Shown here piece after piece: positions 1 through 64,000 of a stretch of 64,000 nt of DNA. Position numbers and translations under genes: made by a program. Source of the DNA: Pseudeuparius sepicola. Lineage: Eukaryota; Arthropoda; Insecta; Coleoptera; Anthribidae. The notes under the pieces are model-generated. The model did no database searches, was not told where the DNA came from, and was given only the letters and a program-made list of their open reading frames with translations. The DNA is taken from assembly GCA_963920635.1 (NCBI GenBank), contig OY987299.1, positions 121,273,373 to 121,337,372 on the forward strand, given 5' to 3'. Position 1 is the first letter of the stretch; every line of letters begins with the position of its first letter.

Positions 1-120
1 TACTAAATTCCACATTCGTTAAAACAGTTGAACTTTAGTGTCCTTGGTACACAAACAACTATTTTTTTGAATCGGCAATGAAGAACGCCAAAATAGCCAT
101 TAAAATACGAGAATTAAAAA
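1..120. repeat. Fragment of dispersed fold-back family
   Basis: This stretch resembles the central part of the fold-back element at about 59965-60945. Both have a phrase about a tightly spaced 'ttgaacttcagtg..ccttggtac' followed by 'aactatt' and an A/T-rich tract. Related copies lie at 23145-23700 and 58130-58735. Only the inner part is present, so the copy is truncated or cut by the window edge. Confidence 0.45.
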
Positions 121-587
121 ATGGGCATGGGCAATTTGGCATGGTCCCCAATAACGGTTAAACTTTTTATTTTGATATTGATTTTAATGATTTTTGCGTC
201 AATTTCATCATGTAAGAAATGCACGCCCGTGTAAGTATTTTTTTAATGTGCAGAAAATATAAAGTCCTTTCAAAAATTTTCCTGAATTTTAGAGACAGTT
301 TGTGAGCCACTGGTTGCAAGATCCCTTCATTATTCAAGCGATGGCTTCCTACTACAGCGTTGTCATCCATTTAGAATATTCCTTGAAAACCTGTAAAATA
401 ATGTGCAAATTTCCACACCTCCAATAGTATATAGCAGCGGCGCGTTACTTTTTACGTCGATGGAGGAATCAACGCTTTTTCTAAGCAGGTGATCGCCTGT
501 AGCTCTATCTTCCCGCATAAAGAATAATAATATCCAGACTCACCTAGTACAGAACCACTTATCATAACCTTGTAATAATCACATATA
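121..587. other. Non-coding AT-rich stretch
   Basis: I see no convincing exon, RNA gene or complete mobile element here. There is a slightly GC-richer patch around 435-500 without coding structure. Confidence 0.4.
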
Positions 588-1279
588 CGGGTGAGTCACA
601 TCTAAAGGCAGAGCCGAAAACACAAGGTAGAACTCGCTAAAATAAGCACATATGCTTAATAAACATTAGCCCAAAAAAGCTTGGTTCTCCATATACAGCG
701 TGTTGAAAATTTTCCAAAAATAACATATTTTTTTAATTTCTTTCGATCCCATTTAGGAATTCCAACCAAATTTGGTGCACATTATACACTGGACGGTTGC
801 CATTTTGTGGAATAATTTTACCCCGTTCCGGTCACCAGCGGCTTAGGTACAAATAGTTACTGTAAATAATTGTAGAAAAAAGTAGTACGGCCCTGTGCAA
901 AACCAAAAATTTTGCCCATTTAATTTGGAACAAAAAGTGCCTCTTGGTATTTTTTTATTTCTGGTACAGTTTCTTCGTAATTTCGGATTTTTTAAACTAG
1001 TGTCAAGGTGATTATGCTGGCATTTAAAATAAAATTATTTGTATCTACGCCGCTGCTCATCTGAACAGGGCCAAATTATTGCACAAAATGACAACCCATA
1101 ATATGTATAAAATAATTCCTAAACGGGCTAGAAAAAAATTAAAAATATTTGGAAAAGTTTCAACACCCTGTATATGGAGAACCAAGCGTTTTTGAGCTAA
1201 TGTTTATTAAGCATATGTGCTTATTTTAGCGAATTCTACCTTGTGTTTTCGGCTCTGCCTTTAGATGTGACTCACCCTG
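588..1279. mobile_element. TA-flanked fold-back element (GGGTGAGTC family)
   Basis: The two ends are long inverted repeats. The left arm begins CGGGTGAGTCACATCTAAAG and the right arm is its complement ending CTCACCCTG, and both arms carry the same 'cttggttctccatatacag' phrase further in. It is flanked by TA on each side. The same family occurs at 44263-45295. No transposase coding is visible, so it is non-autonomous. Confidence 0.8.
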
Positions 1280-2710
1280 TATAGGTAACACTTCCACAAC
1301 CTTCTCAACTCCACTTCACTAATTTGTTTTCAGTGCTTCACTTCTTAACGACGTACCTATTTCACAGAAGTTTTTCGAAATATCGTCCTTCATTATTAAA
1401 TCCAAGGTTCCACTCTTCGCTGCATAGATTTTAATGCAGTAAGTATCATGGCTACTTTTAATTTCATTCGCAGCTACACACCCGACGGAGATTTCACCAA
1501 ACAACGAAACAACTTTTATTATCCAGCAGGAACAAGTACCTAACATCTAACATTACAAGTATTATTCGCCTTCAAAATCCGCGCGAACCGGACGATTTCG
1601 GTAATTCGCAAGTGTGGGCTTTTGTGGCACTGTTTCCGCTTGTCATCCGGTGGAAGACTGGGATAGTGATGCGCGATGCGCTGGATTCCGAAAGGTTCTT
1701 AACCGCCGCGTTATCAGCGACACTAAAAATAGTTCTAAGTATAATAGCAGTTTTCAGTTTTGTCATATTGTCGGTGATTTCTTAAAAAATAGGCTCTTTG
1801 GGTGCCCTGAAACGGAGCACTTTTGGATTTTTTTTTATTGGGGACCTATTACAGTGTAATAGGGCCACCTATTGTATTATATCATTGAGTAAAGGAATAA
1901 TGCTTATATTATGAACGACTACATAAATAGGTAGGTAGGTAGCGTTGCCTATATTTTGCAGTGGGTTGACGATACTTATTTTGGGAATAAACTACAATAT
2001 GGTCTCATTTCGTTAATAATTTGCGTCGCAAGATCAAAGAAGATGAGGAAAGGTCTCGGGTCTCGGGCTATGGAAATAGGTCACGTGTGTCTCCATCCAG
2101 GTATTCTATATCTGGGAAGCTAGTATTATTATTCTAATACGCAGAAATCCTTATCGATCCCTAGAAAGCATTGTAGTTTCACACCAAAAGGAGAAACAAG
2201 CTGTAAATTAAATAAAGGTAATATGGTTACATGTTCAGAAACCACGCAGCCGAATAAGTAGGTAGGTATAACTATTTTATAGGCAATATGTTTCACATTT
2301 ATAAAAAAGTTTTTCTGCTGGACGGAATCAAACATTTAATATTGTTAAGTATGTATATAGATAAGGAATATTTTGTTAATATTTAAATAGGTATCTTAAA
2401 TTTAATAAGTGCCTATTGATTCATGTTTATAATAATTAAATTATAAAAAACTAAAAAGACAAACAAACACCTATGTCGTAGAAAAAGTCTAGTGCGGAAT
2501 GTTGGTCTCCTCCTAGGTTAGTTTTTTGTAAATTCAAAACGGAGAGTTGGATGCTGCTTTCATATTGTACGGGTCAATTTACGTTTTATTTGTTTTTTCA
2601 TTACCGATAAAAAATTGATTAGATTTAACCATTTTTGAGTAAATGGCCTTCAAAGTCAAATACCATTGTGCAAACGTCCGTGATTTTCTTGATGACATCT
2701 ATGATAATAT

Positions 2711-2733
2711 CAGAGAACAATAATTGTTCTCTG
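2711..2733. repeat. Palindromic micro-insertion 1 with target duplication
   Basis: The arms are CAGAGAACAAT and ATTGTTCTCTG around one central base. The insert is flanked by ATAATAT at 2704-2710 and again at 2734-2740. If the terminal G is counted with the flank, both copies are the 8-mer GATAATAT. The same arm sequence recurs at 46771-46791. Confidence 0.75.
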
Positions 2734-3832
2734 ATAATATCTCCTGTTAGTTGTGTAATAAACGTCTAGGTTTCTTTAATTTTTCCAAATTTCTGAATAC
2801 CCATATTTCTTTATATTTAGTAATTAGTGAACGAACATATAAAAAAGTTCGTTCTCGTAGACCATGCATTTTTCCCACATACATTTGCATATTTGAAGGC
2901 AGTGTAATGTAAATGATATATAAGATATTTTTAATTGTTTCCTTTCGCATAAGGCTAACCCCTACAGGAAATCTCAAAATCTAAAGGGAATGCTTATAAA
3001 TAGATGTTGCGGGGGGTTATTATATCCCAGGTATTTTTTGCAATTGGCATGAGGAAATATTGATTGTAATTATCCAGTTTCTGAAAACACATCAACAATT
3101 TGAAAAAGATACTAACAAAATAAAAACAATCAAACCCCTAGAAAATAGTATTTTAAATGTCGAAAACCAAAATAATTTTAAAACTTGTTTACGAAAAATA
3201 AAAGAAAAGCTTGAGTTTTTTATTTGAAAATTTCTTTCAAAAAAATAATCATCGGTGTTTGATTTATGTTATAAGAATGTTGAAACTATAGTATTTAATA
3301 CTCTACTACAAAAATCAAATCAAAATCGGATGGAATATAAAAAATATTTCCATGGCCCGGTTTTCTACCTACTTTATCTATTAACGTAGACCATAGTTCA
3401 GATAAAATTATTAATGTTTAGATCTCCGCTAGGTGGCAATTTTTTGGAAATACGTCAACAGCAAAGATAATCTAAAAACAATATGACTTTCACTTTCTGA
3501 AAATTTAAAAAATTTCGCTTGCTGCGCAAATCGTATCCACACAAACATAATTTGAATTTCTAGTAATTTTTGTCGAGTCTATTTTATCGACTTGTCTCGA
3601 ACAAAGGTGTGAAACTCACCGTGAAAAAGTGAATATAAACAAATAACAAGATTCTTTTTGGCTCTCGTCCTAGAGACCACAGCAAGGGGAGATGTGTCTG
3701 GCTTCTTTTCAGATTTTTATAAGAATATTTGATACAGAAAATCTATACTTACCTAACCTATATATTTTGTGCAAAAAAACACAGATAACGTAACAGAAAA
3801 TCGTCTGGGGCACCTCATTAATAGTATATTAT

Positions 3833-3952
3833 ACACTTAGGTTGAGAAGTGAGCCATTATATATCGAGCTTTTTTATATCCTGAGGCGCGTAGCGCCGAA
3901 GGATATAATATGCGAGGTAAATAATGGCCTTCTCAACCGAAGTGTATATAGA
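3833..3952. repeat. Short fold-back repeat
   Basis: Inverted arms contain 'cacttaggttgagaag' and its complement 'cttctcaaccgaagtg'. The centre is a small GC-rich hairpin around 'gaggcgcgtagcgcc'. Related phrases (attatttacctag) continue to about 4210. Confidence 0.6.
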
Positions 3953-4274
3953 ATTTTTTTTACAACTAACATTGAAATATTGCCATATTTTAGTTTATTT
4001 TAGTGATTTCTCGCTTTTTTCAAATACTTCGAAATATCAAGTAGCCTGGGAGTTCAGTTGTCAAGCTGATAAAATGACACTAATCTTTAAATGTCATATA
4101 GAAAATTTTTCATTATTTACCTAGGTATTTTTTTATTACCATTATTTACCTAGGGTGAGAAATATTACTTCTCATTAGAGGAATGAGGTAAATAATGGTG
4201 ATTTCTCAGGTTAGTAGTAAAAAAAATGGTTTCTGGAGGATGGCAATAAAAAACGGGTCATTGATGCATATCTA

Positions 4275-5039
4275 GAGGAAGAGACCCAAATTTGAGACAC
4301 TTTTTTTTATAAATTTGAAATAAAATTCACCGTTAATTATTTTTAATTAAAATTGTATGGGAATACTACACTAACTAACTATATACATTAAAATAGCGAT
4401 CTAGACAAATTATTCAACTTAAACTTTTTTTTGTCAATTGCCCCATAAAATAAAAGGTTGCCTAATTTGAGACAGGGTGAGTAATTTGAGACAGACGGAC
4501 ATTCCAATTACGCACTTCCTTTACATCGTCTACTATAGCATGAGAGTCCCATTTCTTGTATTTTTTGGCATCTGTAATCAAAAAAATGAAAATATTGTTT
4601 GGGTGCCTAATGTGAGATAGTCTCATTTAACCGAACCCATTTGGTATCTCAAATTAGGAACTTTCAGTTTAAAAAATTGACAACAGTATTTTACGTTAGT
4701 TATAAAAAAAATAGTGCCAGATTTCAATAAAATATCATTAAGCAACACCTCCTATACTAACTACTACGACACATAATTTTTTTTTACACTTCACCTTGAC
4801 TGTAAATACCAGTTTATTTACACCATCAAAAAAATTTTAGCAGTCAAATCACACCAAACGTGCTTTTGTACAGAAACAAACGAACTGAAGCGCTCAACTA
4901 CCACTTTAACACTATACAATAAACCCCAGTTTTTTTTAATAATTAGTCTAGGCTATTTCTGTTAGATGGTGTTACTTATCCTTTAATATAAGGAGCTATC
5001 TCAAATTAGGCACCTATCTCAAATTTGGGTCTCTTCCTC
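4275..5039. mobile_element. TA-flanked inverted-repeat element
   Basis: The terminal repeats are GAGGAAGAGACCCAAATTTG at the left and its complement at the right, each directly bordered by TA (4273-4274 and 5040-5041). Internal 'tttgagaca' motifs occur in both orientations. No transposase frame is seen. The TA duplication suits a Tc1/mariner-type or similar MITE, but the family is not established. Confidence 0.75.
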
Positions 5040-5273
5040 TACTATTTATATTGCGCCAAAGCAAATGGGAAAAATCAAGTGTGGCTCGTGACCTTTTAAC
5101 GGATACAAGAAAACGATACAACAATATTTTTTACTTCGACTCCTTCAATAAGCTTCAACATAATGCATGGGCGAGTTGGCGGCGCACAACCGCTGTATAG
5201 TAAATATCGCGGGTCTAGGGCCGATCCTTGCGGCACACCCCCAAACTAATCGTTATAATTATGTTGTCTGCAG

Positions 5274-5508
5274 GAAGCGGAGCTCTCGCGGGCGCGACGT
5301 GCTGCCGACGGTGGTGACGCCGCCGACGGCGAAGCCGCGACCGAAGGCGAACCCGGTGTTCGCGGCGGCGCGCGGCGGGGCGGCGGGGGCGGCCCGCCTG
5401 CCCAGCCCCAAGGTGCACCCGGCGCCGCAGCCGCCGTCGAGGGTGGCGGCGCTGTGGCCGCCGGCCGCCGCCGCCAGCCGCGTGAAGAAGCTCAGCTGGG
5501 GCGACAAG
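5274..5508 (+). CDS. GC-rich internal exon of an unrecognised gene
   Basis: The exon sits between a good acceptor (ttgtctgcag) and a good donor (aag|gtaggt). It enters with two bases of a codon carried over from upstream and ends in phase 0. The encoded stretch of about 78 residues is rich in Ala, Pro, Arg and Lys (PTVVTPPTAKPRPK, then RVKKLSWGDK at the end). It looks disordered and basic and has no domain I recognise. Base composition is strikingly GC-rich against AT-rich surroundings, as often seen in alanine/proline-rich insect exons. The upstream exon must lie before the window or be unrecognised. The next exon is probably 11756-11803. This could be a regulatory tail of a channel or cytoskeletal protein, but I cannot name it. 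Confidence 0.6.
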
Positions 5509-6480
5509 GTAGGTTTATTAACCCTTCTCGGGTACAACCGTCGATGGAACCAACGGTACAACCGTCTGAGGTACAACTAATGGAGGGTAGAGGCAGAGAA
5601 CAAGGAAGGGCTTGTTCGTTCTCTGGTAGAGGTAAGGAGCACCATCTCATATAGGTGATCGGCTCAAAAACTGTCGTCTAAAAGCATGATGGCGCTCGTG
5701 TTCTCCCCGGGTATGACCCGACCCGACCTTAGCGGTTGTAGTAGAGATGGGTAATTCGTTCATTTTACTAGGACCAAATCTATCGGTGGCCGATTTAAAA
5801 AAATATCGAATCATTTCATTCGGTCTTAGTTCGTTCGATCGCCGGCCGTTCGATGTGTGGACTGTGGAGTGTCGGTAAAATAAAAATATTCGACGAGCAA
5901 GGAAATCTATAAGGGGGGGGGGGTAGAGTATTCTATTTTGCACTTTTTTAATAAAGTTTAAAATAACAACAAAAATAAAATTATCATTTAATCTCAATAT
6001 ACAGTGTCTGTCCGCGGTGGCGTCGCTCGTACCGGCGCTGACTTTTTAGACTGCACGTTTTTCTGCCTTCGATCGACCTTGGTTCGAGGCAGGCGCATGC
6101 GCATATGTCTTTAAAGAAAAACACCGCTATGGCCAAGAGCGCTGGACAAAGGTGGGTTCACGGTATTGCTCCTAAATAGCTTTATCCGTGTGATTTACTA
6201 ATTGTTCTACATTCACTGGGATTACTACGGTTTTCTAGGGTTTTCCGTAGTACTTGAGCGAATGCTATCCTAGTCGGCCCTAGCCGCAAATGGCAACGAA
6301 GACAAAATAATAGTAATTGCCCTCCTCCCCCGCACAAGCATGTGGTTGCTTCTGGGGTACTCCTAGTTTGGAGTATTGTGAGGGTGAGAATTATTATTAT
6401 TATTGTATAGTGCAAACTTTATGGGTGGCACTTTACAACCTTAGAAATTTGCTCTATACACATGCCTATAATTTTTAATA

Positions 6481-6994
6481 TTAAAAATTTTTCTTTCTTG
6501 CTTTTTCGTATGCAAATTTGTCGATAATCTCTTCGGTGTTTAGGTTACCCATCTCCGCACTTTCAATTTGTAAAATGCTTAGCACATTTACTCTATCCTC
6601 GGTAATTTTATTGCGAAGGTATTTTTCACCCTCTTCAAAACGGAAAATAATCTCTCTCCAGTTTCCGCAGTTGCGTTTGCAATTGGAATGGTTAAAAATA
6701 TTTTTTAATAGTTTGAACGTTAGGATATGTGGATTTCAAACCTTCATTTATAAATTTGTACATTTCTATTGGTGATTCTATATTTTCACACTTCGTGTAG
6801 TTTAAGAATTGAATTGACTCGTCTTCTAACATATCAGGATATATATCCACCTTATATATCTTTAATTGCTCAATACCTTTAGAGCAAATTTTTGTAAGTT
6901 TAGAGAAAATTATTTTAAAAATTGCTTCCTCGTATTTCTCTTGATATGAATTCATACGTTTTTGAAGTTCCGAAACTAAATTGTCATAAATCAC
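6481..6994 (-). pseudogene. hAT-superfamily transposase C-terminal fragment, frameshifted
   Basis: Read on the minus strand, the first part (6994 down to about 6705) runs in one frame to TYPNVQTIKKYF and a stop. The next frame continues at once with LTIPIANATAETGERLFSVL and then KRVKNTFRNKITEDRVNVL, ending KARKKNF and a stop at 6483-6481. This is the hAT C-terminal dimerisation region, whose usual form is 'LTIPVS.ATAERSFS.LKRIK.YLR....DRL..L'. One missing T in the T-tract at about 6705 explains the shift. The BED zinc finger and catalytic core are absent. It is probably a relic of the element bounded near 5747 and 7360. Confidence 0.75.
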
Positions 6995-7254
6995 GTAAAA
7001 AGTTACCTACCGGGTCTCCGCGGTCCTGAGTGTCTCGACATCTTGTTACGTGTTTTGAGCTAGCAGATACCTACTAGAGGGCGCTTATAGTCCACTATAC
7101 GGTCTAACTATTGGCAAATTTGAGGGGCCGAACTAAAGGTATCGTGCAGGCCGAAGCTCGGGGCCCCCAAATGAAGGGGGCCCCGGGCGGCCGCCCATTG
7201 CGCCCATTGGTAAATCCGCCACTGACTGCTTCATGATTGAATCGTTTCTATATG

Positions 7255-7283
7255 CTGGACCAACACATATAGTGTTGGTCCAG
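7255..7283. repeat. Palindromic micro-insertion 2 (CTGGACC type)
   Basis: Twelve-base arms CTGGACCAACAC and GTGTTGGTCCAG flank ATATA. Direct repeats CTATATG lie at 7248-7254 and 7284-7290. The first 17 nt, CTGGACCAACACATATA, match the terminus of the THAP-family element at 39127 (CTGGACCGACACATATA) at 16 of 17 positions. Confidence 0.8.
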
Positions 7284-8201
7284 CTATATGTTGAGATTCG
7301 GTCAATCAATACTTTAAAGTGATCGAATCTCAGTGATTCGTGATTGACACATCTCTAGCAGAGTGGAAAGTAGCAAAGTTCGGAGTGTAGATTTGGTACC
7401 CGAGGGCAACATCAGCGCCATCTTAAGTTAAGGACGGAAATAAAACGTCATCACCTCGCGACGACCTTCATTTGACCGTGTTCCTAACTAGGATAAATGT
7501 TGCTAAAACAGAAATTGTTTACTGGAGTGCAAAAATTCCGCAAGTGTCTGTAAGATGGCGCTGGAGTTGGAGAGCGGCCATTGGTACAGAGCGAGAATAA
7601 AAAGTAATGTTTCGCGCTAAAATAAGTTTCCGTTCCTTATAAGTTGTTTTGTTGCCCGGCAAACAAGGTCGTTGGTCGGAACCAGGGGTCTAGGGGGAGG
7701 CAGGCGGACCGACCCCCTTTTTTATACAAATAACAGCACATCGCTCCCATCCTGGCGTATTTTGGCATTGAAACTGTGAATTGTTAAACACAAAATAATA
7801 ATATGAATATTTACGCTCCTTTATTTTTCTATATTTTGTCATAGTTATTAAGAATATTGTTGAGTAAAATATTAAGTAAGAGGACTACCTACCGGCTGTC
7901 AAATCTACTGTCATGACATAATAATTCTCCCTCAAAACCGCTTGAATGATCACAATACTTACCCTAACTGACATTTAGAATTTATGTCACTATAGTTTTA
8001 TCTTTTATCATTCTATTAACTTTTCATTAAGTACTTAATATTGATAAACCGAAAGAAATTAAAATTCTGTTGTATTTGATCCAAAGTTGACGTAAAATTG
8101 TGAATTTTGTTAGATACGTGAAATACCTACTATTTGCTGATATCAATATATGTATTATTTTGGCATACATTTTGAGTAATGGAAAATGTAATGTAAATAA
8201 A

Positions 8202-8371
8202 TTTTTTCTACAAGCGTGCGGAAAAGTAGGTACACTTTTCCGTACGCATTTTAGTTTAGAAAGTGTCACTTTTCCGCACTACTTTTCCGCACTAGTGCGG
8301 AAAAGTGACACTTTCTAAACTAAAATGCGTGCGGAAAAGTGTCTTACTTTTCCGCACGCTTGTAGAAAAAA
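8202..8371. repeat. Near-perfect fold-back built from GCGGAAAAGTG units
   Basis: Two arms of about 80 bp are mirror complements, both containing TTCTACAAGCGTGCGGAAAA and TAGTTTAGAAAGTGTCAC. Extra GCGGAAAAGTG units continue to about 8490. A second hairpin (AGGTACTACCATAGAAGAAT and its complement) lies at about 8507-8560. No coding is seen. Confidence 0.7.
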
Positions 8372-10707
8372 TAGTGTTCCTAACTCTTGCGGAAAGTGTC
8401 TTTTCCACACTCGATTTCTTGGCTGAACTCCGCTACGCGTCGTTCAGCCAACTGCAATCGCGTGCGGAAAAGTGGCACTTTCCGCACTTGTTAGGAAATA
8501 TACTACATAGGTACTACCATAGAAGAATTTACGTAGTAGATTCTTCTATGGTACTACCTAAATGCTTGCCGGTACATCAACTTTGTGTCAAACATAATAG
8601 AATTTTAAAGCGTTAATATAATTTTCTTTTGAAAAAGACATATTCTTATCAATATTTTTTAGTAATAATAAAAAGTTAATAAAATTATAGAATGATACTC
8701 GTATATTATGTTGTATAGCTAATGATATAAAATAGTTTTTACTAAGTAATGACTTTTTAAAATTTTAAGAAATTTTATAAATAGGAAATAGGCGCTTATG
8801 TAACATTAAAATAGAAACGACTTTTTCAAGTTAAACGTTTTGAAATTGTAACAAATAAGCCAATTTTTAGGGATTGTATTTTTTAAATATAATTTTTGAC
8901 AGATAGCGAAAGTCACGTGACCACGTTTGAGTCGGTTATTTTTCCTTGTTTTTAATCGAAAGGTAACCCCAAAGTTAACTGCATATGTGTTCTATTATTA
9001 TCCGTTAATAAAAAAATATGTTTAAATTAATAAAAAGATACATTTTGCACCATCTTCATTTTTTCCAAAAAGGTTTTTTGGTTATAACTTTTGTTTGACG
9101 TTCGATTGTTTTTTCCAAACGACATTACATTGTTTGGAAAAAACTGCAACAAACTGGTTTTTAAATCATTAATTTGCCTCAAAAAATACAGAAGATGTTC
9201 TTTCGCATCCATATATCGTTTTCTTTTTTCATTTTTTATTTTCGAGATATGTATTTATCTTAATTATTGCGTTACCTAAAATGTGTGTTTGAATGTAGTG
9301 TTAATGCAAACGAAGAAACACCTTATGTACACATAAAAGACCATGTTTCATTTCATTGAAAAAACTAAACATAATTTTGCAGAACTTTTAAGCCAGCAAT
9401 ACACTATACCTACAGAAAACGTGCCGAATCACATTCTTTAACTAAAGATATGCCTTTAACAGTAAAAAACACAGTAGACATTCAAGTGACCTTGAAAACG
9501 TCGTCTGCCTACAAGTGAAAACGTGCGTCTTACATTACACCATTGAATAAGGACTTAATCAATGATTACACCTCATAATATGCTTCAACTTTTATGTGAT
9601 TTTCGTTTTTGAGATATTTATAATAGCTGCATTTATTAAAATGGAACACCCGGTATAGAGAATTTTCGACATACCTATACATATAGAGACATAGACATGA
9701 ATCCTCCCCTAATGTCAGTTTATATGCTAACGATTGTGTTTTCCTCACGAAAAATACATAACGGCGACATAACTATAAGAACAACAGTACCCAACCCACA
9801 CGTATAAATAATGCAAAGTCAACTAAAGCAGTTTTTAGTGCCGCCGTGTACCTTTCAAGCTAAAAATCAATGAACCATTGCTAAAAAGAGAGGGGTTAAA
9901 ATCACAGATCGGAGTCTTTGAGCTACGAGGGTCTCCCGAATATACCTCTTGAAGTTTTATATTATTTTAATATTAAAAATTCGCAATTCATAGTATATAA
10001 TAATATGGAAGTAATACAAAAACATAAAAAAGTAATCAGAAAGCTTAGTTGATTAAATATTATATCGCCAAAACGTAAAATTGATCATATGAAAATAATA
10101 TATGTAATTATTAAACTGGACCTGTAACAACAGCGTCAACCGTTCATCGATCGTCTGTTTTTCGCGCCATCTGATAAATAATAGCCACACTTTTGCATTC
10201 CCGCTGCATAATTTAAGGGGTATTTTGCCTATGTTTTTTATTTACAAGACTGGATAATTACAATGTTTATTACCGTGTTTTCGTTCCGAGCATATTCCGA
10301 AACCTATGCCAATCTTAACGAAGGTAAAATTCCGGCTCAAGAGACAAAATAGACGAATTTATGCCGGCATAAGGTTTGAAATTCAAAAAAAAATCTCGCC
10401 CATAACTTTTAAACTAGTGTCATTAGTATCTATGGATATTTTAAAAATACCCGTGTTTTTTGTAATCCTTTGAAATTCGCTACTTTTTCCAGCTAGTTGG
10501 AAATAAAAATACATTGATACAGGCAACCAAACATACAATGGCGAGCCCCCCCCCCCCCCCCCTTAATGGTTTTGAGGGACAATTTTATAACACGGAGATG
10601 GTCCTCCGTCCTCCTTACCTCTACCCTCCGTAGGTACAACCAAAGAATTAGAAATTCTGTGGGTACAACCCTTGTTATTGTTTATATCCAATAACAAGGG
10701 TGCAACC

Positions 10708-10885
10708 GTTGACTGACATATTTACAAGACTTATCGCGGCTATGGCTTCATGTCCTGGAAAACAGATGGCGCTGATATCTAACAATGTATTTTGTATTGC
10801 ATTTTATGTCCGGGAAGCGCATGGTGAGCCAAAAGAGTGTCAGACTTGGCAACCGTGAGCAGTCTTTATTAATACGTCAGTCAAC
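10708..10885. mobile_element. Mutator-like MITE, copy 1, with 9-bp target duplication
   Basis: The element starts GTTGACTGAC and ends GTCAGTCAAC. GGTGCAACC occurs immediately before (10699-10707) and immediately after (10886-10894), an exact 9-bp duplication. Copy 2 is at 56945-57117. Duplications of 8-9 bp are typical of Mutator-like elements. At 178 bp it is non-autonomous. Confidence 0.85.
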
Positions 10886-11755
10886 GGTGCAACCCTTAGA
10901 CAAGGAAAGAGAGAGGACGCCTCAAGGTTATGAGGACGCCTAACAGCGCTCGCGGCCGTGTTACCGACTGCCACGCCACATCGCACGACAGGCCAGTGGC
11001 GTGGCAAGAAACGCGTTCTTAGCCAATATCACACAAATGTTAAAAATGAAGAGGTAGTTAATTCTGACTTACATGTAATTTGAAATATTGTTATTTATTT
11101 GCAGATAATTTCCCAAATGTAAAGCTAGTGCCAAGTGCATTTGTGTATTTGCGTCGATTTCGAATCAATCAAAATAAAATAAATAATGCACCCCCATGGA
11201 CATGGAAAACAGCCCATATTTTAGGAAACTAAGTATCATAATCAATTAAGAAATTTTCATTAAAAACGATGTTAAAAAATAATTATATTGGTCCTATTTA
11301 CAAACAAAACAATGCACTTTATCATACTAAAAGATAGAAGGAATTTGAAGAAGTTATATATACATCAAGAAACATATTTTTTACTTTGGATCTGGCTTAT
11401 TGCGCAAAATATTATTCGGGAGAGACATTAGAATATAACTCAAGATTAACTTTTTCTTCCACTTCAAAATACAATTTTTTAATTTTATTCAAGAATCATT
11501 GCTAAATACAGAATGGAGCATGTCGCTGACAAATATTTAACAACATTTTCCATATAATATTAGGAAATATCCGGCTTGCGGCATTCCTTGTACACACTGT
11601 TATGTAAAAACTGTAATATATGGTGATATTTCATACATTTATCAATAAGCAACGATGAATTATTTAGAAAGCACGATTTCCCATTTGCAATTATCGAAAT
11701 TACAATAAGTACTTAACATAATTCTAACTTTAACGGACTTCTTTTAATTTTTTAG

Positions 11756-11803
11756 ACTGACTCGGACAGTGCAGAAAATATGAACAACCCGGACAACGGC
11801 CAG
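11756..11803 (+). CDS. 48-nt microexon, same unrecognised gene
   Basis: The acceptor is cttttaattttttag and the donor is cag|gtaaaa. The exon is exactly 16 codons in phase 0/0, translating as TDSDSAENMNNPDNGQ. It is acidic and polar, following the basic GC-rich exon 5274-5508, whose donor is also phase 0. A length divisible by three makes it a candidate cassette exon. If it were not spliced, the frame reads on to a TGA about 14 codons later. The 3' end of the gene was not found before the lectin gene starts at 13319, so it may end in an unseen short exon or continue beyond. Confidence 0.5.
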
Positions 11804-13318
11804 GTAAAATTATCCGATAGTACGAATTTAACAGTATATTTTTGATGTTATTTTCTTATTTTGTATATCAAATGCTGTGAAAGTAATTTTGTTAAAATAT
11901 AATTTATATTGTTCATATTTAATGTTCTTTTCATCTCAACCAATAATAAATATAATGTAATGTAATTATGTTAATATAATAATTATAATAATTTTATAAT
12001 GAAATTAAATTTGTTTAATACCTATTTAGACTTCTTTTTGTTTTAAATTTATTATCCCAGAATACGCCTATTCCGGTTTATGCAAAACATTATTATAGGT
12101 AAAAGTCCTACTAACTAAGCGGATTATGCTCTTTTGCCTACCTACCTACAATGTGTCCAATAATAAGCAACAGAATAATTAGTGAAATGAATACTTTCAG
12201 TAGTATTTTTGTAATTTCATTTTAATTCAATCATCATTTTTGCTGAGAAAATACAGAAAAGCTGTAAGTACCTAGAATTACTAAAAACGTATGTACCTAC
12301 CTACAGGGTGTCCAACTTTAAAACTGTACAAATCTGTAAAATCTTTATTTTTGGAGATAATCACCTAAACTTTTTTTTGTTTGAAAGGCTTTCAAAAACC
12401 GCTTCTTTTGACCTTCCTGCCATTTTCAAAATGCAAATCCAGGGCCGGCTGCGATTTTTTTATACCCCCGATTTTTACGAAAACCATTTAGCGATTTTTT
12501 ATTCAAATTTGGTATATAGGGGTTTTGGGGTGTTATGATTAACGCTGTGGGGTCAGATTTTAAATAAAAAATCGCTAAATGGTTTTCGTGAAAATCGGGG
12601 GTATAAAAAAATCGCAGCCGGCCCTGGATTTGCATTTTGAAAATGGCAGGAAGGTCAAAAGAAGCGGTTTTTGAAGGCCTTTCAAACAAAAAAAAGTTTA
12701 GGCGATTATCTCCAAAAATGAAGATTTTACGGATTTGTACAGTTTTAAAGTTGGACACCCTGTATATGTGCTACTTGCCACATGATTTTCCAAAAATATT
12801 GACAATACTTTTCCAAAAACAGGAAGTATAATTTTACAAAACCACATTTAATTGGTCTTCTATTGGAAAATGTATGAGAGTGTTTAAATAACAAAAGTAG
12901 GTACAGTAAACGCAAAGGCAGGACGCACTGTATTTACCACCGAAGAATCGTCAGTGGATTTCCCTTTCTTACGATTTGCCAAAGTGGGCCATGGGTCATC
13001 ACACCCGGCAAAACAAAAGTGAATCACGCGGCACTCCCTTTCAGTCACGAACTGGAACAATAATAATCAAATAGCAAATAAATTATCTGTAATTATTTTC
13101 GTTTTATTTGCTCCAAAGATAATAAAACCTGTAATAGGGAGAAAAAATAACACGCGAATTACAGAAAAAAAAACCTGCTTTCTGCTTTTACCGATAGATA
13201 TAGGATATAATCCCACCAGGTGAAAGAGAAAGAGAGAGTGACCTCTTGTTATTCAAAGTACACTTTTGAAACATTCAAGTTTCTTCGCGAGCCGGCAGAA
13301 CATCGAAAAATTGGTGCG
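11804..13318. other. Intergenic region upstream of lectin gene
   Basis: It contains the fold-back element 12304-12762. The last 300 bp precede the lectin start. A possible TATA-like 'atataggatataat' at about 13198-13211 is the only promoter-like motif seen. Confidence 0.35.
12304..12762. mobile_element. TA-flanked fold-back element (CAGGGTGTCC family)
   Basis: The whole element is a palindrome of two arms of about 215 bp. It starts CAGGGTGTCCAACTTTAAAA and ends with the complement, with TA on both sides. The centre is near 12535 ('gttatgattaacgctgtgg'). Related inner sequence (ttaacgctgtggtgtca..) appears in the larger fold-back at 18000-19620. Confidence 0.85.
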
Positions 13319-16300
13319 ATGGATAGGAATGTGGTTTACATTTTAGCTGCGTTTTCTTGTTGCTGTCATGGAGTTTATTTGACCAATCAGAGTTCGAGAG
13401 TTCTTGGACAGAACGACCACGATTGGCCAGAGGATGAAGGCGTGTGGGGACCGTTGTTGGAAAAATGGACACTAGAAGCGGGAAGCAACAAAAGGTAGGA
13501 TACTCAGCTTTGCAACCGCTGAATCAGCTGTATCAATGATAGAGGGCACACTGGCCTGGGGGCCCACCGAATAAAAAAAAATCAAAATATTTCTGCTTGG
13601 TGATTACTTACTTCAAACTGAAAATTAAATTATTTTCTTTTAACATTTGTATGCATCTATGCATAACATAGACATAATAAAACGAAATTTATCAGTTTTT
13701 GTTTACAGTACGTATCTAATTACAGTTATAACGCACAAAGGCCCTTGTTATCTTTTTATTTTTGGGATTTAAAAATCGGAGGGCAGTTGGTAGTTTTATT
13801 TCTATAGGTATTATTTATAAATAATATTATCAAAGTCTAGAGAATCTATCCATAACATTACTTTGTCGCATATAGCAAACGGGTTCAGGGGGTGTGGCTA
13901 AGTCTGTGATCCACGCCAGGGTCTAATTAAACAGTATTATTCCTAGTAAAATTATAAAAAATTTAAAAAAACGAAAACTAACAACGACGAAATCAAAAGC
14001 TGGGTTCAGTCAGTCAGTCAGTCAGTCAAATACATACCTAGAGTAGTTATAAATGTAATATTTTTCTTTTCATAAAGTACCAAAGTGGATATTATAAATT
14101 ATATTGATACGGATGTGTCTATTACTTACATAACCTGTGAAATGTAATTCCTGTGAATTTCTTTTTGTCCACTATAGAATTGCTACATATTTATTTCCAG
14201 AGGTCAATAGCTCGCAATAACAAGGAAAACTGCACTTTTAGCCACTTTTAATGCACTTTTAACACCGAGTTAACAAATTGACGTTGTTCTGGTAATTTAT
14301 CACGTGGGTGAACCCGTTTTGGGTCACGTGACAGCATCTCCCCCCCATACTACCTCAATGATTTCTGCATATATAAACGGGTATATTAAAAAAATAGGAC
14401 TCTGCTGCATCCAATTGTTTTCCGCTGAATTCGTTTCCGAAAACCCTTCTCGTGTTAAGCAGTCCCTGTCATTGGTGGGAAGCAAAGAAATTTCGGCGCG
14501 AAAAATCAGTTTGTATGAGACCGTCGCAGAGAAACACGTGCGCGCCATATTATTGCTCAAAAAGTAGTTACTGTAAATAGTATATATGTTATTTAAATTT
14601 TCTATTTCAAATTTGCACGTATATGTTTTAGATGATAAAAGAATAATAGATTTTAGTAGTCGGAAACCGACATTGAAAAATTGCCGGTTTTTAGTTCTTG
14701 ACCACAGTGGTCGAGAACTAAAATTTACTTGTGATTTTTTCGCCTCTGTATTAATTTTTACGTCAATCTTTTTTCATTTTTCTTCGAGTAAAATTAATTA
14801 TTTTTATTTATATTTTCTAATTATTAATTTGCGTCCATCAATGTAAGTCTAGAAATAACGTATTTTCTATTTTAAATTTTGGTGGTCGAAAATTACTTTA
14901 ACTTCGTTCTGTTCTCGACCACTGCAAAATTTAAAAAAAAATAAAATATGAAAAAATCCGAAAAAACTCCTAGTGCAATTTCAAGGGATAAATGGCGTGA
15001 ATTTTACAAAAGAAAAGATGAGGCAACAAAGAAAATAGTTATAACTAAAAAGAAGTTAGCTAACAATAATAACAAGAAACCAAGCGACAAAGTTAGATTA
15101 ATTAATAAATAATAATATATCATGTGCACTGTGTGAAGAAGATTTAAACAGTGACGCACAAGATGAAGATAAAAAAATATTGGTGGCGACCATAGTCATC
15201 ACGATAACTATGGTGGCGACTTTTGTGATAAATGGTGTAGGTACTTACCTACCGAGTGTTTTGTGATATGCCATACAGTATTGCAGCAATGCAAGATTAT
15301 AAATGCGACCAATGTTAGTTTATTGTTTGTTTTTAAGTTTTACACTGAAAGAATTCCGCCAAGTGAGTTGCTTTGTTAAGATTTTTTTGCTGCGGTAAAT
15401 AGATATTATGCTGTCATAGCAAAAAAATTGCTGTGGCAAGTAAACCTGTTTTGCTAAAACTTCTTTGCTACCACAGCAAAATTTTTACTTGCGGTTAAAG
15501 GATAGGTCACTAGAAATTCCTTTTAGTGAGCCCACTTACTTACTTGAAGCCAGTCGTTTTGTTACTACAGGTGGGCGCAGTCTGCTGCAATGCACTCAGC
15601 TGTGGTAATTCAACCGCTCATTTGTGGCTAGCGAGCCCTCACTTACAACAAGTGAGTTGCTTTGCTAAAATTAACGGTGAGTTCCAAATGCGCATGCGCC
15701 AGCTGGCAAGCCTGAGCCCGCCAGGCGGCCCCGCCGCAGTCGTCGGCCGTCGCGCAGTTGTTGGTCCGTGATGATCGGGCTGATCGTCTAGACCTGTACA
15801 GCTCTGGCATCATTGTTTTCCGGAAACATTGCCGTCTTTGAAGGTACGTAAAAATTAATATTTTCATACTTAATGTCCGCTTGGTAGCACATTATCATTA
15901 TATTACACATAATCTGGTATCCTGTCAAAAGTATAAAACAGCGCAGCCAGATTGTTTGTTTTTCCTGTAGTTTTCCCATTTCATGTTTTCTTTATAACAT
16001 GTTGAGTCATTCACTACAAATCCCTAATATATTCTTATTACTTGGCCGTCTCAATCTCAAAGATATTTTTTGGGGACACGTAGGGTGTGTAAGGCTAGGT
16101 GTAGAAGAAACCTGCAGGGTTTCCGCGTGAAAAACATGTTATTAAAAAACATGAAATGGGAAAACTACAGGAAAAACAAAAAAATCTGGCTGCGCTATGT
16201 TTTACACTTTTGACAGGATGCAGATTATGTATAATATAATGATAATGTGCTACCAAGCGGACATTAAGTCTGAGATATTAATTTTTACGTACCTTTAAAG

Positions 16301-19300
16301 ACGCCGACAATAAATAAATTTTTTGCTATGGTAGTTAAGCAACTCACTTGTGACTAGTGAGCTGCTTAATTGTCATTAATGAGCTGATTCAATTACGGCA
16401 ACAAAACCTACATAACCACAATCAAATTATTTGCTATGGTAGCTAAGCAACTCACTTATGGTTAGTGAGCTGACTCACTTGCCTTAATACAAGGGTTCAA
16501 TTATCACAGCATAGTGATTTTCAACAAATCTGCTTACTTACTGCAATTGAGTTGTCTTTAGCAAAGCGTGCTTTGCTGCGGTAGCAAAGTAACTCACTCG
16601 GCGCCTATTTAATGCAGATATTTTGCTGCGGTAATTGAGTTCTTACTAACCGTAGCAAAGTACCTAATTCTTTCAGTGTAGTTTTTTATACTTATTAAAG
16701 CATATATTTGTTTGTTCCTTTTTAAAAATCACCGCATTGACATTTAAATGTTTCTATATTATACCTACATACCTACTTATTGGTAATGTAATAATAATGT
16801 AATGATCTCAGGAAGTTCCTATTCATTTTAAAACCTATAACCAAAGTCTAGAGAATAGTAGTAAAACTCCTAGTGCAATTTCAAGGGATAAATGGCGTGA
16901 ATTTTACAAAAGAAAAGATGAGGCAACAAAGAAAATAGTTATAACTAAAAAGAAGTTAGCTAACAATAATAACAAGAAACCAATCGACAAAGTTAGATTA
17001 ATTAATAAATAATAATATATCATGTGCACTGTGTGATGAAGATTTAAACAGTGACGTACAAGATGAAGATAAAAAAATATTGGAGGCGACTTTTGTGATA
17101 AATGGTGTAGGTACTTACCTACCGAGTGTTTTGTGATATGCCATATCATACGGTATTGCAGCAATGCAAGATTATAAATGCGCCCTGTTAGTTTATTGTT
17201 TATTTTTTAGTTTTAGTTTTTTTATACCTATTAAAGCAGATATTTTTTGTTCCTTTTTAAAAATCACCGCATTGACATTTATGTTTCCTTTTAAATATAA
17301 TTTTTTCTATATTACCTACCTACTTATTGGTAATGTAATAATAATGTAATGATCTCAAGAAGTTCCTATTCATTTTAAAACCTATAACCAAAGTCTAGAG
17401 AATAGTAGTATTCTCTAGACTTTGCTATAACTAAGGTACCTACCTATAAGACACTAGTAAGCTCCATAAATATGTTTTTTCTTCAAATTTTTATTTTTGT
17501 TATATTTTTAATTTTTTATAAATAAAATAACTGATTTTGTAATAAATCATTACAAAACAACAAATTTTGATTGAAAATCAAGCGGTCGAGAACTGACTTA
17601 AAAGTGGTCGAGAACTGTGACTAGTGGTCAAGAACCGGCAAAATCGCACTTTTTTAGATTTTGGGTAAATTTAAGGCCAAAAACACAAAAAACTTAGCTG
17701 AAAATTGATAATACTTATAGGGTATTTACCCTACCTATGAAGAAATAACAACGCTGGTGCAATTTTGTCAGAGATTCAGTAGAATTTAAATATTAAATTT
17801 AAAATTTCGTGGTCGAGATCCAGCACATTTACCGTATGTAGATTTTATTTTACCCTCCCTCCCCCCCAGGGGCCCTTGGCTTAGCCTTTGATACAGGGCC
17901 CACTCAAAGCTAGTTACGCCACTGATTATGTAGGTACACTTTTAAAGTATTTGCTGTTTTATATTGCACTTCCAAAAACAATCTAATAGCTGATAGATTA
18001 ATGTAGGCCAGGGGAATTGAACGGGTGATTTTTTTATAGATATGTCCCTGAAAGGTCATCATTTGCGAAGTATTGATTCGACCTTGCCGCAAAATCCTGG
18101 CCTACTGCGATTTTTTAAAGGGGTGCGTTTTTCGAAAAAGCATATTAGCACAGACTAACGTTGCAAAGCTATTTATTCTGTGATATTAGGCATTTTTTTA
18201 TTTAAACTCTGACACCACAGCATTAATCATGACACACCGAAACCCCCATATACCAAATTCGAACAAAAAATATGCAGGGTGTCAAATTTGAGAAAAATAG
18301 GAATTTTAAATGCATCTGGCGAGTCAAGTGTGCCATGGAATTACTTCGAAACAGGACCAGTCGCAGTGTTGATGTGCAAAATCCGATAAAAAAATATGCA
18401 AGGTGTGTTCTTCTTCTTCTCTGTGCCAACTCAAAATGCTGAATTTTTTAAACTTTATACGGGTCAAAAATCGAGTATATTAAAACCACCCCACTCACTA
18501 TAAACGAACTAAGTCTAAAAAATACAGAAGCCTGCTAGTAAGTAAGTCCATATCAGTTAAGATAGCTGATGTGCTACAACAGGAAACGCACAGAAATTTT
18601 ATCATCTTATTTTAGACAATGACTTTGTTGAGGTTGAGAATAATTTAAATTTGTCCGATAATTTAAATTGGTTTTTATTTGTTGCTTGGAATTTTGTAAA
18701 AAATAAAATTATCGTGTTTATTAAGATTTTTCAAAAATTCCACAGCACTCATGACCCGTATTTTGAGATAGTCTGTATATTATTTTATTGAATTTTTGCA
18801 CACCAACACTTTGAGGGGTCCTGGTAGTCGTTCAACTGTTTCGAAATAAATCCATGGCACACTGAACTCGCCAGATGCCATTAAAATTTCTATTTTGCTC
18901 AACTTTGGCATCCTACAGAATGGAACCCCCCAGGGCCGTTCCTAACCCTTTTGACGCCCCGTGCAAAAATTTTCCGCCCCCCATAAAAAATTAGTTGAAG
19001 GTACAAAATGTACTCAATAATAAGTTTGTTCGTTAAAATATAGGAAAATCAATCGAAATATCGTGAAAATCCTATTAATTTTTATTAGTAATTAGTAACC
19101 TTAGCATAATACAGATAAACTCACTTTGTAATTAGGTACAAGGAACATTATATACATTATAGTACATACAAAGGCAAACAAAAATTCTCAGTTCTAATCA
19201 TGTTACCCTTAGCTAAAAGAAACACAAAAATATAGGAATACTTACAAAACTAACAACCTATTAATAAAATATGAACTCTCCGCGCTTTCATTGAAGCAAA

Positions 19301-22300
19301 ACTGTGACAGTGATTTTGTAAGACGGCAAATATTCATTTTTTTATTTTTTTTTGCCGTCCCCGTGATTGTGCCGCCCCGTGCAAGTGCACGTTCTGTGCC
19401 CCCCTCGGAACGGCCCTGGAACCCCCTGTATATTATTTGTTCAAATTTTGTATAAGGGGGTTTCGATGTGTCCTGATCAACGCTGTGGTGTCATATTTTA
19501 AATAAAAAAAATGCCTAATATGGTTTTTCGAAAAACGCACCCCTTTAAAAATCGCAGTAGGCCAGGATTTCGCGGCAAGGTCGAAACAATAGTTCGCAAT
19601 TGATGACCTTTCCGGGAGGTGGGTAACTAATCTGTGTCGTTGAGAGGGGTCAAAAAATTGCGGCGCATTTGAAAATTTTTCATGTGTTAAAACTGTTTTA
19701 TTAATGCTGGTACGGAAAGACACTCTTTATAAAAAGTTTTACTTGTCTTAGCATCACGGATATTTGTTAATATTTCCAAAAATAATATAGCGTTTCCCAA
19801 ATGTTGAAAAGCAAAATACTCTTAATTTAAGAGTTGCGAAGAAATATGTTATTTAAGAAATTTGTTTGTAATGTCATAACCAAGCCAATTACCAACAAAT
19901 ATCTACGAAAAAATTTGAAGTCATTTTACTAAGTGTATTACAACGGTATTACTTTTAAATATATTCCCTTTCCAATGATAATAATTCTTGTCATGATATT
20001 TTTTTAGTGAAATAAGTTTATTTCTGTTCCATGTTTTCTTATTGATTAAATAAATCCTTTATCTATGGATTAAACTCACCGTTCATTTGTTTTCCCATGT
20101 CGCCTCCTATGACATGACAATGGCATTTAATAAAATTTATCAGAATTTGTAATTTAGGTTGCTTATGATTTTCATGGAATCCGAATAAATGATTTTGATT
20201 AATTTAAATTTCTAGCTGCTAATCGAACAAAATTAAAGTTTAGTAGCAAACTCATGTGTTATCCGATGATAAGTTGCGCTTGATGCCATTTTGTTTTTTG
20301 TAATACACAGGGTGGTCGAAAAAATACAAAAAAGTTAAATTTCTTTTAATCACGTTTGATTCCAGACCACTTTTGTAAGTAACATTTTACCGTATTTAAA
20401 AACATAAAGGTACAACTTTTATCAAGAATAAAAGAAAATACTTATTTTAATTTACAAAGGTAAAAAAAAATATTTTTTGAAAAATGCACCGTTTAAGGCA
20501 TGTTGACTGGAACCTATATAAACTACAATCATCTTTATTTCAAATCTGTAGGGAATTAATTAATTATTTGGGGGTCCACAATAATTTAAAAAATGTTTCT
20601 GCCAACCCCACACCTGACACCAGTTGATCGATCTCACTTCATTGATTTCACTATTATTTGAAGCATTGATCATTGATTTAAAAATAATAAGGGTTCCTAT
20701 CTAAACTCCGCATTGCTTTTAAAGATGTGAAATATGTACGGATAGGTCGTAGAAGTAAATAGTGGCATGCAACGCACATTAATTAATGGCGATTAAGACA
20801 TTCATTGTATTCATTACAGACTCGCCTACGGCTCGGGATTATCATACTCTTGTCTTAACAACTATCGTTAAATAATGCGCATGGCATTTGCATAATACTA
20901 TAATAAGTATTTGCCACTGTAATAACCAGGTACCTACTTATAGATATTTTTTTCATTATTTCAGGCAGAGTAGAGTGATGGCTATCCCCCTGAACCCAAA
21001 TGCGTATGTCCTGGAAGACAAAATAGACGACTCTCAAATGTCCAAGGAAAGCAAAGTGGTTCCAGGGAAAGTTATCAATAACCCAAACAATTTCAACAAC
21101 AATTACAACCCTCCAAATAACAATAATTATAACCCTCCCAACAACAATAACAACCCCCCCAACAACAATAAAAACGATGCTAACAACAATTACAACAACT
21201 TCAGCCCTTCCAACAATTACAATTACAACAAGAAACCCCAGCCGACCAATAAAGTATCTGAAACCGATTTGTATCTTTTGGGGGCCATTGAAAAAATGGT
21301 ATACAGGGTGGATTTTATGGAGAAAAGGTTAAGGAGGGTTGAAGAGATGTTGTACTATGTTATGGCTGGAAATAGAGTGGACACAGGTTAGATAATAAAA
21401 ATATACAAAGTGTCCCCAAAAAAACAGGCAATCCCTTTAACCGCAGTAGATTAGATTTATACTGATTATCATTGTCATCTTTGTAACATAAAAAAATAAC
21501 AATCGCAATCCTCTCTAACTTTTCTTGTGCCTGTGAGACATTTTTAATTTGCATTAAAATATTATCGAATTTTAGTTGTAGCTACAAAAATTTTCATGCG
21601 TATGCCTATAATAAGTTTCATGCCTATGCCTATGTATACCTAAGTTGAGTTTAATTGTCATATTTAATCTACGTTTAAAGGGATAACCTATTTTAAGAAA
21701 TATATTTTATCTTTTTTCATTTTAGAGCCTTGTCCGGAAAATTTCACAAGGGCAGGTTCAAACTGCTATCACTTTGCCAGCGATGCTGGTAGAGAGTATG
21801 ACTGGAAAGTGGCCAGTAAACGTTGCAAAAAAATGAAGGCCGTACTTGCTGAAATGGAAACCATTGAAGAAAATCAAGATGTGATTGCTTATATTCAAAC
21901 AACGCCAAGTTTAAAAGGTTTGTAATATCACTGAAACCTATTTTAGGCAAAATTGTACTTGGATTGGGCTTTCAACGATAAAGCAACTTACTTGTCACTT
22001 ATCTGGAATTCTTGTTTGGCAACTGATTCTATAGGGTGTTTTAGAAAAACGGGTCTAATAATAGGTATAATATCACAAAATGTAAAAGTTTTGCTTCGTA
22101 ATTCGTATTTCATGATCATAATTCAAATTTCCACTTTCAGATTTTAAATTATTAGTATTATTAATTAATTACTACCTACAGTAAAAAAGTAAGAAGTGAC
22201 GTTTTTTTTTTGTTAAATAAATACTATTATTTTTTTGCAGACTTAGCTGGGACAAAAAACCATTACTACCACTAAACCAAAAGTGATATGCAACCGTGTT

Positions 22301-24243
22301 GTGCAGATTTTTTATTCACTTTACTAGTCTAATGAAAAATTGCAATAAAATCGCCATCTTAATTTAAAAAAAAATCGGTTATTTGGCGATAACTTTTTTG
22401 TTTAAAATTAAACTGTTTTTTTCTTGGCGGCATTCAATTCCTTGGAAAAAACAAAAACTACACAAGTTTAGTTTTTGAACCACCAATGTATCTTAAAAAT
22501 TACCAAGATAATCGCTCGTAATATCTTAATTGTGACACCCTGTACAAAAGTAAAAATAAAACATAAGGATAAAAGATAAAACCAAATATGAAAGAATAAT
22601 AAATTCACATATTGTTCATATTATTATTTATCTAGTTTAATTTAATTTAAACTTATTAAATTTCAGAAGTCAAAAAGTCTAATAAAAAAATATAATAAAA
22701 TATATTTGATCTGTCTATAGCACATTCTATACTTTCAGGGAAAGTTTCCTATACCTTCAAAGTTTCTTCCCGGAAAGTTTCCAAAACGGAAACTTTCCCG
22801 ACTTGGAAAGTTTCCGTTGCCCATCTCTAGATTTTTGCGACGGGGAAAGGCACTAAAATTGAATATTAAGATTAAATTTTCTAGGGGCGTGACATCATGC
22901 CCCTAATAAAATGTCAATAATGTCAATAAAATTTCATATTTTGAATGGATGACAAACAGAATTTTGTGTATCGATCATAATAATTGACAACAGTGTAAAT
23001 AGCGTAAAGGTACTGAATATGTTCTCTCTTTTTAATCATACAAATTACCTAATACCAGTGTTTAAGTATACTCGTTCGGCTATGCTAATACCTGTGTTTA
23101 AAGTGTTAATACACACTAACAATGAAAAAAAAATCATTATTCTTGAAATCGGCAGTAAAGTGTCCCGAAATCGTCATTAAAAGCACATAAATCGTACAAT
23201 AATGTAGTCTATTATTGTACGATTTTTTCAATAAGTAGGCCTTGGCGAGTTGTAAACATCAAAGTCAGACGCGGAGAAATCGCCCGTCAAAAGTGACCGA
23301 ATATTCAAAACCCGGCCGATAAAGGCCCATTTAACTTTTTGTACACATTGCGAAATTGTTTCCTATAGAAGCGCAATCCTTCAGTATACATATTTTAGTA
23401 AATTTGAATATCAATAGATTTGTTGTGTAGGCTGCACAAGAAGCAGCAGTTTGGTTTTTCTGTCAGAACGTGCCGTGTCTCATCATACTTGACCTAGGTA
23501 GAGCGATCGTCAAAGTCAAGCAACGCCGCGCGTAGTCGGTTCATAGACGGGTGATCCCTTATTATTATTTTCTTGCCTAATAAAACATTTTTTTTTTCTA
23601 TTTAAAAAAAAATATAATATGTACCTAAATGCAACTAAACTCCACATGAGTCATAAAAAGTTGAACTTCAGTGCCTTGGTACATAAATAACTATTATGCC
23701 CCTTGCTCCAATATGCACCAACCAGAGCAGTATATTATATATATTATGCCACAAATCTGTGAATATTGATATTTGTAACATTGCCTTATTCCTTTTATGA
23801 AGAGTTTCATTAACATTTTCTATAACATACGTGTGGGTTAGTCGACACTCAAACTGTACGGAGGATAGTTATTATTATAGTTATAGTAATAATTTGAATG
23901 CATCCAAGACCGTAAATCTTATATTATTAAAAAATGTTATTTCTATGTAGGCAAAGACTTCTGGACGGGCGGTCTGAATCCGGGCCTCCTCTGGATCTGG
24001 AGCAACAGCGCACGGCCTGTCTCGGCACCTGGATCCCAAGACAACAAAGAAAACCCATCGGTGGCCATAAAGGGTGAAGGCCGATGCTTACGATTATATT
24101 ACGATCCACAATTGCGATCGTATTCGTACAAAGGCTCAGACTGCTCGGTGCGGTACAGCTACATTTGCGAGATGCCCGAGAATACCTCTAGCAACGAGAT
24201 AAGTAGGCTGGGGAAACGCAGGAAGATATTCAACGAGCTCTAG
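13319..24243 (+). CDS. Secreted C-type lectin-like protein, Asn-rich linker
   Basis: Exons 13319-13494, 20965-21386, 21726-21917 and 23951-24243 join in phase to 360 codons. Residues 1 to about 20 form a signal peptide (MDRNVVYILAAFSCCCHGVY). Exon 2 encodes a low-complexity NNPPNNNNYNPP-type linker followed by a short amphipathic, probably coiled segment (LLGAIEKMVYRVDFMEKRLR). Exons 3-4 encode a C-type lectin domain: CPENF..SNCYHF, the KRCKKMKAVLAEM helix, an FWTGG turn, WIWSNSAR, GRCLRL and the terminal CSVRYSYICE, so the four core cysteines and the extra N-terminal cysteine are all present. The canonical EPN/QPD and WND calcium-sugar motifs are missing, so calcium-dependent sugar binding is doubtful. 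The tail SRLGKRRKIFNEL is basic. An AATAAA lies at 24246-24251. The likely role is an extracellular recognition or matrix protein; no specific orthologue is claimed. Confidence 0.85.
13835..14335 (-). pseudogene. THAP exon-1 module, inverted copy lacking its start codon
   Basis: Read on the minus strand this matches 41160-41703 almost base for base. It includes the leader 'gggttcacc..gttaactcggtg..aaaagtgca', the exon end KKKFTGITFH and the donor CACAG|GTTATG at 14135. A deletion of about 24 nt removes the ATG and the first codons, and with them the first zinc-ligand cysteines. It ends at 13835 in CAAAGTCTAGAGAAT, which recurs inverted at 16848-16862 and 17407-17421 and may be the terminal repeat of the host element. 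Confidence 0.7.
15191..15212. repeat. Palindromic micro-insertion 3, empty site present
   Basis: Ends CATAGT and ACTATG enclose a mostly symmetric centre, 22 bp in all. GTGGCGAC flanks it exactly on both sides (15183-15190 and 15213-15220). The tandem-duplicate copy 2 has the uninterrupted site at about 17082-17090 (GGAGGCGAC followed by the same ttttgtgata). Confidence 0.85.
15343..16678. mobile_element. TA-flanked 1.3-kb inverted-repeat element
   Basis: It begins CACTGAAAGAATT and ends AATTCTTTCAGTG, bordered by TA on each side, and interrupts copy 1 of the tandem duplication. It contains an inner inverted pair (about 15840-15987 and 16150-16310) and many 'gcaaactcact / agtgagctg' and 'tttgctgcggtagcaaa' words near both ends. 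No transposase is visible. Confidence 0.75.
18149..18182. repeat. Palindromic micro-insertion 4 (34 bp)
   Basis: The left 17 nt are CACAGACTAACGTTGCA and the right 17 nt are AAGCTATTTATTCTGTG. ATATTAG flanks it on both sides (18142-18148, 18183-18189). The opposite arm of the fold-back, complement of about 19508-19530, has the uninterrupted site CCATATTAGGCAT. A 32-bp near-identical insert is at 49138-49169. Confidence 0.85.
18931..19418. mobile_element. hAT-type MITE with exact 8-bp duplication
   Basis: It starts CAGGGCCGTTCC and ends GGAACGGCCCTG. GAACCCCC is present at 18923-18930 and 19419-19426. The subterminal regions are GC-rich ('cgccccgtgcaa') and the core is AT-rich. At 488 bp it has no coding and is non-autonomous. 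Confidence 0.9.
21918..23950. other. Lectin intron 3 with repeats
   Basis: It contains one-ended CAGGGTG-type fragments (about 22030 and 22532-22550), a cluster of GGAAACTTTCC-like words at 22738-22815 ending in a hAT-like 'gcccatctctag', and the dispersed repeat 23145-23700. Confidence 0.5.
23145..23700. repeat. Half copy of the 60-kb fold-back family
   Basis: It matches the left arm of 59965-60945 and the complement of its right arm. Shared phrases include 'gtcattaaaagc', 'aataagtaggccttggcgag', 'cccggccgataaaggc' and 'gacctaggtagagcgatc'. It ends with the 'agtcataaaaagttgaactt' segment near 23655. Only half of the palindrome is present. Confidence 0.7.
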
Positions 24244-24373
24244 ATAATAAAACCAATTATCATTTGTAAGATTTTGTATTTATTATATTTATTTTGTAAA
24301 GTAGTTAACTAATAACAACTATGGAAATTCTATACAAAAAAAATTAAAGCATTAACAATATTTTAAGTTGGTT

Positions 24374-27300
24374 TTACAACATTGGGACCTGACTAAATTC
24401 TTTTAAAGTGTCAAGATCTTTCATCAGCATTTGCAACGTCTGTCGAGTTTTGGGGTAGTCTTCCGACGATTCCATGTTCATATTTTGCTCGAGTTCTTCG
24501 ATTTGTTTTTCAAAATCATCTAACCTCTCTTCTACTAAAGATTCGGCATGCGTTATATGGTCTAACAAATTCAGTCGACAATCGTCAGAGTTGATGGCTG
24601 CTTGAGGTTTTGGTATGATGGGGGCTATATTGTTATTCATCAATGTGTTCAAGTCGATTTTGGGAATGTCTTCTTTTCCCGCCTTCAAAATCATCATCAG
24701 CATCGAAGCATCGGGTTTCTCCATGTCCAGGTCATTTTCGTTTTTAAGGTACTGATGGTCAGCAGTTTCAACGTTTTCTGACTTCATTTTGATGTCTTTG
24801 TTGTCGGCGTTTTCATCCATTTTCTCTGGCAATGGTAGCTTGTCCCAGGGTTTGGACCAAAGGTAGAGTTTCGGATGATTTTTTGACCTGAAATGTTTAC
24901 CGATAAGCATTTGTGATAATATTCAGAGCACTACTATTAATGACAAATTAATTTGTTGTTATCTCCAGATTTTCGCAGTAAGTGTCAACAACAGAGCCAT
25001 ACTAGGCATATGACATTTGCAAAAATTGAATGAAAAATAACGTCAACAAAAGTTGTGTAGGACAGATGTTTTAGATAACAAAGTCATCCCGCAATTCTGT
25101 GCATACTATTTTCTTCATGAGCATGGAAAATTAATGTTCTGTTTTTCGTCCAGTAGTGCCACCTTAATCCGCAAACAATAATGAAATAGGACATCATGCT
25201 CGGGTCTTTAATATTAGTGTCGGTCCCGGTCACACATAAAATTTGGTGTGCGTAGGCAACACTCTTCAACAAATTATTATTTTTTCAATGATAATGTACG
25301 AATATTTGGAAACTATTGAAAGCAGACTAGATTTAAACATGATTGTGGGTTAAAAACGGTGTGACTAAACACTTAAAAATATATAAAGTGCCCGCCAAAA
25401 AGTTGAAACCGTAAGGGATTTTATTTTATTTTTGGGCTAAGATGAAACTACTCTGGGGTGATCATCTCTGCTTCCAAAAAGATTCGAAATGAGATCATTA
25501 AATGTAGTGACGTCATTTGACATACCTGTCAAAAATGACATTTAACTAAATAAATTTGTGATTTTATCGAAAAAAGTTATTTGAAAAAGTTGCTTGGAAT
25601 TTTATTTTACCCCTATGTGCAAATTTCAGACAAAAATTCTGACAATGATAAATTTTTAATTTTTTGAAAAAATATAAAAACTAATAAATTTCTTTTTTTT
25701 GTGTACCATATTTGACTTTAGAATTGTTTGCCTATCATCTAAACGTGATATTTTTAGTTATGTACCCTTTTTGGGTCGTAATCAGCTAGTTTCAAGAAAA
25801 ACTCAACTAACAAGGTGCAATTTTGGACGATTTATTTTTTGTTACAATGTATTGGCAGATGTAATTGCTCCTTGTTAGTTGAGTTGAGCTAAACTAGAAA
25901 ATATCACGTTTGGATGATAGGCAAACAATTCTAAAGTCAAATATGGCACACCGAAAAAAATGAAATTTATTAGTTTTCATATTTTTTCAAAAAAATTAAA
26001 CATACCTATATCATGTTAGAATTTGTGACTGAAAATTTGCACATAGGAGTAAAATACAATTCCAAGCAACTTTTTCTAATAACTTTTTTCGATAAAATCA
26101 CAAATAAAGCGTATTTTGGCCATTTATTGAATTAAATGTCATTTTTGATAGGTATGTCAAATGACGTCAGGACTTTTAATGATCTCATTTCGAATCTTTT
26201 TGGAAGCAGAGATGATCGCCCCAGAGTAGTTTCATCTTAGCCCAAAAATAAAAAAATAAATCACATATGGTTCCAACTTTTTGGTGGGCACTGTACATGC
26301 TGCACAAAAACATCAAAAACAAAAAAAAATAAAATTTGGGCGATCCATTTCAAATTTTATATTTGCAGATAGTTATTAATTTAAAACAATTTTTCCTTAT
26401 ATTTTTTTTGTATCTTTAAAAATTAAGGTAGTTTACTATTGAGGAAATTTCAAAGAAACGACATTGACAGCTAAAACGTCTATCCTACACAACTTTTGTT
26501 GGGTCATTTTTCATTAAAGGACAAGCACCAACTTTAAATAAAATTTTCTAACTAAAAAAAAAAATAAAAAAAAGGTTTCCATGTTTCCAATATTTTGGGA
26601 CACACTGTACGTGTACATATCATCGACTTCGGAATTATTTCTATTTATTTATCTAAAGTGACTGGTCTATGTCCTTTATACTTTTATAGTGTGTACCAAA
26701 TTTTTAGTAGGTACCATTTATCGTCTCTCAAATATTGGCAAAAAACCGCTTACAACATTTTGTTAACACGTTGTAATACCAAACCATGTTTATAACATAG
26801 TGTCGCTAGTAATTTCTTTTAGTAATAATTGTAAAAAAATAGTTAATGATATTTCCCTCATGATTTATTTATAATTTGATTGCTCATATTTTTTCTTTAT
26901 TTTGCTTCTTATTTTGAAGAAATCTAACAAGTTACTTTTTTACTAATACCTTTAGAACCAACGTATTATATTATATAGTTTTTCCGTAAAATCTAAAATA
27001 ACTTTTTCTGAAACTGCCCCCTATAATCTACCAAACACGTATTCACTTACTCGGCAATCTTCATCTTGACGCCCAGCGTGTGCACGTACTCCCTCAGCTC
27101 CAGCAGCCCGCCCGACAGGTCATGGCACTTCTTCAGCTGCTCCGTCCGCCGCCTGCCCGCCTCCTCGTCCCTGCTGTGGAACGCGGCCGTCGGAAGCGTC
27201 CCCCTCGTCAGCCACTCCTGGTCGTGCACGTGCCTCATCGACTGGCGCTCGCGCAACGGGTTCTGGCAGATCCAGCACACGTACTTCTCCGGCACCTCGC

Positions 27301-30300
27301 TCTCCCGCTGGATGTTGTTGCAGTAGGCGTGCTGCCAGCACAGGCACAGCTCGCACTGGATCATCAGCCCGTCCTCCTCGGGGAAGCCGCACGTGCAGTT
27401 GATGATCTCCTCCTGCTTCATGCGCTCTAGTTTGATGATTTTTCCCCCCTCGATTATGATGTCGTTGAACGGATAGACCTCCGGCTGGAGTTGTGGCGGT
27501 TGGGGGTCGCCCGGTGTCGGTTGTGGTGGTTGTGGTGGTGGTGGTGGTGGGGCCGGCCGTTGTGTGATGGTTATGGGTGGTGTGGTGTCGTCTGGTTTAC
27601 CTTTGGAGGTGTCCGCGGGCGCCTCTGCTGCCGCGGCGCCCCGTTTTCGTTTCTTCTCGTCGCCGTGGCTTTCCGGGGGGTTCCTCACCACCGGCAGCAA
27701 GGTTTTTATGCCGACCGGCGGTCTAGTCGCGCACAACGCTTTCAAAGTGACGTCGTCCCGATTCGGCATGTCGTCTGTTTTATTCAAAATATCTTTTAGT
27801 TTTATATCCGGATACATACTCGCCGGCAAACCTGATGGCAAAGGCTGCGCCTCGTCCGCCGACTCGGACGGCTTCTGATTCAACAACTTTATTATCTCTT
27901 TGTCCTTTGTATTGGTGACCGCTTCGGCCACTGTCATGGGCGAGACGGCTTCGGGTGGCGGCGCTTCGGGAATGGGTGACTGTGGAAATTTTGGGGGTTT
28001 AGTAATGGTGGATGGTTTGGGGGAAGGTTTGGATGAGACAGTCTTTGCGGTGCCCGGAGACCTGTCCAGGTTCTCGCCGACAGTGCGGGCGTAGGCCAGA
28101 TCGGCCACGTTGGGGGTGGAATCCATGAATTTGGAGAACTCGGGGTGGTAGTGCTTGACGTGCATGAGCGCGAGGTTCTCTCGTCGGAAGTTCTTGCCGC
28201 AGCCCTCGACGGGGCACTTGTACGAGTCGTCCTCGTAGATTACCTTGATGGTGTTTGGGTCTTCTGCAACTGAACAGTTAAGCAAACCCACCATTAGTAT
28301 TAATTATTATTAAAAAGTAAAAGTTGTAAACATATCTACCACTGTCCGATTTCCAGGTTATTATAATACCAACAACATTTTTAGAACAACTGCATTCATA
28401 ATAAAACATAGATATATAAAAAAACAATTGAGGAAGTTATTCACAAAATTTATTACGTCAACGACTCTAGCGAGGCAGGTTTTGTTTACATAAAACACAT
28501 AATGGCCAATGTAAGATAAAAATTAAAACATTCACAGCATAATATTTTGCATAGTCAGGTATAATCCGCAGTTTTGCCAAACTTGCATGTACTATCTGGT
28601 AATTTATTCACTGTTGAATGAAAGATATTTAAAGATAAGTAATTGCTACCAATTCATTTCCACAAAACATTCATGGATGATAAAAAATATCAACCAACAA
28701 TGTGGATTTAGGTATTCTGACCACCTATGCATTTTTGAGTAAAATTATCTCTCAGCTTTAACTACCAATGCCGAACAAATTAACGTTCAGTTTAATTATT
28801 GTATTGTAGCCTTTGTAGCTTAAAACTGTCGTAATAAGTTCTTAATTTTGGTTACATACACTAAATTGTTAGGTGATATTCTCATATATTATCTTATTGT
28901 TTAGGCTTCAGTTTTCCTTGTATTAGATATAACTTTTGACAAATACCTTATCTTTTTTAAAAGTTAAATTTTAAAATAAATGAATTAATCCAAATTTTCC
29001 TCATCATATAAACCTTCTGAAGAACACTATATTTGTTAATAACTTTCCCGAATAATTTTAGATTAGCAAATCCCGAAATTTTTGAAAAATCGAGCCAGGT
29101 CAGAACTATTTTCTTCAAGTGACTTGTCCAGTCGTATTTCTCTACTCCTAGAGTTTATTATACAGTGTGTCCGTGGATGGAGTCCCCAAGAGGATAAATG
29201 GACCAAAAATTTCATTTTTCGACAAAAAGTCATTCTTGATAAAAATTTCTGCTTCTCGAAAAAATATGAACTACAGAGAGAATATTGGATTTTTTTATAC
29301 AGGGCGCCCAAAAAATACAAAAACATGATATACCATCAAGAATAAACTACATTTATTTTTAAAAATATCAAAAAGTTTTACTTAGAAAAGTTGTTTAGAA
29401 TTAAAAGATGTGTCAGATTGTAAATTTTCAAGCAATTCGGATGATTTTGTTTTTTTTGTTTTTTTTTTACCTATTTAAATCAAAGTCGGCCGATTTGCTA
29501 AAGTTACAATTGGACACGTCTTTTAATTCTAAACAACTTTTCTAAATAACCGTTTTTGATATTTTTAAAAACAAAGTACTTCCACACTTGGCAATCAAAA
29601 AAATCAAAGTTGGCTGATTTGTTTGAAAAGTGACAATCGCACATATCTTTTAATTCTATAGTCTATCCAAGATACAGCGGCAGTAGATATAAACAAAGTC
29701 ACATAACCGCCTTGCGATCGATTACCAGGGTCGGACTAATATGAGATTCCAAGTGGCATGTAATGCTCAACTAATTCTTTTAGAAGTTCCAAAATGTGTG
29801 TTTCTGCCTTTCGTGGAACTTTATAAATTTCCTTAAATTAAGTAGCAAAATAAATTTACAGAATATACTGCTCGCGATCCGATCTAAAATATGCAGAAAA
29901 CTCGACTGAGGGAAGAGCCGGCCCTGCATTCTGCTCGCCGTGTAAACACTTGACATTTTATGACGGCCAGACCAATAAGATAATAGGTCACGTGGTGGCC
30001 AATGTTTTGATCCACTGCCGCTGTATCTTGGATAGACTTTAAACAACTTTTCTAAGTAAAAGTTTTTGATATTTTTTAAAATAAAGGTAGTTTATTCTTG
30101 ATGGTATTTCATGTTTTTGTATTTTTTGGGCACCCTGTATAAAAAAATCAAAAATTTCCTAAGTAGACCATATTTTTTGAGAAGCAGAAACTTTTATCAA
30201 GAATGACTTTTTGTCGAAAAATGAAATTTTTGGTCCATTTGTCCACTTGCAGACTCCATCCGCGGACACACTGTATTTGAAATTTTCTGTAGAAATAACT

Positions 30301-33300
30301 CACCCACTTCCTTAGTTTCCTTTGGTACCGATACCGCTTGTTCAATCACCGGTGGAACAGAAGCAGCTTCAACATCAAGTTTGGCCTTTTTCGACTGTCT
30401 CTTCTTCGCCGGGGTGCTGCTTTCGGGTGGCCTCTTCCTACTACTTTTATATATGCTAAAGTCGAAATACTCGTGCGTTAGGCCCAACTCTGGGTGAAGA
30501 TCCAAGTAATGCTTGACTTCGCTGCGATTCCTAAACCTTCGATTGTCCGGTCTATGAACAATAATGAAACTTAGAAAAGGAACTGAGGACAAATGGGAAG
30601 AGAATACCCCAGGATAACAGTTGTCCATTTGCCCTCCACCGTTCCAACCATTCTCCTGGTCAAGTGCTTCACCCAACCTTCCGGCAACCGTGGATCGGCA
30701 ACAATATACGATTTTCTAATGCCATCGTGCATCTCCAGGGTGGAAAGTTCCCCAACCGGTTTTCCAGATTCATCGAACCTGAATTAAATGCAAACTAAAC
30801 ACACTGCTGATAATAGTTATTATTTCAGTGATTTTGTGAAGCTTTTTACATGATTAGATGTACTTCTCTAGCTTGATTTGTATAGGACAAATTAAGATTT
30901 TTTGAATGGATTTTTGATAGTATCTTTTTAAAAATATGATACATCAAGTACTAATTTTGTGCGTTTTTTGAATAGTGTAATGTAGTAAGGTAGTGTATTT
31001 TTCACGATAGCCATTTTGTTAAGTTTTGTAACTATAATAGGTGTCACTTTATGTGAAGTTTCATAACTTTTTATAGTAGATACCACGAATCTTGATCCCT
31101 GCATCGCAATGGAAATTGCATTGTCAACCATTGTGACGCAGGGATCAAGATTCGTGATATCTACTTTATCTCCCATATGATTATACAGAATGTTACAAAA
31201 AAGGAGGTCAATTCACATTACACATTTTCTGCTGGACCAGAGCCGGGCAGTAGCTAGCTACTAGCTTAGCTACATTTTTGTTCAAAGTTACTTATTCAAG
31301 CTACTTTTTTTATTGTGGTAGCTTGTAGCTGTAGCTTTAATAATTTTTTCCCAGTATTCATAAGTTACTTTTTATAAGTAGCTAGCTACTCAAAATAGCT
31401 ACCAAAGCTACTTTTTGGTAACTAAGTTACTAAAAGTAGCTTAAGTTAAGTTCAGTAGCTTTAGTTACCTTCAGTAGTTTAAGCTACTTCGAGTAGCTGA
31501 AGTTACTTTTATCGAAAATAAGCTACTTTTTGCGAGTTTAGTCCTGTCAATTCGCCTCTCCCTCTCCACCATTTACCACCAATGTACCACACAAACGCAA
31601 TATGTAAGGATCTGGGCTTTGCAATTTATTTCAATTCATAGATTGAGTGGTCTTGGTCGAGTATAGTTTTTTTATATTCTTTATGATATAATATAATAAT
31701 ACTTTTGTTTATAAATAAAATGCATAGGTTTTTTTTTTTAGTTATTTAACTACTTTCCGCATATAAATACATACCTAGTTTTTTTTTAGAAAATGGAAGA
31801 ATGTGGCCCAACTTAAACTAATCACAATCTAACCTTGTACATTTTATATGTAAAGTAACTTGAAAAATAGCTTATTCTAAATCAGAAAAGCTACCTGGTA
31901 GCTTGGAGCTTAACTACTTTTCGAAAAGAGTAGCTTAGCTACTAGGTAGCTTAGTTATTTTATTTCAAAGGTAGCTGTAACTTGTAGCTAGCTACTTTTT
32001 TAGAGTAGCTTGCCCAGCTCTGTGCTGGACCAACAATATATTAAAGACCCAAGTATGAAATCATAATTTCATTGATGTTTGAGATCTGAAATTCTAGATA
32101 TTATATTTTGGAAGAGTATTTTTAACATATGCAAGAATGAAAATAGAAAAATTTGTTTAAAACCCCAAAGCAAACCAATGCGTTCTACACTTACTAGCCT
32201 TCAACTTAATTTCAAACCAAAAGGTACCAAAATACTCTTGCTTGCTTTTTAGACTCACTTTTCTTAAGACAAACTTGTAAAATTAAAGGGATATAACAAA
32301 CAAGCATTTATTTGTATTTTGGATATTAAATTCGTTGTAAAAGACATATTCGCATGTTTTTATTTTATAAAAGATTCTGCAACAATGGTGTTTTTAACAT
32401 TAAACAACCCTATCGATTTGTTTCGGTATGTGGGGCCAGAGGGGATCGCTTGCAACAAAGTTATGCATAGGTCTTTAATATATTGTTAGTGTTAGTCCAC
32501 GTTTCTGTGTAATTTTTATTAATAAATTCTAATAACAAAGGGGATAATGTACCCATTTACCCATCAAACTTTCAAATTTTCCATAATTTTTTGACTTTCA
32601 TAACATTTTGATTTAGGTTTTGGTAGATATTGCACGATACACACATAACAGTATGTCCGAAGGCAGGTCACGGTGACATCAGCTGTGGCGCTCATGCGAC
32701 AAAAGCATGGCTGTAGCTTTTATTTTCAACAGGGAATTCACTCGTTTAGAGAGAGCTAAGCAACCACATACAGGGTGGTCCAAACTTTATCAGCAATACT
32801 TTAAAAACTGTTAGAAAATTTCAAAGAAAAAAGTTTTTTCCTATAAACATGTATCGAAATCCTAACGGTTTTCGATATACAGGACGTTAAAGTTCTTTTT
32901 TTTTACTTTCTTTTATTTCTCCTAAAGGAAGACAGCTAAGGCAAACATATTTGGTGTAGTTTAGACACTCATTAAATACTATAAATTAAAAATAATTCAG
33001 CCCATCTACTTCCACCAGTGTCGGATAGACGGGGGACAATTCATCATATTTTTTTAATAAAAAAATGGTACGCCACTCGAAAAGTAATATTTTTTGCCTC
33101 CACTAAATTTTCCAATAAATTCTAAGAAAAAACTATTCTTGACTTTTTCGAAAAATAAGTACCGTTTTTGAAAAATTTATTTTTGTGTTTTAATTTTTTT
33201 AGCAGAAGAAAATTAAAGTAGGTCTATGCTCTCGAAATTTTGCACACATACTGAGTTTTCAATTCCGAACAACTTTTCTTAATAACATTTGGTCCTAAAG

Positions 33301-36300
33301 TCTACAAAAAGGTTTCTAGAATAGAAAAATCATGTGTCCTGGAAATTTTAAAAAAAATCTAATATTTTGCACCAATAAAGTGGGCTTTAGGTAGGTCTTA
33401 CGACAAAATGTTATTAAGGAAAATTGTTCGGAGTTAAAAACTCAAAATTTCGAAAGCTTAGACCTACTTTGATTTTCTTCTGCTAAAAAAATTAAAAGCA
33501 CAAAAGTGATTTCTTCAAAAACAGTACATTTTCAGAAAAAAAGTCAAGAATAGTTTTTTTCTTATAATTGATTGGAAAACTTAGTGAAGGCAAAAAAAAA
33601 TACTTTTCCAGTGGTGTACCATTTTTTTATTAAAAAATATGATGGTTGACCCCCGTCTCTCCGGCACTGGTGGAAGTAGATGGGCTGAATTATTTTTAAT
33701 TTATAGTATTTAATGAGTGTCTAAACTGTACCAAATATGTTTGCCTTAACTGTCTTCCTTTAGGAAAAATAAAAGAAAACACATTTCCTGTTACAGGAGA
33801 TGAGAGAGAGGGTTTCAAAATTGTCGTAGATAAATTCTTTAATTTTAATGAAAATGCTTTTCTGTTCTTAGATTCCCGAATAGACAGGGGCAGTTTATTA
33901 AAGATTTTTGGACCTATCACAGCGACACATCTATGACTTCTATCAAATCTGTATCGTACTGGGTTCACTAATGGATGTTCTTATTTTACAGATTGTTTTC
34001 TGCTTTCCAGATAAATTCTAAAGAGTTCCAACACCGCCCCCCGAATACCATATCTCTCGAGAACCTTTAGTAACTCAGAGTGGGGGACAGTGTCAAAGGC
34101 CTTTGCGAGGTCCATAAAGACCCCAATGCACTTATTTCCACGATCCAACCCATATTTGATATTATCGATAAGATTGTACAAGGCATCATTTGTACTTGTG
34201 TTTTTCTGAAAACCAAATTGATTTTGACTGAGTATTTTATTTTTTATTAGGTAATCATAAAATCTTTATTTTAAACACTTTTCAAAAAGCAAAAAGTATT
34301 TATTACTAAGATGATAAAATTTCACGTCCACAATATATTTTTATAAAAAGAAAGTTAGCGGCTTTATGTATTTATTACTATTAATTTTGTTTAATTTAAT
34401 TAATTTTGTAATTTAAATTAACCTTTGAGGTACCTACTTCATCATATTCGGAAATTTAAAATTAGAATTGCTGTATTATTAAGGATTCCTAAACTTAAAG
34501 ACATAAACGTGCTTTATAATTTTTTGCCTGAATTGTAGGTACACGTGCGGCCCTTGAAATCATTTCAATATGTGAGGTTGCAAAGGATTTCAACTGACAA
34601 CGTTGCAATTACCCCTTCCCTCTCTCGCAGTTTGAAAGCCAGCCATAACCTCAAAGGCGTAAGTGACGGCAAATCTAACATCGTATTACGTGACATTGCC
34701 AGTTATTGTGTGAAAAACAGTAAATTCGGCGTCATTAGGTTGGCCTTAGATTGCCTGAATAATAGTGGAAAATCTTACAACCCTGCGGCGGCTTTTATCG
34801 CAAAAGTCTTTCAACAACCTCGAATCAAGCCGTTCTAAAAGTCAAAGGAGGTAGTAAATCTTTAAATTGGGTGTCGTACTTTTCTCCGGTACCAAAAATA
34901 ACCCCGAAACTCCGATATCTAAGATAATTTCGCGATTCATGATTAACCACTTTCGAGAAACGGGACGGCTGTAGAATCAACGAAACCTACGGAAAATCCT
35001 CAACCTCACCCGAAGACTCCAGGGAAGCTTTAAACATTAAATTAAATCAAAGTTTTGGTTTACAGCTCAGGTTCGCAGTTAAGATAAAGAAGTGTAATAA
35101 ACCAATGTCAAAAAAAACACTACGAGATTCCTCTATAATAACACAATCATACTTATACCTTATCAGAGCTGGGAAAGATCCCTCCAAAAAGGATCTAGAT
35201 CATAGATAAGATCGTTTTTCACAAAAAGATCTAAGATCGTTTAAAAATTACAGAAGCGTAGAAGGGCCACGTAGTAAATTTTTTTAAAATTCAGACTTTT
35301 TTTTCTCAGAATTTTAAAATTCAGACTTTTTTCTCCGAATTTTAAAATTCAGACTTTTTTCTCAAAATTTTGACTTTATTCTCAAAATTTTGAGATTTTT
35401 CTCAAAATTTTGTCTTTTTTCTCCAAATTTTAAAATTCAGAGCTTTTTCTTTTGACTTTATTCTCAAAATTTTGAGAAAAGTCTGAATTTTAAAATTCGG
35501 AGAAAAAAGTCTGAATTTTAAAATTCTGACAAAAAAGTCCGAATTTTAAATTTCTGAGAAAAAAAGTCAAAATTTTGAGAAAAATCTCAAAATTTTTAGA
35601 ATAAAGTCAAAATTTTAAGAAAAAAGTCTGAATTTTAAAAAAAATTACTACGTAGCCCTTCTACACTTCCGTAAAAAATAGATCTTTTCATGTAAAAACA
35701 ATCTTAGATCAAAGATCGTCTAAAAATGATCTGTTTAAAAAAGATCAATCGATCTAAGATCTTTTGAACGATCTAAGATCTTCTAAACGATCTAAGATCT
35801 TCTAAACGATCTAAGATCTTCCAAACAATCTAAGATCTTCTAAATGATCTAAGATCTTCTAAACGATCTAAGATCTTCTAAACGATCTAAGATCTTCTAA
35901 ACGATCTAATATCTTCTAAACGATCTAAGATCTTCTAAACGATCTAAGATCTTCCAAACAATCTAAGATCTTCTAAATGATCTAAGATCTTCTAAACGAT
36001 CTAAGATCTTCTAAACGATCTAAGAACCTCTAAATGATCTAAGATATTTGAACAAAATTCATGATATTATACAGGGTGATTCAGTTTTATTCTGCAAAAC
36101 TTCAACAGGTGATGGAAAACCAAAAAATAACCGCTCTTTCTTCTATAAACTATATCATTTTAAGGTCTCATAAAAAAGTTACAAGGTGTTAAAGTTGTAA
36201 GAAATATGTTGACTTTATTGAATATTTACCAAACTAGTTGAGATATTTAACACGTTAAGCCCCAGGCTGTCAAGAAACGAGTTTTACCCCAGACCAAACA

Positions 36301-38632
36301 ACTTTTTTGACAACTTTTTGTTAAGATGGCTGCTATTGTTTGAACTTACCCTAGTTAAAATTAAATACATACGTTTTTGGTTAAATAAATATGGCACATG
36401 TGGTCCACATAAAAGATTTTTGTTTCTTAGGAACGTCCTGGACCGTGCGTGCCATATTGTGTCACAATTAAAATGTTTCTTTATTATAATATTTTTATTG
36501 CCAACACGGTTTACAAAAAGTTCCTCTTCTGGCAACCCGTTTTTGCGTTCATTCCGTGACATTTTACCTTTATACAACAATTATAATCTACCAAAATAAA
36601 GCGCAAATTATCGAACGATGTTTACGTGACAAAAATCAACTGTCAACTAAATAACCTAACCACAAAATAATCCTTGTGAATTAACGGACTAAGCGAATTT
36701 TTTGTTTACGACAGACCGGACGATTCCATTACACCATAAGGAAATAGGCTAGCTGTGTGCCTGAGAGAGCCACACCAACTTAAACACAGCCGGCTGCTGT
36801 GGCCATATAGGTACACATGGTCTACGGAGAAACTAAAGTGTGTACCTATATGGTACACATGGGGCTTAACGTGTTAGTCATATTTGGTACATGTTATAAC
36901 GGCATGGGTTAGCATAAAACCTGTTAATATAAAAGAAACGTCATCCCGCCATATGCAGAGACTGACCCAGTCGAGTGTTAAGCCCAAATTTGCTCCTTAC
37001 TGAGGTTCTTTATTCAAAGCATAAAATAGACTAACATTTAGGTACTAAAACCATTTTTAATCCCCTTCTGGAAGTTATTTTTCTTTAACAAAATATCAAC
37101 TTACGATGGATGCCAGTTTTCTAATATTCCCTCGGTAAGTACTAAAGCAGGGGGCAAAGTTTCTGCCTGTTTCGAAGTGTTGGCTTTAGATCGATCCACT
37201 TTAGATCTACGTTTTTCGCCACTCCCTCCCTCCACTTTATTTTTCTTTCCAAATAATGCCGCCACATTAATCTTTCTTTTCTTGTCTCTCCGATCCTGTT
37301 TGCTTCCCTTGACAGGATCGAAAAGTGGAGAAGCTTGGGAAGCTTTTCCATCTTCGGTTCCAGTTTTACTCATTCGATGGCCTTTTACTGATTTTACGTA
37401 GCCATCATCAAACAAAACTTCGTAAGTATCTGGAAAACAATTTCCTCAAAAGCTGTTTGGTATAAATTTCAACTGTCAAAATTTTGCAGGTGGAAACAGT
37501 ATTACTTATTCATTGGGTAACAATGTTCGGACAAGAAACTAACCTACAAATAGAAAACCAAGGATATCTCTACATCACACTTACCGTTTTCCATAACTTT
37601 AGTAACAGTAGCTGGAAACTTCCTGGAGTCACTCCAAACTGCTAAACATCTTTCGCCGACTTCGTAGTTTTCTGAAACGCTCTCTGAATAATTATAAGGT
37701 CTAAGCCTGGAGCTATTCATAGAAATCCATTCATCAGGTTTGCCCAACAATTTTTCATACTGTATCAAAACTTCATTTTCCTCGTAATCTACCTCAACTA
37801 TATGAGCAGGATGCCACATGTTATTAAAATCTAAAGCTTCTATTTTTGAGTTTATAGCAAAGTTCATTGACCCGCCTGCAGGCTGAGGAAGTTTAATTTT
37901 TTCGAATTTCTCGAGGCTCGAATCAACTCCTAAAATACTTAAATGTATAGTTTGATTGTTATGATCAGAAAGCTCCAAAGGAATATCTGGGAAATTACTT
38001 TCATTTTCAAATTTAATTGGCCCGTGACTAGGTACTTGGATAACATTCTCTTCTATCTCAGATTTGATTACATGTTCTTCTGCTTCGACTTGTGAACTTA
38101 AATCTTCCTGTATAATAGATTCAAATTCCTGTTTAACCAGGGGCTCGAATTCCTCTTTTATTAAATTTTCGTCAACTATATCCTCTACTTCAGTTTTTAT
38201 TTCCTCTTTAATAACCATAGTGGAATTTTCATACTCAACAGAAGTTTCCCCTTCATCTTGATTTGAGGATGTAGGCTCTTTTTTAACAGAAGCTTTAATA
38301 GCCTCCAATTTCGATTTATCCCATGGAAAAACGCTAGGTAAAACACCTAATAAAATTTAATAATTTCATGTGGAAACGAACATGTAGGTACCCAACTTAC
38401 CCTGCTTTAGCATGTACTTTTTACCCTTAAAACTACAGAAATCGGCTCGTAAGAAATGTCTCGAGCAAACGTAAATAATTTTGGTGCTTTTCTTGTTTTC
38501 TGGTATATGGCATAAAGATAACCATTTTGGCCGTAGGTCAGGGTGCAAGGGGATCTTATGGAAAGTAACTCCAGTGTCTTCTTCTCTATCAGACTCCGAT
38601 AAACAATTTTCTACACTGCATTTTCGACCCAT
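24374..38632 (-). CDS. MBD-R2: MBD-R2/PHF20-type chromatin protein (NSL complex)
   Basis: Exons in transcript order are 38632-38401, 38346-37585, 37429-37105, 30778-30608, 30551-30304, 28263-27051 and 24887-24374. All phases agree, giving 1154 residues, close to the roughly 1170 of Drosophila MBD-R2. Exon 1 is a THAP domain (MGRKCSVENC..WLSLCH..ICSRHF-like VCSRHFLRADF). Exon 2 has an acidic stretch, then a Tudor domain (KIEALDFNNMWHPAHIVEVD, AVWSDSRKFPATV) that continues into exon 3 (YEVLFDDGYVKSVKGHRM), followed by a Lys/Arg-rich tract. Exons 4-5 carry an MBD-like domain (LPEGWVKHLTRRMVGTVEGK, RRFRNRSEVKHYL). Exon 6 has a C2H2 finger (YKCPVEGCGKNF..HVKHYH), a polyproline run and a PHD finger (CTCGFPEEDGLMIQCELC..YVCWICQN). 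Exon 7 ends in a coiled region. By family knowledge it is a nuclear reader in the MOF-containing NSL complex at housekeeping promoters. Its 3' end is 130 bp from the lectin's. Confidence 0.93.
24888..27050. other. MBD-R2 intron 6
   Basis: It holds fold-back 25386-26293 and two fragments of the family whose complete copy is 61499-62305 (about 24985-25075 and 26310-26617). There is also a minus-orientation fragment of the CTGGACC/THAP family around 25090-25240 (complement of GGACCGACACTAATATTAAA). No exon was recognised. Confidence 0.5.
25386..26293. mobile_element. Fold-back element, AGTGCCC ends
   Basis: Arms of about 400 bp are complements, starting AAGTGCCCGCCAAAAAGTTG and ending in the complement of that ending. 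Shared inner words are 'gatgatcaccccagagtag' (with small differences) and 'tgacgtcatttgacatacc'. No coding was found. Confidence 0.75.
29163..30273. mobile_element. TA-flanked fold-back, CAGTGTGTCCG ends
   Basis: It starts CAGTGTGTCCGTGGATGGAG and ends in the complement (CTCCATCCGCGGACACACTG), with TA on both sides. The arms share 'catttttcgacaaaaagtc' and 'aattctaaacaacttttct'. A second element is inserted in the right half (29659-30039). The right end lies only 31 bp from the MBD exon 5 donor. Confidence 0.85.
29659..30039. mobile_element. Nested TA-duplicating element
   Basis: The ends are TAGTCTATCCAAGATACAGC and the complement ..GGATAGACTT. The flanks ttcTA and TAaac rejoin as ttctaaac, the uninterrupted sequence seen in the same fold-back at about 29527-29534. 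A related end is at about 46546-46570 (gctgtaacttggatagact). Confidence 0.75.
31232..32500. mobile_element. CTGGACC-ended THAP-family element, 7-bp duplication
   Basis: It begins CTGGAC (interrupted by a hAT MITE) and resumes at 32031 with CAACAATATATTAAAGACC. It ends GGTCTTTAATATATTG..GTCCAC. The flanking 7-mers are TTTTCTG (31225-31231) and GTTTCTG (32501-32507). Inner sequence near 32100-32160 (ttttggaagagtattt..catatgcaagaa) matches about 44029-44060, where the reading frame looks THAP-like (CSDYILEEYF). Net length is about 476 bp, so it is internally deleted. Confidence 0.75.
31238..32022. mobile_element. hAT MITE rich in GTAGCT words, exact 8-bp duplication
   Basis: The ends are CAGAGCCGGGCA and TGCCCAGCTCTG. 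TGCTGGAC is at 31230-31237 and 32023-32030. The body is built of 'agtagct/agctact' words in both orientations, so it can fold extensively. The insertion splits the terminus of the CTGGACC element. Confidence 0.92.
32771..33781. mobile_element. Fold-back element cut short by a LINE
   Basis: It starts TA-CAGGGTGGTCCAAAC. Arms centred near 33340 share 'cagcccatctacttccacca', 'ttgccttaactgtcttcc' (complement of 'aggaagacagctaaggcaa') and 'attaaatactataaatta'. The outer 120 bp of the right arm are missing and LINE sequence begins at about 33782. Confidence 0.75.
33782..34265 (-). pseudogene. LINE reverse transcriptase fragment, internally deleted
   Basis: The minus strand reads NQFGFQKNTSTNDALYNLID, then GVFMDLAKAFDTVPHSELL and YGIRGAVLELFRIYLESRKQ. 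This is the start of a non-LTR reverse transcriptase including motif A with its catalytic Asp. It stops at about 33984, where sequence jumps to a C-terminal part with RYRFDRSHRCVAVIGPKIFN and KLPLSIRESKNRKAFSLKL, typical of the end of jockey/CR1-like ORF2 proteins. The FADD-type motif and thumb are therefore deleted, so it cannot be active. Confidence 0.8.
34545..34838 (+). CDS. Unrecognised open frame inside MBD-R2 intron
   Basis: The open frame of about 97 codons follows a plausible acceptor (gcctgaattgtag at 34539) and ends QPRIKPF and stop. Residues are mixed and codon composition looks coding-like (SLKASHNLKGVSDGKSNIVL; SYCVKNSKFGVIRLALDCLN). No domain is recognised. Base composition from 34540 to 35060 is less AT-rich than its surroundings, and other frames beyond the stop also stay open for some way. 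This could be the last exon of a nested + strand gene, a decayed retrocopy or a captured fragment. Without homology evidence I treat it as hypothetical. Confidence 0.3.
   Translation: MRPLKSFQYVRLQRISTDNVAITPSLSRSLKASHNLKGVSDGKSNIVLRDIASYCVKNSKFGVIRLALDCLNNSGKSYNPAAAFIAKVFQQPRIKPF
35164..36050. mobile_element. hAT-like element of short words with 19-bp tandem array
   Basis: It begins CAGAGCTGGGAAAGATCC, like the hAT MITE at 31238. Its middle (35251-35672) is a fold-back of 'aaaattcagactttttt'-type words bounded by 'gtagaagggccacgtagtaa' and its complement. From 35751 to about 36045 a 19-bp unit GATCTAAGATCTTCTAAAC repeats about 15 times. The far terminal repeat is missing, and CAGGGTG sequence starts at 36071. 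Confidence 0.65.
36250..36874. mobile_element. TA-flanked element, ACACGTTAAGCCCC ends
   Basis: The terminal repeats are ACACGTTAAGCCCCA and TGGGGCTTAACGTGT with TA on both sides (36248-36249, 36875-36876). A minus-strand frame of 98 codons lies inside (36580-36284, with MSRNERKNGLPEEELFVNRV). It is not recognised and may be a remnant of element coding. The element is inserted in CAGGGTG-type sequence (36071 onward). Confidence 0.65.
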
Positions 38633-39126
38633 CCTTGATATGTTGTTTTTGTACTATAATTAATAGCAAAGCAATACTCAACTCAACTCTTGGTATTTTT
38701 TTTTAACTTACAAGCTCTAGACTACAATATTTGTTACACTTTCGGGCATATAGAGCTTTACGCCTGGATACAGAACTTTTTCCCATCAAAATTTTTCTGA
38801 ATCTCCTTTCACAAGATCACATTTTCAAACAAAAAAAATGGACAAGCAAAAATTGAAGTGTTTTTTTGCTTTACGTTCGATGTGCTTCACTCACACCACA
38901 AAAAAGTGAAGTTAGGTAAAGGGACATGCGCACATATTCTGATGTTTCGAATATACGTCATGGAGTAGAAATCGTTCAAAGTAGCTTTTTGTGGGTTTTG
39001 GGTATGGGCTCAGACTAAATTAGTCTGAGGATTTGGGATCAAAACAACAGGCGTCCTAAATAAACTAAAAATGCAATTGTGATATGTCAAAAATGTCCGG
39101 AACAGGCTGCCGCCATGTTGTGCTGA

Positions 39127-39480
39127 CTGGACCGACACATATATTATAATTAAAGATCCGAGCATGACGTTATATTTCATTGTTGTTTGCGGACTGGGGT
39201 GGCGCAACTCGACGGAAAAAATGGCGACTTATTATAGGTTATAGGGGGGTATTTTGTGGTTATATCAGTGAAATGGAGTAGGGAGAACGCGCTTTGACCT
39301 ACTGCGCATCCTATTTCCAGGCAAATGTAATGTCCGGCATATTGTCCCCAGTTTGACGTTTGCAGTTTGTTTTCAGCGATAGTTGTTGTATTTTCAGCAG
39401 AGAAATGGTCAGTGTTTTTGGAAAATGTCGTGTGCAGTACCAAGCTGTAAAGGCCGCTCCACATTCGCGGCGCGAAACCC
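39127..39480 (+). pseudogene. CTGGACC-family element with a THAP-like N-terminus
   Basis: It starts CTGGACCGACACATATATTA and shares 'cattgttgtttgcggactg' and 'ggtggcgc' with the copies at 43569 and (inverted) 25090-25240. At 39426 an ATG opens MSCAVPSCKG, the first half of a THAP C-x4-C motif. The following sequence becomes a GC-rich hairpin (cacattcgcggcgcg) and no longer resembles THAP. No right end was found. Confidence 0.5.
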
Positions 39481-40899
39481 CGCGAAGAGGCGCGAACGTG
39501 AGTGTGGAGGTTCTCGGCTTTCGCGTAGTTTTTTTCTCTCGATTATAGCGTCGATGGAGGACCCCTTCTTCAATCAACGGTTATAGTTCCACGTCAGTTC
39601 CCCATAAACTAACCTTGGTCAGTTCCTAGGAAATGAAATAACATTTGTTGTTTTTAATAACCGCGGTAATTACCCTGCTCCTGAGTTGAGTAAATACCGC
39701 GGTTATTGTTGGTTATAACGATGACGTATGAACACATACCTTGTATTATATATTTTAGGTATGTGCGTATGAAGGGCTTCTTTGTGACGTCAGAGAGCTG
39801 TAAGTTACAGCCTGTAACCAACAATAACCGTAAACCAGATTTGGACCTCCATATCTCTTGACGGGGTACAAAACCAGAGTTGGACCTACATCTTCAATCA
39901 TCTGGAGGGGAACAAGGTCAAGTTTCGCGGTTATATAGTTATTTTTGTTACAAGTACCTACATAAAATCAAAGATCATAATACTCGAATATCATGATCTT
40001 TGATAAAATGAAGTTTTTCAGGATGAATTATTGCTGTTTCCGGACGAGGCGTTAGCCGAGTCCGGAATAGCAGATGAGTCCTGAAAAACATTTTAGGTAC
40101 CTACGTGTGACAAACACTATTTTTTGTTCTCTGATTTTTTTGTCATACGCCATAATACGCTCCCAACATTTTGTTATACGCTTTTTACAATTCTTCAGAA
40201 CGCTTAAATTTGCAAATTTTCCATAATTTTTGAAATCAGAGCAACAAGTTTGTTTATTTGATAATTTTGTCATGTCATTCGAAATTTGTCAGAAAGCGAC
40301 ATAAATTTTAAAATGTTATTGCTAATAAGGCCAAAGAAGAAAGAAATCGTGTTGGATTTACTTCCTATGAAGTGTCTTGCAAAAAAAATCGTGTTGGATT
40401 TACTTCCTGTGAAGTCTCGTGTCATTTACCATAAAGAATATAAGGAATTTTTAAATAGTCTGTAAAGGTTGCCATGACGACTTTTAGGGACTAGGTAGGA
40501 AGCAAAAGAAGCATTTACGGACAAGAACATTTTAGTTTAGGTGCCTTGTCTTGTACCTTATCCAAGAAGGAGGTATCATAAAATTTGAACAAACATCAAA
40601 AATAACTCAATGTAATATTTGGACGTGAATAAAAGCATCATACTATTATGTATATTTAAAAATGTTGTAATTTTTATTATAATTTATAATTTTCGGTGTT
40701 AGTACCACAAAACGTTCGTGATGATCAATCGTTAAATTACTTATTGTTTTGTACCAATGAGGAATTTGTGAGGAAAACGTAGAAAGTTGTGAGAAAAATT
40801 GAGGAATTTTGGCAATATTGCAGACATCAGACATTGCAGAGGAATATTCAGTTAAGTATTTGGCAGCACTGATTGTCACCAGAACTAGAGGTGTTGTAT

Positions 40900-40921
40900 C
40901 ACATACCTATATAGGTATGTG
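40900..40921. repeat. Perfect 22-bp palindromic micro-insertion 5
   Basis: Arms CACATACCTAT and ATAGGTATGTG make a perfect palindrome. TGTTGTAT occurs exactly on both sides (40892-40899, 40922-40929). Confidence 0.85.
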
Positions 40922-41159
40922 TGTTGTATATTGTATGCAAAATTTCAGCTGAATCCATAGAGATCATATATAGGTAGAGTGCTGGACGATTTTTTTATAC
41001 ATAGGATGCGAGGAAAATCTTTGACGAATTTAAAATCATAAAATAGTAAAAAATAGTAATAAATAGGCCCAGTGGACATGCGCATTTGCAATTTGAGGTT
41101 GTGTTTTGTGAAACTTGAGCATTGCGGTAAACTAGTATTGGAGGGGAGAAGCTGTCACT

Positions 41160-41703
41160 TGACCCAAAACGGGTTCACCTACGTCATAGATTACCAGAAC
41201 AACGTCAATTTGTTGACTCGGTGCTAAAAGTGCATTAAAAGTGGCTAAAAGTGCAGTTTTCCTTGTTATTGCGAGCTATTGACCTCTGGAAATAAATATG
41301 TCATGTGCTGTACGTTGTTGCAGTAGCAATTCTAAAGTGGACAAAAAGAAATTCACAGGAATTACATTTCACAGGTAATGTACACAATAGACAGGGCCGT
41401 ATCAATATAATGTATAATATCCACTTTGGTACTTTATGAAAAGAAAAATAAGCCCTTTATAACTACTCCAGGTATGTATTTTTCAAGGATTGCCTACAGG
41501 GTGTTTCTTCCTTCGATTCAAAATAACCCCATATTTTCTTTCGTAGGTTTTTTATAATTTTACTAGGAATACTGTTTAATCACAGAAAATATACAACGTA
41601 TTTTCTGTGGTGTAATCAGACCCTGGCGTGTCAGCCATATTGATCACAGACTTAGCCACACCCCCTGAACCCGTTTGCTATATGCGACAAAGTAATGTTA
41701 TGG
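41160..41703 (+). pseudogene. THAP first-exon module of a transposon
   Basis: A leader of about 140 bp precedes an ATG at 41300 and the open reading MSCAVRCCSSNSKVDKKKFT then GITFHR up to a donor CACAG|GTAATG at 41377. This is the N-terminal third of a THAP zinc finger (C-x3-C, then the conserved F-H). The rest of the THAP exons is not adjacent. The segment is repeated inverted at 13835-14335. After the module the sequence diverges at 41704. It is probably from a P-superfamily element. Confidence 0.65.
41581..41609. repeat. Palindromic micro-insertion 6, empty site in paralogue
   Basis: Left 17 nt CACAGAAAATATACAAC, right 12 nt GTATTTTCTGTG. Flanks are GTTTAAT (41574-41580) and GTGTAAT (41610-41616). 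The inverted paralogue reads straight through as ctgtttaattagaccctgg (complement of 13917-13935). Confidence 0.8.
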
Positions 41704-42156
41704 CGCCTCCCCCCCATACCAAGAACGGTAGACGCACAGGATTGCTCGATCTCGTAAGCGTAATGTTCGCCAGTCGGCAGATGGGTGTGACGTCAGCGCT
41801 AGACTAACGGTTATATTTGTACATCAGCGGTGCGGATTTTGACGCGGGTTTTGACTGTGTTTTCTTTATTTTATGTAACCTGTTTTTAGTTTTCAATCTA
41901 TTATTGCTAAATATTACCATTAGTACCATCTTGCTTAGTATTAAAAACGTAAGAACTAATATATTTTGTCAAATTATCTCTCTAATATCGAATGTTTTGT
42001 GCCATTATAGGTTAGAAGTTAGATTTGAGATCTCCTCGTCATTGTCTTCGATTTTTTTGTAGGTACTGGGTTATTTAATAGGTAGGTACTTATATTTTAT
42101 CATTTTAAATACACTTTACCCTATACTTTTTTTTTATTATTTATTTAGAATACATT

Positions 42157-43345
42157 ATGACGGGAACGAGGTGTGCTGTTTATGGTTGTAATGCAACTTA
42201 TGCTTTAAAAAAAGCAGGCGAAAATATTATGTTCCATACCTTCCCCAAGTCAAAAGATATGGTTTCACAAACGATTAGGAGAGAATGGGTGGCAAGATGT
42301 AAAAGAATGGACAGTTTCAACCCTACTAGCAGTCATATTTGTTCTCGTCATTTTATGGAAAATGACTATGAAAGAGATTTACAGAGTGAACTGCTAGGTA
42401 AAAGAGTTTTTTAACCTTTATATCAACTATGACTTATTTTTATTTTAGGATATACTCCAAAAAGGAAACTGAAGAAAACAGCTGTTCCAACAGTGGCTTT
42501 GTTCACTAAAAGCATGAGTAACATGGAACAATCATCATGCTTATCGAGATATAATAGGTTGGCAAATAGAAATAAAAAAAAACAAGAAATTAATTACTTG
42601 TTAACAGAATCAACCAATAATAATCAGCCCATTTCAGTATATTTAAGTGAATTTGAAGATACTTCCAATATAGGAATGGAAACTAACAGTACTTATAACG
42701 ACGTTGCAAATGACGACTTAAAGAAAAAATACAAAGATCTGTTGGAAGAACATATTGTGTTGAAGTCCCAGTACAAGCAGTTGAGAAAAACTTTTAATAC
42801 AAAAGTAAAAGCACTTAATGATCAATTAAGACATTATAAATCGAAAAGCTTTAAAAGACCAAAACCTGAAGTAACAATAACTTGTCTTTTAAGAAAGGTA
42901 CTGACTAGCAACCAAATTGCATTACTCTCAAATAAAAAAAAGAGAGTTAACTGGACTAGTGAAGAAATAGCAACAGCTTTTACTTTGAGGTATTATAGCA
43001 AAAAATCTTATCTCTACTTACGAAATCAACTTTCCTATCCTCTGCCTGCTTTATCTACACTAAGAAAATGGGCTTCCAAAATAAATGTCAGCAAAGGGAT
43101 TTTACAATCATGATATTCTGCTAATGTTAAAACTTGCAGGAGAATCATTTTCAGATTTTAAATGAACTACTGTGCTTTGGTTCGATGAAGTGAAAATGAA
43201 ATCTGTAGAAGAATACGATGTTTCGAGAGATGAAATTTTGGTCGTCATAGACAGATGGAAGTAGTGATGGCTAGAGGTCTTTTTTCTGCATGGAAATAAC
43301 CAATATATATTGCATTTGATCAGAAAATGTCTTAAAGTAAAAAAT
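42157..43345 (+). pseudogene. P-element/THAP9-like transposase, truncated and decayed
   Basis: Exon 1, 42157-42397, encodes a complete THAP domain (MTGTRCAVYGCNATYALKKA; WVARCKRMDSFNPTSSHICS; RHFMENDYERD). Exon 2 starts at 42449 (G|GA in phase) with YTPKRKLKKTAVPTVALF, then a coiled coil (KKKYKDLLEEHIVLKSQYKQ) and the P-transposase HTH-like region (LLSNKKKRVNWTSEEIATAF; LRYYSKKSYLYLRNQLSYPL; LSTLRKWASKINV). It stops at 43113. Broken frames then give TVLWFDEVKMKSVEEYDVSR and, after a shift, VVMARGLFSAWK-stop-PIYIAFDQKM. These match the RNase H-like core and the 'ARGLF..WKQPIYY.FD' motif of P transposases. At least one frameshift and two stops plus loss of the C-terminal half mean no active enzyme is made, although exons 1-2 could still give a THAP-coiled-coil protein. 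Confidence 0.85.
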
Positions 43346-43568
43346 AAAAGTTCTCTGTACTTAGTTGTATCTAAAAAACAAAGGATGGCAAAATTTTTTC
43401 AAAAACACAGAACACCCACCCTCTCTATATTTTAAACGGTAGCGCCCGGCGCGCTTAGCAGTTAAGAGGTCTAGAGGTGACGACACGCGCACGTTGAATT
43501 TTGTCCGATCGAGCAATCCTGAGCTGTGCATCTACCGTCCTTGGGTGTTTACCACGGTGTATCTATAC

Positions 43569-44110
43569 CTGGACCGACACTGTATTAAAGCAGAGCATAT
43601 AAATGCTCTGATTAAAGACCCGACCATGACGTCATATTTCATTGTTGTTTGCGGACTGAGGTGGCGCTACTCGACGAAAAAAATGGCAGCTTATAGGTTA
43701 TAGAGGAGTATTCTGTGGTTATAAGTATGGCAGTTTCTGACATTTAGAATGTCCCATATTTGAAATATCCTGCTTTAGTACACCATTTACGTTCTTTTTA
43801 CGGTAACGAAAACCCATTGCTGTCAATATTTCGCAGTTTTGTCATATTAAATAAGCTTTATATGTATAGGTAGATTTATTTGTGGTAACATGAAATTTCC
43901 ATACTCATGAAGAAAATCGTATGCAGACCATTACGTGAATTGCAGAAGAATAAACACTATTGGAATTATGTGATGACCTGTCCAACCAGTTGAAGAAGCG
44001 AGAGTGGATAATATGCTCTGATTATATTTTGGAAGAGTATTTTGTAACGTATGCAAGAACTAAAGTAGAAAATTTGGTCTATAGCCCCAAAGTGAACCAG
44101 TGGTCCACTG
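43569..44110 (+). pseudogene. CTGGACC-family THAP element fragment
   Basis: It starts CTGGACCGACACTGTATTAA. The part at 43618-43730 matches 39150-39265. Near 43950-44070 one frame reads ELCDDLSNQLKKREWIICSD then YILEEYFVTYARTKVENLVY, the C-terminal half of a THAP domain (W..ICSD..-EE-F). A micro-insertion lies at 43591-43610. The right terminus was not found. Confidence 0.5.
43591..43610. repeat. Palindromic micro-insertion 7
   Basis: The sequence is CAGAGCATATAAATGCTCTG, with ATTAAAG exactly on both sides (43584-43590, 43611-43617). The other family copies (complement of 25210-25235, and 39145-39155) run ..attaaaga.cc without the insert. Confidence 0.85.
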
Positions 44111-44262
44111 TAGAAGGAAGAAACTAGAAAATCGAATGCGTTTTATATTTATACTTACTACCATAGAGAAGTGAATAAATCCTTTGTCTATGCTTACTAC
44201 AGCTAGCCATGGACTGCATTTGAAACCACAGAGAACGTATATGTATATCATTGAACTCTATA

Positions 44263-45295
44263 CAGGGTGAGTCACATCTAAAGGCAGAGCCGAAAACACA
44301 AGGTATGTACAACTCGCTAAAATAAGCACATATGCTTAATAAACATTAGCTCAAAAACGCTTGGTTCTCCATATACAGCGTGTTGAAATTTTTTTTTTAA
44401 TTTCTTTCGAGCCCGTTTAGGAATTCCAACCAAATTTGGTACACATTATGCATCGGTAGGTTGCCATTTTGTGCAATACTTTTGCCCCATTCATATGACC
44501 AGCGGCGTAGATACAAATAGTTACTCTAAATAATTGTAAAAAAAAGTAGTACGCTCATGTGCAAAATGAAAAATTTTACGTTTTTCAGATAGACCATTCA
44601 ATTTGGAACAAAAAGCGTCTCTTGGTATTTTTTTATATCTTGTACAGTTTTTAAGTTATTTCGGATTTTTTAAACTTGTGCCAAGGCGATTATGCTGGCA
44701 TTTAAAATAAAGTATATAACATTTTATTGTTTAAGGTGGCAATTGAACATTGCTTAATGCATTTTATAATTTTCCCGTACACTTCCTTTCCTTAAGTTTT
44801 TCTAAGAACATTTCGTTTCTTTTGCTATTTAATATTTTTAACGAAGCGAACTGGAATTTAATTTTGTCCATATCGAGTTATCCATGAAAAGCTAGTATTG
44901 ATTATTTTTTAAGTGTAATATTAGTTTATTATTGTGTACCAAAGTTTGCAAATATACCTTTAAATTGAATTAAAAAAAAGCAACATTTTTCGTTTTGCAC
45001 AGGACCGGCCGTACTACTTTTTTTTACAATAATGTAGAGTAACTATTTGCATCTACGCCGCTGGTCATCTGAATGGGGCCAAATTATTGCACAACATGGC
45101 AACCCACCAACGCCTAATTTGATTGGAATTCCTAAAGGAACCCGAAAGAAATAAAAAAAAATGTTATTTTTGGAAAATTTTTAACACGCTGTATTTGGAC
45201 AAGCGTTTTGAGCTAATGTTTATTAAGAATATGTGCTTATTTTAGCGAATTCTACCTTGTGTTTTCGGCTCTGCCTTTAAATGTGACTCACCCTG
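44263..45295. mobile_element. TA-flanked fold-back (CAGGGTGAGTC family)
   Basis: It is the same family as 588-1279, starting CAGGGTGAGTCACATCTAAA and ending in its complement, with TA on each side. The arms share 'cttggttctccatatacagc' and 'gcatctacgccgctggtcat'-like words. It is 1.03 kb with no coding. Confidence 0.85.
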
Positions 45296-45320
45296 TATAG
45301 TAACAGAGTTCACTAATGTA

Positions 45321-45786
45321 CAGGGTGTTCCCGTATATTTTGACCCACCCCTAGACCCTATATTTTTCGAGTTAGAAAAAAATTACTTAAATGAAAGTTG
45401 TAGGGTTTTTTCTGAACCGCTAGGATCTGTTACTAGATAAAGCAAATGAGCGTCGCAAATTTATGAAGAAATATAAACTTACTTTTTTTAAATGGAACAC
45501 CCTGTATATTTGTGGATTTTTGAATTGCACGCATTTTTCCGATTCCAACAATATAAATATGTTATATGTTTGCTCTAAGCATTCGCATGATATTCCAAAT
45601 TGCAGATAAATACGATCTTTATATTTAATCAAGGTCGCCATGGAAAACATTTCAACTTAGGCAAGGGCATTCCTATCAATCCATTATTTTTGGGACTGGT
45701 ACCCTACAACTTTCATTTAAGTAATTTTTTTCTAACTCGAAAAATAGAGGCTCTAGGGATGGGTCAAAATATAAGGGAACACCCTG
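45321..45786. mobile_element. TA-flanked fold-back (CAGGGTGTTCCC family)
   Basis: It starts CAGGGTGTTCCCGTATATTT and ends ..GGGAACACCCTG, with TA on both sides. The arms share 'tttttctaactcg' and its complement. An extra piece 'aaatggaacaccctgtata' at about 45490-45508 belongs to another family end. Confidence 0.8.
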
Positions 45787-46136
45787 TACATACACGATAT
45801 CTGTTATCTATACACCGTGGCTGTTTACCTTCTTTCCCAGGAAAATTAAATTCACATTCAAAACATCTTTATTTTGCTTCGTGATACATATCAGGAGGCT
45901 AGGATAAATTTTGGAGGCTAGGAAAATCAAGGTTAGATCACAGGTTAGATATGGAGGTGAGAACAGGTTTAGACAGACCAGTGCGTGGCTAATTTTACCC
46001 GACTCTCGGTCCGCCATTTTCGAGTACTGACGTCAAAAGATTCCCCTCATTCTTCTTGTTTACGGTTTTGAGTGTTTTTTGTTAGTATAGTTTATTAGTG
46101 TTTAGTGATATTAAGTAATAGTATAGTTTATTAGTT

Positions 46137-46185
46137 ATGGCATGCTGAGCGGTGAAGGACTGTAAAAATAATAGAAAATCATTCG
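46137..46185 (+). pseudogene. Degenerate THAP-type N-terminus
   Basis: The frame from the ATG at 46137 reads MAC-stop-AVKDCKNNRKSF. One TGA replaces the residue after the first cysteine of a C-x4-C THAP start. It is followed by the repeat-like 'gtaggtacattgaggtag'. It is too short to prove, but position and spacing resemble the other THAP starts nearby. Confidence 0.35.
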
Positions 46186-46770
46186 TAGGTACATTGAGGT
46201 AGACTACCTCAATGCGTAGTTATATTAGATGTAAACAACAAAAAATGATGGGTTATTGACGTTATTGTGCAGGTGCAGAACTATATCGGATCTCACAAAA
46301 ATACTGATTTGGATAGTTCATAATCGTTCAGGATTTTATAAAGTGAGAAAACGAAAACAGAGGATTTTATATATAGTCCTCTTTATAGCAGAATGCGTGC
46401 GACGACTGCGACGCAAGGGGGAAGAACTCGTAAATATTATGGAATTAGTCACAATCCTTCAATTAGTTCAGAATTACGAGCCACTTGGAATCTCATATTA
46501 GTCAAACCCTGATAATGGATCGCAAAGCGTTCTTGTAATTTTGTTTATATCTGCTACCGCTGTAACTTGGATAGACTATAGAGATGTAATATCAAAAATA
46601 TCAAATTCGCTGGAATGAAATCGACACATATTATATTCTGTCCGGCCCTGTATCATTCTGAAGTGCAAGCAGAGAGAACAGACAAGGCGCGAGGCGCAAA
46701 TGTATCTGAAGTGCAAGCAGAGAGAACAGACAAGGCGCAAGTGTAAAAACCCGAAGCTGTAAAATTATAC

Positions 46771-46791
46771 CAGAGAACAGGGTGTTCTCTG
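46771..46791. repeat. Palindromic micro-insertion 8
   Basis: Arms CAGAGAACA and TGTTCTCTG surround GGG, with ATTATAC exactly on both sides (46764-46770, 46792-46798). The arms equal those at 2711-2733. Confidence 0.8.
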
Positions 46792-47075
46792 ATTATACTG
46801 AGGACGCCCGCTCTAGGATTTTTGCCATTCTCCCCCCTCCGATTCTGTAGTCAAAACCCTAACCACAGGATAAACATTCCCTGAACTGTGCCCTAACCCT
46901 CTATGAACCTTGGTCAAAGCTAGGGTTCCAAGGAACCCTAGTCAAAGCCAAAGCCACAAGTTGGAACCAGAGAAATGGAGTAGGGTTGGAACCGAGCCTA
47001 ATAAGTCAGACGTGATTTGATCGTAAGAATGGTATATATAAAAACTACATGAGAATTTTGAGAATGGCATATATA

Positions 47076-48413
47076 CAGGGTGTTCGATAAATAGACGGAG
47101 ATATTTTAGAGGGTGATTCCCTGTTAAGAAATATGAAAAAAAGTTTCTATAAACATGGGTCCGGAAATGCAGAGTTTTCAAGATACAGGATGTCAAATAA
47201 AAAAAAATAAAAAATGAAATTATTAATGTCTTAAAAATTCTTTACTCGATTCTGTTGAAATTTGGCAATGTTATTTGTTGTATTAAGAGGCTAATTTCGC
47301 CCTAACTAGATTAAATTTATTAAGTCCAGTGGCGTCCCGGGGGCCACCTTAGCGAATATTATTATCAAAAAAATGTACGCCACTACCTTTTTTGTAACTT
47401 TAATATTTTTTGTTTGATTAAGCATCTAAAAATACAACTTCTTTCCCTCTTGTATTGTTTTCCTATCTCACTTCGTTTTCGAGAAAAAAAAATAAAAACC
47501 GTTTTATTGCATGTCACTGGACAAAATTGGTTGTATAGTAAAATTATTATAAGAAGTCCTTACTGGGACTGTCAATTGGTAATTTCGAGATCCTAAGTTG
47601 GCATCGATGGAGCAAAAAAATGCAACCGGGTCAAAAGTTCAGGTTAGTAACGAGCCCATTTGCACAATGAATAACTACTAATAACAAGAACAACACAGAT
47701 AACGGTAAAACTCACGAAACGTACAAAACCCGCGAATATTTCCACTGCCCAAAGTTTGAACCCTTTTGAACCACAAAATATATATAGGTTTTTACTTTCA
47801 CAACACGGAAAACGGAAATAAAATTTGCCCGAGTACGCACCATAGACGCTGCCGCAATTAGCCGATTTTACCAAAATACCGCAAAATGAAAGTGTTTCCA
47901 TGACGTTTGAAATTATTATTAAAATGAGTTCTAGTCATGGTTATTTTTATTTGTAGCAGTACAATCGTGATTGCAATAGGGTTTTTATTTAAGTAATTAT
48001 GTTCTTTTTTCGTATCACTTGGGCAACTTTTTACATCATATATCAATGAGTGACGTCATTAACTGGTTGCGACGCATATACCAATGTTATACCCATGGTT
48101 AACAGAAAATTCCTAGGGATTTTGTGGAGAATGTCATCTGACAAAATCGGGACTTCTTACAGTAATCGGGGTATAGTGTACTTTATGTTGCAATAACACT
48201 CTTTCCTAGAAATGCTTTTGATTATTTGTTTTCCAAGGCACTTGTGATTTTTTTTGCAAAAATTGATAAACCAATTTTGTCCAGTGACATGCAATATATT
48301 TAACATCTTGAAAACTCTGCATTTCCGGACCCATGTTTATAGAAACTTTTTTTCATATTTCTTAACAGGGAATCACCCTCTAAAATATCTCCGTCTATTT
48401 TTCGAACACCCTG
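47076..48413. mobile_element. TA-flanked fold-back with inner non-palindromic part
   Basis: It starts CAGGGTGTTCGATAAATAGA and ends in the complement, TA on both sides. The arms share 'gggtgattccctgttaagaa' and 'gcatgtcactggacaaaat'. The centre (about 47640-48060) is not palindromic and has an 85-codon minus frame (47901-47644) that I do not recognise. Confidence 0.75.
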
Positions 48414-49137
48414 TATACTATTATTTTCATTCTTGCATTGACCGAACGGACCACGGACCTCCTTTGACCGGCACTTCATTCCCCGAAACATAAAATCTGA
48501 TTTTTATGGAAGTAGCATGGCTAATTGGTCAGTTGCCGAATCCAACATAGACAAAATTCCTTTATGGAATCCAATACGACGAGTACAAAACAACAAGCAA
48601 CAACGAACTAACCTTGGAGTCCTTATGCACTCGACTGATGTGGCTTGCGGATCGGGAGAAACCGGTTAACGTCCGGCGTCAAAATGGCGGTGCCAACGTG
48701 TCGTATCCTGTGATCCTCAGGGCTGCAGCAGAGGAATTCCATATGTCTGGGCTGCAGGCGGGAGAGGGTCCCATACAAGGGTTGGAGAATTGAAATATGA
48801 AAATATTGACCTGGTCTGGTAGAAACGTGGAAGATAACATTTGAACCCCACAAGAGATAAGATACAGTCAAGAAAGTCAAGATCTGGATTAGGTAAATAA
48901 CCTACGCACGCCATCTGAATTAATGATATCTCACATAAGAGAAAATACACAATCAAGAAAGTCAAGAGCTGAAGTAGATAACCGCATGTGCCATTCGAAT
49001 CCAACAATTATTTTTTACTAGGATAATACCAGGGATCCTTTTAAAGAGTCCCTGGTATGGTATGACACCAATGAATATGACACAACAGACACTATTTAGT
49101 CAGACGTGCGCACTGCACGCCACTTTATTCTCCGTAC

Positions 49138-49169
49138 CACAGACTAATTGCAAAGCTATTTATTCTGTG
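49138..49169. repeat. Palindromic micro-insertion 9, second copy of the 34-mer
   Basis: Left part CACAGACTAATTGCA, right 17 nt AAGCTATTTATTCTGTG, identical to 18149-18182 except for two missing bases. Flanks are TCCGTAC (49131-49137) and TCCATAC (49170-49176). Confidence 0.8.
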
Positions 49170-49764
49170 TCCATACTATAAAATGAAGGTCCCGATTTTT
49201 TATGCGATGAGAATGGATAATCGTCCTAGTTACCGATTCCAATAACATGAATAAAATAACAACATATGATAACAACAAACTAACCTCAACAAATACCGCC
49301 TGTACCACAGATTACCCACCTTGCCTGTACAAAACTGCTGAATTTCAAAAATTATAATAATAACAAATTCCATTTTAAGATGTTTGGGTGAGGAGAAATT
49401 TCTTTGATAAGAATTAGGAAAACAAACATGAATCAGAGGTAAACTATTACCAAAGTAGATAAAAGTTTCTTAGAGTTTCTTTCACAATCTTGTGATTGGG
49501 TATTTTTTTGTAGTACCTAGTTTAAGAATAGCACAGTAAAAATAAATGATTGAAAGTTCCAGAGATTTTAGAATAGAAATTGCAAAAATTAAAAATAATA
49601 TTACTTTATGTCTTTCATGAGTATTATCATTTATTTTATTACACTTTGTTAGAATGGCATTAATTTGCACTAAATGAGAGTGAGTCACCTTTAAATTGCA
49701 GTTATATTTATAATTACCTACCTGATTTAAATAATGTTGGGAAAGAGGTAGCATCATTTTAAAT

Positions 49765-51503
49765 ATGGCCCGTTCATTGTACAGGTATGTTTGTTTGCAT
49801 TTTATAAATTGTGATATATTAAATATTATAATAAAATTTATTTATAGTAAAGTGGATGAGTATGGTTTTGAAAGACCTACAAATTTCAACTATGATATGT
49901 ATGATAATTTTGTGTCAAAATATATGAGAATATTGACTAGAAGAGCACAACGGTGGAGCACTATTAGCGAAGAAGATTGCTACAAAAGGTCAAATTCTCT
50001 TAAAAGATTTATCCGCAAGGGTATACCCTCAGATCGAAGACTAGCTGTGTGGATGACAGTGTCAGGTGCAGAAAGACTAAAAAATGAGAGCCCCCAATCG
50101 TACAATCAACTCAAACAACATATTACTAATCGCCACATCATAGAAACTATTGAAATCGATCTCCCGAGAACTTTTCCCGATAACATCTTCTTTAACAAGG
50201 ACGAAACTTTGCCTTCTATGCTTTTTAACGTTCTAGCTACTTTCGCACATCATAACACGGAGGTGGGGTATTGCCAAGGCCTCAATTACATCGCTGGTTT
50301 AATTCTGTTGGCCATAAAAGACGAGGCCGCTGCATTCTGGTTGCTCAAATCACTAATCGAACTCATTCTTCCTAAATATCACATAAGCACAATGTCCGGG
50401 TTGTTGACGGATCTCGATGTTTTAGATGAACTAGTAAAAAAAGCAGAACCGGTTGTCTGTGGACATATTCATCAAATCGGTATGCCATGGGCTATGGGAA
50501 CGACTAAGTGGTTCGTGTGCATATATTCGGAGGTTATTTTTTAGTTTTGCAAAATTCACCTACAGTTCTTAATATTCATTTGTAGGTTTTGCCAACAGAG
50601 ACAGTATTGAGGATATGGGATTGTTTGTTTTATGAAGGTTCAAAAATACTATTCAGAGTTGCCTTAGCTTTAATTAGGTTACATAAGGAAGAAATTTTGA
50701 CAACTACTGAACTGGGCGAGCTGATCACTTGCTTTAGGAACTTTAAAAATCACGAACGAGTCATAGACTGCCACCAATTCATGATCGTAAGTACATATCC
50801 TACCGTAATTCCTCAGATATGATCACATATAAACTTTGAGAAAAAAAATATAAATAAATATTAAGTAAAATGTGTGTAAAAATTTTGTATCTCTTGACAC
50901 AAATAAATATTTGTATTTGTAAACAGGCAATTCCAGTTAACTATTATAAATGGATATAATTTTATATCCACCCTAGGTAGGTAGGATAATAAATCAAAAT
51001 CAACCAATCATAGTTAAGCTTTCTCCAGCAACATATCCACTCTTGTCATATACGACTATAGAGTTAAATAAATAAGCACGAAAAAATTCAAGGGGAATTC
51101 AATATCTTAGAAGAAAAAAATGTATAAAGATGTACCTAATATAAATGATACAAAATGATATAAAAAAGATCATAAATATTAAATTTTATTTTTTTTTTCA
51201 CTTATTTATTTGCACCCTATATAGTAGTTTGAACAAGAGTGGATATGTTGTCAGAGAAAATGATTATTTGATTGATAGGGTGGATGTGGATAAGAAATTA
51301 TATCCCTTCAGTTAAATGCAATCTACTTATCCATTCTGTGATTAAAAAAAAATAAATTATAATTTTTATCTGCAGCAGCAAACTACTTAACATTGTATTT
51401 TTTGTAGGATGTTTTTGCTCTCTCAGGTAATATTTCCAAAAGGCAGATAGAAAAGCTAAGACAAAAATACAAAAAAGACGAGAAACCAAAAAACCATGTT
51501 TAA
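49765..51503 (+). CDS. GRTP1: GRTP1-type TBC domain Rab GTPase-activating protein
   Basis: Exons 49765-49784, 49848-50532, 50586-50786 and 51408-51503 join in phase to 333 residues, almost the vertebrate GRTP1 (TBC1D6) length. Exon 1 is only 20 nt (MARSLY). The N-terminus SKVDEYGFERP is typical of the family. The TBC domain spans roughly residues 70-290. Its R-x3-W motif is RRLAVW. The arginine finger lies in IEIDLPRTF and the glutamine finger in GYCQGLNYIAG. WAMGTTKWF and RIWDCLF follow. Both catalytic residues are present, so it should be an active GAP for a Rab, probably on membrane-trafficking vesicles. The last exon gives KLRQKYKKDEKPKNHV. It converges with TIM14: the stop codons are 118 bp apart. 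Confidence 0.93.
50787..51407. other. GRTP1 intron 3 with a fold-back
   Basis: Inverted phrases 'ataattttatatccaccct..' (about 50952) and '..agggtggatgtggataagaaattatat' (about 51276), with 'aacatatccactcttgt' and 'acaagagtggatatgtt', form a fold-back of about 350 bp. There is no coding. Confidence 0.6.
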
Positions 51504-51621
51504 ATTAAATTATCTACATATTTATTGTTCGTCCTAGTCTTATTACATCCATTAATGTATTTACAACTTTTCTATTTGTTATTGTTATCTAATATATCTG
51601 TATACCTTAGAATATTTGTAT

Positions 51622-52104
51622 TTATCGATTATGTTTTTCCAAATAATCCTTTGCTTCATTAATTTTTGATGCCAGGTATGGTGAGCCCCCTCTATCTGGA
51701 TGGTTAACGGCCATAACCTTTTTAAAAGCATCCTTTACCTTCCCTTTATTTGCAGTCGGGCTTACTCCTTAAAACTCATTACAATAATCAATGCAATTAA
51801 ATCTTGTATCTTACTTACCCAAAATTAATGCTGCCTCACGCCTATTCATTTTTTGATCGAACCCACCTTTGTAGTATTTGGAATTCGCCATTGACTCTGC
51901 ATCGAACTTCGGCAAGTTCTTCATAGCCTCGTTGAATTGTTTGGCTGCATTGGGCATTTGGCGAAGGGCATATCTTGCACCAAAACCTACTGCCGCCAAA
52001 CCTAAACCCGCCAATATTATGCCATTCTAGGAGAAAATTGAATATTAGAAAAATAGAAATTTTAAAGTTGTAAAGTTAAAATTACAAATACAATAGCTTA
52101 CCAT
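51622..52104 (-). CDS. DNAJC19: TIM14/DNAJC19, J-protein of the mitochondrial import motor
   Basis: Exons are 52104-52102 (the ATG only), 52026-51819 and 51767-51622, giving 118 residues, the usual Pam18/TIM14 length. The N-terminus ([20 protein letters not shown]) is the single inner-membrane segment. The middle has [11 protein letters not shown] and the family-typical [20 protein letters not shown]. The J domain is truncated in the usual TIM14 way and keeps the HPD motif ([20 protein letters not shown]), which stimulates mtHsp70 at the TIM23 channel. An exon holding only the start codon, followed by GTAAG, is unusual but fits the acceptor. A possible poly(A) signal (TTTATT on +) lies at 51521-51526. 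It is transcribed away from NOL10. Confidence 0.93.
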
Positions 52105-52299
52105 CTTGTTACTTCTTTTTTGGGAAAGAAAGAAACGCACAGAAAATCTAAGAATAAATTAATTAGGAGTTTTCCAGAACTTGAATTTTGTGCTTCCTTT
52201 TACTTTGACGTTTGACGTCAAAATTATATATTTTGTTTCCATTTCCATTGGTTTTTAATTTGCTTCTGATGGCAACACTGCAGAAGAACGGATCATATC

Positions 52300-52317
52300 C
52301 AGAGAAATATTTCTCTG
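52300..52317. repeat. Palindromic micro-insertion 10 (perfect 18-mer)
   Basis: The perfect palindrome CAGAGAAATATTTCTCTG is flanked exactly by ATCATATC at 52292-52299 and 52318-52325. Confidence 0.9.
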
Positions 52318-52468
52318 ATCATATCAAAAACGGCCCTCCTAAATTTTTTTTTTTTTACGAGGGTTTCAACTAACATAACTTTTCTGTGTGTCACAAAACA
52401 AAAAAGTTAGATTCAAACACAAAAGTTAAATTCAAACAAATCTAACCTTAAAAAGTACGCGTGAATAT

Positions 52469-52525
52469 CAGAGATAGAATATTATCCATATAAAATACAA
52501 ATAATTTTATATGATATTATCTCTG
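52469..52525. repeat. Palindromic insertion 11 (57 bp)
   Basis: It starts CAGAGATAGAATATTATC and ends GATATTATCTCTG, with an AT-rich hairpin centre. GTGAATAT flanks it exactly on both sides (52461-52468, 52526-52533). Confidence 0.85.
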
Positions 52526-52571
52526 GTGAATATTTAAAATCATGATTTTTTAATTTTTTTTTATTGATAAA

Positions 52572-55500
52572 ATGCAAGTTTCACAATATGATGATGTGAA
52601 AATTTACAATCTTAGTGCAGGAAAATCATTGCCAGAGGTAAGAGAATATTTTAAATCCTTCATATTTTATTCATTAAAATGTTCACTTGGATTTTCAGTG
52701 GTTGTCTGAGAGAAAGCGACGAGCACTTCTGAAGAAAAATGCCGACATCAGACGAAGAATTGAACTTATCCAAGATTTTGATATGCCGGGACTCAGCACA
52801 ACTATTAAGGTGTCGAGAGACGGCCAATATGTTTTAGCTACCGGTATTTATAAACCCAGAATAAAATGTTTTGATGTGAACAATTTATCATTGAAATTCG
52901 AAAGATGTTTCGATTCGGAGGCTGTTACATTTGAAATCCTTAGTGATGATTACAGCAAGGTACAGAAAATCCTTCAGTTGACACCATATAAAGTTGAATT
53001 TTTAACGATTTTAGTTAGTTTTTTTACAATGTGACCGATACATTGAGTTCCATTCGTCCCATGGGAGATACTACCGTCTACGAATACCAAAATTTGGCCG
53101 TGACATGCAGTACCATTATCCTAGCTGTGATTTATTTGTTGTTGGTGCTTCCCCCGATATATACAGGTTGAATTTGGAAAGAGGGCAATTTATGACGCCT
53201 TTTACCAGTGGTTCATCAGCATCGTCAATAAACAAATGTGCAATCAATCCTGTTCATCATTTGCTTGTGTGCGGAACTCAGGAAGGTAGAGTGGAAGCCT
53301 GGGACCCTAGGAGTAAAGATTTGGTTGCAACGTTGGATTGCGCGTTTAGTTGTGTGACTGAAAATAAGGAGTAAGTTTTTATTCAGCATTATTATCTTGC
53401 AATGTAATCTTATTGAGAGACTATCTTGTTTGTTGAACAATAGATATAGTTCGGAAATTACACCCTATTGGTATTTTTTGCTGATACCACAAAATTGAAC
53501 TCCTTGACGAAGGGCCACTAGGAAACATCTTGGCAAATATAAATATGCATTTTTCTGAGAACTTTATTGGAAAGAAAAAAATGCCTTTGTGATGGGCTAG
53601 CTTTGTGTAGAAACGCAAATGTAACATCAAGATGATATTGCTAATAAATAAATACAAATATACACACACCTTGTATAATTTAAAATTGTGCCACTTTACT
53701 CTAAAAATAGTTCATGAAAGTAATTAATCAAATTGTCATTTCATAGATTAAAAGCCTTTCCTTCAGTCTCAGCTCTAAAATTCAACGGAGCTCTTCAATT
53801 AGGAGTGGGCACAACTACTGGACAAGTATTGTTGTATGATGTAAGGTCCAGTAAACCATTTTTCATAAAAGATCACATGGAGGAACGCCCTATAAAAGAC
53901 GTTGATTTCCATTACCAACAAGACTTGGTATATTCTCTGGATGGAGCCGTTTTAAAAATTTGGGAGAAAAACAATGTTAGTAACATATTTGTTATTCAAT
54001 ATCTTAAATTTTAAGTATTTATTTTAACTTAACAGGGAAAGCTTTATACTTCCATCGAGGCATCAACAGAATTTAACAGTTTGTGCGTTGTGCCGAATAG
54101 TGGATTATTTTTCCTAGCAAATGAAAACACTAAAATGCAGACATACTATGTTCCGAGTTTAGGTCCTGCTCCCAGGTGGTGTGGTTTTCTGGATTCTCTT
54201 ACAGAAGAACTCGAAGAATCTAATGCTGAAACTGTTTACGATGATTATAAATTTGTTACCGATCACGAACTTGAAAACCTTGGGTTAGAACATCTGAAGG
54301 GTACAAATCTTCTTAGGGCGTACATGCATGGGTAAGGACTTTAAATATGTACAGTATGTCCATTGTGGTTTTTTTATTATTATTTTAGTTACTTTATTGA
54401 TGTGCGATTGTATCGGAAAGCGAAATCCCTGGCAGAACCATTTGAATTTGACGAGTATCGCAAAAAGAAAATCAGAGAAACCATTGAAAAAGACAGAGCA
54501 AACAGGGTGCAAGTTAAGAAACTGCCCAAAGTTAATAAAGATTTGGCGCTTAAACTTATGTCTGACCAGACCAAGAACAAAAAGAAGAAACAAGAAGCCG
54601 CTAGTTTGCTCAACGATGGAAGGTTTAAATCTCTGTTCGAAAATCCTGATTTTGAAGTCGATAAGAATGCCGAAGAGTATAGATTACTCAATCCCGTCTT
54701 GTCCAGATTGGATAAATCAAAAAAGAAAGAACTTAAGAAGAAATTTGTCGCAGAAGAATTCGAACCAGTGGAGGTATGTTTCGTTTTACAAGAAAACCGT
54801 GTACTTTGTTCGATACTTTAACATTTTAGGATGAGCGAGAAGGTAAGAATAGCTCGGAAGAATCCTCAAACGACTTTGAAGACAGCGACAGCTCCGATGA
54901 TGACCATACGTGGACGAAAGAAGTAAAAATGGAACATCGGAAAATACAGAGGGAACATAGAGCTAGGGAGAGGTTGGAACAGGCTGCTGAGGCAGAAGAA
55001 GAAGCTGCCAAACAGCCGAAACTATACGAGATCAGGCAGGGCGAAGATTTTAAGGGAGCTAGGAATATGAAAAGGAAAAACAAGTAAGTCGGAAATTGAT
55101 TTCTTTTTCCAGCCATATTCTTGTGGTATGCAATTGGATCAATCTGTTAACCGCTAAATAATAGGATGCCATTTTTCAATTTTTCTTTTAAATTTGAGAG
55201 TTAAATTATAAATTTTAGATTTTAACTAATAGATAACTTCCTATATAATTTGTTAATTATGTATATGTTTTTTTTTATGTTTTCTGGGCTAGTGACGATG
55301 TACATTTTCATACTTTCGATGGGCTTGTGTGGAAAAATCGGTCAAAATCTCGATTTTTTCTTGCAAGATTGTGCCCTTATTTCAACCCTTTAGCCACCTG
55401 CAACACTCAAGCCTTTGGTATTCCGAAGCCAGGTTCTTTTAATTAATCATTTAGTGAATACGGCTTGTGAATTTTCCATATGTTATCCCCAGGGGCCACT

Positions 55501-56283
55501 TGTAAATTTCCCTTCATTCTGCTCATTATCTATGTACTTTTCAACCCTCTTCTAGGCTTGTATGCGAAAATGGGGCACCTAAATCCTGTCACATATAGGT
55601 ATCTTGAGCCTCTTTATAAAGTCCAAGTGAAAAATCAAGAATTTGTTCTTTAGTGTATTAGATTAGCCCACTGTGTTTGAATTTTTTTGTTATACAGGGT
55701 TGTCCATTACTTACTGCTTACTTATAAAATTATGTTGTTTTGTTTTTGCGCACAGGTCCCCAAGTTCATGCGAAAAAATGGTCGTATGTTCTTTATTTCA
55801 TGTTGACTGTTTCTCATTTTTCTTCTTTATTATTGATAGGGCTAGAGCTAGTTATATTTATTTTACTTATTAATTTTGAAATAGAGATTATTTTGCTCCA
55901 AATTGTCAGATGTAATGCTTATCAGAGCCATACTATTCGACCCATAACTGATTTTATTATTATAGTTGTACACTAGTTTTTTTTTAAACTTATCACAATT
56001 ATTTATCACCACATATTTTATCTCTTACATAATAACCATCAGCAAATTATCAAAATAACTTTTTAGTGTGTCACTCGGAGAAAGATTGCAATCAGAAGAT
56101 TCTTCTGTCAGAATGTTGGGCTCCATTGGAAATCGGGAAATGAGTTTCTCAACGCGTAAAAAGAGAAACTATGGAATGGAGGAAAGGAATAAAAGACACA
56201 GAGAAGAACGGAAAAAACTCATAAGACCCATTCACGGCATCAAATCAAAAACAAAATCTTCTTTCTATAATAAACGTAGATAA
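52572..56283 (+). CDS. NOL10: Nucleolar protein 10 (WD40, ribosome biogenesis)
   Basis: Exons 52572-52637, 52699-52959, 53015-53370, 53747-53975, 54036-54331, 54389-54773, 54830-55083 and 56067-56283 keep phase throughout and give 687 residues, matching the vertebrate length (about 688). The N-terminus is conserved (MQVSQYDDVKIYNLSAGKSL, RRIELIQDFDMP). WD40 repeats follow (TIKVSRDGQYVLATG, GTQEGRVEAWDPRS, VGTTTGQVLLYDVRSSKP). Then come APRWCGFLDSLTEELEE, YDDYKFVTDHELENLGLEHL and the NUC153 motif (DGRFKSLFENPDFEVD). The C-terminus is acidic then strongly basic. Exon 3 starts at 53015 rather than the nearer TAG because only that acceptor keeps frame (SKLVFLQCDRYIEF). Known homologues act in the nucleolus in early 18S rRNA processing (yeast Enp2). 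AATAAA is at 56304-56309. Confidence 0.95.
55084..56066. other. NOL10 intron 7
   Basis: It is AT-rich, with a one-ended 'tacagggttgtccattactt' near 55694. No nested gene was recognised. Confidence 0.5.
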
Positions 56284-56505
56284 CGTTTCAAACTTGTTAT
56301 TAAAATAAATAAGTTATAATTTTTTGTTGTGTTTGATTCCCTTAGGCAACAAGAGGTTATCAGTCAAAACCTGATTACTGGTTTTTTAAACATATTGTGG
56401 TGTTTTTATAATGTCTATTCAGAAAAACTACTACTAGTAGTAGTTTTTTGTTGGTGGTGTCCAGAGGAGGTAGGTTTTGTGTTTATTTAGTGTGTATTAT
56501 TTAAA

Positions 56506-59500
56506 ATGCAACAGCAGGTGAAGGTATGCGATATGAACATTTTAGGGGATTTGAGATGTGCAAAATCCTACAAAGACAAGAAAATGGAGGACAGCAATGA
56601 CAATAGCAATTTGATCACGACCAGTACCACGGTAAGTTTTTGTTTTGATGTACATGATGTAACAAATGCTTTGTTTATCTGGTTTGCATTTTTAACAATG
56701 GTTATCTCTGAAGAACGTTAATTATAAAAGGAATAAGACAATTTTATTCGAATCTTGACTGATTATTATTATTTATGATTGTTTTTTGCAAGGAATGCAA
56801 ATATATCTCTTGTAAAGTATGGCAATATTAGTCTTTTTTCGTTTTTGTTTGTATGAGTTGATGGTATAGGTATATTTTTAGCAAAAATGAACGGAGGAGA
56901 ATACTACACAAATGTTGACTTAGTAAGTGAAATTCATAAAAAGCGTTGACTGACGTATTAAGACTTCTCACGGCTATAGCTTCATATTCTGAAAAGTAGA
57001 TGGCGCTTATGGTCAACAATGTATTTTGCATTGTATTTTGTCCGGGAAGCGCATGGTGAGCCAGAAAACTGTCAAACATGACAGCCGTGAGCAGTCTTTA
57101 TTAATACGTCAGTCAACGTAAAAAGCCTTTGTTACATTGACAAATCATGAATTTCTTCATGATAATATCACAGAAAATATAACAAAGAACGTAAGATTGT
57201 GAGTGTAGATGTAAAAACAAGAAAAAGTGATAATGGGCATAGCACTCAAAGTTAGAAAAAAAAAAAAAAAAAGACTAGTAACCGCATACACGTGTTTCAT
57301 GCTATTTGGCAATCATCAGTACGGTGTAACATCAACCAAATCGAAAATATAGGAAAGATTTGGGAAGCAACAAATGAAGTCCAGGCAGGAGCCAACAGCA
57401 CATTTGCAGCTTTAGTCAGCACATCAAAATAGAAAATATACGTAGTATATATTATATAGAGGATGTTAATTTTCCGTCAAGTTTTATGTGAACTTTAGGA
57501 GTACCAACATTGAAATTTGAAGGGAGATTATGTTTTATATTACTTTTTTTGATACTTTTGTACATTTCTGCTGTCGGTGCATGTAAAACAAGGAAACATT
57601 TTTATATAACCACAAATTTGGTCTTGTTAGTAGTCGTTAAAATCTGACATAAGGGGCCAAACAATTCATAGATTTCTTCGTCAGTGTAAAATAGAACTTT
57701 TTGTGAAGAAATTGTCAATGTAAATCAGTTTCAAAGTATTCGCTGGCTTTGGACACTTCCAAATATTGCATAACCCCTAAAGCACACTAGGCACAGCCAT
57801 TGAGTAAAAGAATATAATATATTTAATAAGGTATATATTCTTTTACTCAATGGCACAGCTTACCCTAACATAGTTAGGCCCTAACTATGTTAGGGTAAGC
57901 TGTGCCTAAAGTATGTTGAGTTATGTCATAAGTTATTTGCATATTTTAAAATACTTTTTTAGTTGTAAGCTTGTTCCAAGAAAATGATTCAGATGTTAAA
58001 TTGTCAAGCTATGACAATAAAATATTTATATATGTTTATAGCCTTCCATTATAGGGGGTACCGAGTACCAATAAATTTGGTTCAAATAACTGCAAAGGTC
58101 TGGAAGATATGAAATAATAGTTATTTATGTACCAAGGCATTGAAGTTCAACTGTTTATGGCTCGTGGAATTTAGTTGCCGAGGCCTCTGGCCGAGACAAA
58201 TAAACCACACGACATGAGTCATAAAAAGGAACTTCAGTGCCGAGGTACATAATATATATTTTTTTGAAATCGAAAAAAAAAGTTTTATTGGGTAAAATAT
58301 TTAAAAAGGAAATCGCCCATCCATGAGCCGACCACATGTGCCTCTCCTTGACTTCAACGATCGCTCCACCTTGATCAAGCACGATATGCAACGGCGCATT
58401 TTGGAGAAGCTACCAAGATCGTGCATCACATGCAGCTTACATAGAAATAATATTAATATTCAAACAGACCAAAATACTTATACTGAAAGATTGCGTTGTT
58501 ATATGTACAATTCCGCAATAAGGCTGAAATATTAAATGATACTTTATTGGCCAGTTTTTGAATATTTTGCCACGTTTTACTGGCGACAAACACGTCTGAC
58601 ATTTGGTTTGTTTACATCTTGCCAAGGCCTACCTATTTATTGAAAAAATCGAACTATAATGACTTATTGCCGATTTCTGAGCTTTTAATGGCGATCTTCA
58701 GGCTCTTTAACGCCGATTAAAAAACTTTTTTTCATACTTTAATATCCTGTATCTATCTCCCTTAGGAAGCCTCAAAGAGAAACTAGGATTACTTTTCGAA
58801 ATTCCATCAGTTGTCAAAGTAACCAGCCCAAAGCCCTCTGCTTACCGTTCACAGATGGAGTTGACAAGAGGAGAAAAATAATTTTACTATTAAATCATTC
58901 TTTATAAAAAAAATTCTGCTTGTCGAGAAAATAAGATTACCATATAAAAATCTTAGGTCAGATGTACAGGGTGTTAATAAATTAAGAAAACATGAAAATG
59001 TTTCAAGAGAGAAGTACCGTTATTATTTTAAGACAAAATGTTTATAAAAGAAAGTTGTTTATAATTCAAAATAAAAACTCAATACAAAATTTTAAATCTA
59101 AATTTTGAATTCTACATTAATTTTTAGTTGAATTTCTGAAAATAGATGGAGAAAATGTGTGAAGGTTGGAAGAGGATATGTAGAATAATTTTTTCTGATT
59201 TCATAATCGTATAAATTGTTATTTCATTTTTTTGTTTAACAAGAGTTATTTTCATAAATTCAACATAAAAAAATAAAAACATAAATTCAAACTTCAGGTT
59301 TCAAATTTTGGTTTATGAACAACTTTCTTTTATAAACATTTTGTCTAAAATAATTACTAATTGAAACATTTCAAATTTTTCGTAATTTTCGCAAACCTTA
59401 CATCTGACCTAAGATTGTGATATGGTAATCTAATTTTCTTGACAAACACATTTAAAAATTGGAAATGTTTATATTCATATATGGGAGTCGAGTTAGCAGT

Positions 59501-62500
59501 TTTCGTTCAAGGTCAAAAGACAGCAAACGTCATACGTGAATCTGAAAGTGAGATCCAATATAAGTTGGTTTAAATAAAAATTATGTATTCTACCAACTCG
59601 TAAATTGTGTTAATTATATTTCATATATATGGTGTTATCGTTGACTGAAGAGTGAATAATCCTCACCCAACGGTGTTATATTTTCCAATATATCCGATGG
59701 TTGCAAGGATTGCGAAATCTGTGATTTTTTTTTATAAAGAACGACAGTCGAAAAATCAATAATTTTTGTTTCCTCTTCTCAACCCCATCCGTGGTCAACA
59801 GATTTCAACGTCCATTACACATAAAGAGGAAATTATTGATGTAAAATTGGAAGTTCTATTGGGAAATACAAATTTTAGCCTACAGGGAAATATAATGCGT
59901 CTTAAAAATAAAATTTTACTGTCCTATATAAAGAGGCATTTTAGATTCCCTAGTTAAATGAAGTTTTCTTGAAATCGGCAGTGAAGTGTCCCAAAATCGT
60001 CATTAAAAGCTCAGAAATCGGCACTGAAGTAACTCATTATTGTACGATTTTTTCAATAAGTAGGCCTTGGCGAGATGTAAACATCAAACGTGAGACGTGG
60101 AGTCATTGCCCGTCAAAAGTGACCAAATATTCAAAACCCGGCCAATAAAGGCTCATTTAACTATTCGTACACATTGCAGCGCAATCTATCAGTATAAATA
60201 TTTTACTAGGTTTGAATATCAATAGATTTATTATGGAGGCTGCACAACAAGCAGCAGTTTGGTTTTTCTGTTCGAAGCCGCTGTGTCTTTGTCATACTTG
60301 ACCTAGGTAGAGCGATCATCAAAGTCAATTTGTTTTATGTACCAAGGCACTGAAATTCAACTTTTTATGACTCATGTGGAGTTTAGTTGCTGAGGCCTCT
60401 GGCCGAGGCAAATAAACCACATGAGTCATAAAAAGAACTTCAGTGCCGAGGTACATTTTATATTTTTTTTTAAATCGGAAAAAAAAAGTTTTATTAGGCA
60501 AGAAAATAATAATAAGGGATCACCCATCCACGAACCGACTACGCGCGGCGTTGCTTGACTTTACCGATCGCTCTACCTAGGACAAGTATAATGATGTACG
60601 GCACCTTCTGACAGAAAAACCAAACTGCTGCTTCTTGTGCAGCCTACACAACAAATCTATTGATTTTCAAATTTACTAAAATATGTATAGTGAAGGATTG
60701 CGCTTCTATAGGAAACAATTTCGCAATGTGTACGAAAAGTTAAATGGGCCTTTATCGGCCGGGTTTTGAATATTTGGTCACTTTTGACGGGCGATTTCTC
60801 CGCGTCCGACGTTTGATGTTTACATCTCGCCAAGGCCTACTTATTGAAAAAATCGTACGATAATGCGCTACATTATTGTACGATTTCTGTGCTTTTAATG
60901 ACGATTTTGGGACATTTTAATGCCGATTTCAAGAAAATAACTATTCCTTTTTTATGTTACTTGTTCCCCAAAATGCAGACCAGTATCATTGATATTTTTG
61001 AAACGCCACCTTTAACTCCAATTTCAGGACAGAGACACCCAGGACATATACATCGAAGATGTCCAGGACCCCTCCAGCATCACGACTGTCCTCCTCTACT
61101 GCAAAACGAAAATCCTCAATCCCTACCTGCGCCTGCTCAGCTTCATGGGGCTGAGGCCGCTCTTCAGCGACCAGGGCGAACCTTCGATATGCTCCTACAT
61201 TCTGAGCTACGCCTACACGCTCCAGGTCATCGTATTTATGGTCTTGGGGTATTTCCTTCAGTACATGGCTTGCCTCCGGAGGGACAGGGGGTTCGGGCAC
61301 GTGCCCGACGACCACTTCACCGACGGCGGCATGTTGAACGTCGCCTACGAGCAGACGTGCTCCGGCAGCGTCGTTTTCAGTTTCGTCCTGCCCAGCTCGT
61401 TGCACTTTATCGGGTATTTGCACGCCCTGTTGGTTTTTAGGAGGAGCGACGACGATCAGCTGCCTATTTTGATGGAAAGGGTAATAGAAAACAATATACA
61501 GTCTGTCCCAAAAAGTTGGAAACATATGGAAAACTTTTTTATTTTTATTTGTCAGAAAATATTATTCTTGATAAAAGTTGGTGCTTGCCCTTGTTTAAAA
61601 AATGACCCCAACAAAAGTTATGCAGAATAGATGTTTTAGCTGTCAATGTCATTTTTTTTAAATTTCCTCAAGAGTAAACTACCTTAATTTTTAAAGATAC
61701 GAAAAAAAGTTATAAGGGAAAGTTGTCTGAAATTAATAATTATGTGTAAGTATGAAATTTGAAACGGATAGCTCAAATTTTATTTTTATTTTTGATGTTT
61801 TTTTAAAAACGAGACGACGCAGAATTTTTGTTTTTTTTTAGTGTTTAGTCACACCGTTTTTTTAACTCAGAATCATGTTTAAATCCCTGTTGCTTTCAAT
61901 AGTTTTCAAATATTCCCACAAAAACAAATAATTTGTTGTAGGGTGTTGCCCACGCACTTAACCAAATTTTATGTTTGACAAAACTATTTTTTTTTATTAA
62001 TACCTCAATATTTAATTCAAAATTGTTCTGGCGCCACTTAAACAAGTCACTGACTTTGCTCTTCTAGCTCTTTTCAACAGTCCTTAGGTCTTAGTTAATA
62101 TTGGAAAATTTATCCCACTTTTATTAAGGTAGTTAACTCTTGAGGGAATTTCAAAAAAATGACATTGACAGCTTAAACATCTATTCTGCATAACTTTTGT
62201 TGGGTCATTTTTCAATCAAGGGCAAGCACCAACTTTTATAAAGAATAAAATTTTCTGATAAATAAAAAAGTTTTCCATATGTTTCCAACTTTTTGGGACA
62301 CACTGTATATCGAGATAAGGTTTTCGAATCAAAAACCAACATTATTTCACTACTTTAAAACGTTCGGAGTGTTACAAAAAAGGAAAAAGTAGGTAGTCTA
62401 GCTTTGTTTTCACAAAATCCAATAGTTTTACACCAAATTGACAAGAGACACTTATTTAAAAATTACATCCTCTCATAAAATTTCATAATAATCAGTGTAA

Positions 62501-64000
62501 TTTGATATTTTCTCATTAATAGCATTTTCGATTTTTCTGTGCCGTTTCTTCGTAAAATATACGCTAATAATGAAGTAGTATACATATCACAATTATTGTT
62601 TGGATCATTTCTATTATAGCCAGAGTCCTCCATATAAAGCCCTGTTTAAAGTCGGCAATTTTTATTGCCGGCAATAAAAATTGCTGACATTTTTGTTGTG
62701 CGCTCGCGCATTAACTCCATTTTAAGTCATCTGTGGCAAGTTTTATTGCATTGCAAAAAGTAGCTCCAGACCTATTTTTATTGCAATTGCAATGGCAATT
62801 CTAGTATTTTTTTAGAGTGCTAACAACCTTAGTAATAAAAAACACTACATAAAACTTCATTTTCTATGTTACTACTAGGATCTTTCTATGTTATTATTAG
62901 AATCTTTGGTAAAATTAATATAACCCGAAACACAAAAACTTCAAATATTTTATTTACTAAATATTTGGTTGGCAGTATTCATAAAAAAATAGAATTGCAT
63001 TAGATGAATTGCCAACTGTAAACCAGATACTACCTTTGCAACAAACATTGCCTGCAACAAAAATGTCAGCAATTTTTATTGCCGGCAATAAAAATTGCCC
63101 ACTCTAAACAGGGCTTTTAAAGAGGACTAATATCTGATTATAGCACCTTTTGTACAGGCTGAACAGGTAATATAAATCACATAAAATAATAAGCAGTCAA
63201 CATTTAAAGACATTTTGTTAACTACCTATCTCTCCGATTATACTTATATGTTGTACCTATTACAGAATAGCAAGATTTTTTTTACTGCAAACAACTTTTT
63301 TATATAAACCTTTCTCATATCTCATGAAACACTATTTTTGTTACCAGAAAGGAGTGAAAATGTCTGAGATTAAAGTGATAAAATGTGAAAATATCAAAGT
63401 AACAACTAACAACTTGAATATAAGTGAGATAAGTGAGATTTCAGGTATTTCTTTCATCTTCGAACCTCTCCCATGGCATTATCAGTCAAAAAAAGTTGGT
63501 GAAAACCCTTTGGTTATTTATAATTGTCAGTATTCTGTGGATGTTGTGTTCCCTTGCTAGTGTCAACTACATGATGGCCTTAGAAGATATTAACTTCCGA
63601 TGGATAGATGTCGAAAGGTACCGATTTCTACAAAGTACATTGCTGAATATTATTAGGTAATTAGTAATTTTTTGTAGTCCTCCTTCCACACTGACAATGC
63701 TGAAGATTTTGTTGATAATATGCACACTATGGCACGATATCGTGCAAGCATCAGTTATATCTAACTATTGTCTTCAAGCACAACTGTTAACATCTTACGT
63801 TCAATTTATGCGAGAGAAATTATTGCAATACCCTGTCACTCCGATAGAATGGATGAGGGTTCGCCTATTATTATAATAATTATAATTTCTTCAATAAATA
63901 AGCATTTTTTAGGATATAGAAGACTTTAGGAAATTGTTGAAGTTCTTCAATGATCGGATTTCTCCATCAGTTTGTTTATTTACCATTGTGAATATTTCGT
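56506..64000 (+). CDS. Probable gustatory-receptor-like 7TM protein, 3' end outside window
   Basis: Exons 56506-56631, 61028-61480, 63445-63617, 63678-63858 and 63913 onward join in phase to about 340 residues before the window ends. The polar N-terminus (MQQQVKVCDMNILGDLRCAK) leads to LNPYLRLLSFMGLRPLFSDQ, the position and style of the 'llGl.P' region at the start of gustatory receptors. Hydrophobic segments follow: YTLQVIVFMVLGYFLQYMA, SVVFSFVLPSSLHFIGYL, TLWLFIIVSILWMLCSLA, LTMLKILLIICTLWH and SPSVCLFTIVNIS. The segment QYPVTPIEWMRDIEDFRKLL then FFNDRIS has the 'W...D...L......D..S' pattern of the third intracellular region of these receptors. The diagnostic C-terminal TYxxxxxQF would lie outside the window, so the family call is an inference. 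The donor after 63858 (gttcgc) is weak. The start is 222 bp after the NOL10 stop. Confidence 0.6.
56945..57117. mobile_element. Mutator-like MITE, copy 2
   Basis: It begins GTTGACTGACGTATTAAGAC and ends TTAATACGTCAGTCAAC. Flanks are ATAAAAAGC (56936-56944) and GTAAAAAGC (57118-57126), a 9-bp duplication with one change. It matches 10708-10885 along its length ('gtccgggaagcgcatggtga'). Confidence 0.85.
57798..57852. repeat. Palindromic insertion 12, nested in another palindrome
   Basis: Ends CATTGAGTAAAAGAATATA and ..TATATTCTTTTACTCAATG, flanked by GCACAGC on both sides (57791-57797, 57853-57859; GGCACAGC if the terminal G is counted). It sits in the left arm of an outer palindrome GCACAGCTTACCCTAACATA / complement that ends near 57907. 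Confidence 0.75.
58130..58735. repeat. Half copy of the 60-kb fold-back family
   Basis: It contains the centre 'gaggcctctggccgag', 'agtcataaaaaggaacttca' and, near 58624, 'gccaaggcctacctatttat' and 'gcttttaatggcgat', matching the right half of 59965-60945 with noticeable divergence. Confidence 0.7.
58845..59805. mobile_element. Fold-back element
   Basis: The outer arms share 'agatggagttgacaagagga' with the complement of 'tcctcttctcaaccccatcc'. The inner arms share 'ataagattaccatat..aaaatcttaggtcagatgt' (partly) and 'tgtttataaaagaaagttgt'. It is diverged and has no coding. Confidence 0.65.
59965..60945. mobile_element. Complete fold-back element of a four-copy family
   Basis: It is a palindrome of about 980 bp centred on 'gaggcctctggccgaggc' (about 60390-60407). 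Both outer ends read 'gaaatcggcagt..gtccca' or the complement. The arms share 'aataagtaggccttggcgag' and 'cccggcc.ataaaggc'. Partial copies lie at 1-120, 23145-23700 and 58130-58735. Confidence 0.8.
61499..62305. mobile_element. TA-flanked fold-back next to a splice donor
   Basis: It starts CAGTCTGTCCCAAAAAGTTG and ends CAACTTTTTGGGACACACTG, with TA on both sides. The arms share 'gacattgacagctaaaac' and 'acaaaagttatgcagaatag'. The left end is only 18 bp after the donor at 61481. Fragments of the family are at about 24985 and 26310-26617. Confidence 0.85.
62637..63118. mobile_element. Fold-back with self-complementary arms
   Basis: It begins AAAGCCCTGTTTAAAGTCGG and ends in AAACAGGGCTTTT. Each arm itself contains the hairpin GCAATTTTTATTGCC/GGCAATAAAAATTGC. 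There is no clear target duplication. Confidence 0.7.

Follow-up and report, generated by a model that had tools for sequence, protein, structure and literature searches.

The window, the whole 64-kb stretch of DNA analyzed here, contains a broken P-superfamily element on the plus strand (41715..43547, outer limits guessed). It comprises a THAP domain (42109-42414), the P-transposase HTH (42433-43113) and the start of the catalytic part (to ~43329). Its inverted ends can be aligned starting at 41719 and 43544, and no target duplication (TSD) is visible around it. The same window holds 21 palindromes of 18-57 bp that begin with CA, end with TG and lie between direct repeats of 7 or 8 bp; sites are named by the first base of the insert. 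The sequence-only reading had listed 12 inserts, and all were found where it had placed them. Ten carry the exact repeats claimed (41581 and 49138 have one mismatch each), 11 the CA start and TG end (the exception, 7255, reads CT...AG), and ten measure 18-34 bp, the other two being 55 and 57 bp long. Absent from that list were 5594, 8518, 9541, 10641, 17389, 39733, 39969, 44162, 46192 and the inner insert 52487.

The first site (2704..2740) is the 23-bp palindrome CAGAGAACAATAATTGTTCTCTG at 2711-2733, with the 7-bp TSD ATAATAT. It is followed by 5587..5632 (insert 5594-5625, 32 bp, arms CAGAGAAC, 7-bp TSD GTAGAGG), 8511..8557 (insert 8518-8550, 33 bp, arms CATAGAAGAAT, 7-bp TSD GTACTAC) and 9534..9571 (insert 9541-9564, 24 bp, 7-bp TSD ATTACAC). 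The 21-bp insert 10641-10661 lies within 10633..10706 and has the 8-bp TSD GGTACAAC. Further along are 15183..15220 (insert 15191-15212, 22 bp, 8-bp TSD GTGGCGAC), 17382..17431 (insert 17389-17424, 36 bp, exact arms of 16 nt, 7-bp TSD CTATAAC) and 18142..18189 (insert 18149-18182, 34 bp, 7-bp TSD ATATTAG). Around 40 kb, 39725..39773 carries a 33-bp insert (39733-39765) with the arms CACATACCT and the 8-bp TSD CGTATGAA, 39962..40009 the 34-bp insert CAAAGATCATAATACTCGAATATCATGATCTTTG (39969-40002, 7-bp TSD ATAAAAT), and 40892..40929 the perfect 22-bp palindrome CACATACCTATATAGGTATGTG (40900-40921, 8-bp TSD TGTTGTAT). At 41574..41616 a 29-bp insert (41581-41609) lies between GTTTAAT and GTGTAAT, and at 43584..43617 the 20-bp CAGAGCATATAAATGCTCTG (43591-43610) has the 7-bp TSD ATTAAAG.

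The sites continue with 44154..44200 (insert 44162-44192, 31 bp, 8-bp TSD CTTACTAC), 46184..46222 (insert 46192-46214, 23 bp, CATTGAGGTAGACTACCTCAATG, between CGTAGGTA and CGTAGTTA) and 46764..46798 (insert 46771-46791, 21 bp, CAGAGAACAGGGTGTTCTCTG, 7-bp TSD ATTATAC). At 49131..49176 the 32-bp insert (49138-49169) is the 18149 sequence minus CG, and its TSD copies read TCCGTAC and TCCATAC. The perfect 18-bp palindrome CAGAGAAATATTTCTCTG occupies 52300-52317 within 52292..52325, with the 8-bp TSD ATCATATC. A nested pair spans 52461..52533: the outer insert (52469-52525 overall, 22 bp by itself, TSD GTGAATAT) is split by an inner one of 27 bp (52487-52513, TSD ATATTATC). The last and longest single case is 57791..57859, where a 55-bp insert (57798-57852) with exact arms of 19 nt has the 7-bp TSD GCACAGC.

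Three look-alikes possess the same architecture without CA ends. These are 7248..7290, the one on the earlier list, with a 29-bp palindrome of CT..AG ends (CTGGACCAACAC..GTGTTGGTCCAG, 7255-7283, 7-bp TSD CTATATG); a 30-bp CC..GG palindrome directly after 10641 (10670-10699, between GTACAAC and GTGCAAC); and 46913..46948, with the perfect 20-bp palindrome TAGGGTTCCAAGGAACCCTA, whose ends are likewise not CA..TG (46921-46940, 8-bp TSD GTCAAAGC). A MITE with the TSD GTGCAAC comes next after the 10670 palindrome.

The abundance of these structures was assessed by two scans. The relaxed scan (repeat with at most one mismatch, arms 7/8, no complexity filter, lengths up to 72 bp) gave the 21 CA...TG matches, compared to 0.15 + 0.075 (~0.2) in 40 shuffles. 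The strict scan (7/8-bp repeat without mismatch, arm score >=6, length 14-70 bp) gave 19 matches against a mean of 0.23 across 60 shuffles; these are 14 CA...TG sites, 7255, 46921 and three discounted matches from an array of 19-bp tandem repeats around 35.8 kb. The excess over shuffled sequence by which the sequence-only reading had proposed to judge the inserts is thereby confirmed. Up to 72 bp, the control ends TG, GT and AC yielded 1, 1 and 0 matches, and up to 36 bp other terminal dinucleotides yielded 0-3 each, apart from GA with seven, all in the tandem array. The window in reversed reading gave two matches, and 149,700 bases of viral contigs, chosen for holding the CAGAGAACA palindrome, gave none.

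The direct repeats have the properties of target duplications. Their length is 7 bp at 12 and 8 bp at 9 of the 21 sites. Among 109 CA-ended palindromes, the flanking repeat is 0-3 bp long in 95 (64, 20, 7 and 4 for 0, 1, 2 and 3 bp), 7-8 bp in 14 (nine and five) and 4-6 bp in none. The targets favor T as their second base and A as their penultimate one (31 of 42), a value reached in 0 of 20,000 random draws. For four sites, a paralogue with one target copy and no insert was found in the window: for 15191 at 17031-17145 (gap-free after omitting the insert and one TSD), for 18149 at 19573-19456 (minus), for 41581 at 13961-13877 (minus) and for 43591 at 25230 (minus), 39127 and 32025. The search covered 23 sites (39969 was left out); in the window, 17 of them had no match spanning the insert, 17389 matched only its own one-sided duplicate and 5594 only a 22-nt stretch. 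The evidence supports insertions with target duplication into formerly empty sites. Duplication on insertion, its clean 7/8-bp length, the CA...TG ends and the dyad target preference are direct observations.

The insert lengths are equally restricted. The 57-bp outlier at 52469 is one insert inside another (22+8+27), and when the pair is split, 20 of the 21 lengths fall within 18-36 bp (P = 2.9e-8 vs uniform 16-72). Three inserts lie at the 17+17 limit, 18149 and 39969 with exactly 34 bp and 17389 with 36 bp; exact arms do not exceed 16 nt, the sole exception among the sites (20/21 measured) being 57798 with 19. The ceiling of two 17-nt tails (34 bp) claimed earlier is therefore upheld, lengths ending near 2 x 17 with 20/21 at 36 bp or less. 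Of the two long exceptions, attributed to filler or mini-elements, the 57-bp one dissolves into nested inserts, while the 55-bp one still requires ~21 nt of filler. Filler of ~21 nt or more is rare among laboratory P junctions, as far as the accessible text of PMC2895639 describes them. The limit near 2 x 17, the many different arm sequences and the nesting are themselves plainly visible. Beyond this range, an unfiltered scan of 73-300 bp found four CA...TG matches vs 1.4 in shuffles, and a filtered scan above 72 and up to 1500 bp found 13 vs ~7, including two presumably hAT-like elements and one match whose right end is common to 17389.

These properties make it probable that the inserts are footprints left by the excision of elements from many P-superfamily families and sealed by end joining. 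A P-type transposase would insert an element and duplicate a 7- or 8-bp target. A later long-stagger cut would then remove the element, so that each flank keeps a 3' overhang of at most 17 nt from the terminal repeat. End joining of the two overhangs would proceed either through pairing of a brief self-complementary segment or through fill-in followed by ligation, with a few filler bases added. The expected product is target, terminal-repeat stub, mirrored stub and target. We infer former full-length P-superfamily parents, a 17-nt stagger in these families and this repair route. The transposase remnant in the window is counted in favor of P-type excision; counted against it are the three non-CA look-alikes, the ~17 arm types (our own grouping) and the filler of 57798.

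Junctions of this kind are already known from laboratory P excision. In the accessible text of PMC2895639, they consist of target, stubs of at most 17 nt, microhomology or filler, and target; among 43 two-stub joins, perfect palindromes are commonest (30 bp 14 times, 32 bp five times). The P{wa} junctions of flies lacking Rad51, described there, share with the window inserts the retained target duplication, the stubs of up to 17 nt per terminal repeat, palindromic joining at self-complementary microhomologies of 2 nt and templated filler. They were, however, induced at one site with an 8-bp target, from one family, in repair-mutant flies, whereas the window inserts are natural and accumulated, with ~17 arm types and 7-/8-bp targets, and shorter on average (KS p = 0.041). 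The stagger may thus be shorter in some families.

Within the superfamily, 1360/Hoppel and Galileo show 7-bp duplications whose second base is T and whose last base but one is A, and Galileo has an 8-bp duplication in three copies in D. willistoni, according to the published excerpts. The targets given there are GTTNAAC (7 bp) for 1360, GTCCGGAC (8 bp) for P and GTATTAC (7 or 8 bp) for Galileo; the 8518 TSD GTACTAC agrees with the published Galileo form GTANTAC. The likeness is one of targets only, and no such coding part is seen beside the inserts. The T/A dyad and the 7/8-bp targets fit the P superfamily; the preference is shared with hobo and does not separate P from hAT because hobo also targets NTNNNNAN. 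Zebrafish THAP9/Pdre2 is a vertebrate P-superfamily transposase system with an 8-bp TSD and CA-starting ends, as P-element ends also have. According to the available text of PMC10983969, zfTHAP9 excises elements with unlike termini and showed no integration in the assays; a genomic scar catalogue for Pdre2 was not found in that text.

That the 18-36 bp palindromes are ultra-short MITEs, mobile themselves through a P-like or hAT transposase, seems improbable. They are genuine insertions with a TSD, and one non-palindromic sequence of 32-34 bp occurs at both 18149 and 49138, which have different targets, as would be expected of copies of one tiny element. Apart from this pair, however, the full sequence is unique per site in this one window, and the inserts there form no multi-copy family with internal DNA. 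Transposases also require more DNA than these inserts offer: in the accessible part of PMC1562414, deleted Drosophila P elements keep 138 and 216 bp at their ends. The Anopheles gambiae P-MITEs described there are likewise non-autonomous P-type DNA with a TSD (8 bp), but they combine <100 bp per P end with an unrelated middle and are not 18-36 bp palindromes. Internal binding sites could not be accommodated in the perfect palindromes of 18 and 22 bp, and mobility of this kind gives no reason for a limit near 34 bp.

Internal deletion, by interrupted gap repair after excision or by slippage between MITE arms, would also leave short end pieces as palindromes with a TSD. In wild-type flies, most P{wa} products do derive from incomplete repair synthesis, according to the text available from PMC2895639. 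Such relics should vary broadly in length, whereas the scans above 72 bp gave only the matches listed above (4 vs 1.4 and 13 vs ~7); this origin is improbable. 

An origin from hAT rather than P elements, as footprints or mini-elements, is very unlikely. CAGAG ends fit hAT, the CAGAGAAC arms are taken here to resemble the ends of hobo/Hermes, and the window holds two elements, at 18931 and 31238, that we presume to be hAT-like. Excision of hAT elements is not known to leave any terminal repeat, whereas the inserts are CA...TG palindromes. The published hobo target NTNNNNAN, together with the CAGAG ends, fits hAT as well; in the accessible reports, however, the hobo duplication is 8 bp at 1,196/1,198 sites, as opposed to 7 bp at 12/21 sites here, and hAT excision turns the flanks of the donor site into hairpins. 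That the palindromes arose by chance or are a low-complexity artefact can practically be dismissed: the window is A+T-rich and repeat-rich, with three strict-scan matches in a tandem array and two in the reversed window, but the 21 sites against ~0.2, the empty paralogues and the few matches for other terminal dinucleotides contradict it.

The P-type footprint reading is supported as to mechanism (TSDs, lengths, anatomy of laboratory junctions), but not in its tie to the local transposase. The candidate ends of the broken element, CATACCAAGAACGG and CACCCAAGGACGG (outermost bases guessed), match no arm, which leaves the earlier claim that the inserts derive from it unsupported. The proposed comparison of arms with transposon ends gave a mixed result: for 7255, 44162 and 57798, the arms have counterparts at single positions elsewhere in the window, and the other arms have no comparable match. 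Those of 57798 match 1883 over exactly 17 nt with one mismatch, at the candidate end CATTGAGTAAAGGAATA (1883..1899, plus). The right arm of 44162 matches 20067 (minus) over 19 nt with one mismatch, at the candidate end CATAGATAAAGGATTTA (20051..20067, minus). The 7255 arms match the repeat edges at 39127 and 32025 over 17 nt, with one mismatch each, before the match ends; the edge CTGGACCGACACATATA (39127..39143, plus) corresponds to the left arm and has further copies starting at 32025 and 43569. All three matches break off at base 17-19. The inserts do contain inverted stubs, but random CA 17-mers often match too (of 48 from the window, a mean of 4.87 match elsewhere), and such matches are not rare in themselves in so repetitive a window. 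No partner was located for the candidate ends 1883 and 20051, nine candidate ends lacked a partner with the matching target at distances up to 15 kb, and the window, the long scan included, yielded no complete element whose ends resemble the scars.

It is conceivable, if doubtful, that a sweep took place in which a broad-specificity THAP/P transposase cut out many families, often without re-insertion, leaving scarcely any elements but a scar about every 3 kb. If so, and should the density hold, TE annotation would overlook most past P activity, and the scars would be natural evidence that the 17-nt staggered cut is an old feature shared superfamily-wide. Inserts so short are likely missed by repeat libraries, and past movement may be documented far more fully by the scars than by the surviving elements. 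If the pattern is general, each scar would represent one excision and its germline repair outcome, so that a single assembly could reveal past transposition and repair preference (microhomology vs fill-in); from the ceiling on insert length one could tell whether the stagger measured in Drosophila P holds superfamily-wide. An open-access literature search returned, in the text available, no natural genome reported with such junctions at this density from many families.

The tandem duplicate of 17389 at 16842 retains just the first 22 nt of the insert, and the 57798 insert sits within a longer TAGGCACAGC palindrome (57788-57908).

All twelve inserts named in the sequence-only reading were found in the window. 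Scans raised the total of CA...TG palindromes with flanking 7- or 8-bp direct repeats (scars, named here by start position) to 21, or about one per 3 kb, a density and a count that rest on one 64-kb window. The additional scars are 5594, 8518, 9541, 10641, 17389, 39733, 39969, 44162, 46192 and 52487, which lies inside another. The latter and the 57-bp site that contains it were counted as two sites, and for the length list the outer one was taken as 22 bp. The ends differ in three look-alikes: 7255 (CT...AG), 46921 (TA...TA) and 10670 (CC...GG). The candidate 16842-17424 was not counted because it has its right end in common with 17389.

The scars are insertions. Four sit within repeats that have an insert-free, single-target second copy in the window. 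For 15191 this empty copy lies at 17031-17145 (no gaps), for 18149 at 19573-19456 and for 41581 at 13961-13877. Three empty copies are available for 43591: two, at 25230 and 32025, align with at most one gap, and the third, at 39127, exceeds a clean empty site by about 7 nt. A tandem duplicate of 17389, at 16842, retains 22 nt from the start of the scar before running into other DNA. This copy would represent a later duplication that broke within the palindrome. The duplicated segment (16682-17410) has its junction midway through the 36-bp scar, a palindrome at which the break may have occurred.

A review places the 5'-strand cut of the P-element transposase 17 nt within the element (PMC7776569), and the flanks therefore retain 17-nt 3' tails. 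The P{wa} excision junctions described for flies without Rad51 have the 8-bp target on both sides and, between its two copies, at most 17 nt from each element end (PMC2895639). The 68 published spn-A junctions include 63 that were typed and three more that run past the target, while two are unaccounted for in the table (PMC2895639); the set compared here comprises the 43 typed junctions that leave at least 16 bp. Perfect palindromes joined at an AT or TA microhomology are the commonest in this set, 14 being 30 bp and 5 being 32 bp long. The window inserts resemble this set: there are perfect palindromes whose centres are self-complementary (40900, 52300), near-perfect ones with one to five odd central bases (2711, 46192, 46771, 43591, 7255, 17389) and longer inserts with unlike centres (5594, 39733, 44162, 18149). 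They are shorter than the laboratory junctions (KS p = 0.041), which may reflect more frequent joining at microhomologies or, in some families, a shorter stagger. The other 20 of the 63 typed junctions leave at most 8 bp, a class that the scans used on the window would miss. Filler of up to 49 nt is listed for other junctions, in the mutants of table 2 (PMC2895639).

After splitting of the nested case, 20 of the 21 scars measure 18-36 bp, the one longer scar being 57798 (55 bp); the P value against a uniform distribution between 16 and 72 bp is 2.9e-8. Joined without filler, two 17-nt stubs can give at most 34 bp, which is the length of 18149 and 39969. Over 20 of the 21 sites, the exact arms, or inverted halves, reach at most 16 nt except in 57798 (19 nt). 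It had been proposed that the 55- and 57-bp cases need filler or are mini-elements. The 57-bp case was explained otherwise: its layout is CAGAGATAGA + ATATTATC + 27-bp CATATAAAATACAAATAATTTTATATG + ATATTATC + TCTG, which reads as a CA...TG scar of 22 bp interrupted by another scar with its own 8-bp duplication. The 55-bp scar stays the sole length outlier. It is enclosed by a near-perfect palindrome, TAGGCACAGCTTACCC...GGGTAAGCTGTGCCTA, at 57788-57908. Among the shorter inserts, 49138 has the sequence of 18149 minus two bases. In 18 of the 21 scars both arms carry G as their fifth base. No report of the terminal motif CANRG was found in the open-access literature.

The reading of the inserts as MITEs is kept as a rival. 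A MITE of 175-180 bp with CGTTGACTGAC ends and 7-bp duplications is present in two copies, at 10707-10886 (GTGCAAC) and 56944-57118 (TAAAAAG). The first belongs to the stretch 10633-10886, in which GGTACAAC, a 21-bp scar, GGTACAAC, a 30-bp CC..GG palindrome, GTGCAAC, the 180-bp MITE and GTGCAAC follow one another. This order suggests repeated insertion into one regenerated target.

For the scars as excision footprints, the duplications fit the P superfamily. Twelve scars have a duplication of 7 bp and nine one of 8 bp; recurring arm types keep their duplication length in our own grouping of a small sample (CAGAGAACA: 7, 7, 7; CACAGACTAA: 7, 7; CACATACCT: 8, 8). The Drosophila P superfamily likewise shows both lengths: 7 bp is given for 1360 and 8 bp for P (PMC3276498), and Galileo has 7 bp, or 8 bp in three copies, with the consensus GTATTAC (PMC4168063). 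For the hAT element hobo, 8 bp is given at 1,196 of 1,198 sites (PMC3276498). CA is the start of the described ends of P (PMC2895639) and of zebrafish Pdre2 (PMC10983969). The targets have T at position 2 or A at the last-but-one position in 31 of 42 instances, against 0 of 20,000 random draws; this preference is common to 1360, Galileo and P, but also to hobo. Footprints of hAT elements are disfavoured by the 7-bp duplications, in comparison with hobo, and by the retained terminal ends. Two hAT-like elements, so assigned from their ends, lie in the window: 31238-32022 (CAGAGCYGGGCA, duplication TGCTGGAC) and 18931-19418 (CAGGGCCGTTCC, duplication GAACCCCC). An inverted-repeat element at 25516-26161, with no clear duplication, contains CATACCTGTCAA in its arms, resembling the published Pdre2 end CATACCTGTCAAC (PMC10983969).

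Arm matches were sought elsewhere in the window over 17 nt with at most one mismatch. The arms of 7255 match 32025 and 39127, those of 57798 match 1883, one of 44162 matches 20067 (minus strand) and one of 17389 matches its own 16842 duplicate. Shuffling predicts a mean of 0.06 (100 shuffles), and random CA 17-mers of the window match elsewhere in a mean of 4.87 of 48; the count says little because repeats make such matches common here. More telling is the stop position: after base 17 for 57798 and both 7255 arms, after base 19 for 44162 and, for 17389 against 13831, after base 15. The 7255 arms correspond to the edge of a repeat whose copies at 32025, 39127 and 43569 have differing upstream flanks. 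Weaker matches were seen at 13831-13845 (CAAAGTCTAGAGAAT, 15 nt, as in 17389) and 57169-57181 (CACAGAAAATATA, 13 nt, as in 41581); at both, a target-like 7-mer (T at position 2, A at position 6) stands before the match. No convincing partner end with a matching target was found within 15 kb of nine candidate ends, so the arm-matching sites are leads rather than parents. The proposed check of arms against transposon ends thus yielded single sites at which matches stop at base 17-19 (7255, 44162, 57798), but no complete element with scar-like ends in the window.

The sequence-only reading had derived the scars from P/THAP-type elements whose broken transposase is in the window. The broken P-superfamily element, at about 41.7-43.5 kb, contains a THAP domain, a P-type HTH (6p5a, E = 1.8e-8) and the first portion of the catalytic part, and has no visible target duplication. 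Its candidate ends are unlike the scars, and on this ground it is rejected as their source. The transposase fragment has seven protein matches, the three named relatives being from the beetles Diorhabda, Photinus and Gonioctena; no relative of the transposase was confirmed in the viral and genome contigs searched. On one reading, scars can outnumber elements because each jump of a purely cut-and-paste element leaves one behind. Another reading would be a broad transposase able to cut elements out and not reinsert them, which is how zfTHAP9 behaved in the assays described (PMC10983969).

Chance and tandem-repeat artefacts were rejected on the evidence of shuffled sequence, control loci and the counts for the remaining terminal dinucleotides. 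The strict scan gave 19 matches, of which three fall inside a 19-bp tandem array; 60 shuffles averaged 0.23. As anticipated, scars are far more frequent than in shuffled sequence: the relaxed scan without complexity filter gave 19 CA matches of up to 36 bp, 2 of 37-72 bp and 4 of 73-300 bp, against means of 0.15, 0.075 and 1.4 (40 shuffles). With the filter, which hides 39969, the counts were 17, 2 and 1, with 12 above 300 bp (means 0.05, 0.05, 0.85 and 6.1). The targets of 2711 and 39969 are two-letter sequences. Other terminal dinucleotides gave 0-3 matches of up to 36 bp; the exception, GA (7), lies wholly within that 19-bp array. At 35278-36105, 19-bp and 20-bp tandem arrays adjoin inverted A+T-rich repeats, and these arrays cause false scan matches. 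Among 109 CA-ended palindromes with 6-nt exact arms and 16-120 bp in length, the flanking direct repeat is 0 bp in 64, 1 bp in 20, 2 bp in 7, 3 bp in 4, 4-6 bp in none, 7 bp in 9 and 8 bp in 5, the last 14 being distinct sites. The window read backwards gave two matches, and 149,700 bases of viral control contigs gave none of the scar type. In the viral contigs, CAGAGAACA palindromes occur in 13 stretches (two of them identical in sequence) with flanking repeats of 0-2 bp, and an arm of 18149 has no match.

Scans of the window for tRNA genes and Rfam families returned no match. By its protein relatives the window is insect DNA, most likely that of a beetle. A PHF20-like exon lies at 27047-28303 on the minus strand; two unnamed proteins rank highest among its relatives, and the closest named ones belong to two beetles, Molorchus minor and Gonioctena quinquepunctata, each with 57% identity.
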